A DNA stretch of 64,000 nucleotides from Pantoea sp. SOD02 (GTDB taxonomy: Bacteria; Pseudomonadota; Gammaproteobacteria; Enterobacterales; Enterobacteriaceae): NCBI RefSeq assembly GCF_024707505.1, contig NZ_CP102605.1:806001-870000 (forward strand), given 5' to 3'. Under the pieces are notes generated by a model. That model was not told the DNA's origin and ran no database searches. It saw only the letters and a program-made list of their open reading frames with translations. This document shows, piece by piece, positions 1 to 64,000 of the stretch. The translations under genes were made by a program, and so were the position numbers. Numbering within the stretch: position 1 is the first letter of the stretch; each line of letters starts with the position of its first letter.

Positions 1-2205
1 ATCTGACGAGGATCCGCTCTCAATCAGCTCATCGTTGCCATAAAGTCCGGTAATTTTTGGTGCAATCTGCAGCGTGATGTTGAATGTCTCACTTGCAATA
101 CCGTTATCAACGACATGGATAGTATTTAAGCCAGCCGTGATGGTTGCCGTAAATGACCAGTTGCCGTTGCTATCCGCTTGCGTGCTGCCCACATTTTGCG
201 AACCGATATACACGTCAATAATCGCACCTGCTGCTGCAACACCATTTAACTCCGGCGTCGCATCATCGGTGGTACCGTTGTGGTAGATATTCTGCTGCAT
301 ACCGATATCATCAATTGCCCATGAGATGACGGGTGATACAGGTTCCACCGGACTTACGGGTTCCGATGGTTCTACAGGTCCGCCTACTGGCACATAGTTG
401 ATTTCAAATACGCTGCTGCTAGCGCCCTGCGAAACCACAGTGATGTGGTTCATACCGTCATTAAGCGTTGGAGAGTACTGCCAGTAACCGGTACCATCGG
501 CAACAAGAGTGGTAACGAGACGCTCATTGATCCAGATTTCAATTGTTGCGTTTTCGCCTGCACCACCGCTGAGACGTGGCGTACCGTCATCGGTGGTGGC
601 ACCGTTCATCACCGGGCCAAAAGAAGTATGTTCATCTGACCATGCGCCGTAGATTTCAGGCGTTACTGGTGCGGCCGCTGGCGTGCTGATTAATATCGCC
701 GCGCTCTGCGCATTGCCCGCACGTACTGTCAGGGTGTTTTCACCTTCCGGCAATGTAGTGTAAATACGCCAGCCGCCGTTACCATCGCTCCAGGCATTAC
801 CAATAAAGCGATCGCCAGACCAGATTTCCAGTGTCTGATTGCGCGGGCCGATACCGCTTAACTCCACCTGCTGGCTGATAGCTGAACCACCAGGTGCTAT
901 TTCAGCGCCAGCAGTCACGTCGGTAACTTGCGTGATGGCAAGGTTTTGCTCAACAGGAACTGACACGCTAACTGGCACATAGTTGATTTCGAATACGCTG
1001 CTGCTCGCGCCCTGCGAGACCACAGTGATGTGGTTCATACCGTCGTTAAGCGATGGAGAGTACTGCCAGTAACCGGTGCCATCGGCAACAAGAGTGGAGA
1101 CGAGACGCTCATTGATCCAGATTTCAATTGTTGCGTTTTCGCCGGCGCCACCGCTGAGACGTGGCGTACCGTCATCGGTGGTGGCACCGTTCATCACCGG
1201 GCCAAAAGAAGTATGTTCATCTGACCATGCGCCGTAGATTTCTGGCGTTACCGGTGCGGCCGCCGGCGTGCTGATGAATACCGCTGCGCTTTGCGCATTG
1301 CCCACACGAACAGTCAGGGTGTTTTCACCTTCCGGCAATGTGGTGTAAATACGCCAGCCGCCGTTACCATCGCTCCAGGCATTGCAAATAAAGCGATCGC
1401 CAGACCATATTTCTAGTACCTGATTGCGCGGGCCGACACCACTTAACTCCACTTGTTGGCTGATAGCCGAGCCGCCAGGCGCAATTTCAGTGCCGGCTAA
1501 AGCGTCGAGAATTTGCGTGATAGCAAGATCTTTATCAACAGGTGCCACAACGGGTTTATAGGCTATTTCAAAAGGTTCGCTAATTTCCCCGTTGGTCATA
1601 ACCGTAATGACATTTGCCCCATCGGCAAGGGATGCATTCCATGACCAACTGTTATTGCTATCTGCGATTACGGAACCCACTTCTTCGCCGTTTACCAGGA
1701 TCTTCACTGTGGAACCGGCCAGCGCATAACCCGTAACACGTGGATTCGCATTTGGGACTGTTGATCCAGGGCTTATGATATTCATCCAACCCTGACTGTC
1801 GTCAAACGCGATATCGATTGAAGGACGCGTTACTGGAGCAGGTTCTACCAGGGTAAAGTTGAAGCTGTCTGAGACAGTGGTCGCCGGTATAGCAACCCTG
1901 ATATTGGCATCACCAAAACGACCAATTGAATTGAAATCCGTAGACCAGCGGCCGTTTTCATCTGCACGTATAATGGCTACACGTGCATCATTCAGATAAA
2001 CAAAAACCGTCTGACCGGGGTTAGTGCGGCCATTAATGGTAAAAGCATCGCTCTCTGATAAGGTGTTTTCTGAAACAGGAGTAGAAGTAAATCTATCTAT
2101 TACGCTATCGATATTGATGAACGGTGTGTTTAGCGTAGACACTTGTTCATTGCTGTTTAAAAGATTCGGCACATTGCTATTTTGACGACTAATCAATTTG
2201 ATCAT
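1..2205 (-). CDS. Ig-like repeat surface protein, N-terminal 735 codons (3' end outside window)
   Basis: The open frame runs from ATG at 2205 to the window edge without a stop, so only the N-terminus is visible. No Sec signal peptide is seen (it begins MIKLISRQNSN). Successive Ig-like domains carry the usual marks of bacterial adhesin repeats: G-x-A/T-x-P-G near the start, 'V..I.AD..G.W' in the middle, an N-T/V-I strand at the end. A 585-bp (195-residue) unit is duplicated in tandem at about 376-960 and 961-1545. AAGG touches the ATG, so an in-frame TTG at 2196, eight bases after AAGGA, could be the real start. A copy of the locus box lies 102-115 bp upstream. Without a signal peptide it is most simply a substrate of the type I exporter encoded further on; this is inference because its C-terminus is missing. 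Confidence 0.85.
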   Translation of the reverse strand, partial: MIKLISRQNSNVPNLLNSNEQVSTLNTPFINIDSVIDRFTSTPVSENTLSESDAFTINGRTNPGQTVFVYLNDARVAIIRADENGRWSTDFNSIGRFGDANIRVAIPATTVSDSFNFTLVEPAPVTRPSIDIAFDDSQGWMNIISPGSTVPNANPRVTGYALAGSTVKILVNGEEVGSVIADSNNSWSWNASLADGANVITVMTNGEISEPFEIAYKPVVAPVDKDLAITQILDALAGTEIAPGGSAISQQVELSGVGPRNQVLEIWSGDRFICNAWSDGNGGWRIYTTLPEGENTLTVRVGNAQSAAVFISTPAAAPVTPEIYGAWSDEHTSFGPVMNGATTDDGTPRLSGGAGENATIEIWINERLVSTLVADGTGYWQYSPSLNDGMNHITVVSQGASSSVFEINYVPVSVSVPVEQNLAITQVTDVTAGAEIAPGGSAISQQVELSGIGPRNQTLEIWSGDRFIGNAWSDGNGGWRIYTTLPEGENTLTVRAGNAQSAAILISTPAAAPVTPEIYGAWSDEHTSFGPVMNGATTDDGTPRLSGGAGENATIEIWINERLVTTLVADGTGYWQYSPTLNDGMNHITVVSQGASSSVFEINYVPVGGPVEPSEPVSPVEPVSPVISWAIDDIGMQQNIYHNGTTDDATPELNGVAAAGAIIDVYIGSQNVGSTQADSNGNWSFTATITAGLNTIHVVDNGIASETFNITLQIAPKITGLYGNDELIESGSSSD
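376..1545 (-). repeat. 585-bp tandem duplication inside the Ig-repeat gene
   Basis: The stretch starting cacatagttgattt occurs at 391 and again at 976, exactly 585 bp apart, and near-identical sequence follows in both copies. Each unit codes for two different Ig-like domains (195 residues), one containing 'EIYGAWSDEH' and one containing 'EIAPGGSAISQQ'. Differences are scattered single bases, which points to a fairly recent in-frame duplication. Confidence 0.9.
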
Positions 2206-2306
2206 CCTTATTTCTGGTGATATTAACTCGCGCAGGCAATTCACAATCCTTTTGCGCAATAATTTATTGCTTGCCAATTAGGCTGAATTTATTAAATAAA
2301 GAACAG

Positions 2307-2320
2307 AAAGAAGCTTCTTG
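2307..2320. promoter_or_regulatory. Locus box copy 1
   Basis: AAAGAAGCTTCTTG followed by ATTTTGCC. It matches the shared near-palindrome CAAGACATTTCTTG and its right flank, and contains the perfect 12-bp palindrome AAGAAGCTTCTT. It lies 102-115 bp upstream of the Ig-repeat gene start at 2205. Confidence 0.6.
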
Positions 2321-2387
2321 ATTTTGCCGATAGTTATTATATTTCCAAAACGAAAAAGCCTCTTTATTGATATTTCTAAAACTAAGT

Positions 2388-2771
2388 TTATCTGCTTGCG
2401 TAAAAGATATGATTTCCGATTACCACAGTGCGCTCAAGCGATGAACTCCAGTAAGGATTGACTGATTGTGCATGAAAATAGGTTGCGCCTTTGGTGTGGT
2501 CCTCCATTTCACCTTTAATAATTCGTTCTGCCAGATTTTGAGCCTTTTTCCAGCTTTTGTTATGTGTTGGTGGATGATACTCAGAAGGTTTTTTTATTGA
2601 AGTCCAGGAAAATTGTTTAGGTGCATATACAACTGGACAGATCTTTTCAACATTCCAGTTAGCCCTATTCATTGTAACTAAACCTACAGCAATCTGGCCT
2701 TTTACAGGCTCGCCTCGAGCTTCATGATAAATATTGAGCGCAAGGCAAAGGGTAGCAGCTTGAACTAACAT
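2388..2771 (-). CDS. SleB-type cell wall hydrolase (Hydrolase_2 family), 127 aa
   Basis: The motif 'LALNIYHEARGEP.KGQIAVGLVTMNR' is characteristic of the SleB/Hydrolase_2 (PF07486) domain, with the glutamate of YHEARGE as the likely catalytic residue. The conserved 'FSW' and 'A..Y.HA' blocks follow. In this family the fold cleaves peptidoglycan glycan strands. The protein is only the domain: the first helix of the fold is at the N-terminus, so there is no signal peptide or anchor. It sits between the small membrane protein at 2907-3149 and the Ig-repeat gene, same strand. Opening the wall for a large secreted adhesin or autotransporter is a plausible role, but export is unexplained. Confidence 0.75.
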   Translation of the reverse strand: MLVQAATLCLALNIYHEARGEPVKGQIAVGLVTMNRANWNVEKICPVVYAPKQFSWTSIKKPSEYHPPTHNKSWKKAQNLAERIIKGEMEDHTKGATYFHAQSVNPYWSSSLERTVVIGNHIFYASR

Positions 2772-2906
2772 AATGCTTCGCTTTCTAATTGATATGCTGC
2801 GTAGGTTACCGATTTAATTTGTAATAGCCCAACGAGAAACTTCTTGTTTATTGCCCCCTATCATTAGCAACGCTAATTTATTATATGCTCATAATCTATA
2901 GATAAC

Positions 2907-3149
2907 CTAAAGAATAAAGCTGTTTCTTTTACGCATCATTCTAATTCCTTTGAAGGAATTCTTATTGAGACCAATCGGCAACTTTTCGCTCTCGACAAAC
3001 GCGCCTATCTTTTTTACATTTTTAATTGTCGGCCTCTTAAAAATTAAAATTATCCCTAGTGCCATTATATAACTAAGGAGTATCACAGCTGATTGTGATT
3101 CCAGAATAAAGGTGATGCCACTCGTATTCCTGTCGTTATAGGTAATCAC
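2907..3149 (-). CDS. Small membrane protein of unknown function, 80 aa
   Basis: I do not recognise this protein. One hydrophobic segment (about residues 20-38, 'AVILLSYIMALGIILIF') precedes a basic C-terminal half rich in Lys, Arg and Asn, suggesting an inner-membrane protein with a cytoplasmic tail. Support that it is real comes from the locus box 77-90 bp upstream at the spacing seen for other genes here, and from its position as probable first gene of a two-gene unit with the SleB-type hydrolase. No strong ribosome binding site is visible, so the start is uncertain. Confidence 0.5.
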   Translation of the reverse strand: MITYNDRNTSGITFILESQSAVILLSYIMALGIILIFKRPTIKNVKKIGAFVESEKLPIGLNKNSFKGIRMMRKRNSFIL

Positions 3150-3225
3150 TAGCTCATCGCTGACGCAGATGCGAAAAACATAGGCGCTGAGTGGCAGTAT
3201 TTATACCGTACAAAATAAACCGAAC

Positions 3226-3239
3226 TCAGAAATGTCTTT
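3226..3239. promoter_or_regulatory. Locus box copy 2
   Basis: On the minus strand this reads AAAGACATTTCTGA, sharing the 11-base core AAGACATTTCT with the best copies. It lies 77-90 bp upstream of the 80-aa gene at 2907-3149. Confidence 0.65.
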
Positions 3240-3280
3240 AGGAATAGCGTTAACTTAAATAATGAAATTCAGATAGCAAA

Positions 3281-3305
3281 AAGCCACCTGCTAAGCAGGT
3301 GGCTT
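3281..3305 (-). terminator. Rho-independent terminator of the autotransporter gene
   Basis: On the minus strand AAGCCACCTGC, loop TTA, GCAGGTGGCTT, then TTTGC. An 11-bp perfect stem with a T-run lies 25 bp after the autotransporter stop codon. Confidence 0.9.
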
Positions 3306-3329
3306 ATAAAAGTGGCTATCGATCTTAAC

Positions 3330-6300
3330 TTAGAATGAGTAGCGCAATCCCAACCCCACGCTATAACTTTCCCGCTTTTCAAGGCTCGACGACGATGCGC
3401 TGGTCTGATAACCCAACGCACCATGAACTTTCAGATTGGTGGTTAGCCCGGTGCCCACACCGACTTCAGTACTGATACGTCCTGCCGACGAAGCCAGCGG
3501 GGCACGATCTTTGCCGTCGTACACGGTCGTCGCGCGTCCATTCCAGTCCTGCCAGTAATTTACGCTGGCAAACGGTTCAACCATGGCACCGGATGCGGTT
3601 TCAATACTCCATTTGGCGCGCAGGCCAATGCGTCCGGTGGTGCCGGTGGTTTTGCCCAGCGCTACGCTGCTTTGACGATCGGCACTGTCTTTAAAACGGG
3701 TTTCTTGCCAAATCAACTGCGCTTGCGGCTCAAGAGTAAAGCCCGGGCCGAAAGCTGGCAGTGCAAAGGGATAACCGGTCTCCAGCGACGCGGCCACGCC
3801 ATAACCCGTCATATCCAGACTTCCAGACTCACTTGATGCAGTTCCGCGATAGCGCGTGCCCTGCAGCGTGGCATCCAGATAGCTATTGCCCGATCCAACG
3901 TGTGTCCAGTAGCCGCCCACGGAAGTGCCGGTGAGCTTCACTTTGCCAGTGTTCTGTCGGTCATACTGCGTGCCCGCTTCGTTGGTGACCAAACCGCTCA
4001 CCGAAATATTGGCTCGCGTTTGCGCCACGTACAGACCAAAACGCTCGCTGTGCCCTTCGATAAGGCTGCCTTGCCAAATATCAGCACCAATCTGTAAACC
4101 GCCCAGCGTGCCTTTGGCAGTTGGTGCCGCAAAGGCCTGATACCCGTGATCAATCTCACTTGCCAGCAAGCGTGTCCACATTGCCAGGCCCTGCGCAGTG
4201 CCTGAATTCGCCATTAGTGCCGCATCACCGCTGCGTTGATCGCGGGTGCCAAGCGTTAGCATGCCAAGTTCACGCGCAATAGGTTGCACCACACCGTAGG
4301 TTGCCACTGCCGGACCGATAACCGGATACTCGCCCGGCGGTAATACCGCTGGTGGTGGCGTGAGCGGCAATTCGGTGCCTGGTCGGGTTGGATTGGTCGG
4401 CTCGATAACGTCACCACCTTCACCAGGTTCGTCCGGGTCGATCGGTGTAATTGGAATGATCGGTTCAACAGGATCTACCGGCTCAGCCGGGTCAATTGGA
4501 GCAACCGGGTCGATCGGCTCAGGTTCAACCGGATCGGTCGGCTCGGGATCAATCGGGCCCACGATAAACTGATTGCGCAGATACCAGCTGTCAGTCTCTG
4601 AACCGCTCAGGCTGCCTCGGAAAAGACGGTAGCTCAGTGCACCGCTGCGCGTATCGCCGGCAAGGCGGAAAGCATCGTCTTCGGTGGTTGCGCCATTAAT
4701 TGCATCGATCACTTTAATACCGTCGGCGTAGGTGTACGCTTCGCCGCTGTTGGTATTAGTGATAGCAACACGTGTCGTACCGCTGGCGTGGCCGCCATCG
4801 AGGATCAATTGGTCTGAAGGTGAGTCATCCGCCCCCAGCCAGCTATTCAATGCCAGTACGCCATCGTTGCCAATGTAATCGCCAACTACCGTTACTGAAC
4901 GGTAATCGGTGGCACCAATCGTGCCTGGACGCAGCGTGCCGCTATTGGTGAGCGAACCGACAATCTTCATCTCACCGGTCAGCGTACCCGCTGCAGCAAT
5001 CGCGGTATCAGACTGCACCGAACCGTTGATCTGTAAGGTGCCATTCTCCACACGCGTTGCGCCGGTGTAGAGCTGATCGCCATTCAGCGTCAGTTTGCCG
5101 CTGCCCAGCTGCACCACATCGCCGCTGCCGGTCACCATGTTGCTCAAGGTCACATCATCACTGCGATTAAATTGCAGCGTCCCTTCATTCTGAATATCGC
5201 CGACCACGCTGCCGCTGGTGCCGCCGTTACCGATCTGCAACGTCCCGCTGCTGATAGTGGTGCCACCGCTCCAGCTGTTGTCAGCGCTTAACACTGTGGT
5301 GCCTGCGCCCATCTGCTCGAAACGTCCCTGACCGGAAATCACACCGCTTAACAGCGCTGCATCCACACGGTTCACAAACAGCGCCGCACCGCTGGCAATC
5401 TGCACATTGCCCGCTAAATTCCCCTGCGTACCGCCATCACCCACCTGCAGATTACCGGCTTCGATCTGCGTACCACCCGCATGCGCGATATTGCCGGTAA
5501 TTACGCTGGTGCCTGACCCGCGCTGAATAAGCGTGCCGCTGCCCGCAACATTGTTGGTCAGAGCCAACACGTCGGCACGATTGAGAATTAACTGTGAATT
5601 ATTGACGATATCGCCGATCACACTGCCGGAAGTACCGCCATTGCCAATCTGCACGGCACCGCTATTGATGACGGTGACGCCATCCCAGTTATTATCGCCG
5701 GTCAAGGTTAAGGTGCCGCTGCCCTGTTTAACCAGCGCGCCGCCGTCACCGATGATTCCGCTACTAAAGGTCAAATCGTTGCCGTTGTCATCAATGATGC
5801 CGCCATTGCTGCCAACGGTCAGACGATTAGAAATGTCTGCGGTATTGCCGCTCTGCCACAACAATTTTCCGCCGTTAAGATTGACGGCGCCGGTGCCAAG
5901 ATTCGCGCTGCTGGCAAATGAGAGCGTTCCCTGTTCAATCTGGCTGCCGCCAGACCAGGTATTATTACCGGTGAGCGTCAGTACACCTTCACCGCTTTTG
6001 AGCATCTCGCCATTGCCGCTAATCACATTTGATAGCGTCATGGTCGAACCGGCTCCTTCAGTCAGGAAGGTGCCTTTGCCGGTAAGCGCAATAGCGACAT
6101 TACTCTGCATATCCGCATCTGCGCTTAAATTCGCTAAGGTGCCATCAGCTAAGGTGATCTGTCGCGTTGCATTACCATTCCCGGCGAGGATCGAACCGGC
6201 ACGCAATATTGCACCGTCCTGCACCGCAATACGCGATGCCATGGTTCCAGGACCGCTGGTAATGTCACCCATGGTGATGGTATTGGCTTTGAGGATGCCG

Positions 6301-7223
6301 CCGTGGCTGATATTCAGTTCGGCAGTCGTGTTCCCTGCTCCAGTGGTGCGCGCACTCTGCCCTAACACCACATTATCGGCCTCTAACAAACCAGCGCCCA
6401 TATTGAACGTACCGCGCGCAGCTTGCGTCCCGAACCTGGCGGTAGCAATCGTCAACGTATCTACTTTGGCATCAAGCGTACCGCTGGTGGTGTCAAACAA
6501 GCCGGTTGCGCCGCTGTAATTACTGTTCACGCCTGTCGCAATATCAATATTGCTGACCGCATCCACTCCGTTGGCACCGCGCAACTTCAGCGTGCCGTCA
6601 CTAATGGCCGCGTCAAATGTCAACGTACCGCTGCCCTGGCTGGTACCCAGGATGAGCGAATCAACATTGAAGGTATTTTGCTTGCCGAGATTAAGCACCC
6701 CAGTGTTAATTCCAGGTCCCTGAACAGCGCGCCCCGTCGATCCTACGCCAAGTACGCTGGCGGTGATGGTATTGGTTTCACCGGCCAAGGTGACAATCCC
6801 GTGGCTGCGATCGGTCGAGTTGGCCGCGCCACCGGAGCGACGGCCAGATATCACCATGGTGCCGCTGGCATTATCAAACACAAAATTAGACAAGCCGCTC
6901 ATGTCCAGCGTTGCCGTGGTGTTGCTGGCATTGCCACCAATTGCCATATTACTGCTGCCGTTATAGACCAGCGTGCCACCCGCGCCGACAATGGTGCCAG
7001 TGATGTTATTGGCGACACCAAGACCATCAATTTCACGGCGCTGGTCGCCAATATCTTCCGTGCGATTTGAGTTAAAGCTCCAGATTTCCGCTTGCGCGCT
7101 ACCACTAAAAGTGGCACCCAAAGAAAACAGACAGAGTGTTAATGCATTAAATGAGAAGGCCGGCATTGCGACTTCAGCCACCGGCGTTGAGGTTGTTTTA
7201 GATGATGACGTATTGAAGCGCAT
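3330..7223 (-). CDS. Autotransporter (type Va) adhesin, 1297 aa
   Basis: A long leader ends near residue 45 at 'GSAQA|EIW', typical of autotransporters. The passenger is Gly/Ser/Asn/Thr rich and has repeated strand motifs of the autotransporter-associated repeat kind (for example 'GSGTLTLTGDNNWDG', 'GGTTISSGTLQIGNGGTSG'), about residues 390-770, which form a beta-helix. A proline/acidic linker with repeated 'PxxPVEP' lies at about 888-961. The last 280 residues are the outer-membrane barrel, ending in 'GLGLRYSF' with the usual terminal Phe. GGAGG stands five bases before the ATG. A perfect-match copy of the locus box lies 86-99 bp upstream. The usual role is adhesion or aggregation; no protease motif was seen in the passenger. 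Confidence 0.93.
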   Translation of the reverse strand: MRFNTSSSKTTSTPVAEVAMPAFSFNALTLCLFSLGATFSGSAQAEIWSFNSNRTEDIGDQRREIDGLGVANNITGTIVGAGGTLVYNGSSNMAIGGNASNTTATLDMSGLSNFVFDNASGTMVISGRRSGGAANSTDRSHGIVTLAGETNTITASVLGVGSTGRAVQGPGINTGVLNLGKQNTFNVDSLILGTSQGSGTLTFDAAISDGTLKLRGANGVDAVSNIDIATGVNSNYSGATGLFDTTSGTLDAKVDTLTIATARFGTQAARGTFNMGAGLLEADNVVLGQSARTTGAGNTTAELNISHGGILKANTITMGDITSGPGTMASRIAVQDGAILRAGSILAGNGNATRQITLADGTLANLSADADMQSNVAIALTGKGTFLTEGAGSTMTLSNVISGNGEMLKSGEGVLTLTGNNTWSGGSQIEQGTLSFASSANLGTGAVNLNGGKLLWQSGNTADISNRLTVGSNGGIIDDNGNDLTFSSGIIGDGGALVKQGSGTLTLTGDNNWDGVTVINSGAVQIGNGGTSGSVIGDIVNNSQLILNRADVLALTNNVAGSGTLIQRGSGTSVITGNIAHAGGTQIEAGNLQVGDGGTQGNLAGNVQIASGAALFVNRVDAALLSGVISGQGRFEQMGAGTTVLSADNSWSGGTTISSGTLQIGNGGTSGSVVGDIQNEGTLQFNRSDDVTLSNMVTGSGDVVQLGSGKLTLNGDQLYTGATRVENGTLQINGSVQSDTAIAAAGTLTGEMKIVGSLTNSGTLRPGTIGATDYRSVTVVGDYIGNDGVLALNSWLGADDSPSDQLILDGGHASGTTRVAITNTNSGEAYTYADGIKVIDAINGATTEDDAFRLAGDTRSGALSYRLFRGSLSGSETDSWYLRNQFIVGPIDPEPTDPVEPEPIDPVAPIDPAEPVDPVEPIIPITPIDPDEPGEGGDVIEPTNPTRPGTELPLTPPPAVLPPGEYPVIGPAVATYGVVQPIARELGMLTLGTRDQRSGDAALMANSGTAQGLAMWTRLLASEIDHGYQAFAAPTAKGTLGGLQIGADIWQGSLIEGHSERFGLYVAQTRANISVSGLVTNEAGTQYDRQNTGKVKLTGTSVGGYWTHVGSGNSYLDATLQGTRYRGTASSESGSLDMTGYGVAASLETGYPFALPAFGPGFTLEPQAQLIWQETRFKDSADRQSSVALGKTTGTTGRIGLRAKWSIETASGAMVEPFASVNYWQDWNGRATTVYDGKDRAPLASSAGRISTEVGVGTGLTTNLKVHGALGYQTSASSSSLEKRESYSVGLGLRYSF

Positions 7224-7308
7224 GCACTCCTCCGATTAAAAAGAATCTTAGAGGTAAGAAAACTCTTACATGCGACTTATCTTACGAGGGTGGCGTTAAA
7301 ATAGCGGG

Positions 7309-7322
7309 CAAGACATTTCTTG
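7309..7322. promoter_or_regulatory. Locus box copy 3 (best form)
   Basis: CAAGACATTTCTTG, followed by ATTATTGGGGG. It is a palindrome except for one mismatched pair. It lies 86-99 bp upstream of the autotransporter start and after the end of the response regulator gene at 7493. Confidence 0.75.
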
Positions 7323-7492
7323 ATTATTGGGGGTAAACAGCCAAAAACTGGATATTTATTAGCATTGTGGTGAGGGGCAACGGTCATATTGCAGCATTCC
7401 CTTGCTGGCCAATATAACGATGCGATAAGACAAAAGAACAATTAATGCGCTAAAGACGAGAAAATGAGTAAGACAATTAAATGGAAGCGGGC

Positions 7493-8212
7493 TTAAGCAA
7501 GCCCTTCCACCAGATCCTTGAAGCGGAACAAATCGACATCCGACTTCATGCCCAACTTACGTAATGCATTTTGCTTTTGACCGCTAATGGTTTTGCGACT
7601 GCGATTAAATTTCTCCGCAATCTGGGTGATATTCAGACCTGCAAGATAACAACGAATCACTTCCATCTCGCGCGGCGTCAGTTCACGCACTAACACTTCA
7701 ATATCTTTGCCTTTGCTGCTGCGGAGATGCGGTTCAAGGTAAGGCAGCATATCGGTATCGGGCTCATTAAACTTATCCAGCTCAAGCTGCATATCACCGC
7801 TAAGATAACGCTTACCCGAAGCGACTTTACGAATCGCGTTGATCAGCTCTTCCTGCTCTTTGCTCTTGCCGATAAAGCCCATCACACCAGCCTTAATCAC
7901 CTGATTCACCACCGCAGGGCTTTCAATCGCTGATGAAACAAGAATTTTCAGGCGTGGATAATGCAGGCGCAAATGCTTGACCAGCATTAATCCATCGAAA
8001 TCATCTTCGGCTAATAAATAATCCAGCACCAACAGATCAATTTCGTTGTTCTGCAATGATGGGGTTATTTCCTGGCGGTTTTTATACATACCGACCAGTT
8101 CCAAATCCGGTTCATTTTCTAAACTGTACTGTAAAGCTTTGCGAATAAGCGGATGGTCATCCAGAATCGCCACGTTAATTGGTACTTGTTTCTTCAGCAT
8201 AATAGTTTCCAT
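7493..8212 (-). CDS. NarL/FixJ-family response regulator (RcsB/BvgA-like)
   Basis: The receiver domain has the acidic pair 'ILDDHPLI', the phospho-acceptor Asp in 'LLVLDY' and the conserved Lys in 'GFIGKSKE'. After a linker of about 45 residues comes a LuxR-type helix-turn-helix beginning 'LTPREMEVIRCYLAG' and including 'FNRSRKTISGQKQNALRKLG', close to RcsB. It is the last gene of the type I secretion operon, 42 bp after the outer-membrane factor. A second ATG at 8200, preceded by GGA at good spacing, may be the true start. A regulator inside the exporter operon suggests feedback on the same adhesin genes. It is a candidate for binding the locus box, alone or with the regulator at 31504-32130. 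Confidence 0.9.
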   Translation of the reverse strand: METIMLKKQVPINVAILDDHPLIRKALQYSLENEPDLELVGMYKNRQEITPSLQNNEIDLLVLDYLLAEDDFDGLMLVKHLRLHYPRLKILVSSAIESPAVVNQVIKAGVMGFIGKSKEQEELINAIRKVASGKRYLSGDMQLELDKFNEPDTDMLPYLEPHLRSSKGKDIEVLVRELTPREMEVIRCYLAGLNITQIAEKFNRSRKTISGQKQNALRKLGMKSDVDLFRFKDLVEGLA

Positions 8213-8254
8213 TATTTTGAGAGAGACGCCATCAGCATCTCCCTGATGAATAAA

Positions 8255-10138
8255 TTAGCGACCTGGTGTGTTCAACCAGTCGATTAACTGTCCCGAACTG
8301 GCATGGCTGCGCATAATGGCTGCATAACCATCAAACCGACTACTCACTTCATTCACCCGATTATTATAGTAGTCAGATTCTGCACTAAGCACATCCAGTA
8401 AGGTGCGTTTACCTAAGTGATACCACTGTTCAAAAAACGCCAGGCGAATGCGGTCAGACTCGACTTTCAGGTTCTGGTACAAATCTGCACGTTCAAGCAG
8501 CGATCCCGCGTCCTGATTAGCGGCGCGCACACGTTGTTCAAGATCGCGCTGCTGCTCATCCACCAGATGACGATTGGCTTCGGCACGGGCCAGCGCCGCA
8601 CGTTCTGCCGCACTATTTGAGCCGCCACGGAACAATCCCCAGCTCATTTGCAAACCGGTCTGGAACGCCTGCGACCGGCCATACTCATCTTCACCGGTAT
8701 TTTTGCTCACCACCCAGTTCAGGCTCGGCATACCAGATGAACGCACTGCAGCCGCTTCAGACAGCGAAGCCTGTGCATCCGCTCGGGCTTTCAGGATGGT
8801 GGGATGACGATCAAGGTTCGCCAACTGCGCGTTGAGAATCGGCATGCTGATGTTCCACTGCGCCGCCGCCGGCAGCGCAATCTGTGAATCTCCCAACAGC
8901 CGATAGATAACAATTTCGGTATCCCGCGCTTTGGAAACCGCCGCGTCCAGCGACGACTGCGCGCTCAGTAAGCGCCCTTTCGCCTGCGTCAGTTCGCTGC
9001 TGCGTCCTTTATCCACCGCTACAATGCCACTCAGCATTGAGGTCAATTCTTTCATGCGCGCAACATAATCCTGGCTCAACGAAATGATTAAGCGCTGCTT
9101 GTTGAGTTCAATCATCGCGTTGCTCAATTCCCACGCGGTGTTTTCCTCTTCGGCAGCAATGCCGACAGTTGCCGCACGAGCCTGATCTTCCCGCGTTTTA
9201 ATGGTGTTGCTGGTCTGACCGAAGTCATACAAGGTGGTCGCCACATTAATACCAACGGCAGGAATATCGCTTTTGCTGCCACCGTTGCGGGTACCGCTAC
9301 CAAAATAGAGGCTTTTGCTGTTACTGGTGACATCCACCTGCGGCCAGCGCTGGCCTTTGGCCTCATCCACGCTGCTTTCGGCTGCTGCCGCCTGTGAACG
9401 CGAACTGCTGATACGCGGGCTGTAGCGTAACGCCTGACGCACTGCGTCAGCGAACAGCACTTTGATTTCAGCTTCTGATGGCGCATTCGCCACCTGACGA
9501 CGCGGCGCAGCCACCTCACGTGGCACGGCTGGCATCGGCGTTAAAGTAGGCTGCGCCTGAGGCCGCAGTTCACGGAAAAAGGTCGATGAACCGTTATTTC
9601 CGGGCGCAACAGCCGGAGCAGCTTTCGCACTATCCGCTGTAACCACCGGTACCGGAGAGGTTTGGCGTGGAGCCGGTTCAACGGGGGCAAACAGCGGTTT
9701 TGCTGCCACTGGCGCTGGAGCGGGTAAAACCACACTGGGTGTTGCAGCGGTAATCGGTGCTGCTTTTGCAACGGGTGCCACAGGTTTACTTTGTGCCGTT
9801 GGACGGTTAAAAAACCCACCTGATGAAGTTGGGCTGACCGGCACAGATGTCCAGTTGGCTGCAGGTGCCGTACGTTTTGGCTGTGGCTGTTTCACCGCCG
9901 CAGGCACCTGGGGCCGAGGCGTCACCGTAACCGGCGCAGGCCGTGCCACAGGCGCAACTGATGGACGTGGTGCGATCGGTTTACTCGCAGAACCCTGTTG
10001 CGCCATATTCACGAACATCAACAGCTCATCATCATCGCTGGCTGAGTTCACCGCAAAACTGGTCATTCCGCTCACGGCCGCCACAATCGCCAGCGACAAC
10101 AACTTGATGCTATAGGGGCTTCTTTTATAAATAGACAT
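8255..10138 (-). CDS. TolC-family outer-membrane factor of the type I secretion system
   Basis: The C-terminal 410 residues are an OEP/TolC-type channel with long helices and conserved 'LYDFGQTSNTIKTRE' and 'FEQWYHLGKRTLLDVLSAESDYYNNRV', as in LapE/AggA-type proteins. After an N-terminal hydrophobic segment (about residues 12-32) comes an unusual stretch of roughly 160 residues (about 55-215) made mostly of Pro, Ala and Val with repeated 'APVA' and 'KPVAP'. The start was placed at ATG 10138 because GGGAG lies seven bases before it. That ATG directly follows the stop of the membrane-fusion gene, so the two are translationally coupled. It forms the outer-membrane exit of the exporter. Confidence 0.93.
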   Translation of the reverse strand: MSIYKRSPYSIKLLSLAIVAAVSGMTSFAVNSASDDDELLMFVNMAQQGSASKPIAPRPSVAPVARPAPVTVTPRPQVPAAVKQPQPKRTAPAANWTSVPVSPTSSGGFFNRPTAQSKPVAPVAKAAPITAATPSVVLPAPAPVAAKPLFAPVEPAPRQTSPVPVVTADSAKAAPAVAPGNNGSSTFFRELRPQAQPTLTPMPAVPREVAAPRRQVANAPSEAEIKVLFADAVRQALRYSPRISSSRSQAAAAESSVDEAKGQRWPQVDVTSNSKSLYFGSGTRNGGSKSDIPAVGINVATTLYDFGQTSNTIKTREDQARAATVGIAAEEENTAWELSNAMIELNKQRLIISLSQDYVARMKELTSMLSGIVAVDKGRSSELTQAKGRLLSAQSSLDAAVSKARDTEIVIYRLLGDSQIALPAAAQWNISMPILNAQLANLDRHPTILKARADAQASLSEAAAVRSSGMPSLNWVVSKNTGEDEYGRSQAFQTGLQMSWGLFRGGSNSAAERAALARAEANRHLVDEQQRDLEQRVRAANQDAGSLLERADLYQNLKVESDRIRLAFFEQWYHLGKRTLLDVLSAESDYYNNRVNEVSSRFDGYAAIMRSHASSGQLIDWLNTPGR

Positions 10139-10139
10139 C

Positions 10140-11369
10140 TTAGCGCTCCCGGAAGGCTTCACGGGCTTTCAGCACCGGTTTCAGTAAGTAATCAAGAATG
10201 GTTTTTTCACCGGTTTTGATCTCTACGCTGGCGACCATGCCAGGAATGATCGGCAGTTGTTTGCCGCCCGCTTCGAGATGGCTGTTGTCGGTTAACACCA
10301 TCACGCGATAGTGGATGGCGTCCGGTCGACCCGCTGCGGCTTTTTGATCGTCCTTCAAGGTATCCGGGCTGATGTTCTCCACCACGCCGGTTAACCCGCC
10401 GTAAATCGCGTAGTCGTAGGCAGTGATTTTCACCGTTGCTTTTAAACCAGGGCGCAGGAACGCGACGTCGGAAGGTCGGATCTGGGTTTCCACCAGCAGC
10501 TGATCTTCCAGCGGAATGATCTCCATGATGTGTTCGCCGGGCTGGATAACCCCGCCAATGGTGCTGACGCGCACGTTCTTAATGGTGCCGCGCACCGGTG
10601 CGGTTACGGTGGTGCGATCCACGATATCCGCGCGCCCCACCAGGTTTTCGGTGGTTTGCGACAATTCCAGCTCCAGCTTGATCAGCTCCGAGTTGGCTTC
10701 CGCCTGATAGCGGTTTTTGCGTTCGGTGATCTGCGAAAGAATGTCGTTGGCCTGGCGGCGCATACGCAGCATTTCCACTTCCGACAACAAGCCTTTAGCG
10801 GCCAGCGGCTCCGACATGCGGATCTCGCGCGAAGCGAGTGAATAGCTGCGCTGCAGTGACGCTACGCTGTCGTTTAAGGCACGCAGACGGGAATCATAAG
10901 CGCGGGTTTCCTGCTGCACCACGGCCGGATCCTGCATCACCTGCTCATCGAATTTCAGCGGCAGATCGTAAGCTTCGGCACGCAGACGCGCGATGGTCGC
11001 TTTGAGGCCAATCACCTTGGAGAGCGCTTCACGGTAGCTTGACTGCGCGCGCGTCGGGTCGATCTGCAACAGCATCTGGCCGCGTTCCACTACGTCGCCC
11101 TCATGCACATTCATGCTGGCGAGGATGCCGCCTTCCAGGCTCTGAATCACCTGCTCACGGCTTTTAGAGATGATCTTGGCTTCGCCGCGCGTGATCTCCT
11201 CGACACGGGCAAATTTGGCCCACGTCAGGCCACCAATCAGCACCACCAAAATCATATACAGCACCAGCTTGGAACCGGGCGTGGTCTGCGACAGCAGCGA
11301 TTCCTGTACATCATCCATGAAGGCGGCGTCCGCCCTGGAGATTTGAGTATTTTTCTTTTTAAACAACAT
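10140..11369 (-). CDS. HlyD/LapC-type membrane-fusion protein, 409 aa
   Basis: A short cytoplasmic N-terminus is followed by one membrane segment (about 35-52, 'LVLYMILVVLIGGLTWAKF'). A lipoyl-like half-motif ('IQSLEGGILASMNVHEGDVVERGQ'), a long coiled coil (about 115-255) and a beta-barrel part with 'TVTAPVRGTIKNVRVSTIGGVIQPGEHIMEIIP' come next. This order is typical of the periplasmic adaptor of type I secretion systems. It lies 10 bp after the ABC exporter gene, and its stop codon touches the start of the outer-membrane factor. The complex is expected to span the periplasm between the ABC protein and the TolC-type channel. Confidence 0.95.
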   Translation of the reverse strand: MLFKKKNTQISRADAAFMDDVQESLLSQTTPGSKLVLYMILVVLIGGLTWAKFARVEEITRGEAKIISKSREQVIQSLEGGILASMNVHEGDVVERGQMLLQIDPTRAQSSYREALSKVIGLKATIARLRAEAYDLPLKFDEQVMQDPAVVQQETRAYDSRLRALNDSVASLQRSYSLASREIRMSEPLAAKGLLSEVEMLRMRRQANDILSQITERKNRYQAEANSELIKLELELSQTTENLVGRADIVDRTTVTAPVRGTIKNVRVSTIGGVIQPGEHIMEIIPLEDQLLVETQIRPSDVAFLRPGLKATVKITAYDYAIYGGLTGVVENISPDTLKDDQKAAAGRPDAIHYRVMVLTDNSHLEAGGKQLPIIPGMVASVEIKTGEKTILDYLLKPVLKAREAFRER

Positions 11370-11379
11370 AGTTAGTCAC

Positions 11380-13683
11380 TCAAGCCAAAGTAGATTGTGG
11401 GGCATCAGCCGCCGGCGTGTTTGACGCGGGGATGGCTGATGTGGCGGGCGCGTTAGCGACTTCAGCGTTGGCCGCCGGCTGTTTTTTCACCGCCGGTTTC
11501 GCCTGCAGTTCCGCCAGCACTTTCTCCTTCGGACCGTCTTTCACCACCTTGCCCTCTTCCACAATGATGATGCGATCCACCAGCGCCAGCAGCGAAGGTC
11601 GGTGCGTAACCACAATCAGTGTGTGGCCGACCACCGCTTTGTGCAGATGCGCGATGAATTGCTGTTCGGTCATGTTATCCATGGCGCTGGTCGGCTCATC
11701 CATCAGCAGCAGACTTGGCGTGGCTAACAGCGTACGCGCCAGAGAAACCAGCTGACGTTGACCGCCAGACAAGCCATCGCCGCCCTCACCAATCGGCAGG
11801 TTGATGCCTGATGGATGACGTGCCGCCACCTGATCCAAACCGGTGAGTTTCAATACGCGCAGCAATTCACGCGGCGTGGCGTCCTGACAACCAATCATCA
11901 CGTTTTCGCGCAGCGTGCCGCAGAACAGACGCGCATCCTGGCCGACATAGCCAACTGCTTTACGCCAGTCGGCAGGATCGATCTGATTGACATCCAAATC
12001 ATCGGCGAAAATCTGCCCGCCAGTCGGCTGATAGAGACGCGCAATCAGGCGCAGCAGCGTGGATTTTCCGCTGCCGATGCGGCCGAGGATCGCCACGCGC
12101 TCGCCAGCATTAATGTTGAGAGAAACCTTGGTCAGCACCGCCGGATTGGGCTGCATCGGCGGCGCAGGATAGGAGAAGTCGACTTCTTTCAGCGCGACCT
12201 GGCCGGTAATTTCGGGATTCGGCAGATAATCACGGGTGATGTCGCGGTCAACCGGCATTTCCATCAGCTTGTTGAGCGAGTCCATCGCCGCTTTGGCCTG
12301 CTGGTAACGAATCGCTAAGCCAACCACCTGGCCGAGCGGCGCGGTGGCGCGACCAGACAGCATCACGGTAGCGATCAGCGCACCCATGGTCAGCGTGCCG
12401 GCATCGATCAGGTAAACGCCGATGACAATCAGCATCACCGTTTGCAGCTGCTGGAAGAAGGCAACGGAACCGGTGGCCATCGCCGAATAACTTTTAGATT
12501 TCATGCCGGTCGCGGACTGCAAGGCACTGAAGTTCTGCCAGCGGCGCTGCATCCATGAGGTGCCGCCGGTGGATTTCAGGGTTTCGATGCCTTCAATCGA
12601 TTCGATCAGCACGCCTTGTTTAAGTGACGACTCTTTAAGGTTCTCTTTCATCACTTTGGAGAGCGGCCACTGAATGATCACGCTGACGATAATGATCAAT
12701 GGAATCATCATCATCGGCACCCAACCCAGCGCGCCGCCGATGGCGAAAATCACGCCCACAAACAGCAGGGTAAATGGCAGGTCGGTAATCGCCGACAAGG
12801 TGGCGGAAGCGATGAAGTCGCGCACCGATTCAAATTCGCGGATCTGGTTGGCAAAGGAGCCAGAAGAAGCAGGCTTGTTCTCCATGCGAATCGACATCGC
12901 CTGGCGGAACAGCATGCTGCCGATCACCAAGTCGGCTTTTTTGCCCGCGACGTCGAGTAAGTGTGCGCGGATGTAGCGCGTCACCGCTTCGAACACCATC
13001 GCGATCACCACACCAATCGCCAGTGACCATAAGGTGACAAACGCCTGGTTCGGAATGACGCGGTCATACACGTTCATGGTGAAGAAAATGGAAGCGAGCG
13101 CGAGGAAGTTGATCAGCACGGCGGCAATCGCTGCGCTGCGATAATAACGGCGATAGCGCCATAAGGTGGTGAACAGCCAGTGGCCGCTCGGATGTGGCAA
13201 CGTCTCTTCGGCGCGCGAATCGATTTTCGCCAGCGGCTTCACCAAAATGGCGTAACCGGCATAATATTGCGTCAGTTCGCTGTGCAGCACCTGCACCGGC
13301 TTGTCGCTCACTTCTGGCAGGATAATCTGGTAGGCGTACTCTTTTTTGCCTTCGGCATTCTCTGCCACGCCGCGTGATAACAGCACACATCCGCCAGAAC
13401 CTTCACGCAGCAAGACAATCGGCATCACCTGTTCAGGCAGCTCATGTGCGCCGCGCTCGACTAAACCACCGGTCATGCCGGCATTTTCCAGCGCTTTCAG
13501 GGCTAAGGAAGGCGTGAGCAGATTGCCGCGTGGCAAGCCTGCCAGTAAGGCCTCATCCGACTTATCCAGCCCATAATGATGACAAACCCAAGAGACACTT
13601 TTCAGCAAGCTGTCGTCCAGACGGGTAAATGCCCTCGCCTCAACGACCTCAGCCTGCTCAATATTGTCAGTGTCCTTTTCCAT
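11380..13683 (-). CDS. Type I secretion ABC exporter with C39-like N-terminal domain (LapB type), 767 aa
   Basis: The N-terminal 140 residues resemble the C39 peptidase-like domain of LapB/HlyB-type exporters. The transmembrane domain spans about 165-440. The nucleotide-binding domain has Walker A 'GRIGSGKST' near residue 537, signature 'LSGGQRQLVSLAR' and Walker B 'LLLMDEPTSAMD'. A tail of about 35 Ala/Pro-rich residues follows. It is the first gene of a four-gene operon (exporter, adaptor, outer-membrane factor, response regulator). The giant adhesin, whose C-terminus looks like a type I signal, is the obvious cargo. A locus box lies 104-117 bp upstream. Confidence 0.95.
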   Translation of the reverse strand: MEKDTDNIEQAEVVEARAFTRLDDSLLKSVSWVCHHYGLDKSDEALLAGLPRGNLLTPSLALKALENAGMTGGLVERGAHELPEQVMPIVLLREGSGGCVLLSRGVAENAEGKKEYAYQIILPEVSDKPVQVLHSELTQYYAGYAILVKPLAKIDSRAEETLPHPSGHWLFTTLWRYRRYYRSAAIAAVLINFLALASIFFTMNVYDRVIPNQAFVTLWSLAIGVVIAMVFEAVTRYIRAHLLDVAGKKADLVIGSMLFRQAMSIRMENKPASSGSFANQIREFESVRDFIASATLSAITDLPFTLLFVGVIFAIGGALGWVPMMMIPLIIIVSVIIQWPLSKVMKENLKESSLKQGVLIESIEGIETLKSTGGTSWMQRRWQNFSALQSATGMKSKSYSAMATGSVAFFQQLQTVMLIVIGVYLIDAGTLTMGALIATVMLSGRATAPLGQVVGLAIRYQQAKAAMDSLNKLMEMPVDRDITRDYLPNPEITGQVALKEVDFSYPAPPMQPNPAVLTKVSLNINAGERVAILGRIGSGKSTLLRLIARLYQPTGGQIFADDLDVNQIDPADWRKAVGYVGQDARLFCGTLRENVMIGCQDATPRELLRVLKLTGLDQVAARHPSGINLPIGEGGDGLSGGQRQLVSLARTLLATPSLLLMDEPTSAMDNMTEQQFIAHLHKAVVGHTLIVVTHRPSLLALVDRIIIVEEGKVVKDGPKEKVLAELQAKPAVKKQPAANAEVANAPATSAIPASNTPAADAPQSTLA

Positions 13684-13786
13684 AGTTATCTCTCTGTCAG
13701 AACGTTATCCCGATGCAAAAATGTCTTCAGACAGACGCTTTTGCGTGATGGAGAAAATTCTGACAGAGAGAGGTCAAAAACCTACG

Positions 13787-13800
13787 CAAGACATTTCCCG
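13787..13800. promoter_or_regulatory. Locus box copy 4
   Basis: CAAGACATTTCCCG followed by AATCTGGG; 12 of 14 bases match the best form. It lies 104-117 bp upstream of the type I exporter gene, in the gap after the OmpA-like gene at 13833. Confidence 0.65.
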
Positions 13801-13832
13801 AATCTGGGTACTATTGGGACGTTTCTTGTCGC

Positions 13833-14702
13833 TTATTGCGCATAAACCACAATTCGCTGCTGCGGTGACGCGCACTCGCCAATACAGGTTTGGTGCGCGG
13901 CATCCGGCTGTAGCTGCGATGAAATGGCGATCAGTGAGGAAGGTAAGGCATTATTAATCAGCTGATTTCGAATGGCTTTTGCGCGCTGTTTTAGCAAGGT
14001 TTCTGGCAGCGCATTGCCCTGCTGATCGTGAAACTGATTCAACACGCTCACCTGGTTAATCCGATTGAGATCCTGCCTTATCGTCAGCGCTAAATCGCGC
14101 AGCGCTTCTCGTCCGGCTTCAGACAACGCGCTGCTGCCAGGGGGGAAAAGCACCTCGATATCGATGCTGTACTGGCGTTTCTCCTGTTCGCGATCGCGAT
14201 CGTAGGCGCAAGCCTGAATACTGCTGGCGCGATTGAGCATGTGCGACTGGCGGAAGATAGTTTGCAGACTGACTTCAGCCTGAATGCGATCAATCGCCTG
14301 CGGTTCGGTTACGCCATATTCATTAACCCGCAGGAAATAGGTTTGCCCACCTTGCAGGTTGGCTTCGTATAGGTGCGTGCTTTTGCCTGGATAAATCGCG
14401 CCTTGGGTGAAATAGGCACCAAGCCGATGCGGGCCAGGTTTCAGGCAAAATGCGGTGTAACCGCCGGGCAATAGCGAGGTGTGGAATTGCCCATCGACAT
14501 AAATGTTAGCGCCAGCGGTTTGGGTGAATTCAGCGTGTTCGCGGTAGTAAATGATTTGCGTGAGGTTCTCGACCACCGGCAGGGTCACATTAAATTTCTC
14601 AGCAAACAGCGGGCGTGGCGATGTGTGTGTAGCGGCCTCAGCGGCAGCAACAAAAGAAAGCGCGGCAAGTCCGCAGCGCCAAGCAAAATGGAGTGTGGCC
14701 AT
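13833..14702 (-). CDS. OmpA-domain protein, diverged paralog, 289 aa
   Basis: A signal peptide (about 1-24, ending 'AAEAA') is followed by a DUF2846-like beta domain with 'IYVDGQFHTSLLPGGYTAFCLKPGPHRL'. The C-terminal half is an OmpA-like fold starting 'YSIDIEVLFPPGSS'. Compared with its neighbour at 14788-15678 the peptidoglycan-binding motifs are worn: 'GHTDQIGS' is replaced by 'NQFHDQQG' and 'NRRVTI' by 'QQRIVV'. The usual role is tying outer-membrane proteins to the wall; binding may be weak here. It is the last gene of the adhesin unit. Its ribosome binding site is weak, so it may depend on transcription and translation from upstream. Confidence 0.8.
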   Translation of the reverse strand: MATLHFAWRCGLAALSFVAAAEAATHTSPRPLFAEKFNVTLPVVENLTQIIYYREHAEFTQTAGANIYVDGQFHTSLLPGGYTAFCLKPGPHRLGAYFTQGAIYPGKSTHLYEANLQGGQTYFLRVNEYGVTEPQAIDRIQAEVSLQTIFRQSHMLNRASSIQACAYDRDREQEKRQYSIDIEVLFPPGSSALSEAGREALRDLALTIRQDLNRINQVSVLNQFHDQQGNALPETLLKQRAKAIRNQLINNALPSSLIAISSQLQPDAAHQTCIGECASPQQRIVVYAQ

Positions 14703-14735
14703 CAGTACTGTGTCTCTTCAGCAGAGGAACGAAGG

Positions 14736-14767
14736 AAGCCACGCGGCCCTGTTGGACCACGCGGCTT
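14736..14767 (-). terminator. Hairpin between the two OmpA-like genes
   Basis: AAGCCACGCGG pairs with CCACGCGGCTT (11 positions, two as G-U) across a 10-base loop. No clear T-run follows on the minus strand, so it could be an attenuator or an RNA-stabilising hairpin that lowers expression of the downstream paralog. Confidence 0.55.
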
Positions 14768-14787
14768 AAAAGTAACAAATGAACTAA

Positions 14788-15678
14788 TTATTCTCCGCTG
14801 GCGCTGCCATCGACGCGGATGGTAACGCGACGGTTTGGTGCGTAGCAGGCAATTTTCTCTGCTTTGCTACCGTAGCACTCTGCCACAACCGGTTCGTCCA
14901 TGCCCGCGCTGGCTGCAGTAATGTCACGCGCTGGAATGCCCGCCTGCACCATCAGCAGACGCACGGTTTCCGCGCGCTGCTGGCCTAAGCGTTGGTTAGC
15001 CTGTGGCGATCCAATCTGGTCGGTATGGCCGATCACCTGTACGTTACGGATCGTGCTGTTTTCACGACGAATCTGCGCGACCAAAGTATCGATCGATGCA
15101 CGACCATCACGGGTGATGTTGTTACGTGAAGACTTACCAAACGGGAACAACACGTCACTTGAAAGGCTGTATTCCTTGTACTGTTTCGGCGCTTCGCCAA
15201 CGTAATCACAGGCCTCAACGGTTGATGCACGTGACAACATATGGGTTTGCAGACGCATGCTCTGTAATGCCTTCTCCGCATCCGCACGTGTCACCGCCAT
15301 CGGCATACCGCTTTCATCGCCCATCTTCACGAAGTAGGTGCGGCCCGCTTCGAGATTCCCGCGAAATGACTGCGCACTTTTGCCGGCATAAGCCGGAGCA
15401 TCTTTGACGTAAGCACTCAGGCTATGGCTGCCCGGTTTAACGCAGAACACGGTAAAACCGTTTGGTAACAGCGCCGACTGGAACTCACCGTCGACATAGA
15501 CGTGTGCACTGCCTGCATGGGCGTCAGCGTCACGATAAAACACGATTTGCGTCTGGCTGCTGTTTACCGCTGCAACCGGTTGATAACTGCGACCAAAGGT
15601 CTCGGCAGCCTGAACGGCTGATAAAGAGAACATGCCACCAAACAGCACTGCAAGGGCGGACGATTTAAATAAAGTCAT
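14788..15678 (-). CDS. OmpA-domain outer-membrane protein, 296 aa
   Basis: A signal peptide ends near residue 24 ('SAVQA|AET'). A DUF2846-like domain follows ('VYVDGEFQSALLPNGFTVFCVKPGSHSL'). The C-terminal OmpA-like domain is intact: 'SSDVLFPFGKSS', 'GHTDQIGSPQANQRLGQQRAETV' and 'NRRVTIRV' contain the Asp and Arg that hold diaminopimelate in this family. GGAGG lies four bases before the ATG. It directly follows the giant adhesin gene and precedes its own diverged paralog. It may anchor the adhesin or exporter to peptidoglycan; that job is inferred from position only. Confidence 0.88.
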   Translation of the reverse strand: MTLFKSSALAVLFGGMFSLSAVQAAETFGRSYQPVAAVNSSQTQIVFYRDADAHAGSAHVYVDGEFQSALLPNGFTVFCVKPGSHSLSAYVKDAPAYAGKSAQSFRGNLEAGRTYFVKMGDESGMPMAVTRADAEKALQSMRLQTHMLSRASTVEACDYVGEAPKQYKEYSLSSDVLFPFGKSSRNNITRDGRASIDTLVAQIRRENSTIRNVQVIGHTDQIGSPQANQRLGQQRAETVRLLMVQAGIPARDITAASAGMDEPVVAECYGSKAEKIACYAPNRRVTIRVDGSASGE

Positions 15679-15689
15679 GACTCCTCCGT

Positions 15690-15711
15690 GGCCCTCTGCA
15701 AGCAGAGGGCC
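15690..15711 (-). terminator. Hairpin after the giant adhesin gene
   Basis: GGCCCTCTGC and GCAGAGGGCC form a perfect 10-bp inverted repeat with only two bases between them. It lies between the adhesin stop and the OmpA gene. No T-run follows, so it may be a processing or attenuation site rather than a full stop. Confidence 0.6.
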
Positions 15712-15754
15712 GGAATTAAGTGAATGTTAATGAATTAAGGTTAATGTCGTGGCA

Positions 15755-18700
15755 TTAGATCAAGTTGGTTTGCACACCCTCCTGAACCAGTAATTCCGCG
15801 TTGACGGTGCTGTGGGTATAAACCTCATACCGCACGCCAGCCACTTCAACCACGCCGTTGGCCTTCGCCCAGTCGCCTGGATCGGTGCCATTCAGCATAT
15901 CGTCGAGATTAACCACGTCGCCTTCATTACCCTTCACCATAAATTGTACGGTGTCGTCATTAATAAACAGGTTGGTTTCACCGTGGGCCAAAATATCGCC
16001 GAGGCTGATATTCAGCGTATTATTGCCGCTTCCGGTGAGGTCAATGACTTCAACCGATTGCACCTTATCAGCGAGTTGACCCAGATCGATAAGTTGATCT
16101 TCACCTTCAATGGTCAGTACATCGATTTGGCCTTCAGTACCTATAATCGCTTCTTGCTCTTCAGAAATATCTGCCAGATGGATTATTTCATCGTTTAAGA
16201 GCAGTTTACTTTCTTCCTGCTGCATATTAAAGGTGATTGCTGCCGGTCGCAATGTCCAGGTCACGTCATCAATATATCCACTATATTTATCAAAAACCAC
16301 CTTTCCGATAAGTTGTCCCGCAGGTGCGGTATAACTAGTTACACTTCTTATCGCTATCTCAGCAATGAAATTATTATCAACATCATATATCTTTACACTA
16401 TCGCGCGGATTATTAGCTTTAAATGAAAATCTTTCAGTTCCACCTGAAAATATAAGATACCCATTGAATTCGCGATTGCTATCCATATAAAATCTTCCAG
16501 CATTCTTATCTATTGCACCCATGCCGCCAAAACTATTTATGAAACTACGCAAGATAGTTAAACCATTAGGAAATCTATTTTCAACTGCATAAACACCATC
16601 AATGCGAACACCATTTCCTTTATTAGTGCTTTGATAACCATCAAAACTCTCAACAACCTCTGTTCCGGGCACTGGTAGTTCAGGCAAAGGTATGTCAGTA
16701 GGTATTACTCCAACCAAATCTGGCATATCCCCCCATTTCATATTATCAAATTGAATTTTATGGGTCGGTGAATCGTTACGAACCTTTGCAATAATCCTAC
16801 CAATCAGATTACCTTCAGGTGCGATAAATTTAACGGAATTAGTCTCCAAATAATAAAATGTCAAGCTAGTTAAAAGCGCACCATCAGTACCATAGACGCT
16901 GAATGATGAATAACCGTCAGTTGTGTAATCAAAATTTACGTAACGTGTCCCTCCGAAATCAAAAGTTATCTCCTCACCAGCCGAGTGATCAAATTTCAAC
17001 TTTCCATTGCTAACACTGCCACCTTTTAAACTATGGAGCCTTAGCCCGCTACTTAAATCATGCCATATGCCACGAGTATATGAACCTGCAACATCAAATG
17101 TCTCAATTCCAAACGTAAGGTCAGGTAAGTTATCATTCGACTGTAATTCATTAGTTGTAAGATTAAGTAAAATCATATCAGATAATTCCACTTTACCTAC
17201 CGTATTAATATCCACTTCTAAAACTATCTTTCCAATCGAAGTTCCAATTGGAGCGGTGTAAAAATCAATTATTTTTCCGCTCTTAAGCCTTGCTCGCTCA
17301 ACAAAATTTCCATTTGCATCGAAAACGGTAATCCAGCTATCACCGATAGTTGGCACGTTCAAACTAATACTTACCGTTTCTATTCCATTTAAATGAAATT
17401 CTGTCTTACTCCCGGGACTAAATTGTATAACACCTCTATCTAAGTAATAATATCCATCCCCCCCCGGATTCGGACTGTATTTCATTCTACTTGTAGTAAC
17501 TGGTACGTCTCCCACGCCTGTTGAAATCCACTGTACGCCAGCTAAACTGTTATACAATGTATCCTTTTTCAATGGTCCCGTATTATAGTTAATAAACGCA
17601 TCTCGCTTTAACGCGAAAATACTACTATCCGAACCAGTAGGTGGAATAATTGATGCTGCAGATTCTATTTGCAGATCTACTCCACTCACCATTTCAGTAC
17701 GGTTACCCGCCTTATCAATTATCACCGCTTTGATGTTGTAATCCTCACCCACAGTAAGGCGAGGTGTGACCAACACTTCCCAGTTACCGCCAGCTTGCAC
17801 CGTGCCGGTGCCCAGCAGATTGCCGTTGGCATCGCGCAGTTCAATGGTCGCCCCGACTTCAGATGGGTCAGCCGTTCCTTTGAACAGCGGATCGCGATCC
17901 GTGGTGCTGCCGCTAATTTCCGCACCGCTGTCATTCTCGATGCGGGTGATCACCGGCGCGTTTGGTGCGGTAATATCCACCGTCAAGTTTACTGCCGCGC
18001 TGGCCGCACCTTCGTTACCCACGTCGTTGCGCGCTTTGGCGGTCAGCGTGTAGTTGCCTTCTGCCAGCGCCGGAGAAGGGATCAGCGACCAGACGCCGCC
18101 GGTCACCGTCGCGGTGCCGATCACTTGCGTGCCGTTGTAAATCACTACGGTTGTGCCGTTGACGCCGGTCCCACGAATAACCGGGGTAGTGTCTTTGGTG
18201 TAACCGTTGGTGATCGCCAGCTCGCTGCCGCTTTCATTATCAAACACGCCGCCAATCACCGGCGCAGCAGGCAGAGTGCCGCCCGCGCTGATGTTGAAGT
18301 TCAGCGTATCAGTGCGCGCACTTTCGTTGCGTGCCGCATCACGGATGGCAATGCTTACCGCATAGCTGCCGTCCGCCAGGTCGCTGCCCGGCGTCCACGT
18401 CCAGGTCCCATCCGCCTGCACGGTGGTAGTGCCTAGCACGGTGGTGCCGTTGTAGATAATCACGTACTCGCCCGCATTCGCGATTAGGCCCGCACCTTTA
18501 AACTCCGGACGCGCATCATCGGTCGCCGCTGAGTCGGCAATCCAGCCGGTGTGGTCGCCCACATCATCCCATGCGCCTTCAAACGCCTGGCCAGGGCCGA
18601 TCGAGCCGTCGTCTGGCAACGTTGGTGCCACGGTATCAATGGTCAGCGCAATGGTATCGACCATTGGCGTTGCATTGCCCGCACGGTCAATCAGTATTGC

Positions 18701-21700
18701 CGTCAGCTCGTAGCTGCCATCCGTCAGCGCCGGAGTGATTGGCGCACGCCACGTGCCTTCGGCGGTTACGGTGCCGGTACCACGCAGGTTACCGGCCGCA
18801 TCGCGGATCTCAATGCGTGATCCCACTTCGCGGCTGTCTGCCGTACCGACAATCACCGGACTCGGGTTGTTGGTGGTATGAGAAATTACCGCAAACGGCA
18901 TGATCACCGAGGCATCAGCCGCAGATTCAATACCGATCACTTCCGGTGCTTCCGGTGGTGTGATATCCACTTCCAGCTCAATCGGTGCGCCGGTCATCGG
19001 CGTTTCGTTGCCTGCCGGGTCAACGATCACCGCAATCAGCTCATACTCGCCCTCTTCCAGCGCCGGGGAGATCTCCGCGCGCCAGTTGCCTGATTCGTCA
19101 ACCTTACCGGTACCCACCACGTTGCCGTCCTGGTCGCGGATTTCAACGTCTGATCCTTCATCTGCAGGATCCGCCGTACCGACCACAACCGGATTCGGAT
19201 TGTTGGTCACGTCGCCGATGGTGTTGCCTGAAGTATCTTCAATACCGATCACTTCCGGTGCTTCCGGTGGCGTGGTATCCACTTCCAGCTCAATCGGTGC
19301 GCCGGTCATCGGCGTTTCGTTGCCCGCCGGGTCGATGACCACCGCAATCAGCTCGTAGTCACCGTCGGTCAGCGCCGGAGAAATCTCTGCGCGCCAGTCA
19401 CCGTTGCTGTCAACCACGCCAGTACCGACCACGTTGCCGTCCTGGTCGCGGATTTCAATGTCTGAACCGGCTTCTGACGGATCCGCTGTTCCCACCACAA
19501 CCGGGTTCGGATTGTTGGTCACGTCACCGATGGTGTTGCCTGACGTATCTTCAATACCGATCACTTCCGGTGCGTCCGGCGCGGTAGTGTCCACTTCCAG
19601 CTCAATCGGTGCGCCGGTCATTGGCGTTTCGTTGCCAGCCGGATCGATGATCACTGCAATCAGTTCATACTCGCCGTCGGTCAGCGCCGGAGAAATCTCC
19701 GCGCGCCAGTCGCCGTTGCCGTCAACCACGCCGGTCCCGACCACGTTGCCGTCCTGGTCGCGGATTTCAATGTCTGAACCGGCTTCTGATGGATCCGCCG
19801 TACCCACGACAACCGGATTCGGATTGTTGGTCACGTCACCGATGGTGTTGCCTGATGTATCTTCAATGCCGATCACTTCCGGTGCGTCCGGTGGCGTGGT
19901 GTCCACTTCCAGCTCAATCGGTGCGCCGGTCATCGGCGTTTCGTTACCTGCCGGGTCGATGATTACCGCAATCAGCTCGTACTCGCCGTCGGTCAGCGCC
20001 GGAGAAATCTCTGCGCGCCAGTCACCGTTGCTGTCAACCACGCCGGTACCGACCACGTTGCCATCCTGGTCGCGGATTTCAATGTCTGCGCCCGCTTCTG
20101 ACGGATCAGCCGTACCGACCACGATTGGACGTGGGTTGTTGGTCACGTCACCGATGGTGTTGCCTGACGTATCTTCAATGCCGATGACTTCCGGCGCGTC
20201 CGGCGCGGTGGTGTCCACTTCCAGGTTAACCGGCGTCGGTAGCACGGTGGTGTTGCCGGCCTTGTCCTTCAGGCTCACTTCGATCTCGTACTCGCCTTCC
20301 GCCAACGCCGGGTTGATCACCGCTTCCCAGCGGCCATCCGCGCCGACAGTGCCACTGCCCAGCAGGTTGCCGTCCGCATCACGCAGCTCGATGGTGGAAC
20401 CCGCTTCACTGGTGTTCGCCGTACCCTTAAATACCGGACGGGTTGCGCTGGTGCTGCCGCCGGTGATTGGGTTGCCGAACAGGTCCTCAATCGACACCAG
20501 AACCGGCGCATCCGGCGCGGTTACGTCAATGATGATGTTCCACGCCGGCGTGCTCTGCGGCGAGGTGTTGCCCACCGGGTCGCGGTACGCCACGCTCAGC
20601 GCATGGCTGCCCTCGTTCAGCGGCGACGGGGTAAACGTCCACACGCCGCCCACGGCGGTGGTGCTGCCCAGCAGCGTGCTGCCGTCGTAGACCAGCACGA
20701 TGGTGCCTTCCGGCGCGGTGCCTTCCAGGCGCGGCGTGCGGTCGTTGGTGTAGCCGCCGCGCGCCACTTCCACGCTCGGCGTGGACGGGTCGTTGCCCAC
20801 GTCGTCGATCACGCGGTCAAAGGTGCCCGCCGGCGCCGTTACGTCCAGCTCAACCACGAAGTCGCCGGTCGGGGCTGGCGTACCCGCCACCGTGGCGGTG
20901 ATGCGGTACTCTTTTTCACCGTCTGCCAGCGCGATCGGCGCCGACCAGCGGCCGTCCGGGCCCGATGTCACGGTACCGAACAGCTGGCCGTCAATGAAGA
21001 TGGACACTTCAGAGTTCGGCGTTGCGCGGCCGTGCAGCACCGGCGTGGTGTCGTTAATCACGCCGCCCGAGCCCACTTCCAGCGGGTCTGCGTTAGCGTC
21101 GCCCACCAGGCGGGTGATGCTGATGCCCACGCCCGAGGTGTCAACGGTGAAGTTCAGCGGATCGCTCGCCGGGCCGAGGTTGCCCGCCGTGTCGCGCACT
21201 TCCGCCGTCAGGCTGTGCGCGCCGTCGGTCAGCTCCGGCACCGGGAAGCTCCAGCGGCCGTCGTTCTGTACGATGGCGGTACCCAGCACGGTGCCCGCGC
21301 CGTTTTTGATGATGACCGTCGCGCCGAGGTCCAGCGAGGTGCCGCGGAAGGTTGGCGTGCTGTCGTCGGTGGTGCCGTTGTTGGCGATAACGCCGGTGAC
21401 GCCCACGTCGTCCCACAGCTCCACGCCGCCCGGCGTGCCCGGTGCGCCCGGTGCCACCGGCGGCACGGTGTCAATCACAATCTGCCAGTTGCCGGTGGTG
21501 CCGCTCTCGTTCAGGGCCGCGTCGCGCGCCGAGGCGTTCAGGTTATAAGTACCGTCCGCCAGCGCCGTTGCCGGGCTCCAGCTCCACTCGCTGTTGTTAA
21601 CAATCGCGGTGCCGATGATGTTGCCCGGACCCGCGCCGTTGCGGATGATGATGGTGGTGCCGTCCACGCCGGTGCCTTTCATCAGCGGCGTGTTGTCGTT

Positions 21701-24040
21701 GGTCTCATAGCCAGACTGAATAAGCTCCGGCACCGCGCCGTCGTCGTTATACACGCCGTCCACGCCCGGTACGCCAGGGCGGCCGCCCGCGCTGATGGTG
21801 AACTCCAGCGAGTCGGTGCGCGCCGATTCGTTGCCCGCTGCGTCGCGTACGGCAATCGAGATGTCGTAGTTGCCGTTCAGCAGCGGCATGGATGGCGTCC
21901 AGCTCCAGGTGCCGTTCGCCTGCACCAGCGCGCTGCCGATCACGCGGTCACCGTTATAAATCACCACGATGTCGCCGTCGTTCAGCGTCGAGCCCTTGAA
22001 CTCTGGCTGCGCGTCGTCGGTGGTGCTGTCTGCACCGATCCAGCCGGTGTAGTCGCCCTGGTCATCCCACGCGCCTTCGAACGGGCTGTCCGGCCCGATG
22101 CCCGGACGCGGATCTGCCGGTGCCACGGTGTCGATTTCAAACACGAACTCGTCGCTCAGCGGGCTTTCGTTGCCGGCGTCGTCGCGCACGATGATCGCCA
22201 CGCGGTGTTCGCCTTCGCCCATGTCGGTGGCTGGCTCAAACGACCAGCGCCCGTCGCTGCCGACGATGGCGGTGCCCAGCACCTGCGGCGGCGTCGCCGC
22301 CTGGTCGATGATGTAAACGGTGTCGCCTTGCTCAAGGCCCGCGCCGCGGAACTCCGGACGCGCGTCGTTGGTCGGGGTGGTCGGGTCGATCCAGCCGGTC
22401 TGCGGCTCGACGTTATCCCACGCGCCTTCCAGCACGTCGCCCGGCAGGCCGATGCTGCCGCCGCCCGGCAGTTCCGGCGCGGTCAGATCCACTTCCAGGT
22501 TAACCGGCGTGGTCATTTCGGTTTTGTTGCCGGCCTTATCAGTGATCACCGCAATGATCTCATAGTTGCCTTCGGTCAGTGCCGGGCTGACAACCACTTC
22601 CCATGAGCCATCGTCACGCACGGTGGTGGTGCCCAGCACGTTGCCGTCCTGGTCGCGCAGCTCAATTTTCGCGCCCGCTTCAGACGGGGATGCAGTGCCT
22701 TTTACCACCGGCTCAAGTTCCTGCGTACCGCCAGTGATTGGATTGCCGCTGCCGTCTTCAATCACGGTGATCACCGGTTCGTCCGGTGCCACGGTATCAA
22801 TGTTGATGATCAGCTGGGATGAAGGCAGACCGGTGTTGCCCGCTTTGTCGCGGTTGACTACGTGGAAGCTGTAGCGGTCGTCTGCCAGCGCGGACGGGAA
22901 CGGGAAGCGCCAGGTGCCCTGGCCGTTGACTTCGGCTTCACCAACCTTCACACCGTTGAGATACACGTCAACGAAGGTATTACGCTCTGCGGTACCGATC
23001 AGCGTTGGGCGGTTTTTGTTGGTATAGATTTCATTGTTATAAACGGAGACGTCGGCGATTTCGAAGGACGGCGGGTTGATGATCGATACGCCCTCTTCAT
23101 CATGCAGGTCTTCAATCTCGGCCTTGCCAGGGGCTACGGTATCCACAACCAGTTCAAAGCCCGGCAGCGGCAGGCTTGGCTTGCCGGTGATTGGGTCGCG
23201 CTCAACCAGCACGATGTCGTGATCGCCGTCGCCCAGCGCCGGTTTCGGCGTCCAGCTCCAGTTACCGTCTTCACCAATCATCACTTCATCAATGATTTTG
23301 CCATTGTCGATAACTTCAATTTTGTTGCCCGGCTTGCCGGTACCGGTAAACACCGGTGATTTTTCTGAACTGTGGTCGCCCGGGTTAATCACGTTGCCGC
23401 GCTGGTCGGTCACGCTGCCAATCACTACCGAGGTCGGGATGTTCGGGCCGCCGTTGCTGCCGTCGTCGTAATCGTTGCCGCCGCCCGCGTTGCCGCTGCC
23501 GCTGCTCTTGTCGTTATCGTTGTTCGCGTTATGCTTGCCCAACGCGTAACCCAGACCGGTCGCGGCTGCGAGTGCAGCCAGTGCACCGAGTGCAATCATC
23601 GCCGGAGATAAGGCGAAAGCCGCAAATGACAGGTTATCCAGGCTGGCGCCATTGGCATAAGGTGCGGCGTTCAGCGCAACAGGTGAGATCTCACCATCCA
23701 TCAGGAAAGCAGCGTCGTCTTTTTCTTCACCGCTGGTCGCAATATATTCGTGCCACTGACCGTCTTCGGCCTTACCGACCAGTTCACCCGGCGTATCGTA
23801 GAAACCTTCGATAATCAGTTCAGGATGTTCAATATCTGAACCTTCGAGGATAACGTGCAGATTTTTACCCACGCGCTTAAGCGTAATATTCTCCGGCGCG
23901 ACGCCGTTTTCACCTTCGGAGAGAATATATTTCCCATTGGGAATAGCTTTCATTTTTACCGCTTTTCCCGCGGTTAATACGTCTGCTTTGACTATCGTAT
24001 TATCTTGTACGACGGCTGCGTTGACAGGAATTACACTCAT
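15755..24040 (-). CDS. Giant BapA-like type I-secreted adhesin, 2761 aa
   Basis: The N-terminus lacks a signal peptide. It begins with a BapA-type prefix (about 1-150) and a hydrophobic Ala/Gly segment (about 138-168), then a Gly/Asn/Asp-rich linker. About twenty Ig-like domains follow (roughly 200-2125), most ending 'DTxAPxxP'. Four or more of them, about 1270-1700, are near-identical 104-residue units. Residues about 2125-2600 are a different AT-rich part with three related beta modules. The last 160 residues have features of type I secretion signals ('VEVIDLTGSGNNTLNISLGDIL', then 'YEVYTHSTVNAELLVQEG'). AAGGA precedes the ATG. It probably heads an operon with the two OmpA-like genes and is exported by the system at 8255-13683. 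The usual role is biofilm formation and attachment. No LapD or LapG gene is present here. Confidence 0.95.
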   Translation of the reverse strand: MSVIPVNAAVVQDNTIVKADVLTAGKAVKMKAIPNGKYILSEGENGVAPENITLKRVGKNLHVILEGSDIEHPELIIEGFYDTPGELVGKAEDGQWHEYIATSGEEKDDAAFLMDGEISPVALNAAPYANGASLDNLSFAAFALSPAMIALGALAALAAATGLGYALGKHNANNDNDKSSGSGNAGGGNDYDDGSNGGPNIPTSVVIGSVTDQRGNVINPGDHSSEKSPVFTGTGKPGNKIEVIDNGKIIDEVMIGEDGNWSWTPKPALGDGDHDIVLVERDPITGKPSLPLPGFELVVDTVAPGKAEIEDLHDEEGVSIINPPSFEIADVSVYNNEIYTNKNRPTLIGTAERNTFVDVYLNGVKVGEAEVNGQGTWRFPFPSALADDRYSFHVVNRDKAGNTGLPSSQLIINIDTVAPDEPVITVIEDGSGNPITGGTQELEPVVKGTASPSEAGAKIELRDQDGNVLGTTTVRDDGSWEVVVSPALTEGNYEIIAVITDKAGNKTEMTTPVNLEVDLTAPELPGGGSIGLPGDVLEGAWDNVEPQTGWIDPTTPTNDARPEFRGAGLEQGDTVYIIDQAATPPQVLGTAIVGSDGRWSFEPATDMGEGEHRVAIIVRDDAGNESPLSDEFVFEIDTVAPADPRPGIGPDSPFEGAWDDQGDYTGWIGADSTTDDAQPEFKGSTLNDGDIVVIYNGDRVIGSALVQANGTWSWTPSMPLLNGNYDISIAVRDAAGNESARTDSLEFTISAGGRPGVPGVDGVYNDDGAVPELIQSGYETNDNTPLMKGTGVDGTTIIIRNGAGPGNIIGTAIVNNSEWSWSPATALADGTYNLNASARDAALNESGTTGNWQIVIDTVPPVAPGAPGTPGGVELWDDVGVTGVIANNGTTDDSTPTFRGTSLDLGATVIIKNGAGTVLGTAIVQNDGRWSFPVPELTDGAHSLTAEVRDTAGNLGPASDPLNFTVDTSGVGISITRLVGDANADPLEVGSGGVINDTTPVLHGRATPNSEVSIFIDGQLFGTVTSGPDGRWSAPIALADGEKEYRITATVAGTPAPTGDFVVELDVTAPAGTFDRVIDDVGNDPSTPSVEVARGGYTNDRTPRLEGTAPEGTIVLVYDGSTLLGSTTAVGGVWTFTPSPLNEGSHALSVAYRDPVGNTSPQSTPAWNIIIDVTAPDAPVLVSIEDLFGNPITGGSTSATRPVFKGTANTSEAGSTIELRDADGNLLGSGTVGADGRWEAVINPALAEGEYEIEVSLKDKAGNTTVLPTPVNLEVDTTAPDAPEVIGIEDTSGNTIGDVTNNPRPIVVGTADPSEAGADIEIRDQDGNVVGTGVVDSNGDWRAEISPALTDGEYELIAVIIDPAGNETPMTGAPIELEVDTTPPDAPEVIGIEDTSGNTIGDVTNNPNPVVVGTADPSEAGSDIEIRDQDGNVVGTGVVDGNGDWRAEISPALTDGEYELIAVIIDPAGNETPMTGAPIELEVDTTAPDAPEVIGIEDTSGNTIGDVTNNPNPVVVGTADPSEAGSDIEIRDQDGNVVGTGVVDSNGDWRAEISPALTDGDYELIAVVIDPAGNETPMTGAPIELEVDTTPPEAPEVIGIEDTSGNTIGDVTNNPNPVVVGTADPADEGSDVEIRDQDGNVVGTGKVDESGNWRAEISPALEEGEYELIAVIVDPAGNETPMTGAPIELEVDITPPEAPEVIGIESAADASVIMPFAVISHTTNNPSPVIVGTADSREVGSRIEIRDAAGNLRGTGTVTAEGTWRAPITPALTDGSYELTAILIDRAGNATPMVDTIALTIDTVAPTLPDDGSIGPGQAFEGAWDDVGDHTGWIADSAATDDARPEFKGAGLIANAGEYVIIYNGTTVLGTTTVQADGTWTWTPGSDLADGSYAVSIAIRDAARNESARTDTLNFNISAGGTLPAAPVIGGVFDNESGSELAITNGYTKDTTPVIRGTGVNGTTVVIYNGTQVIGTATVTGGVWSLIPSPALAEGNYTLTAKARNDVGNEGAASAAVNLTVDITAPNAPVITRIENDSGAEISGSTTDRDPLFKGTADPSEVGATIELRDANGNLLGTGTVQAGGNWEVLVTPRLTVGEDYNIKAVIIDKAGNRTEMVSGVDLQIESAASIIPPTGSDSSIFALKRDAFINYNTGPLKKDTLYNSLAGVQWISTGVGDVPVTTSRMKYSPNPGGDGYYYLDRGVIQFSPGSKTEFHLNGIETVSISLNVPTIGDSWITVFDANGNFVERARLKSGKIIDFYTAPIGTSIGKIVLEVDINTVGKVELSDMILLNLTTNELQSNDNLPDLTFGIETFDVAGSYTRGIWHDLSSGLRLHSLKGGSVSNGKLKFDHSAGEEITFDFGGTRYVNFDYTTDGYSSFSVYGTDGALLTSLTFYYLETNSVKFIAPEGNLIGRIIAKVRNDSPTHKIQFDNMKWGDMPDLVGVIPTDIPLPELPVPGTEVVESFDGYQSTNKGNGVRIDGVYAVENRFPNGLTILRSFINSFGGMGAIDKNAGRFYMDSNREFNGYLIFSGGTERFSFKANNPRDSVKIYDVDNNFIAEIAIRSVTSYTAPAGQLIGKVVFDKYSGYIDDVTWTLRPAAITFNMQQEESKLLLNDEIIHLADISEEQEAIIGTEGQIDVLTIEGEDQLIDLGQLADKVQSVEVIDLTGSGNNTLNISLGDILAHGETNLFINDDTVQFMVKGNEGDVVNLDDMLNGTDPGDWAKANGVVEVAGVRYEVYTHSTVNAELLVQEGVQTNLI
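16240..17660 (-). other. AT-rich segment of the adhesin with three related beta modules
   Basis: This part of the adhesin gene is clearly richer in A and T than the Ig-repeat part. The protein changes from Ig repeats to three modules of about 130-150 residues. Each ends with a related strand pattern: 'YTAPIGTSIGKIVLEV', 'FIAPEGNLIGRIIAKV' and 'YTAPAGQLIGKVVFDK', each followed by a D-D/N-hydrophobic pair. The look is that of jelly-roll carbohydrate-binding domains, which is an inference. Confidence 0.7.
18950..20215 (-). repeat. 312-bp tandem repeats in the adhesin gene
   Basis: The string gtgttgcctga starts at 19221, 19533, 19845 and 20157, a period of exactly 312 bp (104 codons). The units are nearly identical ('EVIGIEDTSGNTIGDVTNNP', 'SPALTDGEYELIAVI'). 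Such units are expected to expand and shrink by recombination. Confidence 0.92.
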
Positions 24041-24346
24041 TGAAACTTTCCTTTCTTAATGTGAGTTTGGTTCTTTGCGACAGCTGTGTTGGTGGCGCAA
24101 AAATTGCCTGGAACACACATCCCCAATTAGGGGACTCCCCAGATGTGGAAATCATCGCTCCAACTAGGAAAAATCCTCTCAAAGACTTTTCTTGGAAATT
24201 GGGGCCGAGGGGGAGATTAGAAAAGAAAGATCAGCTCAATACTTTGTGGCGAAAAACGGTAAACTTCTTAAACTATCAATGGTTAGTGTAATTTGACCCG
24301 TTAGCCTGACTTATCAGCTCCGGCAATTTTTAATGAGGATTGTTTT
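24041..24346. promoter_or_regulatory. Shared promoter region between giant adhesin and first sensor kinase
   Basis: A 306-bp gap between divergent genes. It holds one locus box near its middle, a GGGGACTCCCC palindrome at 24130-24140, and ribosome binding sites at both ends. No coding frame with support was seen. One box at about 150 bp from both starts could serve both directions. Confidence 0.7.
24181..24194. promoter_or_regulatory. Locus box copy 5
   Basis: AAAGACTTTTCTTG followed by GAAATTGGGG. It matches 12 of 14 bases of the best form plus the right flank. It lies 141-154 bp from the adhesin start and 153-166 bp from the sensor kinase start. Confidence 0.65.
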
Positions 24347-27300
24347 TTGCTATTACATCGATTGGTCAGGCTAACATTGTTCGTAATGACGATTTGTCTT
24401 ACATCTTTTACCAGCATGGCGGGACAACCGATAACACTGGCTGAACGCGTGCCAGCAGAGTTATCACCGATATCTTTACCCGCAGCAGGTGCTGCGTGGG
24501 TGAGTCAGCACCCGATAATACGCGTTGGCGTTTGGTTGCCAGTGCAACCGCCGTTCATGATGGATTATGCCCCGCAGGAAAATTATGAGGGTTTGTCCGC
24601 AGATTATTTAGCCCTGCTTGGGAAAATGCTTGGAGTGACGCCAAACGTATTCGTCTATCCAACCAGAAGAAGTGCCGTTGATGCGCTGGAGAAAGGCGAG
24701 GTAGATTTGCTATCCGGCGCAGCTCTGCAAAATGAAAACGACCGCGATATCATTTATTCAACGCCGTTTATTCAAGACAGCGCCATATTTATCCATCAAG
24801 CCAAATTCAAATTAGCCGCGCCTAATACACTGCAGGGGCAGCAGTTACTCTATGTGGGTGATGATGAACTGGCTAAGGCACTGCACAAAACCTGGCCGGC
24901 TGCGATGTTATCCAGGCAAGATAACTATTATCAGGCGATGGCGATTATCCGTAACGATCCAAATGCCGTACTTTGGGGCAGCCGCAAAACCCTGCAAAAT
25001 ATTAATAGTCAAATTTATCGTTCAGAATTAACTTCCACGCCCGCTTCTATCGGCATGTCAGTTTCGCAGGTTTTTGCCACACGCAAGGCTAATCAAGCCT
25101 TGATAGAAGCGATTAACTTTGCCATATCAAAAATACCAACTTCGTCTCTAATTAGAGTGGAACAGGCGTGGCGTCAGATTACTGATGACGATCGTTATAG
25201 TGGGATATTAAACCTGAGTGAAGATGAGCATGAGTGGCTGAGAAATAATCCTGTCATTCCGGTTTATATCGACAATAACAATACTCCACTCTCCATGTTG
25301 GATGAGGAAGGTAATGCACAAGGCATTGTTGTCAATGTGCTCAATGCTATCGCCAGCCAAAGTGGGGTTAATTTTCGTTATCAGCGCATCGATAATCTGG
25401 TTGATATGCGAAAGAAACTGCTTGAAGGATCAGATGGGCTGATTGCCAGCGCCGACGCATCAGCGCGTCAGTCTGCGGAAATAAGCTACTCTACGCCCTA
25501 CTTTGTCACGCGCTGGGTGTTGGTAACGCGGGATAATGCCCCGGCCATTACTTCACTTGCGGATATGGCCGGCAAAAGCATCGCGGTTTTCCCAGGCGTC
25601 TATTACCTGCCAGAATTGAAGAAAAAATATCCGCAGGTCAATTTCATCGAGACCACCATGTCATTCAAGGGGTTCTTTGAAATGTTCATTGGCAAAATAG
25701 ATGGCGCTATTGTTCCGGTTTTAGTTTCAGATCTACACAGAAATACGCTCGTTGAACGATTTTTCAAAGTCGCGCTGGTGCTGGATCTTCACCCTTTGAG
25801 AATGGCGATAGCGGTCAAATCTTCTGATAAAGAGCTGTTATCTATCGTCAATAAATCCATCGCACAAATGCCGCCGCGCACCATGATCCAGGAATATATT
25901 GCGTGGCAAAATAATAATCCGCTTCCTTCACTCAACCTGTGGGATCGTTATAAATATTATCTCTTCTCTGTGCTGGTGCTAATCGCCGTGCTTGTCACCT
26001 TCTTCTTGCTGCGTAATTACATGCTGAAGAGACACGTAAATGCATTGGAAATGCTTCAGGCAGAACTTGAAGCCGCGAAGAAAGTCGCCGAACAGGCGAG
26101 CATTTCTAAAACCACTTTCCTGGCGCAGATGAGCCATGAGATCCGCACGCCAATGAATGCGCTGATTGGATTACTGGAGCTGGAGAATTTCGGTCAATCG
26201 TCAGCCGAACAACGTAAAAATAATATTGCGGTTGCCTACGAATCCTCCAAATCTTTGCTGATGTTGGTCGGCGACATTCTGGACATGGCGAAAATTGAAT
26301 CAGGTTCTTATACCGTTCGCCATGTGCCGGTTTCACTGAATGAAACCCTGAATAGCATCACCACGCTGTTCCGTTACAGTGCTGAGGAAAAGCATCTACA
26401 GCTTTCGTCCACTATCGAAGTCTCAAATTCCGACATCCTGTTTGACCCGATCATGCTTAAACAAATTCTGTCTAATTTGTTAAGTAACGCGATTAAATTC
26501 ACCGATCAGGGTGAAATTGAAGTTGGACTGTATCAGTCGGGAGAGGTTGTTGAAAATCGTGCAAAATACGTTATTGAGGTGTCGGATTCGGGCAGCGGAC
26601 TGGATGAAGAACAGCAGCGCGCCATTTTCGAGCCCTTTGTACAGGTTGAAGATTCACGCGCCCGACATCAGGGAACCGGACTTGGCCTTAGCATTTGCCG
26701 CCATCTGGCCAGCTTATTGGGTGGAACGTTGAGTGTTGATAGCGAGCCGGGCGAAGGCTCAACCTTCATTTTCCGTTTCAGCGCCGAAGTCTGTGCGCAT
26801 AATCCCGCATCCACCCTTACCAGCAAAGAAATGTCACGCTCGCCTGAGCGGATAAAAAATATTTTGATTGTTGACGATCACGCGCCAAACCGACTCCTTC
26901 TCAGCCAACAGCTGGAGTTTGCGGGTCATCGTAGTGTAGCGGTGGAATCAGGTTCGCAAGCGTTGCTCGCCTGGTCGCAGACCTCAACTCCATTTGATGT
27001 TGTGATTACCGATTGCAATATGCCGGAAATGAGCGGATTCGAACTGGCACGCAGGCTGCGCCAGATGGAGCAGATAGCAGGCAGCGCACCCGTTCCAATT
27101 TTCGGCCTTACCGCTATGGCGGAACAAGATGTTGCTAGCCGTGCCCGCAGTGCCGGAATGACAGATTGTCTGTTTAAACCGCTCGAAATGGCAACGTTGC
27201 TGGCCCGTATAGATGGCAGTAGTGAAACCTCTGCGCCAGCAGCAACTAACAGTTCGATCATTAAGACATTAGATAAGCTCGCGAAATCGAATCCGCGTGC

Positions 27301-27589
27301 CTTTGAGGATCTAGCGTTAACCTTTATCGAACAGAATCAGAAGGATATGGCTGAGCTAGCCACTTATATTGAAACGGTAGATTATTCACGCATTGCCATT
27401 ACAGCCCACAATATATTGGGTGGCGCACGCCTTATTGCGGCGACTGAGCTGGAGAATAGCAGTAGAGAACTGGAGCTCGCGGCTAAAAACAACGATTTAG
27501 TTCAGATAATTCATTATCACCAACAATGTCAGACGTTGATTCTTAACATTGAGCAGCAACTGCAGGAGGCGATGAGGAAAAAGCCGTAA
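24347..27589 (+). CDS. EvgS-like hybrid sensor kinase, 1080 aa (no PAS domain)
   Basis: The start is a TTG preceded by GAGGA at seven bases. After a signal/anchor segment come two periplasmic solute-binding (SBP_bac_3) domains, about 55-285 and 295-530, then a membrane segment (about 538-558). The cytoplasmic part has a HisKA domain with phospho-accepting His597 in 'AQMSHEIRTP', a HATPase domain ('NAIKFTD', 'GTGLGLSIC'), a receiver with Asp889 in 'VITDCNMPEMSG', and an Hpt domain with His1021 in 'AHNILGGAR'. This is the full four-step phosphorelay of EvgS/BvgS. It is followed by a paralogous kinase and a response regulator. The likely signal is a periplasmic small molecule or pH; the ligand cannot be read from sequence. 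Confidence 0.93.
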   Translation: MLLHRLVRLTLFVMTICLTSFTSMAGQPITLAERVPAELSPISLPAAGAAWVSQHPIIRVGVWLPVQPPFMMDYAPQENYEGLSADYLALLGKMLGVTPNVFVYPTRRSAVDALEKGEVDLLSGAALQNENDRDIIYSTPFIQDSAIFIHQAKFKLAAPNTLQGQQLLYVGDDELAKALHKTWPAAMLSRQDNYYQAMAIIRNDPNAVLWGSRKTLQNINSQIYRSELTSTPASIGMSVSQVFATRKANQALIEAINFAISKIPTSSLIRVEQAWRQITDDDRYSGILNLSEDEHEWLRNNPVIPVYIDNNNTPLSMLDEEGNAQGIVVNVLNAIASQSGVNFRYQRIDNLVDMRKKLLEGSDGLIASADASARQSAEISYSTPYFVTRWVLVTRDNAPAITSLADMAGKSIAVFPGVYYLPELKKKYPQVNFIETTMSFKGFFEMFIGKIDGAIVPVLVSDLHRNTLVERFFKVALVLDLHPLRMAIAVKSSDKELLSIVNKSIAQMPPRTMIQEYIAWQNNNPLPSLNLWDRYKYYLFSVLVLIAVLVTFFLLRNYMLKRHVNALEMLQAELEAAKKVAEQASISKTTFLAQMSHEIRTPMNALIGLLELENFGQSSAEQRKNNIAVAYESSKSLLMLVGDILDMAKIESGSYTVRHVPVSLNETLNSITTLFRYSAEEKHLQLSSTIEVSNSDILFDPIMLKQILSNLLSNAIKFTDQGEIEVGLYQSGEVVENRAKYVIEVSDSGSGLDEEQQRAIFEPFVQVEDSRARHQGTGLGLSICRHLASLLGGTLSVDSEPGEGSTFIFRFSAEVCAHNPASTLTSKEMSRSPERIKNILIVDDHAPNRLLLSQQLEFAGHRSVAVESGSQALLAWSQTSTPFDVVITDCNMPEMSGFELARRLRQMEQIAGSAPVPIFGLTAMAEQDVASRARSAGMTDCLFKPLEMATLLARIDGSSETSAPAATNSSIIKTLDKLAKSNPRAFEDLALTFIEQNQKDMAELATYIETVDYSRIAITAHNILGGARLIAATELENSSRELELAAKNNDLVQIIHYHQQCQTLILNIEQQLQEAMRKKP

Positions 27590-27615
27590 TAGGCGCTTTT
27601 TTAACTATTCTGGAA

Positions 27616-27629
27616 CAAGACACTTCTCG
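27616..27629. promoter_or_regulatory. Locus box copy 6
   Basis: CAAGACACTTCTCG followed by AATATAGGCC. It lies 107-120 bp upstream of the second sensor kinase and after the stop of the first, so the second kinase probably has its own promoter. Confidence 0.65.
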
Positions 27630-27735
27630 AATATAGGCCTTTTCGGGGGCAGAAGGTAATTTGCGCTTGCCGTGAAGGATAAACGGCTTAAGAATCCTCT
27701 GACAAGCGCAGTTAACATTACCAGGAATCTTTATC

Positions 27736-30700
27736 GTGAGAGTCGATATTCATGCTTTGGCATGGGCTTTTTTTCTTTATTTTTTTGCCATAGAAAATGT
27801 ATCGGCTAAACCCACCGCAACTGAAGTTGATTTAATTGCGCGCACCCAGGTTCCTGTCCCTCAGATCTCGTTGAGCAGCGAGTCTGAAAGATGGCTCAAC
27901 GAAAATAAATCAATAAAAATAGCCATTTGGGGTAAACCACACCCACCAATTTATATGGGCTATGATCATGCTGCTTATGAAGGCATTGGGGCTGATTACG
28001 CGCAAATTATAGGAAACACGCTGCGTAAAAAGGTCCAGATCTTTCGTTTTAACTCGGCTAAAGAAGCCAGAGTTAAATTAGAGCGTGGTGAGGTTGATGC
28101 GCTGGCGTTTTATACCCCCTCTGATATGCATGCTGAGAATTATCTGGTTTCGAAACCTTATTTACTCGACCATCAGGTCATCGTGCATAAAAATAATTTC
28201 GACACCAATTTATTATCATCACTAAAGAACAGTGATTTGGCTTTTATTAATGAAGATGAATTAAACCAGTCATTAAAAATAAATTATCCGGAAGCGCGTT
28301 TAAAACCTTATGTTTACTACAGTGAGGCGATGGCCTCGCTTGCCTATGAAGCAACCGATGCATTCTGGTTAAATGCTTCAACCGCACGTTTCCTGATGAA
28401 ACAAGGCGTCGAGACGCAGTCAAAGGTGGTGTTACAAACACTACCCGCCAGCGCGAATGTCTCTTTCGCCGTGATGCCTAATAATCGCGCACTATTCAAC
28501 GCCATTGAAAACACACTCGCCACCTTACCCGTTACCGACCATATTCGTATCGTAAATAACTGGGGTTTAGATTCGTCATTTGTGGTTAAAAAGAATCCCT
28601 TGATGTTGGCTCCCGAAGAGCTAGCGTGGATCCGCCAACATCCTCTGATACCGGTCTCTCTGCCACGCACCTTGCATCCAATCAGCTTTGCTGACGAAGG
28701 TGGATTTATTAATGGTTATGCTCGCTCATTACTGGATCTGATCGCTGAACGAACCGGATTGAAATTTGAGCATGAGCTTCCCCCAGCTAACGTGCAATAT
28801 TTATTACCGCCTGGCGCACATCAGCAGGGAATCGTTGCCGCATTAATAAAAAAATCGCAACCGGAATTCGGCATTAGCTATAGCCGTAGTTTTGCAATCT
28901 CTCCCTGGGTAATTGTGGTTGATAAACGGGGTACAGAATTAACGTCGCTGACGCAGATGGCAGGCAAAAAGGTCATGCTGACGCACGACAGCGGTTTGTA
29001 TAGCCTGTTGCAACATCAATATCCACGGGTCAATTTTGAGCTAGCGGGCACGCTAACGGAGGCGATGTCTTTGGTGGCACGTGGTATTGCCGATGCCGCA
29101 ATCAGCACTCAAATATCGGCAGACTATCTCATTAATAAGCAGTTTCATCAGGAACTGGTCATTACTAACGCGTTGAATATTGCTCCGGCGAATTTCGCTA
29201 TGGCCGTCAGCAGCGATAATCCGGTGCTGCTAAGTATTTTGAACAAGGCCATGACCCAGCTGTCCCCTAAGATATTGCAACAGGATTTATCCCCGTGGCA
29301 GAACTATCAGGCTCCGCCAAAAGTGACCGTTTGGGATAGTTACAGCCTTTTTCTCATGAAGGTTGCCGGATTTATTATTTTTCTGCTGGTCTTCTTCTTT
29401 ATCCGTAATCGTTATTTGGGTCGAACATTGACTCAACGCAAACGTTACGAGCAGCAGCTGGAAGACCAATTACGCTTTACGCGTACGCTGATTGATGACT
29501 CGCCTGTCGCACTTTATGTCCGCGACCTCAATGGTTATATGCTGCAGTGCAATAATACCTACTTGCAGTTTATGCATACCACTGTGGATATTGTTAAGGG
29601 AAAAACGTTGCAAGCTGCGGGCGTTATTTCAGCTGAATCCGCAAGTAAGCTTCAGCAACTTTACGACCATACTCTGCTGCATAAAAAACCCATATTTACC
29701 CAGCAGGAAATTATCAGCACCGACGGTAAACTGGCTCAGGTCTATCATTGGTCACTTCCCTACCGTGATCATCGTGGCGAGATCAACGGCATTATTGGCG
29801 GATTCATCGATATCACTGAGCGTGAACAGTTGCTCTCTGAACTCAAAAAAGCCAAGCGGGTTGCTGAAAAAGCCAATGCCTCAAAAACGATTTTCCTTGC
29901 TCAGATGAGTCATGAGATCCGCACGCCGCTGAATGCGTTAATTGGCTTGCTGGAACTGGAGCATCGAAAATTATCACCACCTGAGAAGCGTGAACGAAAT
30001 ATTGCTGTTGCCTGGCAGGCCTCTCAATCACTTTTGTCTTTGGTGGGCAATATTCTCGACATGGCAAAAATTGAGTCCGGCGTACATAACATCAAAAATA
30101 CTCCTGTTTCACTCCAGGACTCGGTTCAGTCTCAGGTGACGCTGTTTAGCCATATGGCGCAGAAAAAAGACTTAGCGTTAAATTGTCATTGTGAAATTAA
30201 TGATGGTGATGTGCTGCTTGATCAAACCATGTTCAATCAGATCGTTGCCAATCTGCTGAGCAATGCGATTAAGTTCACCTTGCGTGGCAAAGTCGAGCTG
30301 TTCCTCAAGCAGGTGGAATCTACCCGTCATGGGTTGAATCACTATATTTTACGGATTGCTGATACCGGTCCAGGATTAAGTGAATATCAACAGCAGGCAA
30401 TTTTTGAGCCGTTCGTGCAGGTTGAAGATGGCATTAAAGGGTCTCAGGGAACCGGGCTGGGTCTGAGTATTTGCCGTCAGCTTGCGAATAAGTTGAATGG
30501 GGAGCTTGCAGTTGAGAGTGAGCCCGGAAAAGGCACCCGATTTATTTTTACCTTTTATGCAGAAGCACACAGCGCAGTATCACCAGCTGTTTCCACTCAG
30601 ACGGCAAATAACCCGATTAAACCGCTGAGGGTACTGGTTGTGGATGATAATGCGCCTAATCGACTGTTATTGTGCCAGCAACTTGAATACGTTGGCCACC

Positions 30701-31359
30701 ACGCGGTGGCGGTTGAAGATGGTCGCCAGGCGCTAATTTCGTGGTCAATCGCTGAACAGCCTTTTGATGTGGTTATCAGTGACTGCAACATGCCTGGAAT
30801 GAGTGGTTTTGAACTCATCAAACAACTGCGTGAAAAAGAACTTGAGGCGAATTTGCCCCCGCGCCCTATGTTTGGTCTGACGGCGATGGCCGAACATGAG
30901 GTAGCTGTGCGCGGTAAAGCCGCAGGCATGACGGCCTGCTTGTTTAAGCCGCTGTCACTGGATGCGTTGATGGCTTATCTAACGGAACGTAAGACGTTTC
31001 AGGCCACGATCCCGGAGAAGCCTTCTGAAGAGCGATGGAAAAAAACGCTGTTTTTTAACCGGATGCCTCATCTCAATTCCTATGCCATTCAGGACATGAC
31101 TGAGACGTTGCTGGCAAGTAATGACGAAGAGATAAAACTGCTTGAGCGAGCGGTCGCAGGCAAGCATGCAAAGCTTATTCAGGACCATGCGCATCGTCTG
31201 CTGGGTACTGCGCGCATGATAAAAGCGCAAAAGTTACAGAAATTATGCATGGATATAGAACACGCTGCCGCAGAGAATCAATGGGGTGTTATTCAATCCC
31301 TATTAGCGTCCTGTAATGATGAAGTCAATTACATCGCATCCGCGCTTCAGGAAGAATAA
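27736..31359 (+). CDS. EvgS-like hybrid sensor kinase with PAS domain, 1207 aa
   Basis: The GTG start has AGGAA eight bases before it. The order matches the first kinase but with an extra domain: signal segment, two SBP_bac_3 domains (about 45-275 and 290-525), membrane segment (about 535-556), PAS domain (about 575-690, 'LIDDSPVALYVRDLNGYML'), HisKA with His726 in 'AQMSHEIRTP', HATPase ('GTGLGLSIC'), receiver with Asp1016 in 'VISDCNMPGMSG', and Hpt with His1153 in 'AHRLLGTAR'. It is a diverged duplicate of 24347-27589; only this copy has the PAS module, as E. coli EvgS and BvgS do. Two ligand inputs feeding one output is the simplest reading. Confidence 0.93.
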   Translation: MRVDIHALAWAFFLYFFAIENVSAKPTATEVDLIARTQVPVPQISLSSESERWLNENKSIKIAIWGKPHPPIYMGYDHAAYEGIGADYAQIIGNTLRKKVQIFRFNSAKEARVKLERGEVDALAFYTPSDMHAENYLVSKPYLLDHQVIVHKNNFDTNLLSSLKNSDLAFINEDELNQSLKINYPEARLKPYVYYSEAMASLAYEATDAFWLNASTARFLMKQGVETQSKVVLQTLPASANVSFAVMPNNRALFNAIENTLATLPVTDHIRIVNNWGLDSSFVVKKNPLMLAPEELAWIRQHPLIPVSLPRTLHPISFADEGGFINGYARSLLDLIAERTGLKFEHELPPANVQYLLPPGAHQQGIVAALIKKSQPEFGISYSRSFAISPWVIVVDKRGTELTSLTQMAGKKVMLTHDSGLYSLLQHQYPRVNFELAGTLTEAMSLVARGIADAAISTQISADYLINKQFHQELVITNALNIAPANFAMAVSSDNPVLLSILNKAMTQLSPKILQQDLSPWQNYQAPPKVTVWDSYSLFLMKVAGFIIFLLVFFFIRNRYLGRTLTQRKRYEQQLEDQLRFTRTLIDDSPVALYVRDLNGYMLQCNNTYLQFMHTTVDIVKGKTLQAAGVISAESASKLQQLYDHTLLHKKPIFTQQEIISTDGKLAQVYHWSLPYRDHRGEINGIIGGFIDITEREQLLSELKKAKRVAEKANASKTIFLAQMSHEIRTPLNALIGLLELEHRKLSPPEKRERNIAVAWQASQSLLSLVGNILDMAKIESGVHNIKNTPVSLQDSVQSQVTLFSHMAQKKDLALNCHCEINDGDVLLDQTMFNQIVANLLSNAIKFTLRGKVELFLKQVESTRHGLNHYILRIADTGPGLSEYQQQAIFEPFVQVEDGIKGSQGTGLGLSICRQLANKLNGELAVESEPGKGTRFIFTFYAEAHSAVSPAVSTQTANNPIKPLRVLVVDDNAPNRLLLCQQLEYVGHHAVAVEDGRQALISWSIAEQPFDVVISDCNMPGMSGFELIKQLREKELEANLPPRPMFGLTAMAEHEVAVRGKAAGMTACLFKPLSLDALMAYLTERKTFQATIPEKPSEERWKKTLFFNRMPHLNSYAIQDMTETLLASNDEEIKLLERAVAGKHAKLIQDHAHRLLGTARMIKAQKLQKLCMDIEHAAAENQWGVIQSLLASCNDEVNYIASALQEE

Positions 31360-31401
31360 AAATAGCCCTTTTACGTTTAAATTAAGCTGATGTTTCGCAA
31401 T

Positions 31402-31415
31402 AGAGAAATGTCTTA
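31402..31415. promoter_or_regulatory. Locus box copy 7
   Basis: On the minus strand this reads TAAGACATTTCTCT, with the full core AAGACATTTCT. It lies 89-102 bp upstream of the EvgA-like regulator gene. Confidence 0.7.
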
Positions 31416-31503
31416 GCAAGACCAGGGTTAATTCTCTTGCATACTTTAGCTTATGAAACAGCATGCCCTGCTGCATTACTGAGATGGACATCAAGGATTT
31501 ATT

Positions 31504-32130
31504 ATGCAAAAGAATATCGTACTCGTAGACAAACACCCATTGGTTTTCCAGGGAATACGACGTCTCTGTAGAGAGTACGGATATCATGTGATTGACGCTT
31601 ACAGTGAAGGCAATGATATCTACAAGACCATTATCGAGGCGCGCCCGGAGTTCATTATTCTGGATATACACCGCATCGATATGAAGAGTGCTGAAATTGC
31701 TAAGGTACTCAGCACCATGAACTTGATTTCTCGCACCATTGTGTTTAGTGAGTATGACAATCTTTTTTATCAGCGCGAGTGCATTTATTTAGGTATCAGA
31801 GCCTACATTTCCAAAACCCTGGAAATAGACAATGTCATTCAAGCCATGCATGCGCTTAATGCCGGTTCAATATATTACCCAACTTTAAAGACACGAAGCA
31901 GCACGCAAGGGATCAAAAATTTTGATCGGTATATTCTCGATAACCTTACTGACCGTGAGCAGCTTGTACTGAAAAAACTGTCAGCTGGCATGTCAAATAA
32001 AGAGATATCTATTGATTTAAATCTCAGCAATAAAACCATCAGCACTTATAAACAGCGCCTGCTTGAAAAACTCGGTGCCAGAAGCCTAATTGAAGCGGTA
32101 GATATTGCACGTATGCATGAGATTCCATAA
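31504..32130 (+). CDS. EvgA-like response regulator, 208 aa
   Basis: AAGGA stands six bases before the ATG. The receiver domain has the phospho-acceptor Asp54 ('IILDIHR') and Lys104 ('YISKTLE'), but the acidic pair usual at the end of strand 1 is 'VDKHPLV', so the second acidic residue is Lys10. The C-terminal LuxR-type helix-turn-helix ('LTDREQLVLKKLSAGMSNKE', 'LSNKTISTYKQRLLEKLG') is close to EvgA. It follows the two hybrid kinases on the same strand and is the expected receiver of their phosphate. A locus box in front of it suggests autoregulation. Confidence 0.92.
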   Translation: MQKNIVLVDKHPLVFQGIRRLCREYGYHVIDAYSEGNDIYKTIIEARPEFIILDIHRIDMKSAEIAKVLSTMNLISRTIVFSEYDNLFYQRECIYLGIRAYISKTLEIDNVIQAMHALNAGSIYYPTLKTRSSTQGIKNFDRYILDNLTDREQLVLKKLSAGMSNKEISIDLNLSNKTISTYKQRLLEKLGARSLIEAVDIARMHEIP

Positions 32131-32200
32131 TCGAGGACTTTCTTTTTGTCTCTTTTCAGTTTCAGATTAAAACAGAAATAAACAAAGAAGAAAGTCTCGA
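32131..32200. terminator. Long hairpin between the regulator and the convergent Ig-like gene
   Basis: TCGAGGACTTTCTT starts directly after the regulator stop and is matched by AAGAAAGTCTCGA at 32188-32200 (one bulge), with about 43 bases between. T-runs lie inside the loop. It sits between two convergent genes and could serve both. Confidence 0.4.
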
Positions 32201-32250
32201 TTTGGGGATTGATGACAGGACTGTAAGTTTTATTTTCGCTATTAACTGAT

Positions 32251-33453
32251 TTAGAGCTCAGTATCGAGTGGGTTTGACAAAAGTGAATCCAGGTCGATTT
32301 TTGTTCCGGTTGCAGAGGCATATTCAAGTGACGCAAACTCTGATTCAGCCCACAAGGTGATACCACCGTCTGGATGCAGCAGATCTTCGAGGCCGGACAG
32401 TTCGCTATCATCAATCTGTTTATTATCGTTAAGTGCTGAGAAGAGATCAGATTCATTGATCACCAGCAGTTCGCTCAAATCAAGGTCTACTGTTTGCGCC
32501 GGGGACGATACTTGTGTTTTAAAGTCTTGCAGGACTGTCAAGAATACTTCATCACTCTCAATTAATGGCACCAACGTTAATGATGGCTGCCCCTGCGCCT
32601 CAATGAATTCATGATTAGCCACTATTTCAAGCAAAACCTTATCAGCGACTAACTTACGTTCCCCTTTCGGACTGGTGCTATACAACGTGAACGCGTATTG
32701 CCCGTCGGGTAACGTATAGGGTAATTCAATGCTCCAATAACCACGGCTATCAGCCGATGTCGTGGCTAAAACTCTGCCGTCCTGATTGAATATTTCAATC
32801 AGACTATCTCGCTCACTTATGCCTGAAAAGATCGGCTGGTTGTCATGTGACGTAGAGTCGATAACCGATTCACCCGCTTTATTTTTAATGTAAAAAGTGA
32901 ATCCGCCATCTGACTCCCCACTGATTAGCGGAATATCGTTAATGAGTAAGGCACTTTGGTCCATCATCACATCTGAATAATGCGTTGCCATCTCAGTAAT
33001 ATTATCAGCCTTCAGTTCTCCGCTGATTTCCACTTGCTGGGTAAAAGATTCGCTCAGTTCATCGTTAACCGCCACTGCAGGCAAAGTTACTTCCTGTTTA
33101 GGAGTAACTTTAACAGCATGCTGATTTAAAGATTCAGGTGAGTTAACCGTTGCTGGCCAGCGCCCAATAAACCCCGCTTCGGGGATGATCGGTAACGCTT
33201 TTTCCAGCAGGATTTCACCGCTGGATGCCAGACCAACCGCGGCCATATTCCCCAACGCCAGCAGAGAGGCACAAGCCGCGCCATGCACCACCAAACCGTT
33301 CAAGGGGCTCATCGCGTTTTGCTGTTCATAGCTATGCTCTTTAAAGGCCTGACCATTCAGGTCTAAATATTGACCTGTTTCGTCTTTACCTTTTGTAAGA
33401 CGTGCATCCTGGAACGTTGTTTCTTTTGGCTGGGTTGGAAACGAGTGTTTCAT
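32251..33453 (-). CDS. Small non-Sec Ig-like protein, probable type I secretion substrate, 400 aa
   Basis: The start is placed at ATG 33453 because GAGGA lies eight bases before it. There is no signal peptide; a short hydrophobic stretch occurs near residues 55-80 ('LALGNMAAVGLASSG'). One Ig-like domain is clear in the middle ('QPIFSGISERDSLIEIFNQDGRVL', 'DSRGYWSIELPYTLPDGQYAFTLYS'). The C-terminal 80 residues are acidic, with 'TVDLDLSELLVINESDLFSAL' and 'DGGITLWAES', resembling the C-terminus of type I-secreted adhesins such as the giant one here. A perfect locus box lies 236-249 bp upstream. I do not recognise a named family for the whole protein. Confidence 0.75.
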   Translation of the reverse strand: MKHSFPTQPKETTFQDARLTKGKDETGQYLDLNGQAFKEHSYEQQNAMSPLNGLVVHGAACASLLALGNMAAVGLASSGEILLEKALPIIPEAGFIGRWPATVNSPESLNQHAVKVTPKQEVTLPAVAVNDELSESFTQQVEISGELKADNITEMATHYSDVMMDQSALLINDIPLISGESDGGFTFYIKNKAGESVIDSTSHDNQPIFSGISERDSLIEIFNQDGRVLATTSADSRGYWSIELPYTLPDGQYAFTLYSTSPKGERKLVADKVLLEIVANHEFIEAQGQPSLTLVPLIESDEVFLTVLQDFKTQVSSPAQTVDLDLSELLVINESDLFSALNDNKQIDDSELSGLEDLLHPDGGITLWAESEFASLEYASATGTKIDLDSLLSNPLDTEL

Positions 33454-33688
33454 TTCGGATATCCTCATATGCCCAAAAATGATGAGTAAATTTTGGAGCA
33501 GTAATTCCTGCTCTTAAGAGGCAATGAGATACTGCAACGTTGAGTTTTAATGCAGAAGTGTTCTGCGTTATGGAAATAGGTTGATATTAAGATTGACCAA
33601 TAAAAGGTAAGTTATAGAGTGATCCTTTCTAAGGTTTCTTATCTTAATATCTGGTGCAGATAGTAAGATATTTCCTACCATTGCGGGG

Positions 33689-33702
33689 CAAGACATTTCT
33701 TG
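33689..33702. promoter_or_regulatory. Locus box copy 8 (best form)
   Basis: CAAGACATTTCTTG, identical over all 14 bases to copy 3, followed by GATCTTGCG. Upstream of the gene at 32251-33453. Confidence 0.75.
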
Positions 33703-33774
33703 GATCTTGCGCTTTGGCCCGTTTCACGAAAAAAAAATCGTTGTTCCCGGTTTGATAACCGCTTTAGTGGCTTA

Positions 33775-33816
33775 AATGACAAAGGGAAGAGCCATCCAGC
33801 CCTTCCCTTTGTCATT
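33775..33816 (-). terminator. Strong terminator-like hairpin after the 219-aa Ig-like gene
   Basis: AATGACAAAGGGAAG and CTTCCCTTTGTCATT form a perfect 15-bp stem with a 12-base loop, 30 bp after the stop of the gene at 33846. The T-run is short (ATTTAAG). Confidence 0.75.
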
Positions 33817-33845
33817 GCAGTGAGCAACTCTAATATGCCAATGGT

Positions 33846-34505
33846 TTAACTCACGGATACTAAATAATTGATATCTTCCTGATACGTCGGTAAAGCCGGT
33901 TGGATATCGAAAATCTGATTCGCCACACCAGCACTCTGGAATTGCATATCGGATTCCGTAATTGTCAGTGACAATGGTTCTTCAACCACGACAGCAGGAA
34001 CATCATCAAACAATGTGAAATGGCTATCGACCAGAATGTCTGCCATCAGATCATCTGAAGATGGCATAACATTGACCACGAATTTCTCTGATGTGAAATC
34101 ACCGCTGCTCGCTTCAATTTCAAAACGCGTACCGAAAGCACTGTCTACGTAGAGGAATTCAGGTGTTGTTTGCCAGTTTCCTGAATGGTCCGCGTTAACA
34201 CGTGAGTAAAAAACCCCATGCTCTGTAGTGTATGAAAGGTCTATAGTGGCATAGGCCGCAGCAATACCTGAGAGGGTTGGCAAAGCGGAAATGATGTCGC
34301 CGCTTTCAACCATACTTTCACTTCCTGGATAATGGATGTTGAACGTGACTGGCGTGCCTATGAATGATGTCGCTGTTTCGGGCATATTCATCATGTTAAG
34401 CGCACCAGCACCATCAATATTCAACTGATTTTGCTTATGAGCCGATGGTGAAAGTGCCAACGCTGTTGCTTGTGTGCTAGAGAAATTAGTTGCAAATTCT
34501 TTCAT
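33846..34505 (-). CDS. Small non-Sec Ig-like protein, 219 aa
   Basis: I do not recognise a family. There is no signal peptide. The middle (about 55-150) has the pattern of one Ig-like adhesin domain ('DLSYTTEHGVFYSRVNADHSGNWQTTPEF'). The C-terminal 60 residues are acidic and end in hydrophobic residues ('DINYLVSVS'), which would suit a type I secretion signal. A locus box lies 63-76 bp upstream, the same spacing as other members, and the gene has its own terminator. It is best read as a short co-regulated relative of the adhesins. Confidence 0.65.
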   Translation of the reverse strand: MKEFATNFSSTQATALALSPSAHKQNQLNIDGAGALNMMNMPETATSFIGTPVTFNIHYPGSESMVESGDIISALPTLSGIAAAYATIDLSYTTEHGVFYSRVNADHSGNWQTTPEFLYVDSAFGTRFEIEASSGDFTSEKFVVNVMPSSDDLMADILVDSHFTLFDDVPAVVVEEPLSLTITESDMQFQSAGVANQIFDIQPALPTYQEDINYLVSVS

Positions 34506-34567
34506 TTATTAAAAAGCCCTTTTAATAAGGTAAGCATTATTATTGTAATAAATATTAGGTGCATCAA

Positions 34568-34581
34568 TGAGTCATTTCTTG
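34568..34581. promoter_or_regulatory. Locus box copy 9
   Basis: TGAGTCATTTCTTG followed by AATATCTAAACC. It is the weakest on its left side but complete on the right. It lies 63-76 bp upstream of the gene at 33846-34505. Confidence 0.55.
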
Positions 34582-34787
34582 AATATCTAAACCTCAAACA
34601 CAATGATACTTACACACAATGAGTAATATTATTTATCATTTAATGCACCTTACTACAGAAATATCATATAAGACCATGTCAGATATTCCCTACATAAGTC
34701 ACCTATAAATCCCTCAAGGCATTCATAACAATCAATTAATTCCTTGCTCATTCACCTAAGACAAAGAATTTATATCAATCTCCCACA

Positions 34788-35000
34788 TTACGATTTCATA
34801 CATAACAGACAAAATACCGCTCGGCTGTTGGGGTGATGGGTATGGAAATATTGCCAGGCATGTTCCGGGGAATAAAAAGACCCCATGAATATGCGATTAT
34901 CGTAGGCAGGCGCCATACGACAGCTTTCACGATGCAGGTAGCACCAACCATCAGCATCTGCCTGACTGCAAACATAGAAATCCGTTGTGGTTAATTTCAT
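34788..35000 (-). CDS. Small hypothetical protein, 70 aa
   Basis: I do not recognise it. The start is taken at ATG 35000, six bases after GAGGAG; the frame also opens upstream at 35027. The protein is rich in Cys, His, Tyr and Phe ('FYVCSQADADGWCYLHRESCRMAP', then 'HHPNSRAVFCLLCMKS'), with five cysteines that could bind a metal or form disulfides. No locus box is seen upstream. Confidence 0.5.
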   Translation of the reverse strand: MKLTTTDFYVCSQADADGWCYLHRESCRMAPAYDNRIFMGSFYSPEHAWQYFHTHHPNSRAVFCLLCMKS

Positions 35001-35363
35001 CCGCGACTCCTCGTGGGCAAAGATCAATATAAATGAATAAAACCTTTAAAATCGCCCGTTGCGGATACTGTCTATAAATTTTTTAACAACCTGCTCAAAA
35101 TGAGCCATAAATTAATTATAGTCTGCGTAGAGGCTGCCGTCTTTAATTAAAAAATAAACTTATATAAGCCGAGCGTATTAAATGAGTGATTTGAAAAATA
35201 ATTATTTAATTCTTCTCTGTCGTTTCGCTTAACAGGGCCAATATTTACTGTTAAACCCCGTCATTACCTATAAATAACACTAAGATTTATCTTAAAAAAA
35301 CAACTTTTATTTCGGATCAATTAGACTTAAGTAAACTTAAATTTAAACGCCGGAGATAATACT
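35001..35363. other. AT-rich 363-bp gap between divergent small genes
   Basis: Very AT-rich, holding the promoters of both flanking small genes. Just before the plus-strand gene there is CTTAAGTAAACTTAAATTTAA, a run of partly repeated TTAAG units. No coding frame or locus box was found. Confidence 0.4.
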
Positions 35364-35654
35364 ATGTTCAGTTACACTATCCGTGTCGAATTGAAAGAAC
35401 CCACCGCTGGCACGCAAATAGAACTGCTCTATGCGATGCTTGAGAATGGTTTTGCGCGCAGTTTAGTCTGTGAGAAAGGGTATGCGTACGTGTTACCCAC
35501 CAATGAATACGTCTATGTAGGTAGCGAGAATATAAGGAGTTTAACTGACAGAATTGTCACTTTGGTGAGTGAATTTAGCGAAGATCCTTCGGTGATGATT
35601 ACTCAATCAGCCGCGAGGTGCTGGTCAGGGCTGCGCGGCGTAAACCTCGCATGA
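35364..35654 (+). CDS. GhoS/DUF2622-like small protein, 96 aa
   Basis: The layout 'FSYTIRVELKEPT', 'MLENGFARSL', 'YVLPTNEYVY' and 'MITQSAARCWSGL' fits the DUF2622 family, related to the ferredoxin-like RNase antitoxin GhoS. In E. coli GhoS cleaves ghoT mRNA. No GhoT-like small membrane toxin is next to it, so an antitoxin role is doubtful here. GGAGATAA lies before the ATG, and a terminator follows the gene. Confidence 0.6.
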   Translation: MFSYTIRVELKEPTAGTQIELLYAMLENGFARSLVCEKGYAYVLPTNEYVYVGSENIRSLTDRIVTLVSEFSEDPSVMITQSAARCWSGLRGVNLA

Positions 35655-35661
35655 AAGATAA

Positions 35662-35697
35662 GATAAACGCCCTCTCACGGCAAAGACGGCGTTTATC
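35662..35697 (+). terminator. Terminator of the GhoS-like gene
   Basis: GATAAACGCC pairs perfectly with GGCGTTTATC (10 bp, 16-base loop), followed by TCTTGATTT. It lies 8 bp after the stop. Confidence 0.7.
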
Positions 35698-35729
35698 TCT
35701 TGATTTAAATAAACTTAAAATTTAATTAA

Positions 35730-37004
35730 TTAGCCCGGATAAATACCGCGATCTTTACGTGCTAGCAGAATACGTTCGCAGGCAACGATATAAGCAGCAG
35801 TACGCAATGAGCAGCGCTTTTCAGCGGCCTTATCCCAAACGTGCACCATCGCTTCAGTCATGATGCGGTCCATACGCTGGTTAATCTCATCTTCGCTCCA
35901 GAAGAAGCTCGCCATATCCTGAACCCATTCGAAGTAACTCACCGTTACACCGCCTGCGTTACAGATTACGTCTGGCACCACCTGCACACCACGACTCGCC
36001 AGCATATCATCCGCATCCGGATACGTTGGGCCGTTAGCCCCTTCCAGCACTAATTTGGCACTGATGATTTCAGCGCGCTCGCGGGTAATTTGCCCTTCCA
36101 GCGCAGCCGGGATCAGGATATCCATGGCGGTGGTCCAGAACTGTTCTCTGTCGATCTCACGCGCACCAGGGAAACCGGCAATCTGTTTATGTTCGATCTG
36201 CCACGCAGTCAGCGCCGCTAAATCGATGCCGCCTTCGTTGAGTAAGGTTGCAGTGTGGTCCTGAATCACTACCACGCGCGCACCGGCTTCGGCGAACAGA
36301 CGCGCCGCTTCGCTACCCACATTACCAAAGCCTTGCAGCGCCACGCGTGCGCCTTCAATGGTGATGTTGGAGCGTTTTGCCACTTCACGACCGGTAATAA
36401 ATACGCCTCGGCCCGTGGCTTTCTCACGGCCTAACGAGCCGCCAAGATGAATCGGTTTACCGGTGACAACGCCGGTAATGGTGGTGCCGTGATTCATCGA
36501 GTAGGTATCCATCATCCACGCCATGACTTTGCCATTGGTGCCGACGTCGGGCGCGGGAATATCTTTCTGTGGACCGATAATCAAACCGATTTCGCTGGTG
36601 TAGCGACGGGTTAAGCGCTCCAGTTCACCTTCAGACAGCGAGTGCGGATCGACGCGAATGCCACCTTTTGCGCCACCATAAGGCAGATTGACCGCCGCAC
36701 ACTTGATGGTCATCCAGGCTGACAGCGCCATCACTTCATTCAGGTCGACTGCAGGATGGTAACGTACGCCCCCTTTGCCCGGTCCGCGCGAGAGATTGTG
36801 CTGTACGCGATAGCCTTCGAAGTGGCGAATCGAGCCGTCATCCATCTGCACCGGGATGTCGACAATCAGTGCTCTTTTCGGATGACGCAGGGTTTCGATC
36901 CAGCGAGACAATTCACCAAGATGAGGCGCAACGCGGTCAATTTGGCTCAGGTAGGTAGTCCAGGGAGATGTACTGCTTTCAGAAGCGTAAGATAACTTTT
37001 CCAT
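35730..37004 (-). CDS. Glu/Leu/Phe/Val-type (glutamate) dehydrogenase, 424 aa
   Basis: The catalytic block '[19 protein letters not shown]' with the active-site Lys, the substrate loop '[11 protein letters not shown]' and the Rossmann motif '[14 protein letters not shown]' identify a hexameric glutamate dehydrogenase of the 410-430-residue class. The length fits. It interconverts glutamate and 2-oxoglutarate in the cytosol; a glutamate-catabolic role is usual for this class. It is divergent from an amino acid permease across a 493-bp gap, suggesting linked amino acid use. Confidence 0.93.
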
Positions 37005-37497
37005 GAGAAGCCTGTAGGTTCAGAGTTATTTATATTGAAAAGACGTGGAAAGGTGATGCATTGCACTAGACGGAAAGTAATTTAACACCTTTTGAGAAAA
37101 GCGGGTTGCGTTGAATAAGGAAGATTTAACTTTTTCAATACAAAAATTCGTGAATGAATGAATAACTAAGCATTAAAAACGCCCCTCATATGACGCATAT
37201 TTATGCAAATACTATTCACTAAATTGCATAAAATTTGATTTTATTCCTATTTTTCAGTTCTTTGATGGTCATCAAAAAGTGAATAAACTGTTATTTTTCC
37301 GCATTGACTTTGTTAACTCACGCCACCACGATGAGTAAAACCTAGCCGGAAACCGCCATCATGAATTAGCGTTTTATTAATTTCGTTTTTCTTTCATCTA
37401 TTTAAACGTGCCTCTTTGAGGTTCAACTCCTTATTTGCCATTGATGCTTGCGGGCAGGCATCGTCATGCGTCTTTTTGCCAGACTGAAGGAATCATT
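37005..37497. promoter_or_regulatory. 493-bp AT-rich divergent control region
   Basis: The gap between the dehydrogenase and the permease. It holds a perfect 9-bp inverted repeat TTTATGCAA (37200-37208) / TTGCATAAA (37224-37232) with a 15-base spacer, a candidate operator, within otherwise AT-rich sequence. No coding frame was supported. Confidence 0.45.
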
Positions 37498-38925
37498 GTG
37501 TCTAACAAACCTACACAAGGGCAGATTCAGCCTGCTCGGGCTCACGACGCCCCGCAAAAACTGCAGCGAGGTCTGAGCGAACGTCATATTCAGATGATCG
37601 CGCTGGGTGGATCGATCGGTACCGGGCTATTTATGGGCGCAGGACGCAATATTGCGGTGGCCGGAACCTCGATATTAATCATCTATATTCTGGTCGGGTT
37701 CTTCAGCTATATGGTGATGCGGGCGATGGGCGAAGTGCTGCTTAGCCGGCTCGACTATCGCTCTTTTGCCGATTTCGTCGGTGATTACCTCGGCCCCAAA
37801 GCCAGCTTCTTTCTGGGTTGGTCTTATTGGCTAAGTTGGGTGGTGACCTGTATTGCGGATGTGGTGGTGTGTGGCGCGTATATGCAGTATTGGTTCCCGG
37901 AAATGTCGGCGTGGATACCCGCGTTGTTCACCCTCGGCATTCTGTGTCTGTTTAACATGTTGTCGGTGAAGGCTTTTGGTGAAGCTGAATTCTGGTTTGC
38001 GCTGATCAAAGTGATTACCATCATCGCGCTGATTATCACCGGCGGATGGATGGTGTTTACCGGCTGGACCTCGCCGGATGGCGTTAAAGCTTCAGTGCAC
38101 AACCTCACCGATCCCGCCGTGTTTATGCCGCATGGCATCACCGGTTTTCTTGCTGGTTTCCAAATCGCGATTTTCTCGTATACCGGCATTGAGCTGCTCG
38201 GCACCATGACGGCGGAAACGCGCGACCCCGAGAAAATTTTGCCGCGTGCAATTAACTCTCTGCCGCTGCGAATAGTGATTTTCTACATGCTCTCGATGAT
38301 GGTGATCATCGCGGTGACGTCATGGCAAGGCGTGTCGCCGGATACCAGCCCATTCGTGACGCTGTTTGCCAAAGCCGGATTGCCCGCTGCGGCGGCGATC
38401 ATTAATTTCGTAGCGCTCACTTCGGCAATGTCTTCCGCCAACAGTGGCGTCTACTCCAGCACCCGCATGTTATATGGCTTGTCCGTCGAGAAGCATGCGC
38501 ACTGGCAGTTCCGTATTCTGTCACGCACCACGCGTATTCCGCTGCGCAGCCTGCTTTTTTCCTGCTTCTGCATGCTGAGCGGCACCTTGCTGCTGTTCCT
38601 TGTGCCGAATGTGACAACGCTGTTCACCATCGTTTCAACGCTGGCCGCGATTCTGGTGATCTATTGTTGGGGCATGATTCTGGTCTCTTATCTGGTGTAT
38701 CGCAGACAGCGTCCGGACCTGCATCAAAAATCCAAATTTAAGATGCCCGGCGGCAGAGTGACGGCCTGGGGAACGCTGATGTTCTTCCTGTTCTCGGTGG
38801 TGATCATGATATTTGATCCCGACACGCTCGCCGCATTAGCCGCTTCGCCGGCGTGGTTTATTGCGTTGTGGCTGTGCTGGAAGATGAAGGAGAAGCGCAA
38901 AACGGCGGTGAAGGTAGCGGCCTGA
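37498..38925 (+). CDS. CycA-type amino acid permease, 475 aa
   Basis: The start is GTG 37498, with AGGAA five bases upstream; an in-frame ATG further up lacks support. The protein has about 12 membrane segments and APC-family motifs: 'LSERHIQMIALGGSIGTGLFMG', 'YSYTGIELLGTMTAETRDPE' type text and 'SANSGVYSSTRMLYGL'. Sequence order and length closely follow CycA, the D-serine/D-alanine/glycine proton symporter of E. coli. Substrate is inferred from that resemblance only. It is convergent with the ROK regulator, 8 bp apart. Confidence 0.88.
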   Translation: MSNKPTQGQIQPARAHDAPQKLQRGLSERHIQMIALGGSIGTGLFMGAGRNIAVAGTSILIIYILVGFFSYMVMRAMGEVLLSRLDYRSFADFVGDYLGPKASFFLGWSYWLSWVVTCIADVVVCGAYMQYWFPEMSAWIPALFTLGILCLFNMLSVKAFGEAEFWFALIKVITIIALIITGGWMVFTGWTSPDGVKASVHNLTDPAVFMPHGITGFLAGFQIAIFSYTGIELLGTMTAETRDPEKILPRAINSLPLRIVIFYMLSMMVIIAVTSWQGVSPDTSPFVTLFAKAGLPAAAAIINFVALTSAMSSANSGVYSSTRMLYGLSVEKHAHWQFRILSRTTRIPLRSLLFSCFCMLSGTLLLFLVPNVTTLFTIVSTLAAILVIYCWGMILVSYLVYRRQRPDLHQKSKFKMPGGRVTAWGTLMFFLFSVVIMIFDPDTLAALAASPAWFIALWLCWKMKEKRKTAVKVAA

Positions 38926-38933
38926 TCGGGCCG

Positions 38934-40103
38934 TTACTTCATCAGTACCTGAAACTGCGGATTGAACTCATCGAAAATCGGCAGCGCGGCGGCACCTAAC
39001 GCGGCGGTATCGCTGCCGGTCATACCAACTTTGACGCGAGTTCCGGTGAGGTAGCGACCGCGCACCGATTGATACAGCGGCGGCAGGCGACGAATGATTT
39101 TATCCAGCAGCACCGCAGGCATCATGCCGCCAATAATCACGCTTTCGGCATCGAAGATGCACTCCAGCAGGTTAATCGCCTGACGTAGCGGCGTTAAAAC
39201 CGTATCGATCCATTTATCGAACAGCGCCGGATCGACTTCCAGCAAATCTTCTGGCAAGGCGGTCATCGGATCGAGCCCGCAAAACTCGTACGCCGCCTGC
39301 AATGAAACGTAGCGTTCTAAACATCCATGATTGCCGCAGTAACATTCGCGTCCGCCCGGCTCCACCACCACATGGCCGACTTCACCGGCGTTATGCGCAT
39401 GCCCGCTATAGACGTGGCCATCCATTATAATTCCCGCGCCTAAACCGGTGCCGATGTAGAGATAGACAAACGAATTGAGCTGTCGCGCCACGCCATGAAA
39501 GCGTTCGCCAATTGCCGCCACGGTGGCATCGTTTTCAAGCGTTACCGGTACGCCGCTCATCGCAGCGAGTTTGGCCTCGATATCTACCTGTTCCCAGCCG
39601 TGTAGCGTGGTTGGCCCCATCGACGAGATGCCCTCAACGCCAAACGGACCGGGCATTACTACGCCAATGCCCAGCACTTTCTGCCAGCGATCGCCCAGCT
39701 GCGTTTTGATTTCGCTAAGCACCTCGGTGATGCGCGCTAATGTGGCATCCGGTTGCGGCTTTTGTACCAGAATAAGGCGGCGGAAGTGAATTTCACCGGT
39801 GAGATCCACCAGCACAATCAGCAGCGTTTGGTGATCAAGATGGATGCCGATTGAAAAGGCGCTGGCGGGATTGAGCGTCACCGGAATCGCCGGTTGACCG
39901 CGCCCTTGCTTGCGCGGCGCACGGCTGGTGAGCAGTTCGGCCTGCTCCAGCTCCGCCACGATATTCGACACGGTTTGCGGCGTCAGCGCGGTAAGACGAG
40001 CCAGTTCGGCGCGGGTCAGTTCGCCGTGCAGGCGAATGGCTTCAATGATCACGCGGCGATTGTGCGCCCGTGCATGTTCCAGATTGGTTCCCGACGTTTT
40101 CAC
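38934..40103 (-). CDS. ROK-family transcriptional repressor, 389 aa
   Basis: An N-terminal winged helix-turn-helix ('LTRAELARLTALTPQTVSNIVAELEQ', about 20-46) is joined to a ROK sugar-kinase-like domain with 'DATVAAIGERF', 'GTGLGAGIIMDG' and the zinc site 'CYCGNHGCLE'. The start is taken at GTG 40103 (AGGGAG five bases before), which matches the family's usual N-terminus better than the ATG at 40148. It is the nearest regulator to the sugar ABC operon that starts at 42678. A 32-bp sequence just upstream of its start is repeated upstream of that operon, so it probably controls both. Confidence 0.9.
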   Translation of the reverse strand: MKTSGTNLEHARAHNRRVIIEAIRLHGELTRAELARLTALTPQTVSNIVAELEQAELLTSRAPRKQGRGQPAIPVTLNPASAFSIGIHLDHQTLLIVLVDLTGEIHFRRLILVQKPQPDATLARITEVLSEIKTQLGDRWQKVLGIGVVMPGPFGVEGISSMGPTTLHGWEQVDIEAKLAAMSGVPVTLENDATVAAIGERFHGVARQLNSFVYLYIGTGLGAGIIMDGHVYSGHAHNAGEVGHVVVEPGGRECYCGNHGCLERYVSLQAAYEFCGLDPMTALPEDLLEVDPALFDKWIDTVLTPLRQAINLLECIFDAESVIIGGMMPAVLLDKIIRRLPPLYQSVRGRYLTGTRVKVGMTGSDTAALGAAALPIFDEFNPQFQVLMK

Positions 40104-40146
40104 CTTGCTCCCTTCCCTTTCGTCACCTGCTGCGAATAGCCGCATC

Positions 40147-40178
40147 AATATCTATGATCGGCCACACATTTTACAACC
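40147..40178. promoter_or_regulatory. 32-bp shared element, copy A (ROK gene leader)
   Basis: The element begins AATATCTATGATC and ends CCACACATTTTACAACC. It occurs again in the same orientation at 42457-42488 with 30 of 32 bases identical. This copy lies 44-75 bp before the GTG start of the ROK repressor. It could be an operator or promoter shared by both units, or a direct repeat bounding an insertion. Confidence 0.75.
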
Positions 40179-40291
40179 CTTTCGGGAAGGTGAATGGGAT
40201 TAACGTCTTTACGGCCATGAACTGGCAAGGTTGTGTTGAGGCTTGGGGCGTGGGTTTCGATAATTTTAACCTTGGGTGACCATCCCGACTG

Positions 40292-40558
40292 TTATTTGAT
40301 AAAGAACCAACTAGCTACGGCCACCACGCTCACTAACAATGATGCGAATACCGCGCCTGTTACGAATGAATGAGTTGTAAGTTGTTCTTCCTTGCGGATG
40401 TCAATAAACTTGGCCAGCGCGCGTTTTACATCCGGGGCGTTTAATTCTTCAAACTGCTTTTCATAGCCTTTAGCCGTAAGATCGGAAGCGCCTGCTATAT
40501 CAGATCTCTCCAGCGCGGTAATGTGGTTACCCTTTTTAAAAAAACAGTACTCTGGCAT
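40292..40558 (-). CDS. Small tail-anchored membrane protein, 88 aa
   Basis: I do not recognise it. The start is ATG 40558, five bases after GGAGG. About 60 charged, helical residues are followed by one C-terminal membrane segment ('FVTGAVFASLLVSVVAVASWFFIK'), a tail-anchored arrangement. It sits in the AT-rich small-gene stretch between the ROK repressor and the sugar operon. Confidence 0.6.
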   Translation of the reverse strand: MPEYCFFKKGNHITALERSDIAGASDLTAKGYEKQFEELNAPDVKRALAKFIDIRKEEQLTTHSFVTGAVFASLLVSVVAVASWFFIK

Positions 40559-40625
40559 GAGATCCTCCGAGGACAAAGTTGATGTTTGAAATAATATATC
40601 TAAAGAGGTATGAATGCGTATGTAT

Positions 40626-40649
40626 GTCCGCTTTGTGCCAAAAGCGGAC
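40626..40649. repeat. Short perfect palindrome
   Basis: GTCCGCTTT and AAAGCGGAC, separated by six bases, form a 9-bp perfect hairpin with no T-run. Related 'gtccg...cggac' remnants lie near 42170-42200. It is probably an intergenic repeat of enterobacterial type. Confidence 0.5.
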
Positions 40650-40778
40650 GTTGCTAATTTCGCCTAGTATTGATTACACAGTCGCGAACCACAATTTTGC
40701 CAGGAAGCATTGTAGTTACATTAGGTATTAATGTATTTTTGTTATCATCTGAATTAATTGAATTTTTAGGTGAAATGG

Positions 40779-41309
40779 GTGAAAACTTTATCAATAGATG
40801 ATCTTGGCCCACGCATATGCATCATAGGTCCATCAAATAGCGGTAAATCTACACTGGCAAAAGCAATCGCTTCTAAGACGTCATTACCTCTAATTCATCT
40901 TGATCAATTGCATCATTTACCTGATACAAAATGGGTTCCCCGTCAACCAGAAGATTTTTATCGGTTACATGAAGAGGCTGTTCGTGAAGAAAGGTGGGTA
41001 ATAGAGGGCAATTACACAAAGTGTATATATCCCCGACTTGAACGTGCTACAGGGCTGATACTGCTTGATGTGCCAGTAGCGACAGCTTTGCAACGCTATA
41101 TACGCCGATGTTACTCGTCAAAGCCTAGGATAGGTGGTCTCACTACCCGAAGGGAGAATGTTACGTGGGAAATGCTTAAATACATTGTGCATATTGCGCC
41201 TAAAAACCACCTCATCCACAGGAGGCTTTTCGAGCAGGCAACCATTCCAAAGCTGATGTTGTCATTACCTCGCGATATTAATGCCTGCTATCGAAACTGG
41301 GATATTTAA
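40779..41309 (+). CDS. P-loop kinase-like protein (adenylate kinase/FlaR-like), 176 aa
   Basis: Walker A 'IIGPSNSGKSTLAKAIA' is followed by 'LIHLDQLHHLPDTKWVPRQPEDF' and 'WVIEGNYTK', the pattern of the adenylate kinase-related group often named topology modulation or FlaR-like. The substrate is unknown. The start is placed at GTG 40779 with AGGTG six bases before; GTG 40770 is an alternative. It lies in the AT-rich stretch between the ROK gene and the sugar operon. Confidence 0.8.
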   Translation: MKTLSIDDLGPRICIIGPSNSGKSTLAKAIASKTSLPLIHLDQLHHLPDTKWVPRQPEDFYRLHEEAVREERWVIEGNYTKCIYPRLERATGLILLDVPVATALQRYIRRCYSSKPRIGGLTTRRENVTWEMLKYIVHIAPKNHLIHRRLFEQATIPKLMLSLPRDINACYRNWDI

Positions 41310-41551
41310 TATTATTTTCAATAGATTATTATACTTCCAATTAAAGTCCATCATTCATTAGGGCGGTAACTCGCGCAATTTAATAGCCGGCCACCTTCAA
41401 TCTACAGTGAAGGTCATTAAACCTGTCTGCTCTTCGCTCACAGCAACCCTTTCGCCCATGCATTGGGCAGTTTCGTGTAGAAGCGGGCATTTCAAATTCA
41501 GTGTATTAAATTTAAACGCTGCTATCGTTTGTTTAAAACAGGAGTTCATAA

Positions 41552-41761
41552 GTGAACATCGACTGGCATAGTTCTTCATTAACACGTTCTACAATCGTGG
41601 ATAAAAACTATAAAAATACACAAAACGTTCGCCGTTTCATGGTGGATGAGTGTGGTGCAGACTTCCGCTTTGATCGCGAGTTTATGGCCTGGATAAGAAA
41701 TGATGTACCAAAAAATTTGGGTGATGTAATTGATGAATGGAGACGCAGACATTCACTCTAA
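41552..41761 (+). CDS. DUF6434-like small protein, 69 aa
   Basis: The pattern 'IDWHSSSLTRSTIVDKNYKNTQNVRRF', 'FRFDREFMAWI' and 'LGDVIDEWRRR' matches what I recall of DUF6434, a short domain sometimes found beside SAP domains. Function is unknown. AGGAGT lies five bases before the start codon. It belongs to the small-gene stretch between the two 32-bp elements. Confidence 0.65.
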   Translation: MNIDWHSSSLTRSTIVDKNYKNTQNVRRFMVDECGADFRFDREFMAWIRNDVPKNLGDVIDEWRRRHSL

Positions 41762-41836
41762 AGCAGGAGCGGCCTGTCTTCGCTGCCAGTGAGGAACGCT
41801 TCGGGCCGATCAGTGCCAAGGTTGGACTCCAGCCCT

Positions 41837-42151
41837 TTATTCTCTTACTTTTGACAAGATTGCTCTGTACAGTTCAATGGCTCTCCAGATGTCATCCTGT
41901 GTATCTCCATCCCAATCAGGAACTGTAGCCAACTCGGATTTGAACTGCATAATGAGGATATGCGCATCTGCGACTTCATCCTTTCGACAATTTAATGCGA
42001 TACGAGATATCGACATCGCAGATAGGCTTGAGTAGTGCGAAAAAGCGGTACGCTCAGCAGCAATTAGTTTTTGTAATTTTCTCATGTAATCTTTGCATCC
42101 TGGGCAGTGGGAGGGTAATGCATGGTAATTTTTACTGCCCGTAGAAACCAA
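41837..42151 (-). CDS. Hypothetical protein, up to 104 aa
   Basis: I do not recognise it. The sequence is mostly alpha-helical with no signal or membrane segment ('KLQKLIAAERTAFSHYSSLSAMSISR', 'IWRAIELYRAILSKVRE'). The frame opens at 42151, but an internal ATG near residue 23 ('MRKLQKL') may be the real start; neither has a strong ribosome binding site. It is the last gene of the AT-rich stretch. Confidence 0.45.
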   Translation of the reverse strand: MVSTGSKNYHALPSHCPGCKDYMRKLQKLIAAERTAFSHYSSLSAMSISRIALNCRKDEVADAHILIMQFKSELATVPDWDGDTQDDIWRAIELYRAILSKVRE

Positions 42152-42677
42152 TTAAATAGCCGAAATTAATATGTCCGGTCCTCGCTCATAGCGGACTAAA
42201 CGTTATTTTTAGCTGAGTCGCACAGAGTAACGTTGTTCATCCAGCCTAATAAATACTCGCCCAAGGCGCGGCATGAATATCTGAAATCTAAGTTAACAGC
42301 CGAAAACCTCATCCTAACCAGCTACCACGAACGCTAATTTTTCGCTGTGGAATGCACGTTCATGTAGCAAGTCCCAACGCATCCGCACCTAAACAATGCA
42401 TCCTGTAAAAAAGGTTATCGCCAACTATTACAACTGCCCGCTTTCAAACCCACACGAATATCTATGATCACCCACACATTTTACAACCTGTTTACCTGAC
42501 AGCAGCAAAATTCTGTGCAAAGTAGTGTCCAGTGGCAAACGAGATTTATGCCCTGGCACGTCAATTGCTTTAGCTAACCGATGTCAGCCGCAGCAACCTG
42601 ACAACCTGTGCGCGTTATTAAATCCATCAAATTGATTTAATAAAACACCCTCTTTTTGCATCAAGGCGGAAAACACC
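42152..42677. promoter_or_regulatory. 526-bp gap upstream of the sugar ABC operon
   Basis: The left half looks like decayed sequence without coding frames. The right half holds the second 32-bp element (42457-42488) and a perfect inverted repeat TTATTAAATC (42615-42624) / GATTTAATAA (42634-42643), 35 bp before the binding-protein ATG. The repeat has the AT-rich inverted form of known ROK operators, so it is a good candidate repressor site. Confidence 0.6.
42457..42488. promoter_or_regulatory. 32-bp shared element, copy B (sugar operon)
   Basis: Same sequence and orientation as copy A at 40147-40178 apart from two bases in the middle (AC instead of GG). It lies 190-221 bp before the binding-protein gene. 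Confidence 0.75.
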
Positions 42678-43925
42678 ATGAAAATCCGATTCAACCCAGT
42701 CATAAAAGGATGTTTTGCAGCGGTTCTGTTAGCCAGCGTGGGCAGCGCGGCAGCGGCAACCACGTTGAATGCGCTGTTTATGACGCAGGCGGCGTATAGC
42801 GAAAATGATATCCGCGCCATGACGCAGGAGTTTCAGAAAGCGCACCCGGACGTGCAGGTTAATCTTGAGTTTGTGCCGTACGAAGCGCTGCACGACAAAA
42901 TTGTCGCGGCGCGTGGCGCAGGCGGTAACGGCTACGATGTGGTGCTGTTCGATGCCATCTGGCCGGCAGAATTCACCAAGTTCGATCTGTTGCAGGACGT
43001 TAGCAGCCGCATCAGCGCCGACGAAAAGGGGCAGATTTTCCCTGGCGCGATGAACACCGTGGAGTTCAAAGGCAAAACCCTCGGCATGCCGTGGATCCTC
43101 GACACCAAATATCTCTACTACAACAAAGCGATGCTGGAAAAAGCCGGTATCACCACGCCGCCGCAAACCTGGCAGCAGGTGATGGATGACGCACGCATCA
43201 TTAAACAGAAGAACATCGTGAAATATCCGCTGGTATGGAGCTGGTCGCAGGCCGAAGCGCTGGTGTGCGATTACACCACGCTGGTGTCGGGTTTCGGCGG
43301 CAAGTTCTACAACAACGACAAACTCGATTTCTCCTCACCGGCCTCGCTGCAAGCGGTGAAGCTGATGAAAAGCTCGCTGGACGAAGGCTTGAGCAATCCG
43401 GCGTCACGCGAATATCTGGAAGAGGATGTGCGTAAAGCCTTCTCCAATGGCGATGCGGCATTCGCGCTCAACTGGACCTACATGTACAACATGGCCAACG
43501 ATCCGAAGCAAAGTAAGGTCGCCGGTCAGGTGGGCATTGTTCCTGCGCCAGGCGATGCGCCGGGCAAATTCGGTGCCGTAAACGGTTCGATGGGCCTTGG
43601 CATCACCAAAGGCAGCACCCACGCGGATCAGGCATGGCAATACATCAGCTACATGACTTCGCAGCCGGTGCAGAACAAATACGCCACGCTGAGTCTGCCG
43701 ATCTGGAAAAGCTCGTATCAGGATCCGGCGGTGCTGAAAAACCAGGAAAGCCTGATCGCGGCGGCGGATAAGTCGCTCAACGTGATGCTGTCGCGTCCGG
43801 AAACCGCCGACTATTCGCGTCTCTCCAACACGCTGCAGCAGCAGTTGCAGCAGGTGTTGGTTGGCAGCGCAACGCCAGATGCCGCGCTGCAAGCGGTAGA
43901 TAAGAGTGCGGCGCGTCTGCGCTAA
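42678..43925 (+). CDS. Sugar ABC transporter substrate-binding protein (family 1), 415 aa
   Basis: A signal peptide ends near residue 27 ('GSAAA|ATT') without a lipobox. The mature part has the family 1 pattern ('FVPYEALHDKIVAARGAGGNGYDVVLFDAIW', 'MPWILDTKYLYYNKAML', 'GDAAFALNWTYMYNMA'). It captures a sugar in the periplasm and delivers it to the permeases at 43935-45672. First gene of a five-gene operon (binding protein, two permeases, sugar kinase, ATPase). The exact sugar cannot be read from sequence. Confidence 0.93.
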   Translation: MKIRFNPVIKGCFAAVLLASVGSAAAATTLNALFMTQAAYSENDIRAMTQEFQKAHPDVQVNLEFVPYEALHDKIVAARGAGGNGYDVVLFDAIWPAEFTKFDLLQDVSSRISADEKGQIFPGAMNTVEFKGKTLGMPWILDTKYLYYNKAMLEKAGITTPPQTWQQVMDDARIIKQKNIVKYPLVWSWSQAEALVCDYTTLVSGFGGKFYNNDKLDFSSPASLQAVKLMKSSLDEGLSNPASREYLEEDVRKAFSNGDAAFALNWTYMYNMANDPKQSKVAGQVGIVPAPGDAPGKFGAVNGSMGLGITKGSTHADQAWQYISYMTSQPVQNKYATLSLPIWKSSYQDPAVLKNQESLIAAADKSLNVMLSRPETADYSRLSNTLQQQLQQVLVGSATPDAALQAVDKSAARLR

Positions 43926-43934
43926 GGGGCAACA

Positions 43935-44843
43935 ATGCTGAGTTTGCGTCAACGCGAACAACGGCAGGCATGGGTGCTGCTGGCACCCATGCTGTTGGTG
44001 ATGCTGTTGCTCACCGCATGGCCGCTGTTACGCACTATCTGGCTGAGTTTCACCGATGCCGCCCTGATTGGCAGCGGTGAAGCGCCGGGCTGGATTGGCT
44101 TGGAAAATTACCTGTTTGCGATCACCGATGCGGATTTCCGCAGCTCGCTGTGGCGCACGCTCTATTTCACCGTGGTATCGGTGGCGATTGAGGGCGTGAT
44201 CGGCGTGCTGGTGGCGCTATTGCTGAACCAGAAATTTGCCGGTCGCAACCTGCTGCGCGTGCTGGTGATTCTACCCTGGGCGCTGCCGACCATCGTTAAC
44301 GCCATGATGTGGCGTCTGAACTTCAACCCGGATTACGGCAGCATCAACGCCCTGCTGACGCAGTTGGGGATTATTGATGGCTATCGCAGCTGGCTGGGTT
44401 CGCCGGATTCGGCGCTTAACGCGGTGATGTTCGCCGATATCTGGAAAAACTATCCGCTGGTGACCTTGCTGGTGCTGGCGGCACTGCAATCGATTCCCGA
44501 CGATCTGTTTGAAGCCGCACGGCTGGATGGCGCATCGGCGTGGCGACGTTTTCGTGCCATCACCTTCCCGGCGATTGTTGGCCCGCTCAGCGTGGCGCTG
44601 GTTCTGCGCACCATCGACGCCTTTAAAATCTTCGACATCATCTACGTGATGACACGCGGCGGGCCGGTCGATAGCACCAAAACCCTGAGTTTCTACGTTT
44701 ATCAGGAGTCGTTTAGCTACTTGCGCGCGGGCAGCGGCGCGGCTTACGCCATGTTGATGACCTTGCTGTGCGCGGTGCTGATCACGCTTTACATGTTGTT
44801 ACTGTGGCGGCAGCGCCGCAAAGGAAGCGCTTATGAAGGTTAA
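43935..44843 (+). CDS. Sugar ABC transporter permease 1 (MalF type), 302 aa
   Basis: Six membrane segments and the coupling-helix motif 'EAARLDGASAWRRFRAITFPAI' identify a MalF/UgpA-type permease. It starts 10 bp after the binding-protein gene and overlaps the second permease by 11 bp. It pairs with the permease at 44833 to form the channel. Confidence 0.93.
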   Translation: MLSLRQREQRQAWVLLAPMLLVMLLLTAWPLLRTIWLSFTDAALIGSGEAPGWIGLENYLFAITDADFRSSLWRTLYFTVVSVAIEGVIGVLVALLLNQKFAGRNLLRVLVILPWALPTIVNAMMWRLNFNPDYGSINALLTQLGIIDGYRSWLGSPDSALNAVMFADIWKNYPLVTLLVLAALQSIPDDLFEAARLDGASAWRRFRAITFPAIVGPLSVALVLRTIDAFKIFDIIYVMTRGGPVDSTKTLSFYVYQESFSYLRAGSGAAYAMLMTLLCAVLITLYMLLLWRQRRKGSAYEG

Positions 44844-45672
44844 AATGCGCCATGTTGGCAAATACGCCGCCGCGCTGTTGGTGGCGTTTTCGGTGTTAGC
44901 ACCGATGGGCTGGCTGTTTTTGATGAGCGTCAGCGCCGCCAGCGATCTCACCCGCGTGCCGCTCGAGTGGCTGCCGCGCCAGTGGGATTTCACCCGCTAC
45001 GGCAAGCTGTTGTCGCTGGAGCCAGGCCAGCCCGGCGTGCTGTTCCTGCATGCGCTAGGCAACAGTTTGTTAGTCGCCACGGGCGCGACAATCATCTGCT
45101 TGCTGCTGGCGATTCCGGCGGCGTTCAGCTTCTCACGTTATCGCGGGCGCGACGGCTGGCTGTTCGCCTCACTCGCCATCTATATGGTGCCGCCGGTGGC
45201 GTTCGTGCTACCGCTCTACTTCCTGTTACAGCAGTTCGATCTGCTCAACACGCGGCCCGGATTGATCATCGTCTACTGCTCGCTGATTTTGCCGTTCCTC
45301 ACCTGGATGCTGAAAAACCAGTTCGATACGCTGCCGCAGGATATTGAACAGGCGGCGCGCCTTGATGGCCTGCGCGTCTGGCAAGTGTTGCTGCGCATTA
45401 CGCTGCCGCTGGCGAAGCCGGTGTTGGGTGCCGCCGCGCTGTTTGGTTGGCTGCTGGCGTGGGACGAATTTTTCTATGCGCTGCTGTTTACCAGCAATAT
45501 CGCCGCACAAACCTTGCCGGTCACCATTGCCGGATTCACCGCCGGGCGCGCCACCGATGATGGCTTGATCGCTGCCGTCGGCATTCTGGCGTCGGTGCCA
45601 CCGCTGTTTATTGCCATCTGGCTGCAAAAGACGCTGGTTAGCGGCCTTGCCAGTGGCGGGAGTAAAGGATGA
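44833..45672 (+). CDS. Sugar ABC transporter permease 2 (MalG type), 279 aa
   Basis: Six membrane segments with the EAA-loop 'QAARLDGLRVWQVLLRITLPLAKP' and 'FLWLLAWDEFFYALLF'-type text mark a MalG/UgpE-type permease. Its start lies inside the end of the first permease gene and its stop overlaps the kinase start, so the genes are translationally coupled. Confidence 0.93.
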   Translation: MKVKMRHVGKYAAALLVAFSVLAPMGWLFLMSVSAASDLTRVPLEWLPRQWDFTRYGKLLSLEPGQPGVLFLHALGNSLLVATGATIICLLLAIPAAFSFSRYRGRDGWLFASLAIYMVPPVAFVLPLYFLLQQFDLLNTRPGLIIVYCSLILPFLTWMLKNQFDTLPQDIEQAARLDGLRVWQVLLRITLPLAKPVLGAAALFGWLLAWDEFFYALLFTSNIAAQTLPVTIAGFTAGRATDDGLIAAVGILASVPPLFIAIWLQKTLVSGLASGGSKG

Positions 45673-46616
45673 TGGAACATAAACACACCGCCACGCTGTA
45701 TGTGGTGGGCAATATTAATGTCGATTTGATCATGGGCACGCTGGATAACTGGCCGCAGCGCGGCACCGAAGTGATGCTGAATCACAGCGAACTGCGTCCC
45801 GGCGGATCGGCGGGCAATTGCGCGCTGGCGCTGGAAGCGATGCAGGTGCGCCATCGCGCGGTGGCTAATCAGGGCGATGATGGCCTGAGCACCTGGCTGG
45901 CGAGTCATTTTCCGCACAGCGCCGCGCACTGGACGCGCTACAGCTGCGAAACCTCGCTAACCGTTGGCGTGACGCATTCGGATCACGAGCGATCCTTCCT
46001 GAGTAATCTCGGCCATATCGTGCAACTCACCGCGCAGGATGTGCTGGATCAGTTGCCTGCTACAGCGGCTGACGGCGATATCGTGCTGCTGTGCGGCACC
46101 TTTTTGTGTCTGCATCTGTATGACGAATATCCGGCGCTGCTTTCAGAGCTACAGCAGCGCGGTTTTATCACCGCTGTTGATACCGGCTGGCCGCCGCAGG
46201 GCTGGACGGACGAGGTGCGTCAGCAGGTCACGCAATGGCTGCCGCTGTGTGACTGGCTGCTGCTCAATGAAGTGGAAACGCTGGGATTGGCGGCGAAAGA
46301 CGACTTGCCTGCCAGCGCGCACATGCTGGCGCAACAGCTGAGCGGACGCGGCGGCTGCGTAGTGAAATGCGGCCCGCAGGGCGCGCGCTGCTGGCAGGCC
46401 GAACATTCCGTGAGTCAGCCTGCGCGTCCGGTTACGGTGGTGGATACCATCGGCGCAGGCGACAGTTTTAACGCTGGATTCCTCACCGCCCTGCTGCATC
46501 AGCAAGATCTCACCACAGCTTTGCAATGGGGTATTTCGGTGGCGTCACTGGCTATCAGCACCTTGCCGCGTCGTTATCCCGACTGGCATCAACTGCAACT
46601 TTCCCAGGAGTTTTAA
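45669..46616 (+). CDS. PfkB-family carbohydrate kinase, 315 aa
   Basis: The N-terminal ribokinase-like motif 'VGNINVDLIMG' with 'RPGGSAGNCALAL', and the C-terminal signature 'DTIGAGDSFNAGFLTALL' with the catalytic Asp, place it in the PfkB family. It probably phosphorylates the sugar brought in by the transporter. The start overlaps the stop of the preceding permease (ATGATG at 45669; either ATG is possible). Confidence 0.92.
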   Translation: MMEHKHTATLYVVGNINVDLIMGTLDNWPQRGTEVMLNHSELRPGGSAGNCALALEAMQVRHRAVANQGDDGLSTWLASHFPHSAAHWTRYSCETSLTVGVTHSDHERSFLSNLGHIVQLTAQDVLDQLPATAADGDIVLLCGTFLCLHLYDEYPALLSELQQRGFITAVDTGWPPQGWTDEVRQQVTQWLPLCDWLLLNEVETLGLAAKDDLPASAHMLAQQLSGRGGCVVKCGPQGARCWQAEHSVSQPARPVTVVDTIGAGDSFNAGFLTALLHQQDLTTALQWGISVASLAISTLPRRYPDWHQLQLSQEF

Positions 46617-46619
46617 ATT

Positions 46620-47705
46620 ATGGCCAGTGTTGAACTCGTAAAAGTGGCCAAACGCTACGCAAAACAGTCGGTGCTGCATCCGCTCGATCTCACCATTCCC
46701 GACGGCAGTTTTACCGTGCTGGTGGGCCCATCCGGCTGCGGGAAATCGACGTTGCTGCGTTTGCTGGCCGGCCTGGAGAGCTTGTCGGATGGCGCGATCC
46801 TGATGGATAAAGTGCAAATCAACGACCGCGATCCGGCCGACCGCGATATCGCCATGGTGTTTCAGAGCTATGCGCTCTATCCGCACTTAACCGTGGCGGA
46901 GAATCTGGCGTTTCACATGCAGGTGAAGAAGGTGAAGCGCGAGGAGCAGCAGAGCAAAATCGCGCGTATCGCCGGAATTCTCGGCATCGATAAGCTGCTG
47001 CAACGCTATCCGCGCGCGTTGTCGGGCGGACAGCGTCAGCGTGTGGCGATGGGCCGCGCGATGGTGCGAAATCCCAAAGTGTTCCTGTTCGATGAGCCGC
47101 TATCGAACCTTGATGCGCAACTGCGCATGGAGTTGCGCGCCGAGATCAAATCGCTGCATCAGCGTTTCAAAACCACCATGGTTTATGTGACGCACGATCA
47201 GGTTGAGGCGATGACGCTGGCCGATCAAATTGTGGTGATGAAGGATGGGCGCATCGTGCAGCAAGGCGCGCCGCTGGCAATTTACGATCGTCCGGCGGAT
47301 ACCTTTGTCGCGCGCTTTATCGGCTCACCGCCGATGAACCTGTTACCGGCACAGCTGATCGACCGAGATGGCGTGGCTGGCGTGCAGTGTCAGGATCTGT
47401 GGCAGCCGCTGCCCGCGCGCTGGCAAGCGGCGGCGCGCGAGCGTGCAGGCGCAGCCGTGACGCTCGGCGTGCGCCCGCACGATCTGCTGGAAGCCAACAG
47501 TGATGCAGCGGCGTTGGTGAAAGTGGTGGAGATCACCGGCGAATCAACTTTGCTGCATCTCGAATGGCACGGTCAGCCGCTGCATATGCAGATCGCTGGC
47601 CGTCATGCGGCGGTGAGCGGCGACAGCATTATGTTGGGCTTTAACGCCGAGAAGATTCATTTGTTTGATGCCGAAACAGGGCTGAGGTTGGTTGAGTCGC
47701 TTTAA
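46620..47705 (+). CDS. Sugar ABC transporter ATPase (MalK/UgpC type), 361 aa
   Basis: Walker A 'GPSGCGKST', signature 'LSGGQRQRVAMGRAM', Walker B 'VFLFDEPLSNLD' and 'TMVYVTHDQVEAMTLADQI' define the ATPase domain. The last 120 residues are the TOBE-type regulatory domain. It starts 3 bp after the kinase gene, completes the importer and ends the operon. Confidence 0.95.
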   Translation: MASVELVKVAKRYAKQSVLHPLDLTIPDGSFTVLVGPSGCGKSTLLRLLAGLESLSDGAILMDKVQINDRDPADRDIAMVFQSYALYPHLTVAENLAFHMQVKKVKREEQQSKIARIAGILGIDKLLQRYPRALSGGQRQRVAMGRAMVRNPKVFLFDEPLSNLDAQLRMELRAEIKSLHQRFKTTMVYVTHDQVEAMTLADQIVVMKDGRIVQQGAPLAIYDRPADTFVARFIGSPPMNLLPAQLIDRDGVAGVQCQDLWQPLPARWQAAARERAGAAVTLGVRPHDLLEANSDAAALVKVVEITGESTLLHLEWHGQPLHMQIAGRHAAVSGDSIMLGFNAEKIHLFDAETGLRLVESL

Positions 47706-47723
47706 GTTGATGCTCAGGCCAGA

Positions 47724-47793
47724 AAAGACCAGCCCGATCGCAAAGAAACCCTGCATCCATGGCTTAGACGCTTTGCTCTTCGGGCTGGCCTTT
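47724..47793 (+). terminator. Long hairpin terminating the sugar operon
   Basis: AAAGACCAGCCCGATCGCAAAG and CTTTGCTCTTCGGGCTGGCCTTT pair almost fully, including CCAGCCCGA with TCGGGCTGG, around a 25-base loop. It starts 19 bp after the ATPase stop. No strong T-run is present. Confidence 0.6.
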
Positions 47794-47958
47794 CCTGCCC
47801 CTTAAGATTGTCATTGCTGTATAGGGGGCGCATGAGCATCGTATTTACCCAATCGTTCGTTAACGTACTGGATTATCTACTTCTCGCTGAAAATAATGTT
47901 TCCTTAAGCGTCATTAGCAAATGTTTTTAGTCACTGAAAACGGTAACATAGGCACCCT

Positions 47959-49098
47959 ATGACCATTCTTGCCGCATCGTTTCTTTTTCAACGTGGCCTT
48001 TTAATATTTACGGGTATTGTTATGCAGTTTCTGAAAACGATTAATAGAAATAAAAACAACCTGTTTAGGAAAATAAAAAAAACAGCGTTATTGTGTCTTA
48101 TCCGGACTATACGCACCCGAGATGATTTTGATCCTGTTAAAGCGCATAAGATATTGATTCTTCGCCTCGACGATAAAATTGGTGACATGGTCGTGACGAC
48201 TGGGACTGCATTTAAACTCGCAGAGAAAGGTTACAGAGTCTCAGTGCTTACTGGTCCGGTATGCGGACAACTGCTACAAAACTGCGACTATTTTGATCAG
48301 GTTATTCAGTATAAAAATCGGATGTCACTTGACCTGTTACACGCTCAGAAATTTGATGTTGTTATCGATTTTGACGATGTTCAGGATTATGAACGTCTGA
48401 ATCTGGCATGGCAGATGAGAAGTAGCCACCATGTTGGCTTTAATAAAAGTCTTCCGGGTATTTATAATGCATCCATCCGTTATCTTGATGCCGAGAAGCA
48501 TATCACTGAACGCCATAAGCGGGTGCTGGCACTGTTCGATATCCACGAAACCTCATTTGATTATCAACTTGGGCACTGTGTTAAAGAACAAAATAGAGTC
48601 AAGAATGCCCTTCGAATTACAGATAACGATATTGTCGTTTCTGTGAATCCTTTCTCTGGCGCCACGGATAAAGATTTATCCGAAGAGCAGGTCATCTCTC
48701 TCATCCACTTTATTCACTCGATTAATCCGGAGATAAAAGTTGTGGTAATCGGGCAGAGTAATAAAGTGCGTACATTCAGTGCGCATGGTGCTTTCATCAT
48801 GCCGGAAAGTACCATAAATACCGCAGTTGAAATTGTCCGCATCTCTGACGCGGTAGTGAGTACGGATACTTCCATCGTCCACATTGCTAACGCGCTGAAT
48901 CGCCCACTTGTGGCCCTTTATAATAAGAGGAAGCTCAAAGATACTGGCTTGCTCGGTTATAAAATCTGGGCGCCAAATTATCCTCAGGGGAATCAGATTG
49001 TGGTTGAAGATGATTATATTAGTCATTGTTCAATCAACACAATTTTTCCAGCAGTTGAGACTACAATCCGAGCGGCCAGCGTACTTAAGCACCCGTAA
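47959..49098 (+). CDS. Glycosyltransferase family 9 (heptosyltransferase-like), 379 aa
   Basis: 'ILILRLDDKIGDMVVTTGTAFKLAEKGYRVSVLTG' is the family 9 N-terminus, and the donor-binding half has 'VVSTDTSIVHIANALNRPLVALY'. Enzymes of this family add heptose or related sugars to lipopolysaccharide or other glycans in the cytoplasm. A start at ATG 48019 ('MQFLKTIN') is possible instead of 47959. The gene stands alone and is AT-richer than the sugar operon before it, which suggests separate acquisition. Confidence 0.85.
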   Translation: MTILAASFLFQRGLLIFTGIVMQFLKTINRNKNNLFRKIKKTALLCLIRTIRTRDDFDPVKAHKILILRLDDKIGDMVVTTGTAFKLAEKGYRVSVLTGPVCGQLLQNCDYFDQVIQYKNRMSLDLLHAQKFDVVIDFDDVQDYERLNLAWQMRSSHHVGFNKSLPGIYNASIRYLDAEKHITERHKRVLALFDIHETSFDYQLGHCVKEQNRVKNALRITDNDIVVSVNPFSGATDKDLSEEQVISLIHFIHSINPEIKVVVIGQSNKVRTFSAHGAFIMPESTINTAVEIVRISDAVVSTDTSIVHIANALNRPLVALYNKRKLKDTGLLGYKIWAPNYPQGNQIVVEDDYISHCSINTIFPAVETTIRAASVLKHP

Positions 49099-49125
49099 AC
49101 ACCTTCATCATCCCTCATAAAAAAA

Positions 49126-49144
49126 GCCACCCAACCTGGGTGGC
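49126..49144. terminator. Terminator between convergent GT9 and BamA-like genes
   Basis: GCCACCCA / TGGGTGGC, an 8-bp perfect stem with a three-base loop. A run of seven A precedes it on the plus strand, so the T-run reads on the minus strand, 158 bp after the BamA-like stop. It may also help stop the glycosyltransferase transcript. Confidence 0.7.
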
Positions 49145-49301
49145 GAAATACAATTAATCAGATGCATAACAACGATATTCGCGAACACTCATTCCTTAAG
49201 CATTTCACGAGCGGTATTTTACTCTGTTGGCTATTTTATTCTGTCTTCACCGTTTAAAGATAATGTAAAACTCATCTCATCATTTAACGATTTAAATACA
49301 G

Positions 49302-51734
49302 CTACCAGGTTTTACCGATATTAAACTGGAACTGCTCCGACTTATCACCCTCATATTTTTTAATCGGCAACGCATAAGAAAACACCAGCGGACCCAGCGG
49401 TGACTGCCATTGCAAAGCCACGCCGCTCGACACGCGAATATGGCTCGGATCACCATAATCAGGAATCCCCGCCGCTTTGGTGGCCGCAGTGTTTTGCCAG
49501 CCGGTATCCCAAACTGTACCTGCATCGACGAAGAATGAGGTACGCAACGAATCGGCATAGCGCTCGCTGATCAACGGCGTTGGCACAATCAGTTCTGCGC
49601 TTACCACCGCCATCGCATTGCCGCCCACCGCATCATCTGATTTCTCTACCGGACAAGCCCCGTAGCTACTTTCGCTGCCGCTGCAGCGGTAATAGGCGGC
49701 TTTTGGTCCGATGGTGTTGGAGGAGAATCCGCGTACTGAGCTAGAGCCGCCGGCATAGAAGTTGTCGTAGAACGGCACTTCTTTGCCGCCTAAGCCGTCG
49801 GCGTAACCGGCTTTACTGCGGCCCATTAACACCCAACGATGATCGCTGCTCAGCGGCAAGTAGCCGTTGGCGGTCAGCGTGCTTTTGTAATAGCTGTTGG
49901 TGGAACCTGGAATCGTCACTTTGGTGTTGAAACCGGCGCTCACGCCCGAGGTGGGGAAGAAGCCGCGATCCAGTGAGTTGTAGCTCCAGCCAATATTCCA
50001 GAAGAAATCGTTGGCGGTAAATTTGTCTGCAACGGTGGCATCGTCATCGTCGTCATCACTGGTGATGACTTTTGGATGAATGCCCTGCGAACCCAGATAA
50101 CGCCACATTGCCACCTGCGGCGCCATATTGCTGACGCGGTTGTAGACGTAATCCAGCCCGCTGTTCACGCTGCTGTTTTCCCCGATCGGGAAGCTTAAGG
50201 TGCTGCCCGCACCGAAGCTTTTCAGCGTGTATTCGGAAAGATCGTTATCTTCGGCACTGTAATCGTTATAAAACAGCTTGCCGCCCAGACTGACGCCATC
50301 CACGGTGAAATAGGGATCGGTGGCAGCGATTTCGACATAAGTTTGATAGCTGTTTTTGGTGCCGCTAAAACTTACGGTGTTGCCGGTGCCCATCCAGTTA
50401 TCCTGGCTGACGCCAAGCTGATAGCTGATGCCGCTGTCGGTGCCGTAACCCAGCCCAACGTTAAAAGTGCCGGTATTGCGCTCCTTCACTTTGTACACCA
50501 CGTCAACCTGATCCGGGCTGCCCGGCACGCGCTGTGTATCGACATCTACGCTCTCAAAATAGCCGGTACGATTAAGCCTTGCCTTGCCCTGCTCCACCTG
50601 ATTACTCGCCAGCCACGCGCCTTCCATCTGACGCATTTCACGACGCAGCACCGCATCTTTCGAAGTGTCGTTGCCTGAAAAACGCACCTGTCGCACCGAG
50701 AAGCGTCGCCCGGCATCGACATTCACGTGTAACTGTACGGTTTTATCGCTGTCGTTAATTTCCGATTGGGTATTCACCTGTGGGAATGCATAGCCGTAAC
50801 GACCGAGCAGGCTTTTAATCGCCTCTTCGTTTTCAGTGATTTTTGCCCCGCTGTATAAGGTGCCCGCTGGCAACTGCGCCAGCTTTTCAATCTCGGCGGA
50901 ATAGCCGGCCATATTTCCCGTCAGCGTTACGCCGCTAACATGGTAAACATCGCCTTCATGAATATTTATCGTAACGTAAATATGTTTTTTATCCGGCGTT
51001 AAACTGACTTGTGTGGAATCGAGATTAAATCGTGCGTAACCACGATCAAGATAATAACTGCGCAGCGTCTCTAAATCGCCGGAGAGTTTCTGCTTCTGAT
51101 ATTTCTGGTCGGCGATAAAATTCCACCACGGCACATCATCGCGCAGTTGGAAATGCGAAATCAGTTCTTCCGATGAAAAAGCCTGGTTGCCAACAATGTT
51201 AATTTGCTGAATTTTTGCCGACACGCCTTCGGTGAAAATGAACTTCAGATCGACGCGATTGCGCGGCAATGGCGTGACCACCGCTTTGACGCTGGCGGTG
51301 TATTTCCCGGCGCTATAATAAAAATCCTCCAGCCCTTTTTCCATATCCGCCAGCGTGGTGCGGTCCAGCGCTTCACCCACGCGCACGCCAGAGGCATCAA
51401 GGTTCTGCTTGAGCTGATCCTCTTTAATCGCTTTGTTACCAGAGAACGAGATGCTGGCAATCGCCGGGCGCTCTTTGACTTTAATCAGCAGCGCATCGCC
51501 GTCACGCAGCACCTGCACATCTTCAAAATTGCCGGTGGCGAACAGCGCACGGATAGTATTGCGAATATCATCATCATTGACGCGATCGCCAATACGCAGC
51601 GGCATATGCAGCAGCGCCGCGCCGGGTGCGACGCGCTGGAGCCCAGCAAAGTGAATATCCTTTAGGGTGAAATTATCTGCACCAAAGGCGGTGGTGGTTA
51701 CCATGAAAAGTAACCCGGTTAACATCTTCTTCAT
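49302..51734 (-). CDS. bamA: BamA paralog (Omp85 outer-membrane assembly factor), 810 aa
   Basis: Signal peptide (about 1-19), five POTRA domains (about 20-420, '[16 protein letters not shown]', '[16 protein letters not shown]', '[30 protein letters not shown]') and a 16-strand barrel with the loop-6 motif 'VRGF' and the terminal 'QFNIGKTW'. Length and motif order equal E. coli BamA. Nothing is truncated. It differs in surface-loop text, with a run of six Asp near residue 560. The usual bamA neighbours (rseP upstream, skp and lpxD downstream) are absent, so this is most likely a second copy. Confidence 0.93.
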
Positions 51735-51778
51735 CTGTTGTGAGCCTGCCGTTTTTCCTGTGCCTGAACCACATAAAA

Positions 51779-51807
51779 AACGGGCTGAACACGCGGTTCA
51801 GCCCGTT
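51779..51807 (-). terminator. Terminator of the MFS gene
   Basis: On the minus strand AACGGGCTGAAC, a five-base loop, GTTCAGCCCGTT, then TTTT. A 12-bp perfect stem, 122 bp after the MFS stop and before the BamA-like gene. Confidence 0.88.
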
Positions 51808-51929
51808 AACTGCGGCGATATGTTCCGGAAAAAAGACCGCTGAGCCAAAGGTAAATTCAGCGCGACTCACGGATTTTCGGTTGTTTTACAATAAGGTGGA
51901 AAGCTCCTGCTGAAATCTGCTCACAAGAA

Positions 51930-53339
51930 TTACCCTTCTGCCGTTACCGGCTGAAACGTACGGCGATTGAGGCTGGTGAAAATCACCAGCAATGCCATCA
52001 TCACCAACTCAACGCCGAGCGTACCGGTGATCGCAGCCAGATGATTGCCGTGCGTGTAGATCTGTGTGAATACGCCGCCCAGCAGCATCGGGCCTAAACC
52101 CAGCGCCGATTGCTGCACCGTTGAAAGCACCGCACTGCCCGCGCCCGCCTGATGATGCGGCACGCCGCTCATGCCAATGCGGTAGAAGGTGCTGACAATA
52201 AACGACTGACCAAAGCCAATCAGCACCGTCGCGGGGATCAGTGTGAAGATACCGACCTGCGGCCAGGCGAGTTGCAGCGTGGCGATCAAGGCCAGCAAAC
52301 CAACCATCTGAATGCCGCAGCCCATCAGCAAGGCACCGCGCTTACCTAAACGCTCAACGATACGCGTAGATTGCATCGCCCCGATAAAATAGGCCACGCC
52401 CAGCGCGATAAATGCATTCCCGGACTGAAACGCTGTCAGCCCTAAACCGGCCTGCAGCGTCAACGCCACTGAGAACATAAAGCCGCTCCAGCAGGAGAAG
52501 AACAGCACCGCCAGCGTCAGACCAAATCGCACGCTCGGCAGACGCAGTAGTGAAGGCGGCAGCAGCGGCGCGCCGTTGGCCGCTTCCAGACGCAGCGAAC
52601 TCTGGCGCAAACGATGCAGAAACAGCGGGAACAGCACCAGCAGCAAGATGCACGGCCACGACCAATGCAGCAGCGGACCCAGCGCCAGTGCAAGCATCAG
52701 GCAGCCAATCGCGCCCGCCAGCAGCAAGGTGCCACTGACATCCACCGGCACGCGTTGGGTGTTATGTGTTTCCGGCACAAAGCGGCGCGCGGTGATCAGC
52801 ACAAACAGGCAAATCGGCAGGTTGATCAGGAACACGCTGCGCCAGCCGTAGCCGCCGATATCCGCTTTGATAAGAAAACCACCCAGCACCTGACCGATGA
52901 TAAATGCCAGCCCACCAATGCCGCCATACAAACCGATGGCGCGCGCATGCGCTCTGCCCTTCAACGTAATGTGCAGCGTGGCGAGAATTTGCGGCACGAT
53001 AAAGGCCGCGCCTACGCCTTGCAGCGCACGGGCAAACATCAACAGGCCGACGCTGTTAGCGATGCCGCATAATAAAGATGCAATACCGAAGATCCATACT
53101 CCGGCGAGGAATACACGGCGGCGGCCATAATTGTCACCGAGCCGCCCGCCCATCGCCAGGCAAATGGCAAAGACGATGCCGTAGACCGCGACGATCAGCG
53201 CCAACTCGATCGCCGTGGCCTGCAGCGTGTGGGCCATCGCGTCTAACGCTACGTTAACGATAGAAAAATCAATCATGGGCAGCAGCTGCCCGGCAAGCAG
53301 GACCATCAATCCTGTGCGTTGAAGTTGCGATGTCTGCAT
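51930..53339 (-). CDS. MFS drug/solute exporter of the DHA2 type, 469 aa
   Basis: About 13-14 membrane segments with motif A 'GGRLGDNYGRRRVFLAG', motif C-like 'GGIGGLAFIIGQVLGGFL' and N-terminal 'LLPMIDFSIVNVALDAM', as in EmrB/QacA-type proton antiporters. The start is ATG 53339, eight bases after AAGG, giving a normal N-terminus. It is divergent from an MmyB-like regulator that probably represses it through the palindrome between them. The substrate is unknown. Confidence 0.9.
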   Translation of the reverse strand: MQTSQLQRTGLMVLLAGQLLPMIDFSIVNVALDAMAHTLQATAIELALIVAVYGIVFAICLAMGGRLGDNYGRRRVFLAGVWIFGIASLLCGIANSVGLLMFARALQGVGAAFIVPQILATLHITLKGRAHARAIGLYGGIGGLAFIIGQVLGGFLIKADIGGYGWRSVFLINLPICLFVLITARRFVPETHNTQRVPVDVSGTLLLAGAIGCLMLALALGPLLHWSWPCILLLVLFPLFLHRLRQSSLRLEAANGAPLLPPSLLRLPSVRFGLTLAVLFFSCWSGFMFSVALTLQAGLGLTAFQSGNAFIALGVAYFIGAMQSTRIVERLGKRGALLMGCGIQMVGLLALIATLQLAWPQVGIFTLIPATVLIGFGQSFIVSTFYRIGMSGVPHHQAGAGSAVLSTVQQSALGLGPMLLGGVFTQIYTHGNHLAAITGTLGVELVMMALLVIFTSLNRRTFQPVTAEG

Positions 53340-53392
53340 CGGTTTTACCTTGTTTTTGCTGTCAGTACGGCATAGCATCACCTAACCATTAA

Positions 53393-53435
53393 ACGGGTAC
53401 CAGTTCTTGTTTATCATGGTATAAATACTACCCGT
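53393..53435. promoter_or_regulatory. Inverted repeat between MFS gene and its divergent regulator
   Basis: ACGGGTA (53393-53399) is mirrored by TACCCGT (53429-53435), with a further GGTA/TACC pair inside (53418-53421 and 53429-53432). A TATAAAT stretch lies between them. A likely operator for the regulator, covering both promoters. Confidence 0.5.
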
Positions 53436-53454
53436 CTTGTCGAAGGATCTGCTT

Positions 53455-54309
53455 ATGAGCCTGGCATCCGCGCCTGTTACCACCGAACAAAACAACCGCA
53501 AATTACTTGGTACTTTTCTGCGCACGCGCCGCGAAAACCTCGATCCCAATCGGCTCGGTTTACCGCGCATGCGCCATCGCCGCACGCCGGGTTTACGCCG
53601 TGAAGAAGTCGCGCAGTTAGCGGATGTTGGCGTGACCTGGTATACGTGGCTGGAACAGGGCCGCGATATTAAAGCATCGCCGAAAACCCTGACGGCGATT
53701 GCCAGCGCGTTGCAGTGCAACGATGTGGAAACGCAGCACCTGTTTTCGCTTGCCGGACATGCGTTGCCTTCGGTGCGCGTGGTGGCAGCCTGCTGCAAAA
53801 TTGCTGCGCACAATCAGCAGATGCTCGACGCTATCCAGTTACCGGCAATTATTGAGACACCGCGCTTTGATATCCTCGGCTATAACGCCGCGTGGTGTGC
53901 CTTGATGGGCGTCGATTTGGCCGAGATCGCGCTGGAAGATCGCAATTGCATCTGGCTGGCATTCAATCATCCCGCATGGCGCAAAGCCATCAGTGACTGG
54001 GATGAAGTGATGCCGCAAATGGTGGCGATGTTTCGCGGGCAGATGGGCGAGCACCTTGGCGATCCGCACTGGGAAAGCTTTCTTGCCCGCCTGTTAAACA
54101 GTTCAGATGAGTTTGCGCACACCTGGCAGCGCTATGAATTGGGCCAGGTGGAGAATCGCGTCAAACGCTTTTACCGCGACGAAGTGGGTGAACTGACGCT
54201 GCGGCAAAATAACTGGTGGTCAGCCTCGCGCAACGGTGATCGCCTGCTGGTGTATGTGCCGGACGATGAAACCAGCGCCGCGGCACTACAGCAGTTGATC
54301 AATCCCTGA
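53455..54309 (+). CDS. XRE-family regulator with MmyB-like domain, 284 aa
   Basis: The helix-turn-helix part has the MmyB-family hallmark 'RRTPGLRREEVAQLADVGVTWYTWLEQGRD'. The C-terminal ligand domain has 'WNPAA'-like 'LGYNAAWCALMG' and ends with a Trp-rich barrel segment. The start is ATG 53455, seven bases after AAGGA. These regulators usually repress a divergent gene and sense a small hydrophobic molecule. Here the target is most likely the MFS exporter. Confidence 0.9.
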   Translation: MSLASAPVTTEQNNRKLLGTFLRTRRENLDPNRLGLPRMRHRRTPGLRREEVAQLADVGVTWYTWLEQGRDIKASPKTLTAIASALQCNDVETQHLFSLAGHALPSVRVVAACCKIAAHNQQMLDAIQLPAIIETPRFDILGYNAAWCALMGVDLAEIALEDRNCIWLAFNHPAWRKAISDWDEVMPQMVAMFRGQMGEHLGDPHWESFLARLLNSSDEFAHTWQRYELGQVENRVKRFYRDEVGELTLRQNNWWSASRNGDRLLVYVPDDETSAAALQQLINP

Positions 54310-54313
54310 TGCG

Positions 54314-55306
54314 CTATGCCTTGCTGGTCAGCGCCGGAAGCGGTGTCTGCGGTCTGGCGCCTTTCTGGCTGGTTAACAGAATCTGACCCAATAAGCTGTC
54401 TTTGTTCACCACGCCATATTTCAGGTTGGTGTCGAGATATTTGCGATCAAATCCCGTCAGTTTGGTCAGCGGCGGCAACACTGCTGGCAGACGATCCACC
54501 ATCAGCATGCGGCTCAGCTTCACCGGCCGCCACTCCACCAGACTTTGATACAGCAAGGCGCTGGCCTCGCATTTACGCAGGTAGAAATTGTACTGATTGT
54601 TCTCACGCAACGCCTGCTGCTGCGCGATATACACCACCAGATAATCCGGTGGCGTGATGCCCTGAACAATGGTTTCGTAATCAGGCAGCGCGAGCAGACG
54701 ACGGAAAAATTCATCGGCGCCTACTTCCACAATCGGCCGGAAAAAATGCAGCCAGCGCGCAATAAAGGCGTTATTTTTCGGCGCGGCCAGGAACCAGGAT
54801 TCGATCACCGGATAGGCTTTATCCAGTGTGGAACTGTCGCGGTAGAAGGCGATCAGGTCATAACGATCGTCAACATTCACCGCCAGTAATTCGTCCATCG
54901 TGCGGTTGAGAATGATGGTGGCATCCATCCAGATCCCGCCATAGCGATGCAGCAGTTCCAGCCGGATGACATCACTTTTGTGCGAAGGACGCATATCCTG
55001 ATGCACAAAGTGCAGATCGGGCAGATAGTGCTGGATGTTCAGGTTATTGATGACCGTTACCAGATAACCGGGATTTTCACGCACGATCTTGTCGACAAAA
55101 ATCTGCACTTCTTGCGGCAGCGTTTCGCTTTCCCAATACATCCAAATCTGACGCGGAATGGCTGCGGGTGCGGTCTGGCGCGCAACCAAATTAATATCTT
55201 GCTCTGCGGCGGGATTGTAATCGGGCAGCGTGTGGCGTTTGGTCAGCTTTTTTTCCGCCAGTAAACCTAATGAGACCAGATGGGTTTTAAATTTATTCTT
55301 TTTCAT
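54314..55306 (-). CDS. Capsular polysaccharide-type glycosyltransferase (GT32-like), 330 aa
   Basis: 'IPRQIWMYWESETLP' followed by 'HKSDVIRLELLHRYGGIWMDATIILNR' matches the capsular polysaccharide synthesis (Caps_synth) and GT32 fold, with the DxD-type site as 'MDATI'. It transfers a sugar from a nucleotide donor in surface-glycan synthesis. No other capsule gene is adjacent. It is convergent with the MmyB-like regulator, 4 bp apart. Confidence 0.82.
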   Translation of the reverse strand: MKKNKFKTHLVSLGLLAEKKLTKRHTLPDYNPAAEQDINLVARQTAPAAIPRQIWMYWESETLPQEVQIFVDKIVRENPGYLVTVINNLNIQHYLPDLHFVHQDMRPSHKSDVIRLELLHRYGGIWMDATIILNRTMDELLAVNVDDRYDLIAFYRDSSTLDKAYPVIESWFLAAPKNNAFIARWLHFFRPIVEVGADEFFRRLLALPDYETIVQGITPPDYLVVYIAQQQALRENNQYNFYLRKCEASALLYQSLVEWRPVKLSRMLMVDRLPAVLPPLTKLTGFDRKYLDTNLKYGVVNKDSLLGQILLTSQKGARPQTPLPALTSKA

Positions 55307-55640
55307 CGTTTCTCCAGCAGCATAGCCGCCAGTTAACTACTTATTGCTGTTAAAAAAAGGCACACATCAGCCCTGCACGTAATGCTGCAGAAAGCCGATA
55401 AAAGCCCGGAAAATTGGCTCAAAACTATCAAACAGCCCTCATCGCGACAATTTAATAAACCCCGAAAACCTCACTTTAAGAGAATACGCAGGGATTACGC
55501 GGGACTGCGCTGGCTTTGTGAAACGTTACGCAAAGCCGAACATCTTAGGTGAACGGTTAAAAATAATACTGGATATATAAACAGTGATGCGTATAATTAT
55601 TCAACAGCTACAAGGCTGAGTAAGTCTGCAAGAGGTAATA
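55307..55640. promoter_or_regulatory. 334-bp gap with LexA-like box before the antirepressor
   Basis: The left part holds the promoter of the glycosyltransferase. The right part holds a LexA-like box and the start of the KilA-C gene. The middle is AT-rich with no supported coding frame. Confidence 0.5.
55569..55584. promoter_or_regulatory. LexA (SOS) box-like site
   Basis: CTGGATATATAAACAG matches the enterobacterial consensus CTGT-N8-ACAG with its alternating AT centre, with one change (G for T at position 4). It lies 57-72 bp before the KilA-C antirepressor start. Confidence 0.6.
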
Positions 55641-56351
55641 ATGATGATGATCTCAACGGAAAGTCTGTCTGCTTTGAATGCATCGATGATGATGAGCAGC
55701 CGTGAAATTGCCCATGTCACGGGCATCACGCACGGCGAAGTGAAGCGCCTGGTTAAAAGCCTGGAAACCGCACAGCGTCTTTCCCAACCTTTGACGGTGA
55801 ATCTGTATGAGCATCAGGGTGAAATACGTCAGGAGTTTCATCTCAACAAACGCGATTCATTACTTGCCGTTGCCCGGCTTTCGCCTGGCTTCACTGCGGA
55901 ATTACTCGATCTTTGGCAGCAGCGCGAACAATTTACCCATTTGCCTGATTTCACTAATCCGGCGGAAGCGGCCCGCGCCTGGGCGGAACAGTTTGAGCAG
56001 CGCCGGGCGGCTGAGCAGCAACTCGCGTTGTCTGCACCCAAGGCTGAATTTTTTGATCGCTTTGTTGAGATCGAAGATTCACTCGGCTTTCGTCAGCTGT
56101 GCAAGATGTTGAAGGTCAAGGAAACCGAGTTTCGTGAGTTCCTGTTAGAACGCAATATCATGTATCGCGAAAAAGGCACGCTGGCACCGCAGCAGCATCA
56201 TTTGCAAGCGGGTTATTTCACCTTGCGCTCTGGGCGTGGCGAGAATCAGCATGCTTTCTCACAAGCGCGTTTCACCGCCAAAGGCGTGAAATGGGTGGCC
56301 AGTTTATGGGCGGGACATCTGTCGGCTCAGCCGAAAGGTGTGGCTGCTTGA
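55641..56351 (+). CDS. Phage-type antirepressor with KilA-C (ANT) domain, 236 aa
   Basis: The N-terminal half is a Rha-like helix-turn-helix part ('SSREIAHVTGITHGEVKRLVKSL', 'NKRDSLLAVARLSPGFTAELLDLWQQRE'). The C-terminal half is a KilA-C domain ('DSLGFRQLCKMLKVKETEFREFLLERNIMYR', 'FTAKGVKWVASLW'). GAGG precedes the ATG. In phages such proteins inactivate repressors. No other phage gene is nearby, so it is a lone remnant or a host-adopted gene. The LexA-like box suggests it is switched on by DNA damage. Confidence 0.88.
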   Translation: MMMISTESLSALNASMMMSSREIAHVTGITHGEVKRLVKSLETAQRLSQPLTVNLYEHQGEIRQEFHLNKRDSLLAVARLSPGFTAELLDLWQQREQFTHLPDFTNPAEAARAWAEQFEQRRAAEQQLALSAPKAEFFDRFVEIEDSLGFRQLCKMLKVKETEFREFLLERNIMYREKGTLAPQQHHLQAGYFTLRSGRGENQHAFSQARFTAKGVKWVASLWAGHLSAQPKGVAA

Positions 56352-56405
56352 GGGGAGATTCGGGCCGCCATGAATGGCGCAATGCTCGTCAGTTAAGCGC
56401 CTTTC

Positions 56406-56529
56406 GGTCACCATAAATGGCGACCCTACAAAGGTTTGGCGCGTTTTTCGTAGGGTGCGCATTCATGCGCACCTGCATACATATGCAAATCAATGCTCAA
56501 CTAAGCGGCATTATGCCATTAAAGGCGAC
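56406..56529. repeat. REP-like palindrome cluster
   Basis: Three units in 124 bp: GGTCACCATAAATGGCGACC at 56406-56425 ending in CCTAC, the inverted GTAGGGT plus GCGCATTCATGCGC (56450-56473), and AAGCGGCATTATGCC with AGGCGACC at 56503-56529. The first two face each other with CCCTAC/GTAGGG cores, like a BIME. Confidence 0.7.
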
Positions 56530-56537
56530 CCGACGAA

Positions 56538-57029
56538 TTACAGTGTCATCAGCATCTCATGCCACGCCATGCCGCCGTGGTCTGACTCGGACGGTTTGAC
56601 GTACTGATAGCCCCATTTTTTATACAGCTCGACGTGCTGGGTTTTGCACATCAGATGAATGGTTCGCTTATCCATTTTCTTCATCAGGTCGATAAACTGG
56701 CGCATCAGCAGCGACGCATAACCTTTGCCCTGATAAGCAGGATCAAGCACCACCGACATAATGACGGCGTTCGGTGCTGCGGGATCGTGGCCGATTAACT
56801 CTTTGAATGCTTCATCCGACATCACCACATCCCACGCGCAACCGGCGTTGATGAAACCAATCACCTTGCCCTCGGTTTCCAGACATAAAAATCCCTGCGG
56901 ATACTGCGTGATGCGAGTAGCAATCTTTTCACGCGTGGCGGCTTCATCACCTTCGTAAGCCTCAATCTCAATCGCGTAACAACGATCCACATCGGCCAGC
57001 CTGGCTTCTCTAAATACTAACGTCGACAC
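56538..57029 (-). CDS. GNAT-family acetyltransferase, 163 aa
   Basis: The acetyl-CoA-binding motif 'VVLDPAYQGKGYASLLMRQFIDLM' and the C-terminal 'YKKWGYQYV' are typical of GNAT enzymes. The start is taken at GTG 57029, seven bases after AGAGG, rather than the GTG at 57050. The substrate is not known. REP-like palindromes lie on both sides. Confidence 0.85.
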   Translation of the reverse strand: MSTLVFREARLADVDRCYAIEIEAYEGDEAATREKIATRITQYPQGFLCLETEGKVIGFINAGCAWDVVMSDEAFKELIGHDPAAPNAVIMSVVLDPAYQGKGYASLLMRQFIDLMKKMDKRTIHLMCKTQHVELYKKWGYQYVKPSESDHGGMAWHEMLMTL

Positions 57030-57486
57030 AACTAAACCTCTTCGAGTCACTTCTGAACGGCGGTCAGTTTAACAGGCCGAATGTTCCGGTGCGCATAAAT
57101 GCGTACAAGGTTGCCATTAATGGCAACCCTACGGGATTTGCAACGATTGTGAGTTAAGAATACGCACTGCTGCAGCGCGGGTGTTGAGGCGACATCCCAA
57201 ACCGCTGAGCGAATGAGGGATTCCAGGGCGAGCCGCATGGATGCGGCGAGAGGTGGCGCTGAGCAGGAGCGAATCGACACCGGTCCGTCAGGAATCGTGA
57301 ATGAGTGAAGGTACCGCGAAGCGGCGGGTTGGGCTGGCGCAAGGCCCGGGAGTGCAGAGGGCGCGGCCAGGCGCTCTCTGCTCGGTCGCCGCACGTAGGT
57401 ATTGCAACTGCCTGGGCAAATGGCGAACGAAAGTTGCTCTGTGCTTAACTGAGCGGCCTTATGCCATTCATGGTGACCAAAAATTG
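57030..57486. repeat. 457-bp intergenic region: REP-like palindromes around a GC-rich structured element
   Basis: Left edge: GGTGCGCATAAATGCGTAC (57088-57106) and GGTTGCCATTAATGGCAACC (57109-57128). Right edge: GAGCGGCCTTATGCCATTC (57451-57469) with TGGTGACC. Between them (about 57129-57440) is GC-rich sequence with several short palindromes (for example GCCGCATGGATGCGGC) and no supported coding frame. It looks like a repeated intergenic element; an RNA product is possible but not shown. Confidence 0.6.
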
Positions 57487-58512
57487 TTACTCCAGCGTCA
57501 CAACTCGGTTTTCCCGCGCACTGACAAAAGCCGCATCCAGCACCGCTAACACTTCAATCGCCTGCTCAGTAGTCACCGGCGGTTCGGTGCCGTTGCGCAC
57601 CGCGTCGGCAAACGCTTCATAATAGGCATGATAAGCGCCCTGCTCCGATGGCACCGCTTCGTCGCCCTCAGCATGATGCAAAACGCCCCAACGATCGCGC
57701 TGCTCGTAGCCCCAACCCGCTAAATCATCCACCGGACGTTTACCGGCAAAAATCGCCTGCGCCTGCACATCAGTGCCTTGCGACAGATAGCTGCCCTTTT
57801 CGCCGTACAAGCGCAGTTCGCGGCAAACCATGCGATTGAGTTTGGTGGCAGAAACATAGGAGTGCGTACCATTGTGATGCGTTAGCGTCAGCACAAAACT
57901 GGCATCGGTGGGGCCTTCGGGTAATTCGACAATATCCAACTGCGCATACACCGATTTCACCGGACCCATCAGCCAAATGGCCTGGTCCACGATGTGGCTA
58001 CCGAGATCGCGCAACAGCCCGCCGGTTTCACCGCCTTCCAGCGTCAACGCGTCATCAAAATCCATGCGGTTATGCAAGCGCCAAACTTTGCCAACTTGCT
58101 GTTGTTCAATAACTTTCTTCAGCGTCAGAATATCAGCGTCATAACGGCGGTTGTGATAGACGCTCAACACCACGCCTTTAGCAGCGGCCGCAGCAGCCAG
58201 CTCCCGCCCAGTTTTGGCATCGGGTGCGAAGGGTTTATCCGCGATCACCGCCACACCGGTGTCAATCGCTTCCAGAACCAGTTCACGACGGGTTTGCGGT
58301 GGCGTGGTGATGGTGACGATATCCACGCCCGCCGCCAGCATTTCAGTCAGGCTGGCGAAGATCGGCACATCGGGATAGTCCGCTTTTGCTTTTGCGATGG
58401 TCGCAGGCGCGCGTGCAACAATGCCCGCCAGCTCTAATCCGTTTGCTGCTTCAATGAAAGGTGCGTGGAAATGTTTGCCGCCGGTACCGTAACCCACAAT
58501 GCCAATTTTCAT
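57487..58512 (-). CDS. Gfo/Idh/MocA-family oxidoreductase, 341 aa
   Basis: N-terminal Rossmann motif 'GIVGYGTGGKHFHAPF', the family motif 'ADKPFAPDAKTGREL' with the Lys of the EKP-type site, and the C-terminal substrate part with 'GGLLRDLGSHIVDQAIWLMG'. These NAD(P)-dependent enzymes act on sugars or inositols. No sugar transporter lies next to it, so the substrate cannot be assigned. Confidence 0.92.
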   Translation of the reverse strand: MKIGIVGYGTGGKHFHAPFIEAANGLELAGIVARAPATIAKAKADYPDVPIFASLTEMLAAGVDIVTITTPPQTRRELVLEAIDTGVAVIADKPFAPDAKTGRELAAAAAAKGVVLSVYHNRRYDADILTLKKVIEQQQVGKVWRLHNRMDFDDALTLEGGETGGLLRDLGSHIVDQAIWLMGPVKSVYAQLDIVELPEGPTDASFVLTLTHHNGTHSYVSATKLNRMVCRELRLYGEKGSYLSQGTDVQAQAIFAGKRPVDDLAGWGYEQRDRWGVLHHAEGDEAVPSEQGAYHAYYEAFADAVRNGTEPPVTTEQAIEVLAVLDAAFVSARENRVVTLE

Positions 58513-58791
58513 GCTGTCTCCGTGAAAGATCGTTAGTGTCGAGGCTAATGATAGTTGCTGTTGCCTGAGCGGGTAGAATTTAATAAATCACATGTATTAA
58601 ATTTTTATAGTTCTGAACGATTTTTTTACGGCTTTTTTACGGGCAGGTCGGATAACTTATTTTATCGACAGCGTGAAGGATGTGTATCAAAGAAAATAAT
58701 GAGCGGAATCATTCAATTATTATTACGCCAACCTTTTTCAAATTCCCTGCCAGATATTAATAACGGGCAGATTAAGCAACGGGTAAAAAAT

Positions 58792-60219
58792 ATGTCAGGC
58801 TTAATATTGGTATCACATAATCAAAACAACCACTTAACGCTTTCAAGTATTTATGAAAGTATATTGACGCGACGTGGTGGCATGTGGGTGAAATGGAGTG
58901 GCGAGTTTGAGTCTTTTACCACTGAACCTCATCGTGAGCTGAATTTTACTAGCGGTAAACAATTCGACACGCTGACTTTCCGCTTAACCAAATCAGAATA
59001 TGAAGAAGGTTATCACCAATATATCCATCAGGGATTATGGCCGGTATTTCATCAGCGTCCCGATATGGCGCGCTTTTCTACCAGCAGCCAAATCGGTTAT
59101 ATGAAACTGAATGAAACCTATACACGCGCCATTAGTGAATATGCCATGCCCGATGATGATATTTGGTTACAGGATTATCACCTGATCCCAAGCATTAAAA
59201 TGCTGCGCGATGTCGGCCTGATAAATCGCATTGGTTTCTTTTTCCATCAACCTTTCCCGGCGGGACAATCATTTGAATCGGTGCCGAACTGGCGCTATCT
59301 GGCCGATTCCCTATTATGCGCCGATCTGATTGGTTTCCAGACCACCCACGACATGAACAATTTTACGGCCTGGGTTGAATCCCGCTTCCGTTGCGAACGC
59401 CAAACACCTTACACGCTGCGTATTCATGGCCGCCAGATTCGCGTCGGCGTATTCCCGGTGGGCATTGATACCGCCGAAACCAGCGCGCTGGCTGAAAGTA
59501 ATAGCTGCCAGTATATGGAGCAGCAGTGTCGCGAAAATTTACCGGAGAATCTCATTCTCAGCGGCGGGCATTTTGACGACAGCACTGGCACGCCCTATCG
59601 TATTAGCGCGATAGAAGTTTTACTGCGTCAACACGAGGAGTATCACCACAAGTTTTCGTTGGTGCAGCTGGCTTCAGCGGCGTCAGGCTACAGCCATCGC
59701 ATCAAAGCATTATCGCGTGATTTAGAAACCCGCTGCGGCGAAATGAATGGCGTGCATGGCGAGCTGAACTGGTATCCAGTGAGTTATTTGAGCAATCACT
59801 ATTCGCGTGAAGAGCTGTGCGGATTTTACCGTGCGGCGCGCGTGGCGCTGGTCACACCGCTGATAGCCGGAATGAGTTTGATGGCGAAAACCTATGTCGC
59901 CGTGCAGGATCATGTCAATCCCGGCGTGCTGATTCTGTCGCAATTTGCTGGCGCCGCCGAACAGATGCAGGGCGCACTATTGGTGAATCCCTACGATCCC
60001 GATGCCATCGCCGATGCCATTCATACCGCGCTCATCATGCCGCTTTCGGTGCGTCGCGAACGTCACGCCAGCCTGCTAAAAAATCTGCATCTGCATGATT
60101 GCCATAAGTGGGCCGAAAGCTTCACTAACGCGCTGCAGCCGCGAGAACAGGATTTCGATTTAACGCTAAAGTCGGGTGCGATGATTTCCAATGGTTTTAG
60201 CGGACGACTGCGTTATTGA
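58792..60219 (+). CDS. OtsA-like (GT20) protein with altered active site, 475 aa
   Basis: The fold and length follow trehalose-6-phosphate synthase OtsA ('GGMWVKWSGE', 'LWPVFH', 'IWLQDYHLIPSIKMLR', 'RIGFFFHQPFP', 'NPGVLILSQFAGAA'). Several residues that bind the sugar nucleotide in OtsA are changed: 'VSNR' (Arg9) is 'VSHN', 'VDRLDYSKG' (Arg262, Lys267) is 'GGHFDDSTG', 'LRDGMNLVAKE' (Asp361, Glu369) is 'LIAGMSLMAKT', and the Arg300 loop is lost. The start at ATG 58792 aligns with OtsA; the frame is open upstream to 58555, with another ATG at 58699. It stands alone without otsB. It may be a non-catalytic paralog or use another donor. Confidence 0.85.
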   Translation: MSGLILVSHNQNNHLTLSSIYESILTRRGGMWVKWSGEFESFTTEPHRELNFTSGKQFDTLTFRLTKSEYEEGYHQYIHQGLWPVFHQRPDMARFSTSSQIGYMKLNETYTRAISEYAMPDDDIWLQDYHLIPSIKMLRDVGLINRIGFFFHQPFPAGQSFESVPNWRYLADSLLCADLIGFQTTHDMNNFTAWVESRFRCERQTPYTLRIHGRQIRVGVFPVGIDTAETSALAESNSCQYMEQQCRENLPENLILSGGHFDDSTGTPYRISAIEVLLRQHEEYHHKFSLVQLASAASGYSHRIKALSRDLETRCGEMNGVHGELNWYPVSYLSNHYSREELCGFYRAARVALVTPLIAGMSLMAKTYVAVQDHVNPGVLILSQFAGAAEQMQGALLVNPYDPDAIADAIHTALIMPLSVRRERHASLLKNLHLHDCHKWAESFTNALQPREQDFDLTLKSGAMISNGFSGRLRY

Positions 60220-60229
60220 TCCAAAATGG

Positions 60230-60256
60230 ATGAGGCCGCCTGCGGGCGGCCATCAT
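60230..60256. terminator. Hairpin between OtsA-like and FAD oxidoreductase genes
   Basis: GGCCGCC and GGCGGCC pair around a four-base loop, extended by ATGA/TCAT with one bulged base. It lies 11 bp after the OtsA-like stop, between convergent genes. There is no T-run. Confidence 0.5.
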
Positions 60257-60264
60257 CCCAGACG

Positions 60265-61446
60265 TTATTGCGCCGCCGGGAAATTACGCTTTATTGGCGC
60301 AAACTCTTCCACGCTTTTACCCAGTAGACGTTGCGGGCGGAAATCACTGAGCAGTTCACTTGCTACATCGCTGACGAGCTCTTCAGCCACCAGCTTGCCA
60401 ATCAATGGTGAAAGCGTGATGCCGCTGTGCGTTACCGCCACATAGACGCGCTGATGTGCTGTGACATAACCGATTGCCGGTAAACCATCGGCAGGTCGGG
60501 CACGTTGGCCTACGACGATTTGTTCAATGTGCAGCTCGCCCGCATCCGCAAACAGCGCGTGATAACGCGCGCGGAACTGCGCGGCGATATCGCTGGTGAT
60601 CGACGGTGGCGCAGCTGAATCGGCCAAATGATCCAATTCTAAGGCTTGCAGCAGCAAACGTCCGCCGCCGTCCGGGCGCACGTTGAGTTGCGGAGAAATG
60701 AGATTGGCATTGAGCGATAGCGGCTGCGGCGCAGTGCGCACCAGAAAACTGCAGGCCACCGCGTTCGGTTTGCTGGTATCAAGCAACGCCAGATTGAGTC
60801 CGAGTGAATTTAGCAGCTGATTGGCCCAGCGTCCGGTGGCTAATACGATACGATCGCCCTGCCACTGCTCGCCGCCCTCAAGCTGCAGCGTAACCCGTTC
60901 AGCACTTTCGCTGATACTTTTAATGCGTTGATGCTGATACAGCACCGCGCCGTGCGCTTTGGCTTCGGACCATAAGCGCGCCAGATAGAGCGCTGGATGC
61001 AGCACCGATTCTGTTGGGAAGTGCCACACGCTGCCGCTGATGGCCTGCGCCCGCAGCTCCGGGATATCGCGCAGCACATCTGCGGGCGACGCTTCACGCG
61101 CCGCATAACCGGCCGATTGCAGCGACGTCGCACGCTGCAGCAGACGTTGCTGCGCATCGCCCTCGGCGGCCCATTCCCATGTACCGCCGGTTTCCAGCCA
61201 GCGCAACCCGTTCGGCTGCGCGTGCTGCAATTTGAGATGCTCTTCCATCGAGAGCGCATTAAGCAGGTGATAACTTTGCGGCTGTTTACCGTTGGAGTTC
61301 ACCCAGGCAAACGTGGTGCTGCTGGTGCCCGCACCAATGTGTTGTTGTTCGAAAACGGTGACTTCAACGCCCTGCAACGCTAAGGCGCGCGCCACCGCTA
61401 ATCCGATAACGCCGCCGCCAATAATGGCAATTTTCTGTGCTGTCAT
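60265..61446 (-). CDS. FAD-dependent amino acid oxidoreductase (DAO/DadA-like), 393 aa
   Basis: N-terminal dinucleotide-binding motif 'IAIIGGGVIGLAVARALALQGVEVTVFEQ' and C-terminal FAD-contact segment 'TVGQRARPADGLPAIGY'-type text with 'THSGITLSPLIGKLVAEEL' define the DAO family. It probably oxidises an amine or D-amino acid. It is on the same strand as the hydroxyacid dehydrogenase upstream (118-bp gap). Confidence 0.88.
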   Translation of the reverse strand: MTAQKIAIIGGGVIGLAVARALALQGVEVTVFEQQHIGAGTSSTTFAWVNSNGKQPQSYHLLNALSMEEHLKLQHAQPNGLRWLETGGTWEWAAEGDAQQRLLQRATSLQSAGYAAREASPADVLRDIPELRAQAISGSVWHFPTESVLHPALYLARLWSEAKAHGAVLYQHQRIKSISESAERVTLQLEGGEQWQGDRIVLATGRWANQLLNSLGLNLALLDTSKPNAVACSFLVRTAPQPLSLNANLISPQLNVRPDGGGRLLLQALELDHLADSAAPPSITSDIAAQFRARYHALFADAGELHIEQIVVGQRARPADGLPAIGYVTAHQRVYVAVTHSGITLSPLIGKLVAEELVSDVASELLSDFRPQRLLGKSVEEFAPIKRNFPAAQ

Positions 61447-61564
61447 AATGGGCTCCTGAATTGAGTGCCGCTATCATAACAGCCTGGCTGAGCGTAAATT
61501 GCTATTACTAAATAGGGATAATTTATCTGGATATAAGAATTTCATCTTAATCCGGATACTTAAA

Positions 61565-62506
61565 TTATACCGATGTCAGAATCTTCCCATCGGCGAAATA
61601 GGCCAGCAAATTCTCCAGCACATTATTGGTCATTTGTGCACGCGTTTCATGAGTTGCACTGGCAATATGCGGCGTTAACAGCACATTATCCAGTTCACGT
61701 AACGCGGGATTAATTTTCGGTTCATCCGGATAAACATCCAGCGCAGCTCCTTTAATGGTTCCCTGTTGCAATGCAGCGATCAGGTCGGGTTCATGGATTA
61801 CCGTGCCACGCGCAATGTTGATCACTACGCCCTGTTTGCCGAGCGCCTTCAGCACTTTGGCATTTACCAACTGGAAATTCTCTTTGCTGCCCGGCAGGGC
61901 CAGCACCAGAAAATCGCTAAAGGCAGCAAGTTGCTCGATGGTGTCGCAGCGCTTATAGCTGACGTCTTTCGCCGAACGCGCGGTATACGCCACCTCCATG
62001 CCAAAAGCTTCGGCACGGCGCGCAATCGCTAAGCCAATCGCGCCCAACCCGGCGATACCGATTCTTCTTCCGCTGGCGCGGCTGGAGAGCTCAACGCCGT
62101 TGTTTTCCCATGCACCGGATTTGGCAAACTGATGGTAAGCCACCAAATTACGCGAGAAGGCCAGCGTTAACGTCAGCGCCAAATCGGCGACATCTTCAGT
62201 CAGGATGTCGCGCGTAATGCTGACCTGAATATCGTGTGCAGCCGTGTATTTTAGGTCGATACGATCGGTGCCGACACCGAATACAACGATGGCTTTACAC
62301 TCGGGCAATTGCTCAAGCAAAGCTGTTTCAACCCCAACATCGCCACGCGTGACGATGGCTTTGATTGCTTTACCATGCTGCTGAATAAATAGCGCTGCGT
62401 CTTGTTGCTCATATAAGCGATGGCAGTGGAAATGTTGCGTGAGCTTTTCATCTAACTGAGGCATGACCGGCTGAATAATCAGCACGGCAGGTTTGGTATT
62501 CGTCAT
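61565..62506 (-). CDS. D-2-hydroxyacid dehydrogenase, 313 aa
   Basis: The NAD-binding motif 'GIAGLGAIGLAIARRAEAFG' and the catalytic Arg ('NIARGTVIHE'), Glu ('DVYPDEPK') and His ('LLTPHIASAT') are all present. The start is taken at ATG 62506 (GGA seven bases before) rather than 62518. It reduces a 2-keto acid or oxidises the D-hydroxyacid; the substrate (for example glyoxylate, hydroxypyruvate) is not assigned. Confidence 0.9.
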   Translation of the reverse strand: MTNTKPAVLIIQPVMPQLDEKLTQHFHCHRLYEQQDAALFIQQHGKAIKAIVTRGDVGVETALLEQLPECKAIVVFGVGTDRIDLKYTAAHDIQVSITRDILTEDVADLALTLTLAFSRNLVAYHQFAKSGAWENNGVELSSRASGRRIGIAGLGAIGLAIARRAEAFGMEVAYTARSAKDVSYKRCDTIEQLAAFSDFLVLALPGSKENFQLVNAKVLKALGKQGVVINIARGTVIHEPDLIAALQQGTIKGAALDVYPDEPKINPALRELDNVLLTPHIASATHETRAQMTNNVLENLLAYFADGKILTSV

Positions 62507-62626
62507 TTTATTGTCCATTAGCGGTATTTATTTACCACCAGCCTAACGGAGTTATTTATGTTACGGCGTTGCTGTTACTTATTTCGCTAATAAGATCACG
62601 CATAGCGTTATTAACGATATTTACCT

Positions 62627-62650
62627 GGTGCGCATGAATGCGCATCCTAC
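62627..62650. repeat. REP-like palindrome upstream of crtE
   Basis: GGTGCGCATGAATGCGCATC followed by CCTAC. Same family as the units at 56406-56529 and 57088-57128. Confidence 0.65.
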
Positions 62651-62739
62651 AAAGTCAAGGCCCTCGCTGGCGAACTCACCTTACGCAGTCTACGGTTAAT
62701 CAAAAAGCATAAAAAATTCACCAACCATGGATAGCCATT

Positions 62740-63645
62740 ATGACCACCCATGTCGACACCACAGCACATCAGACAAGCGAACTCCTTCAGCTGCAGCAAA
62801 TTTTACAGACGCATCTTGAACATTTATTGCCTGCGGGACAGCAAAGCGATCGCGTGCGTGCCGCGATGCGTGCCGGTACGCTGGCGCAGGGCAAGCGCAT
62901 CCGTCCTTTATTACTGCTGCTGGCAGCGCGCGATATGGGTTGCGAGCTGACGCAAAATGGCGTTCTCGACCTCGCCTGTGCAGTGGAAATGGTACATGCG
63001 GCATCGCTGATTCTGGATGACATTCCCTCGATGGATAACGCGCAGATGCGTCGTGGTCGCCCTACCGTACATCGCGAATTTGGTGAAAACGTGGCGATTC
63101 TTGCTGCCATCGCGCTGCTGAGCCGCGCATTTGAGGTGATTGCCATTGCACCCGGTTTGCCTGCCATGCATAAATCTGAAGCGATTGCTGAACTCTCCGC
63201 TGCCGTCGGCCTGCAGGGCTTGGTTCAAGGACAATTCCAGGATCTGCACGACGGCGCGCAAAGCCGCAGTCCAGAAGCGATCGCCCTGACCAACGAACTA
63301 AAAACCAGCGTGCTGTTTCGCGCCACGCTGCAAATGGCGGCGATAGCCGCTGACGCTTCACCGCAGGTGCGGCAACGTCTGAGCTTCTTCGCCCAGGATT
63401 TGGGCCAGGCGTTTCAACTGCTCGACGACCTCGCCGACGGCTGCAAACACACCGGTAAAGATGTGCATCAGGATCAGGGCAAATCCACGCTGGTACAGAT
63501 GCTAGGTGCTGACGGCGCGGAACGTCGCTTACGCGATCACCTGCGTAGCGCCGATGCACACCTTGCCTGCGCCTGCCATCGCGGCATCGCCACTCGCCAA
63601 TATATGCACGCGCTGTTTAATCAACAGCTAGCGATGTTCAACTGA
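62740..63645 (+). CDS. crtE: Geranylgeranyl diphosphate synthase
   Basis: The two aspartate-rich motifs of polyprenyl synthases are present: 'LILDDIPSMDNAQMRRGRPT' and 'FQLLDDLADG', together with 'GKRIRPLLLLLAARD'. The sequence follows Pantoea CrtE throughout. It makes geranylgeranyl diphosphate from farnesyl and isopentenyl diphosphates, the first committed step of carotenoid synthesis. At 301 aa it is full length. It heads the carotenoid operon, with crtX starting 14 bp later. Confidence 0.97.
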   Translation: MTTHVDTTAHQTSELLQLQQILQTHLEHLLPAGQQSDRVRAAMRAGTLAQGKRIRPLLLLLAARDMGCELTQNGVLDLACAVEMVHAASLILDDIPSMDNAQMRRGRPTVHREFGENVAILAAIALLSRAFEVIAIAPGLPAMHKSEAIAELSAAVGLQGLVQGQFQDLHDGAQSRSPEAIALTNELKTSVLFRATLQMAAIAADASPQVRQRLSFFAQDLGQAFQLLDDLADGCKHTGKDVHQDQGKSTLVQMLGADGAERRLRDHLRSADAHLACACHRGIATRQYMHALFNQQLAMFN

Positions 63646-63659
63646 GCGCGGCTCCGCCG

Positions 63660-64000
63660 GTGGGCCACTTTGCGGTGATCGCGCCGCCGCTTTATAGCCA
63701 CTTTCACGCGTTGCAGGCGTTAGCACAAACGCTGCTGGCGCGCGGCCATCGCATCACATTTATCCAGCAAGCCGATGCCCGCACCTTGCTCAGCGACGAA
63801 CGCATTGAATTTGTTGCCGTCGGCCAGCAGACGCATCCTGCCGGATCGCTGGCGCCCGTGTTGCATCGGCTGGCTTCGCCGGGCGGCCTGTCGCTGTTTC
63901 GCGTGATCGACGATCTGGCGTCCTGCACCGATATGCTGTGCCGCGAACTGCCTGCGGTACTAAAATCGTTGAATATAGATGGCGTGATCGCCGATGAGAT
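63660..64000 (+). CDS. crtX: Zeaxanthin glucosyltransferase, N-terminal part (cut by window edge)
   Basis: GTG 63660 opens 'VGHFAVIAPPLYSHFHALQALAQTLLARGHRITF', which is the CrtX N-terminus; 'THPAGSLAPVLHRLASPGG' and 'DMLCRELPAVL' follow. 113 codons are visible. CrtX glucosylates zeaxanthin at the end of the pathway. In Pantoea agglomerans-type clusters idi lies between crtE and crtX; here crtX follows crtE directly, as in P. ananatis-type clusters. Confidence 0.93.
   Translation, partial: MGHFAVIAPPLYSHFHALQALAQTLLARGHRITFIQQADARTLLSDERIEFVAVGQQTHPAGSLAPVLHRLASPGGLSLFRVIDDLASCTDMLCRELPAVLKSLNIDGVIADE

Follow-up and report, generated by a model that had tools for sequence, protein, structure and literature searches.

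In this Erwinia-like bacterium, the genes of an adhesion and signaling cluster are preceded by a 14-bp box that consists of two inverted 7-bp half-sites and resembles a local form of the site used by regulators of the BvgA/EvgA family. The box in front of this cluster is real; it is conserved, spaced to -10 hexamers, and associated with EvgA-type loci. All nine positions listed in a preliminary description of the window, the analyzed stretch of 64 kb, hold the described sequence, and eight of the nine sites differ from CAAGACATTTCTTG by at most 3 mismatches. The site at 2307 (AAAGAAGCTTCTTG) is 4 bases off CAAGACATTTCTTG in a by-eye count, and its AAGA-N4-TCTT core is perfect. In total, matches with at most 3 mismatches were found at 10 distinct places of the 64 kb. 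Nine of these are intergenic, and the remaining one, at 26825, lies within the first kinase gene, K1. The count of nine copies stood, except that a tenth box, at 2833 (CGAGAAACTTCTTG), had been missed. Intergenic DNA makes up 8.2% of the first 35 kb, where 13 intergenic segments (2877 nt) hold 9 boxes, whereas 500 random first-order versions averaged 0.36 boxes and never exceeded 3. This test is partly circular, as the consensus was derived from the same sites, and therefore the genome-wide tests weigh more. For the whole 64 kb, including coding regions, the excess is weaker: 13 rows vs. 6.0 expected, with 13 reached in 2 of 100 shuffles.

The gene models are longest-ORF calls made here, not annotation. 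On the minus strand, the box CAAGAAGCTTCTTT (2307..2320) precedes the Ig-repeat protein gene (ORF 1-2277). A TTG codon 29 nt from this box is probably not the true start, which probably lies near 2205, at an ATG preceded by AAGG. The box missing from the preliminary description, CAAGAAGTTTCTCG (2833..2846, minus strand), is located 61 nt upstream of a Hydrolase_2 gene for a cell wall hydrolase (2388..2771, minus strand), homologues of which with 51-54% identity were found in two Pseudomonas loci having RR2-type genes. Also on the minus strand, AAAGACATTTCTGA (3226..3239) precedes an 80-aa ORF (2907-3149), and an exact box CAAGAAATGTCTTG (7309..7322) lies 85 nt before an autotransporter gene (3330..7223; PATR repeats, AC_1, and beta-domain), with a -10-like TAAGAT 24 nt downstream. 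The type I exporter operon (8255..13683, minus strand) includes genes for OEP (8255-10162), HlyD (10140-11369), and ABC (11380-13683) proteins, and its last gene encodes RR2, an RcsB-like response regulator (7493..8212, minus strand). The box CGGGAAATGTCTTG (13787..13800, minus strand) is found 103 nt before this operon, with a -10-like CAGAAT 24 nt downstream.

The box CAAGAAAAGTCTTT (24181..24194, minus strand) is located 140 nt from the gene for a giant Ig-repeat adhesin of 2761 aa (15755..24040, minus strand) and 152 nt from K1 (24347..27589, plus strand), which encodes an EvgS/BvgS-like hybrid kinase of 1080 aa. On the plus strand, CAAGACACTTCTCG (27616..27629) lies 106 nt before K2 (27736..31359), encoding a second EvgS/BvgS-like hybrid kinase with a PAS domain (1207 aa), and AGAGAAATGTCTTA (31402..31415) lies 88 nt before the gene for the EvgA-like response regulator RR1 (31504..32130), the favored putative binder. 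Further on, a second exact CAAGAAATGTCTTG (33689..33702, minus strand) precedes the gene for a 405-aa Ig-like protein (Big_13; 32251..33468, minus strand), and CAAGAAATGACTCA (34568..34581, minus strand) is located 62 nt before the gene for a 219-aa protein (33846..34505, minus strand). The latter has no Pfam match and shows 38% identity over 98 aa to a 1772-aa Ig adhesin at L078. The box-to-start distances of about 60-155 bp claimed earlier were recovered as 61-152 nt, and the outlying site at 33689 is 220 nt from its gene rather than 240. Second inverted repeats, absent from the preliminary description, were found 16 nt (TAGGAAAAATCCTC, adjacent to the box, 24165..24178), 25 nt (TAAGATATTTCCTA, 33664..33677), and 54 nt (TAAGAAAACTCTTA, 7255..7268) from a box; dimer arrays at BvgA/EvgA-type operators have a spacing of 22 bp. 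The window box is not symmetric, as its flank is conserved on a single side. For the right flank AAT..TTGGG reported for seven copies, the information content over 12 columns is 9.55, a value that none of 5000 simulations attained, although it was the earlier reader who chose these seven sites and how they were oriented; the flank written as TTTCGGGTAATGCTTGGG, a badly chosen pattern, gave no match.

The -10 hexamer is located about 24 nt downstream of the box, with an offset of 23-24 in 10 window sites (P=1e-4). For 11 other sites of the same genome, a -10 was found at the preset offset of 24 with P=0.002, and with P=0.09 when no offset was preset; NANNNT was counted in 5 of these 11 sites, while the counts at other registers averaged 3.3 and went up to 6. 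In the named loci, the -10 has offsets of 44-45 and 22-23. The fixed register to the core promoter expected of a BvgA/EvgA-type operator was found, by a scan that is not strict, since P=0.002 was also obtained for one of the control spacings (5 nt, n=10). Because the box ends about 24 nt before the -10, a 17-nt spacer would set any -35 directly against the box. The preferred reading of the box is an activator operator of the BvgA/EvgA type, located close to the promoter, and RR1 is probably its reader. The box is near-palindromic, and the site at 14987 of locus L073 and its orthologues, rejected as operators because they lie about 10 nt after the RR-B stop codon and are terminator-like, resemble terminators. 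It is nevertheless extremely unlikely that the boxes are terminator palindromes or a dispersed repeat involving no regulator: they mostly stand 60-150 nt before starts with the -10 spacing, are conserved in diverged promoters, and are associated with one regulator family, and the Rfam scan of the window gave no match.

The preliminary description had not seen the box outside this locus and had assigned it to a single regulon. Neither claim survived the genome-wide search, in which only the two exact copies were confined to the locus. Of 42 box-like sites, 25 were found upstream of genes, vs. 5 of 35 for the reversed control; without the window, the share is 19 of 36 (P=9e-4 vs. the reversed control). 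The other 17 of the 42 are not upstream of a gene, and the 25 upstream sites include one (L137) that overlaps the start by 3 nt as well as the terminator-like site at 14987 of L073. Elsewhere in the genome, box-like sites precede genes for EvgS-like kinases, EvgA-like regulators, an usher, the 1772-aa Ig adhesin, and autotransporters. Boxes with 2-3 mismatches to the consensus lie upstream of three genes for EvgA-like regulators in the genome. Box-like sites were also found before LacI-type, TerC, cytochrome b561, MFS, and other genes; these sites were kept in the counts and may be due to chance or belong to other regulators. Three plasmid records similar to the locus were found, with short matches of up to 85 nt.

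Phylogenetic footprints demonstrate conservation of the box at the chromosomal EvgSA-like loci of other Erwinia, and one diverged promoter keeps it across 11 Erwinia genomes, including the source genome. RR1-type regulators (E<=1e-22) were found in 16 of 61 Erwinia genomes. These 16 contain 29 box places (4 of them in the source genome), vs. 16 in the other 45 genomes (P=7e-5, an indicative value, as the 61 genomes are related); the same split of the reversed control gave 17 and 53 rows (P=0.59). Thus, box abundance follows the RR1-type regulators, as an indicative trend.

In Pseudomonas, Shewanella, and Vibrio, EvgA-type loci also have inverted repeats of the same layout. Across 80 named loci of the EvgA type, the repeat ARGA-N4-TCYT peaks at spacing 4, with 44 sites vs. 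at most 12 at each of 14 other spacings; the loci contain near-duplicates (e.g., L239 and L243), and the 44 sites are not all independent. In the 66 full-length loci, the repeat is densest at up to 1 kb from the regulator, with 7.9 sites per 10 kb; the density then drops to 4.0-4.5 and, beyond 7.5 kb, to 1.1, with 0.3-0.7 per 10 kb for other spacings. The 20 Erwinia loci have 18 spacing-4 repeats, two of them terminator-like and five being palindromes of the TTAAGA....TCTTAA type, which may belong to another regulator. Removal of both types leaves about 11 repeats, vs. at most 5 at other spacings.

RR1 is nearest to EvgA. It scores under the NCBIfam EvgA equivalog cut-off (116.4 vs. 251 bits), as RR2 does under that for RcsB (105 vs. 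235 bits). A possible though doubtful alternative is that the box is read by RR2, which would either form a homodimer or join RR1 in a heterodimer, as RcsB does with RcsA or GadE. At box-sharing loci, the RcsB-like regulators are more conserved than the EvgA-like ones, which favors RR2: the box-bearing loci of the genome show 57% and 49% identity to RR2 vs. 35% and 26% to RR1, with ranges of 49-57% and 26-35% for the loci of the TCTT/G dialect, and the recognition helix RSRKT[IV]SGQK is near-constant in box-bearing loci. The RcsAB box TAAGAAT-ATTCTTA, in the available part of its source, has the same 7-7 inverted layout and TCTT half-sites (PMC7298118). However, the spacing-4 peak is equally sharp in the 77 of 80 loci that lack an RR2-type gene in the fetched stretch, as judged by sequence motif (41 sites vs. 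at most 10 at other spacings). Seven Erwinia loci (L301-L307) have RR2-type genes of 36-44% identity with no box beside them; these loci have no kinase gene by a length-and-motif filter and one weak inverted repeat near another gene. L303 also holds an EvgA-like gene, and therefore the boxless loci cut against RR1 too. In RR2 searches that scored no more than 7 candidates in each genome, 369 genomes of the class gave only the source genome at E<=1e-38, while 9 were found in 398 Pseudomonas-group genomes at E<=1e-55; among plasmid records, relatives occurred in 57, the best with about 42% identity.

Despite the shared layout, it is very unlikely that the box is a site of the housekeeping RcsAB regulators. 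Box abundance in the 61 Erwinia genomes tracks the pair of EvgA-like and RcsB-like regulators, whereas RcsB itself is, to our knowledge, expected in nearly all Erwinia genomes. The inner bases also differ (AMATKT vs. AATATT), as do the outer ones, and 9 of 14 bases are common to CAAGACATTTCTTG and the RcsAB box in a by-eye count.

A block of box and -10 is conserved before the syntenic exporter operon of Pseudomonas fluorescens (L225). This operon ends in an RR2 gene sharing RSRKTISGQKQ, a further point for RR2, and no other Pseudomonas locus was found to have this dialect; the locus also includes one EAL protein. The P. fluorescens genome as a whole shows no excess at up to 2 mismatches (30 rows vs. 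29 for the reversed pattern). Against RR2, the promoters of four other Pseudomonas exporters, in or near RR2-bearing loci and with ABC proteins 67-71% identical, are boxless within 3 mismatches; one of them, L343, has a single 4-mismatch site. It is unlikely, though conceivable, that an EvgA-like and RcsB-like heterodimer reads the box and that the adhesin/exporter module carries its operator dialect between Erwinia and Pseudomonas, plugging into the regulator pair of the recipient. Possible pairs in three box-bearing systems are RR1 with RR2 in the window, RR-B with a 233-aa regulator, and a 234-aa regulator perhaps with the orphan RR-A; no EvgA-like gene was found in the fetched locus of the 234-aa regulator.

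Under the preferred reading by RR1, each of the inverted heptads CAAGAAA|TTTCTTG and their variants would hold one DNA-binding domain of a response-regulator dimer. K1 and K2 may respond to a surface or envelope signal by phosphorylating RR1, dimers of which would bind the box and recruit RNA polymerase to weak promoters. RR1 would thereby activate the genes for the adhesin, exporter, autotransporter, small Ig-like proteins, and hydrolase, and would also switch on both kinases and its own gene, creating positive feedback. The earlier proposal of a dimeric NarL/FixJ-type operator joining adhesin, exporter, autotransporter, and two-component genes is supported as a putative one. The window locus would be an accessory copy of a network that also has chromosomal counterparts in Erwinia, with nearly the same box dialect in both. 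The resulting operator grammar, ARGA-N4-TCYT with a -10 that lies about 24 nt away or a further step of 21-22 nt beyond, is testable and would apply to a large sensor family whose targets are known mainly from Bordetella, E. coli, and P. aeruginosa. This grammar predicts that the giant secreted adhesin is controlled together with its exporter and its sensors, and raises the question of how a single operator dialect is shared or divided among paralogous systems of the same cell.

Among the known systems, the Roc system of P. aeruginosa (RocS1/S2, RocA1-A3) likewise combines two kinases with several EvgA-type regulators, which, in the available part of the source, have closely similar DNA motifs, overlapping targets, and fimbrial adhesin output (PMC12051241). 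Unlike Roc as described there, the window locus has an exported Ig adhesin and an autotransporter as targets, and no EAL-type (RocR-like) regulator was found among 16 window ORFs scanned. The E. coli EvgA half-site, TTCTTAC, is similar to that of the box, but in the evgA-emrK region TTCTTAC and GTAAGAA stand 13 nt apart in the opposite arrangement, and this region has no ARGA-N4-TCYT repeat. With the Bordetella BvgAS system, as described in the available parts of the sources, the window locus shares operators of two inverted heptads, EvgS/BvgS-like kinases with periplasmic binding-protein domains, adhesin targets, and a promoter-proximal site against the -35 (PMC7250471, PMC4314077). In contrast to BvgAS as described there, the window locus has two kinases and an RcsB-like partner, and its best box is itself the promoter-proximal one; at Pfha, the site of high affinity is the one furthest upstream. 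The statement that the box differs from the EvgA site holds for the E. coli evgA-emrK region, while its layout is common to EvgA-type loci and the half-site of the exact copies, TTTCTTG, departs from the BvgA heptad TTTCCTA at two positions, with 5 of 7 bases identical.

In total, 10 distinct places with at most three mismatches from CAAGACATTTCTTG were found in the window. Nine of them are intergenic, the intergenic share of the first 35 kb being 8.2%, and 500 first-order random versions of these intergenic segments averaged 0.36 boxes (never more than 3) versus the 9 present. Exact copies of the box occur twice in the genome, both within the window. All nine places in the preliminary description (2307, 3226, 7309, 13787, 24181, 27616, 31402, 33689, and 34568) were recovered, although that list overlooked the box at 2833, located 5' of a Hydrolase_2 gene. 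The box at 2307 has four mismatches from CAAGACATTTCTTG, yet its AAGA-N4-TCTT core is perfect. Additional inverted repeats of the same geometry are located at 7255, 24165, and 33664, in the same intergenic regions as boxes. The one-sided flank described for the boxes is also real, with 9.55 bits over 12 columns in the seven sites picked for that description, a value reached in 0 of 5000 simulations. Between the genes for the giant adhesin and kinase 1 (24165-24194), the inverted repeats TAGGAAAAATCCTC and AAAGACTTTTCTTG adjoin with a 2-nt gap; the one-sided flank suggests the giant adhesin as their main target.

The whole genome was scanned for sites with at most two mismatches to CAAGAMATKTCTTG, the same pattern reversed serving as the control, and all 77 surroundings were classified by script. 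The pattern matched 42 sites, 26 of them intergenic, versus 35 and 9 for the reversed one. Sites at most 300 nt upstream of an ORF start comprised 25 of the 42 (one of which, L137, overlaps the start by 3 nt) versus 5 of the 35 (P = 5.5e-5). After removal of the six window sites the upstream fractions were 19/36 versus 5/35 (P = 9e-4), and after removal of the window sites and one terminator-like site, 18/35 (P = 0.002). The preliminary description had not seen the box outside this locus, but box-like sites are not confined to it: outside the window, they were found upstream of an outer-membrane usher gene adjoining two EvgA-like genes, and of the genes for two EvgS-like kinases, two EvgA-like regulators, two autotransporters (one of them a subtilase), and a 1772-aa Ig-repeat protein. 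Genes for a LacI-type regulator, TerC, cytochrome b561, an MFS transporter, and others also lie downstream of box-like sites, which may be chance occurrences. The operator proposed earlier stands as a predicted family, but its boundary was misplaced and it does not mark one private regulon; judged from sequence, the window locus is a predicted accessory branch of an EvgA/BvgA-type network. No description of such a box in Erwinia was found among the literature titles and abstracts listed, which lie mostly outside subscription journals.

One candidate was rejected: the site at 14987 of chromosomal locus L073 and its orthologues, with CAAGACTAGTCTTG 10 nt past the stop codon of the EvgA-like regulator RR-B, is probably a terminator hairpin mimicking the box. 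In another chromosomal locus (L071, 5652-6599), a box-like repeat separates an EvgS-like kinase gene from a divergently oriented GGDEF diguanylate cyclase gene, which may represent a c-di-GMP branch.

At the 10 window sites, a -10 hexamer was found 23-24 nt past the box in the gene direction (best of 60 offsets, P = 1e-4). For 11 other sites of the same genome, P was 0.002 at the preset offset of 24 and 0.09 without the preset. NANNNT at offsets 22-26 was present in 9 of the 10 window sites (other registers, mean 3.5 and maximum 7) and in 5 of the 11 others (mean 3.3, maximum 6). No -10 peak was found at reversed-control sites (P = 0.48); one control spacing gave P = 0.002 (n = 10), so the -10 support is good, not decisive. 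The named EvgA-type loci have -10 peaks at 44-45 and at 22-23, a separation of roughly one 22-bp step. BvgA dimers are reported to be spaced by 22 bp, the last one against the -35 element (PMC7250471).

The half-site pattern ARGA-N(k)-TCYT was counted in upstream DNA for k = 0-14, and k = 4 was the sole outstanding spacing. It had 7 occurrences in the window versus 3 for the next spacing, 18 versus 5 in 20 Erwinia regulator loci (two of the 18 being terminator-like and five another kind of palindrome), and 44 versus 12 in 80 named EvgA-type loci, whose sources include Pseudomonas, Shewanella, Vibrio, and Bordetella. At least one k = 4 repeat was found in 34 of these 80 loci (consensus, by eye, TAGGAAATTTCCTA). 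In 35 control loci from the SOD02 genome it occurred twice, not above other spacings. Its density in 66 full-length loci was 7.9 per 10 kb within 1 kb of the regulator gene, 4.0-4.5 up to 7.5 kb, and 1.1 beyond, other spacings being flat at 0.3-0.7. Since the peak recurs across EvgA-type loci and declines away from the regulator, this geometry is general to them, and the window has a TCTTG dialect of it. A canonical TAGGAACATTCCTA repeat is located on the same chromosome (L070, 6354-6367), 87 nt before an EvgA-like gene; thus, a single cell seems to contain two operator dialects.

The window encodes two EvgS-like kinases, an EvgA-like regulator (RR1, 31504-32130), and, inside the exporter operon, an RcsB-like regulator (RR2, 7493-8212). 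RR1 matches the EvgA structure 5f64 (E = 6.5e-25) and RR2 matches RcsB (E = 8e-27), both below the family cut-offs (116 versus 251 bits and 105 versus 235 bits). All four have chromosomal counterparts, with identities of 38% (kinase 1, L071), 34% (kinase 2, L073), 35% and 26% (RR1 to the EvgA-like RR-A and RR-B), and 57% and 49% (RR2 to RcsB-like proteins). Close relatives of RR1 were found neither in the 61 Erwinia genomes compared (best matches 33-35% identical) nor among the best 80 named loci (at most 37%), and the window locus is therefore accessory.

The chromosomal counterparts, by contrast, are conserved between genomes. In 11 genomes, SOD02 included (4 and 7 in two comparisons), the box is kept in the divergent-side promoter of the RcsB-like regulator at the kinase-B locus, a chromosomal EvgSA-like locus. 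Its form is CCACAYAAGAANNGTCTTGAAA in 10 of them and CCACACAAGACATTTCTTAAAC in G003, where the ORF call next to it is 225 aa long and is not a kinase. Genome G031, a twelfth, has an altered repeat, and its kinase no longer adjoins this promoter. CGAGACATTTCTCGGTT is kept in the RR-B promoter (4 of 4) and TTCAAGACA...CTTA in the RR-A promoter (8 of 10), the DNA flanking the conserved boxes being more diverged in these alignments. A TTAAGAA..TTCTTAA-type palindrome, probably the site of another regulator, is also conserved near RR-A (L082 3604, L083 3823, L084 16545, and L085 12217); the gene that follows it at a distance of 37-42 nt was called with a length of 801-949 aa.

Binding of the box by RR1, as a BvgA/EvgA-type activator, is the reading we consider probable; it is favoured by the k = 4 peak in 77 loci whose fetched stretch contains no RcsB-like gene (41 versus at most 10). 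Reading by an RR2 homodimer or an RR1-RR2 heterodimer appears rather unlikely, and is favoured by the better conservation of RR2 than of RR1 among loci with the TCTTG dialect and by the presence of RR2 in a Pseudomonas fluorescens locus. With RR1-type regulators called at E <= 1e-22 (16 of the 61 Erwinia genomes, SOD02 included), places at most one mismatch from the box numbered 29 in these 16 genomes versus 16 in the other 45 (P = 7e-5); the reversed pattern gave 17 versus 53 rows (P = 0.59). For RR2-type genes the counts were 28 in 14 genomes versus 17 in 47 (P = 3e-5). Box abundance thus tracks both types alike and does not separate the two regulators.

The P. fluorescens locus (strain EK007-RG4, L225), from outside the order of SOD02, contains a syntenic adhesin-OmpA-ABC-HlyD-OEP-RR2 module, with identities to the window of 77% (ABC), 78% (HlyD), 68% (OEP), and 59% (RR2). 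In its exporter promoter, TAAGAAATGTCTTG occupies the position of the window CGGGAAATGTCTTG. Both are succeeded by TGTCAGAATTTTC, so that CAGAAT lies 24 nt past the box. Exact YAAGAAATGTCTTG occurs in the EK007-RG4 genome at this promoter only, and at most two mismatches gave no excess there over the reversed pattern (30 versus 29 rows). Four further exporter operons of Pseudomonas, with ABC genes 67-71% identical, lack the box at up to three mismatches in their promoters; EK007-RG4 itself carries one of the four. In the Pseudomonas-group loci L342-L351, RcsB-like RR2 genes recur in several genomes near genes for Ig-repeat adhesins, OmpA/DUF2846, type I exporters, or EvgS-like kinases, which suggests a recurrent adhesion module.

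Among known systems, the Roc regulators of Pseudomonas aeruginosa are reported to include several proteins with highly similar motifs and overlapping targets (PMC12051241), and high-affinity BvgA sites are described as inverted TTTCCTA heptads (PMC4314077).
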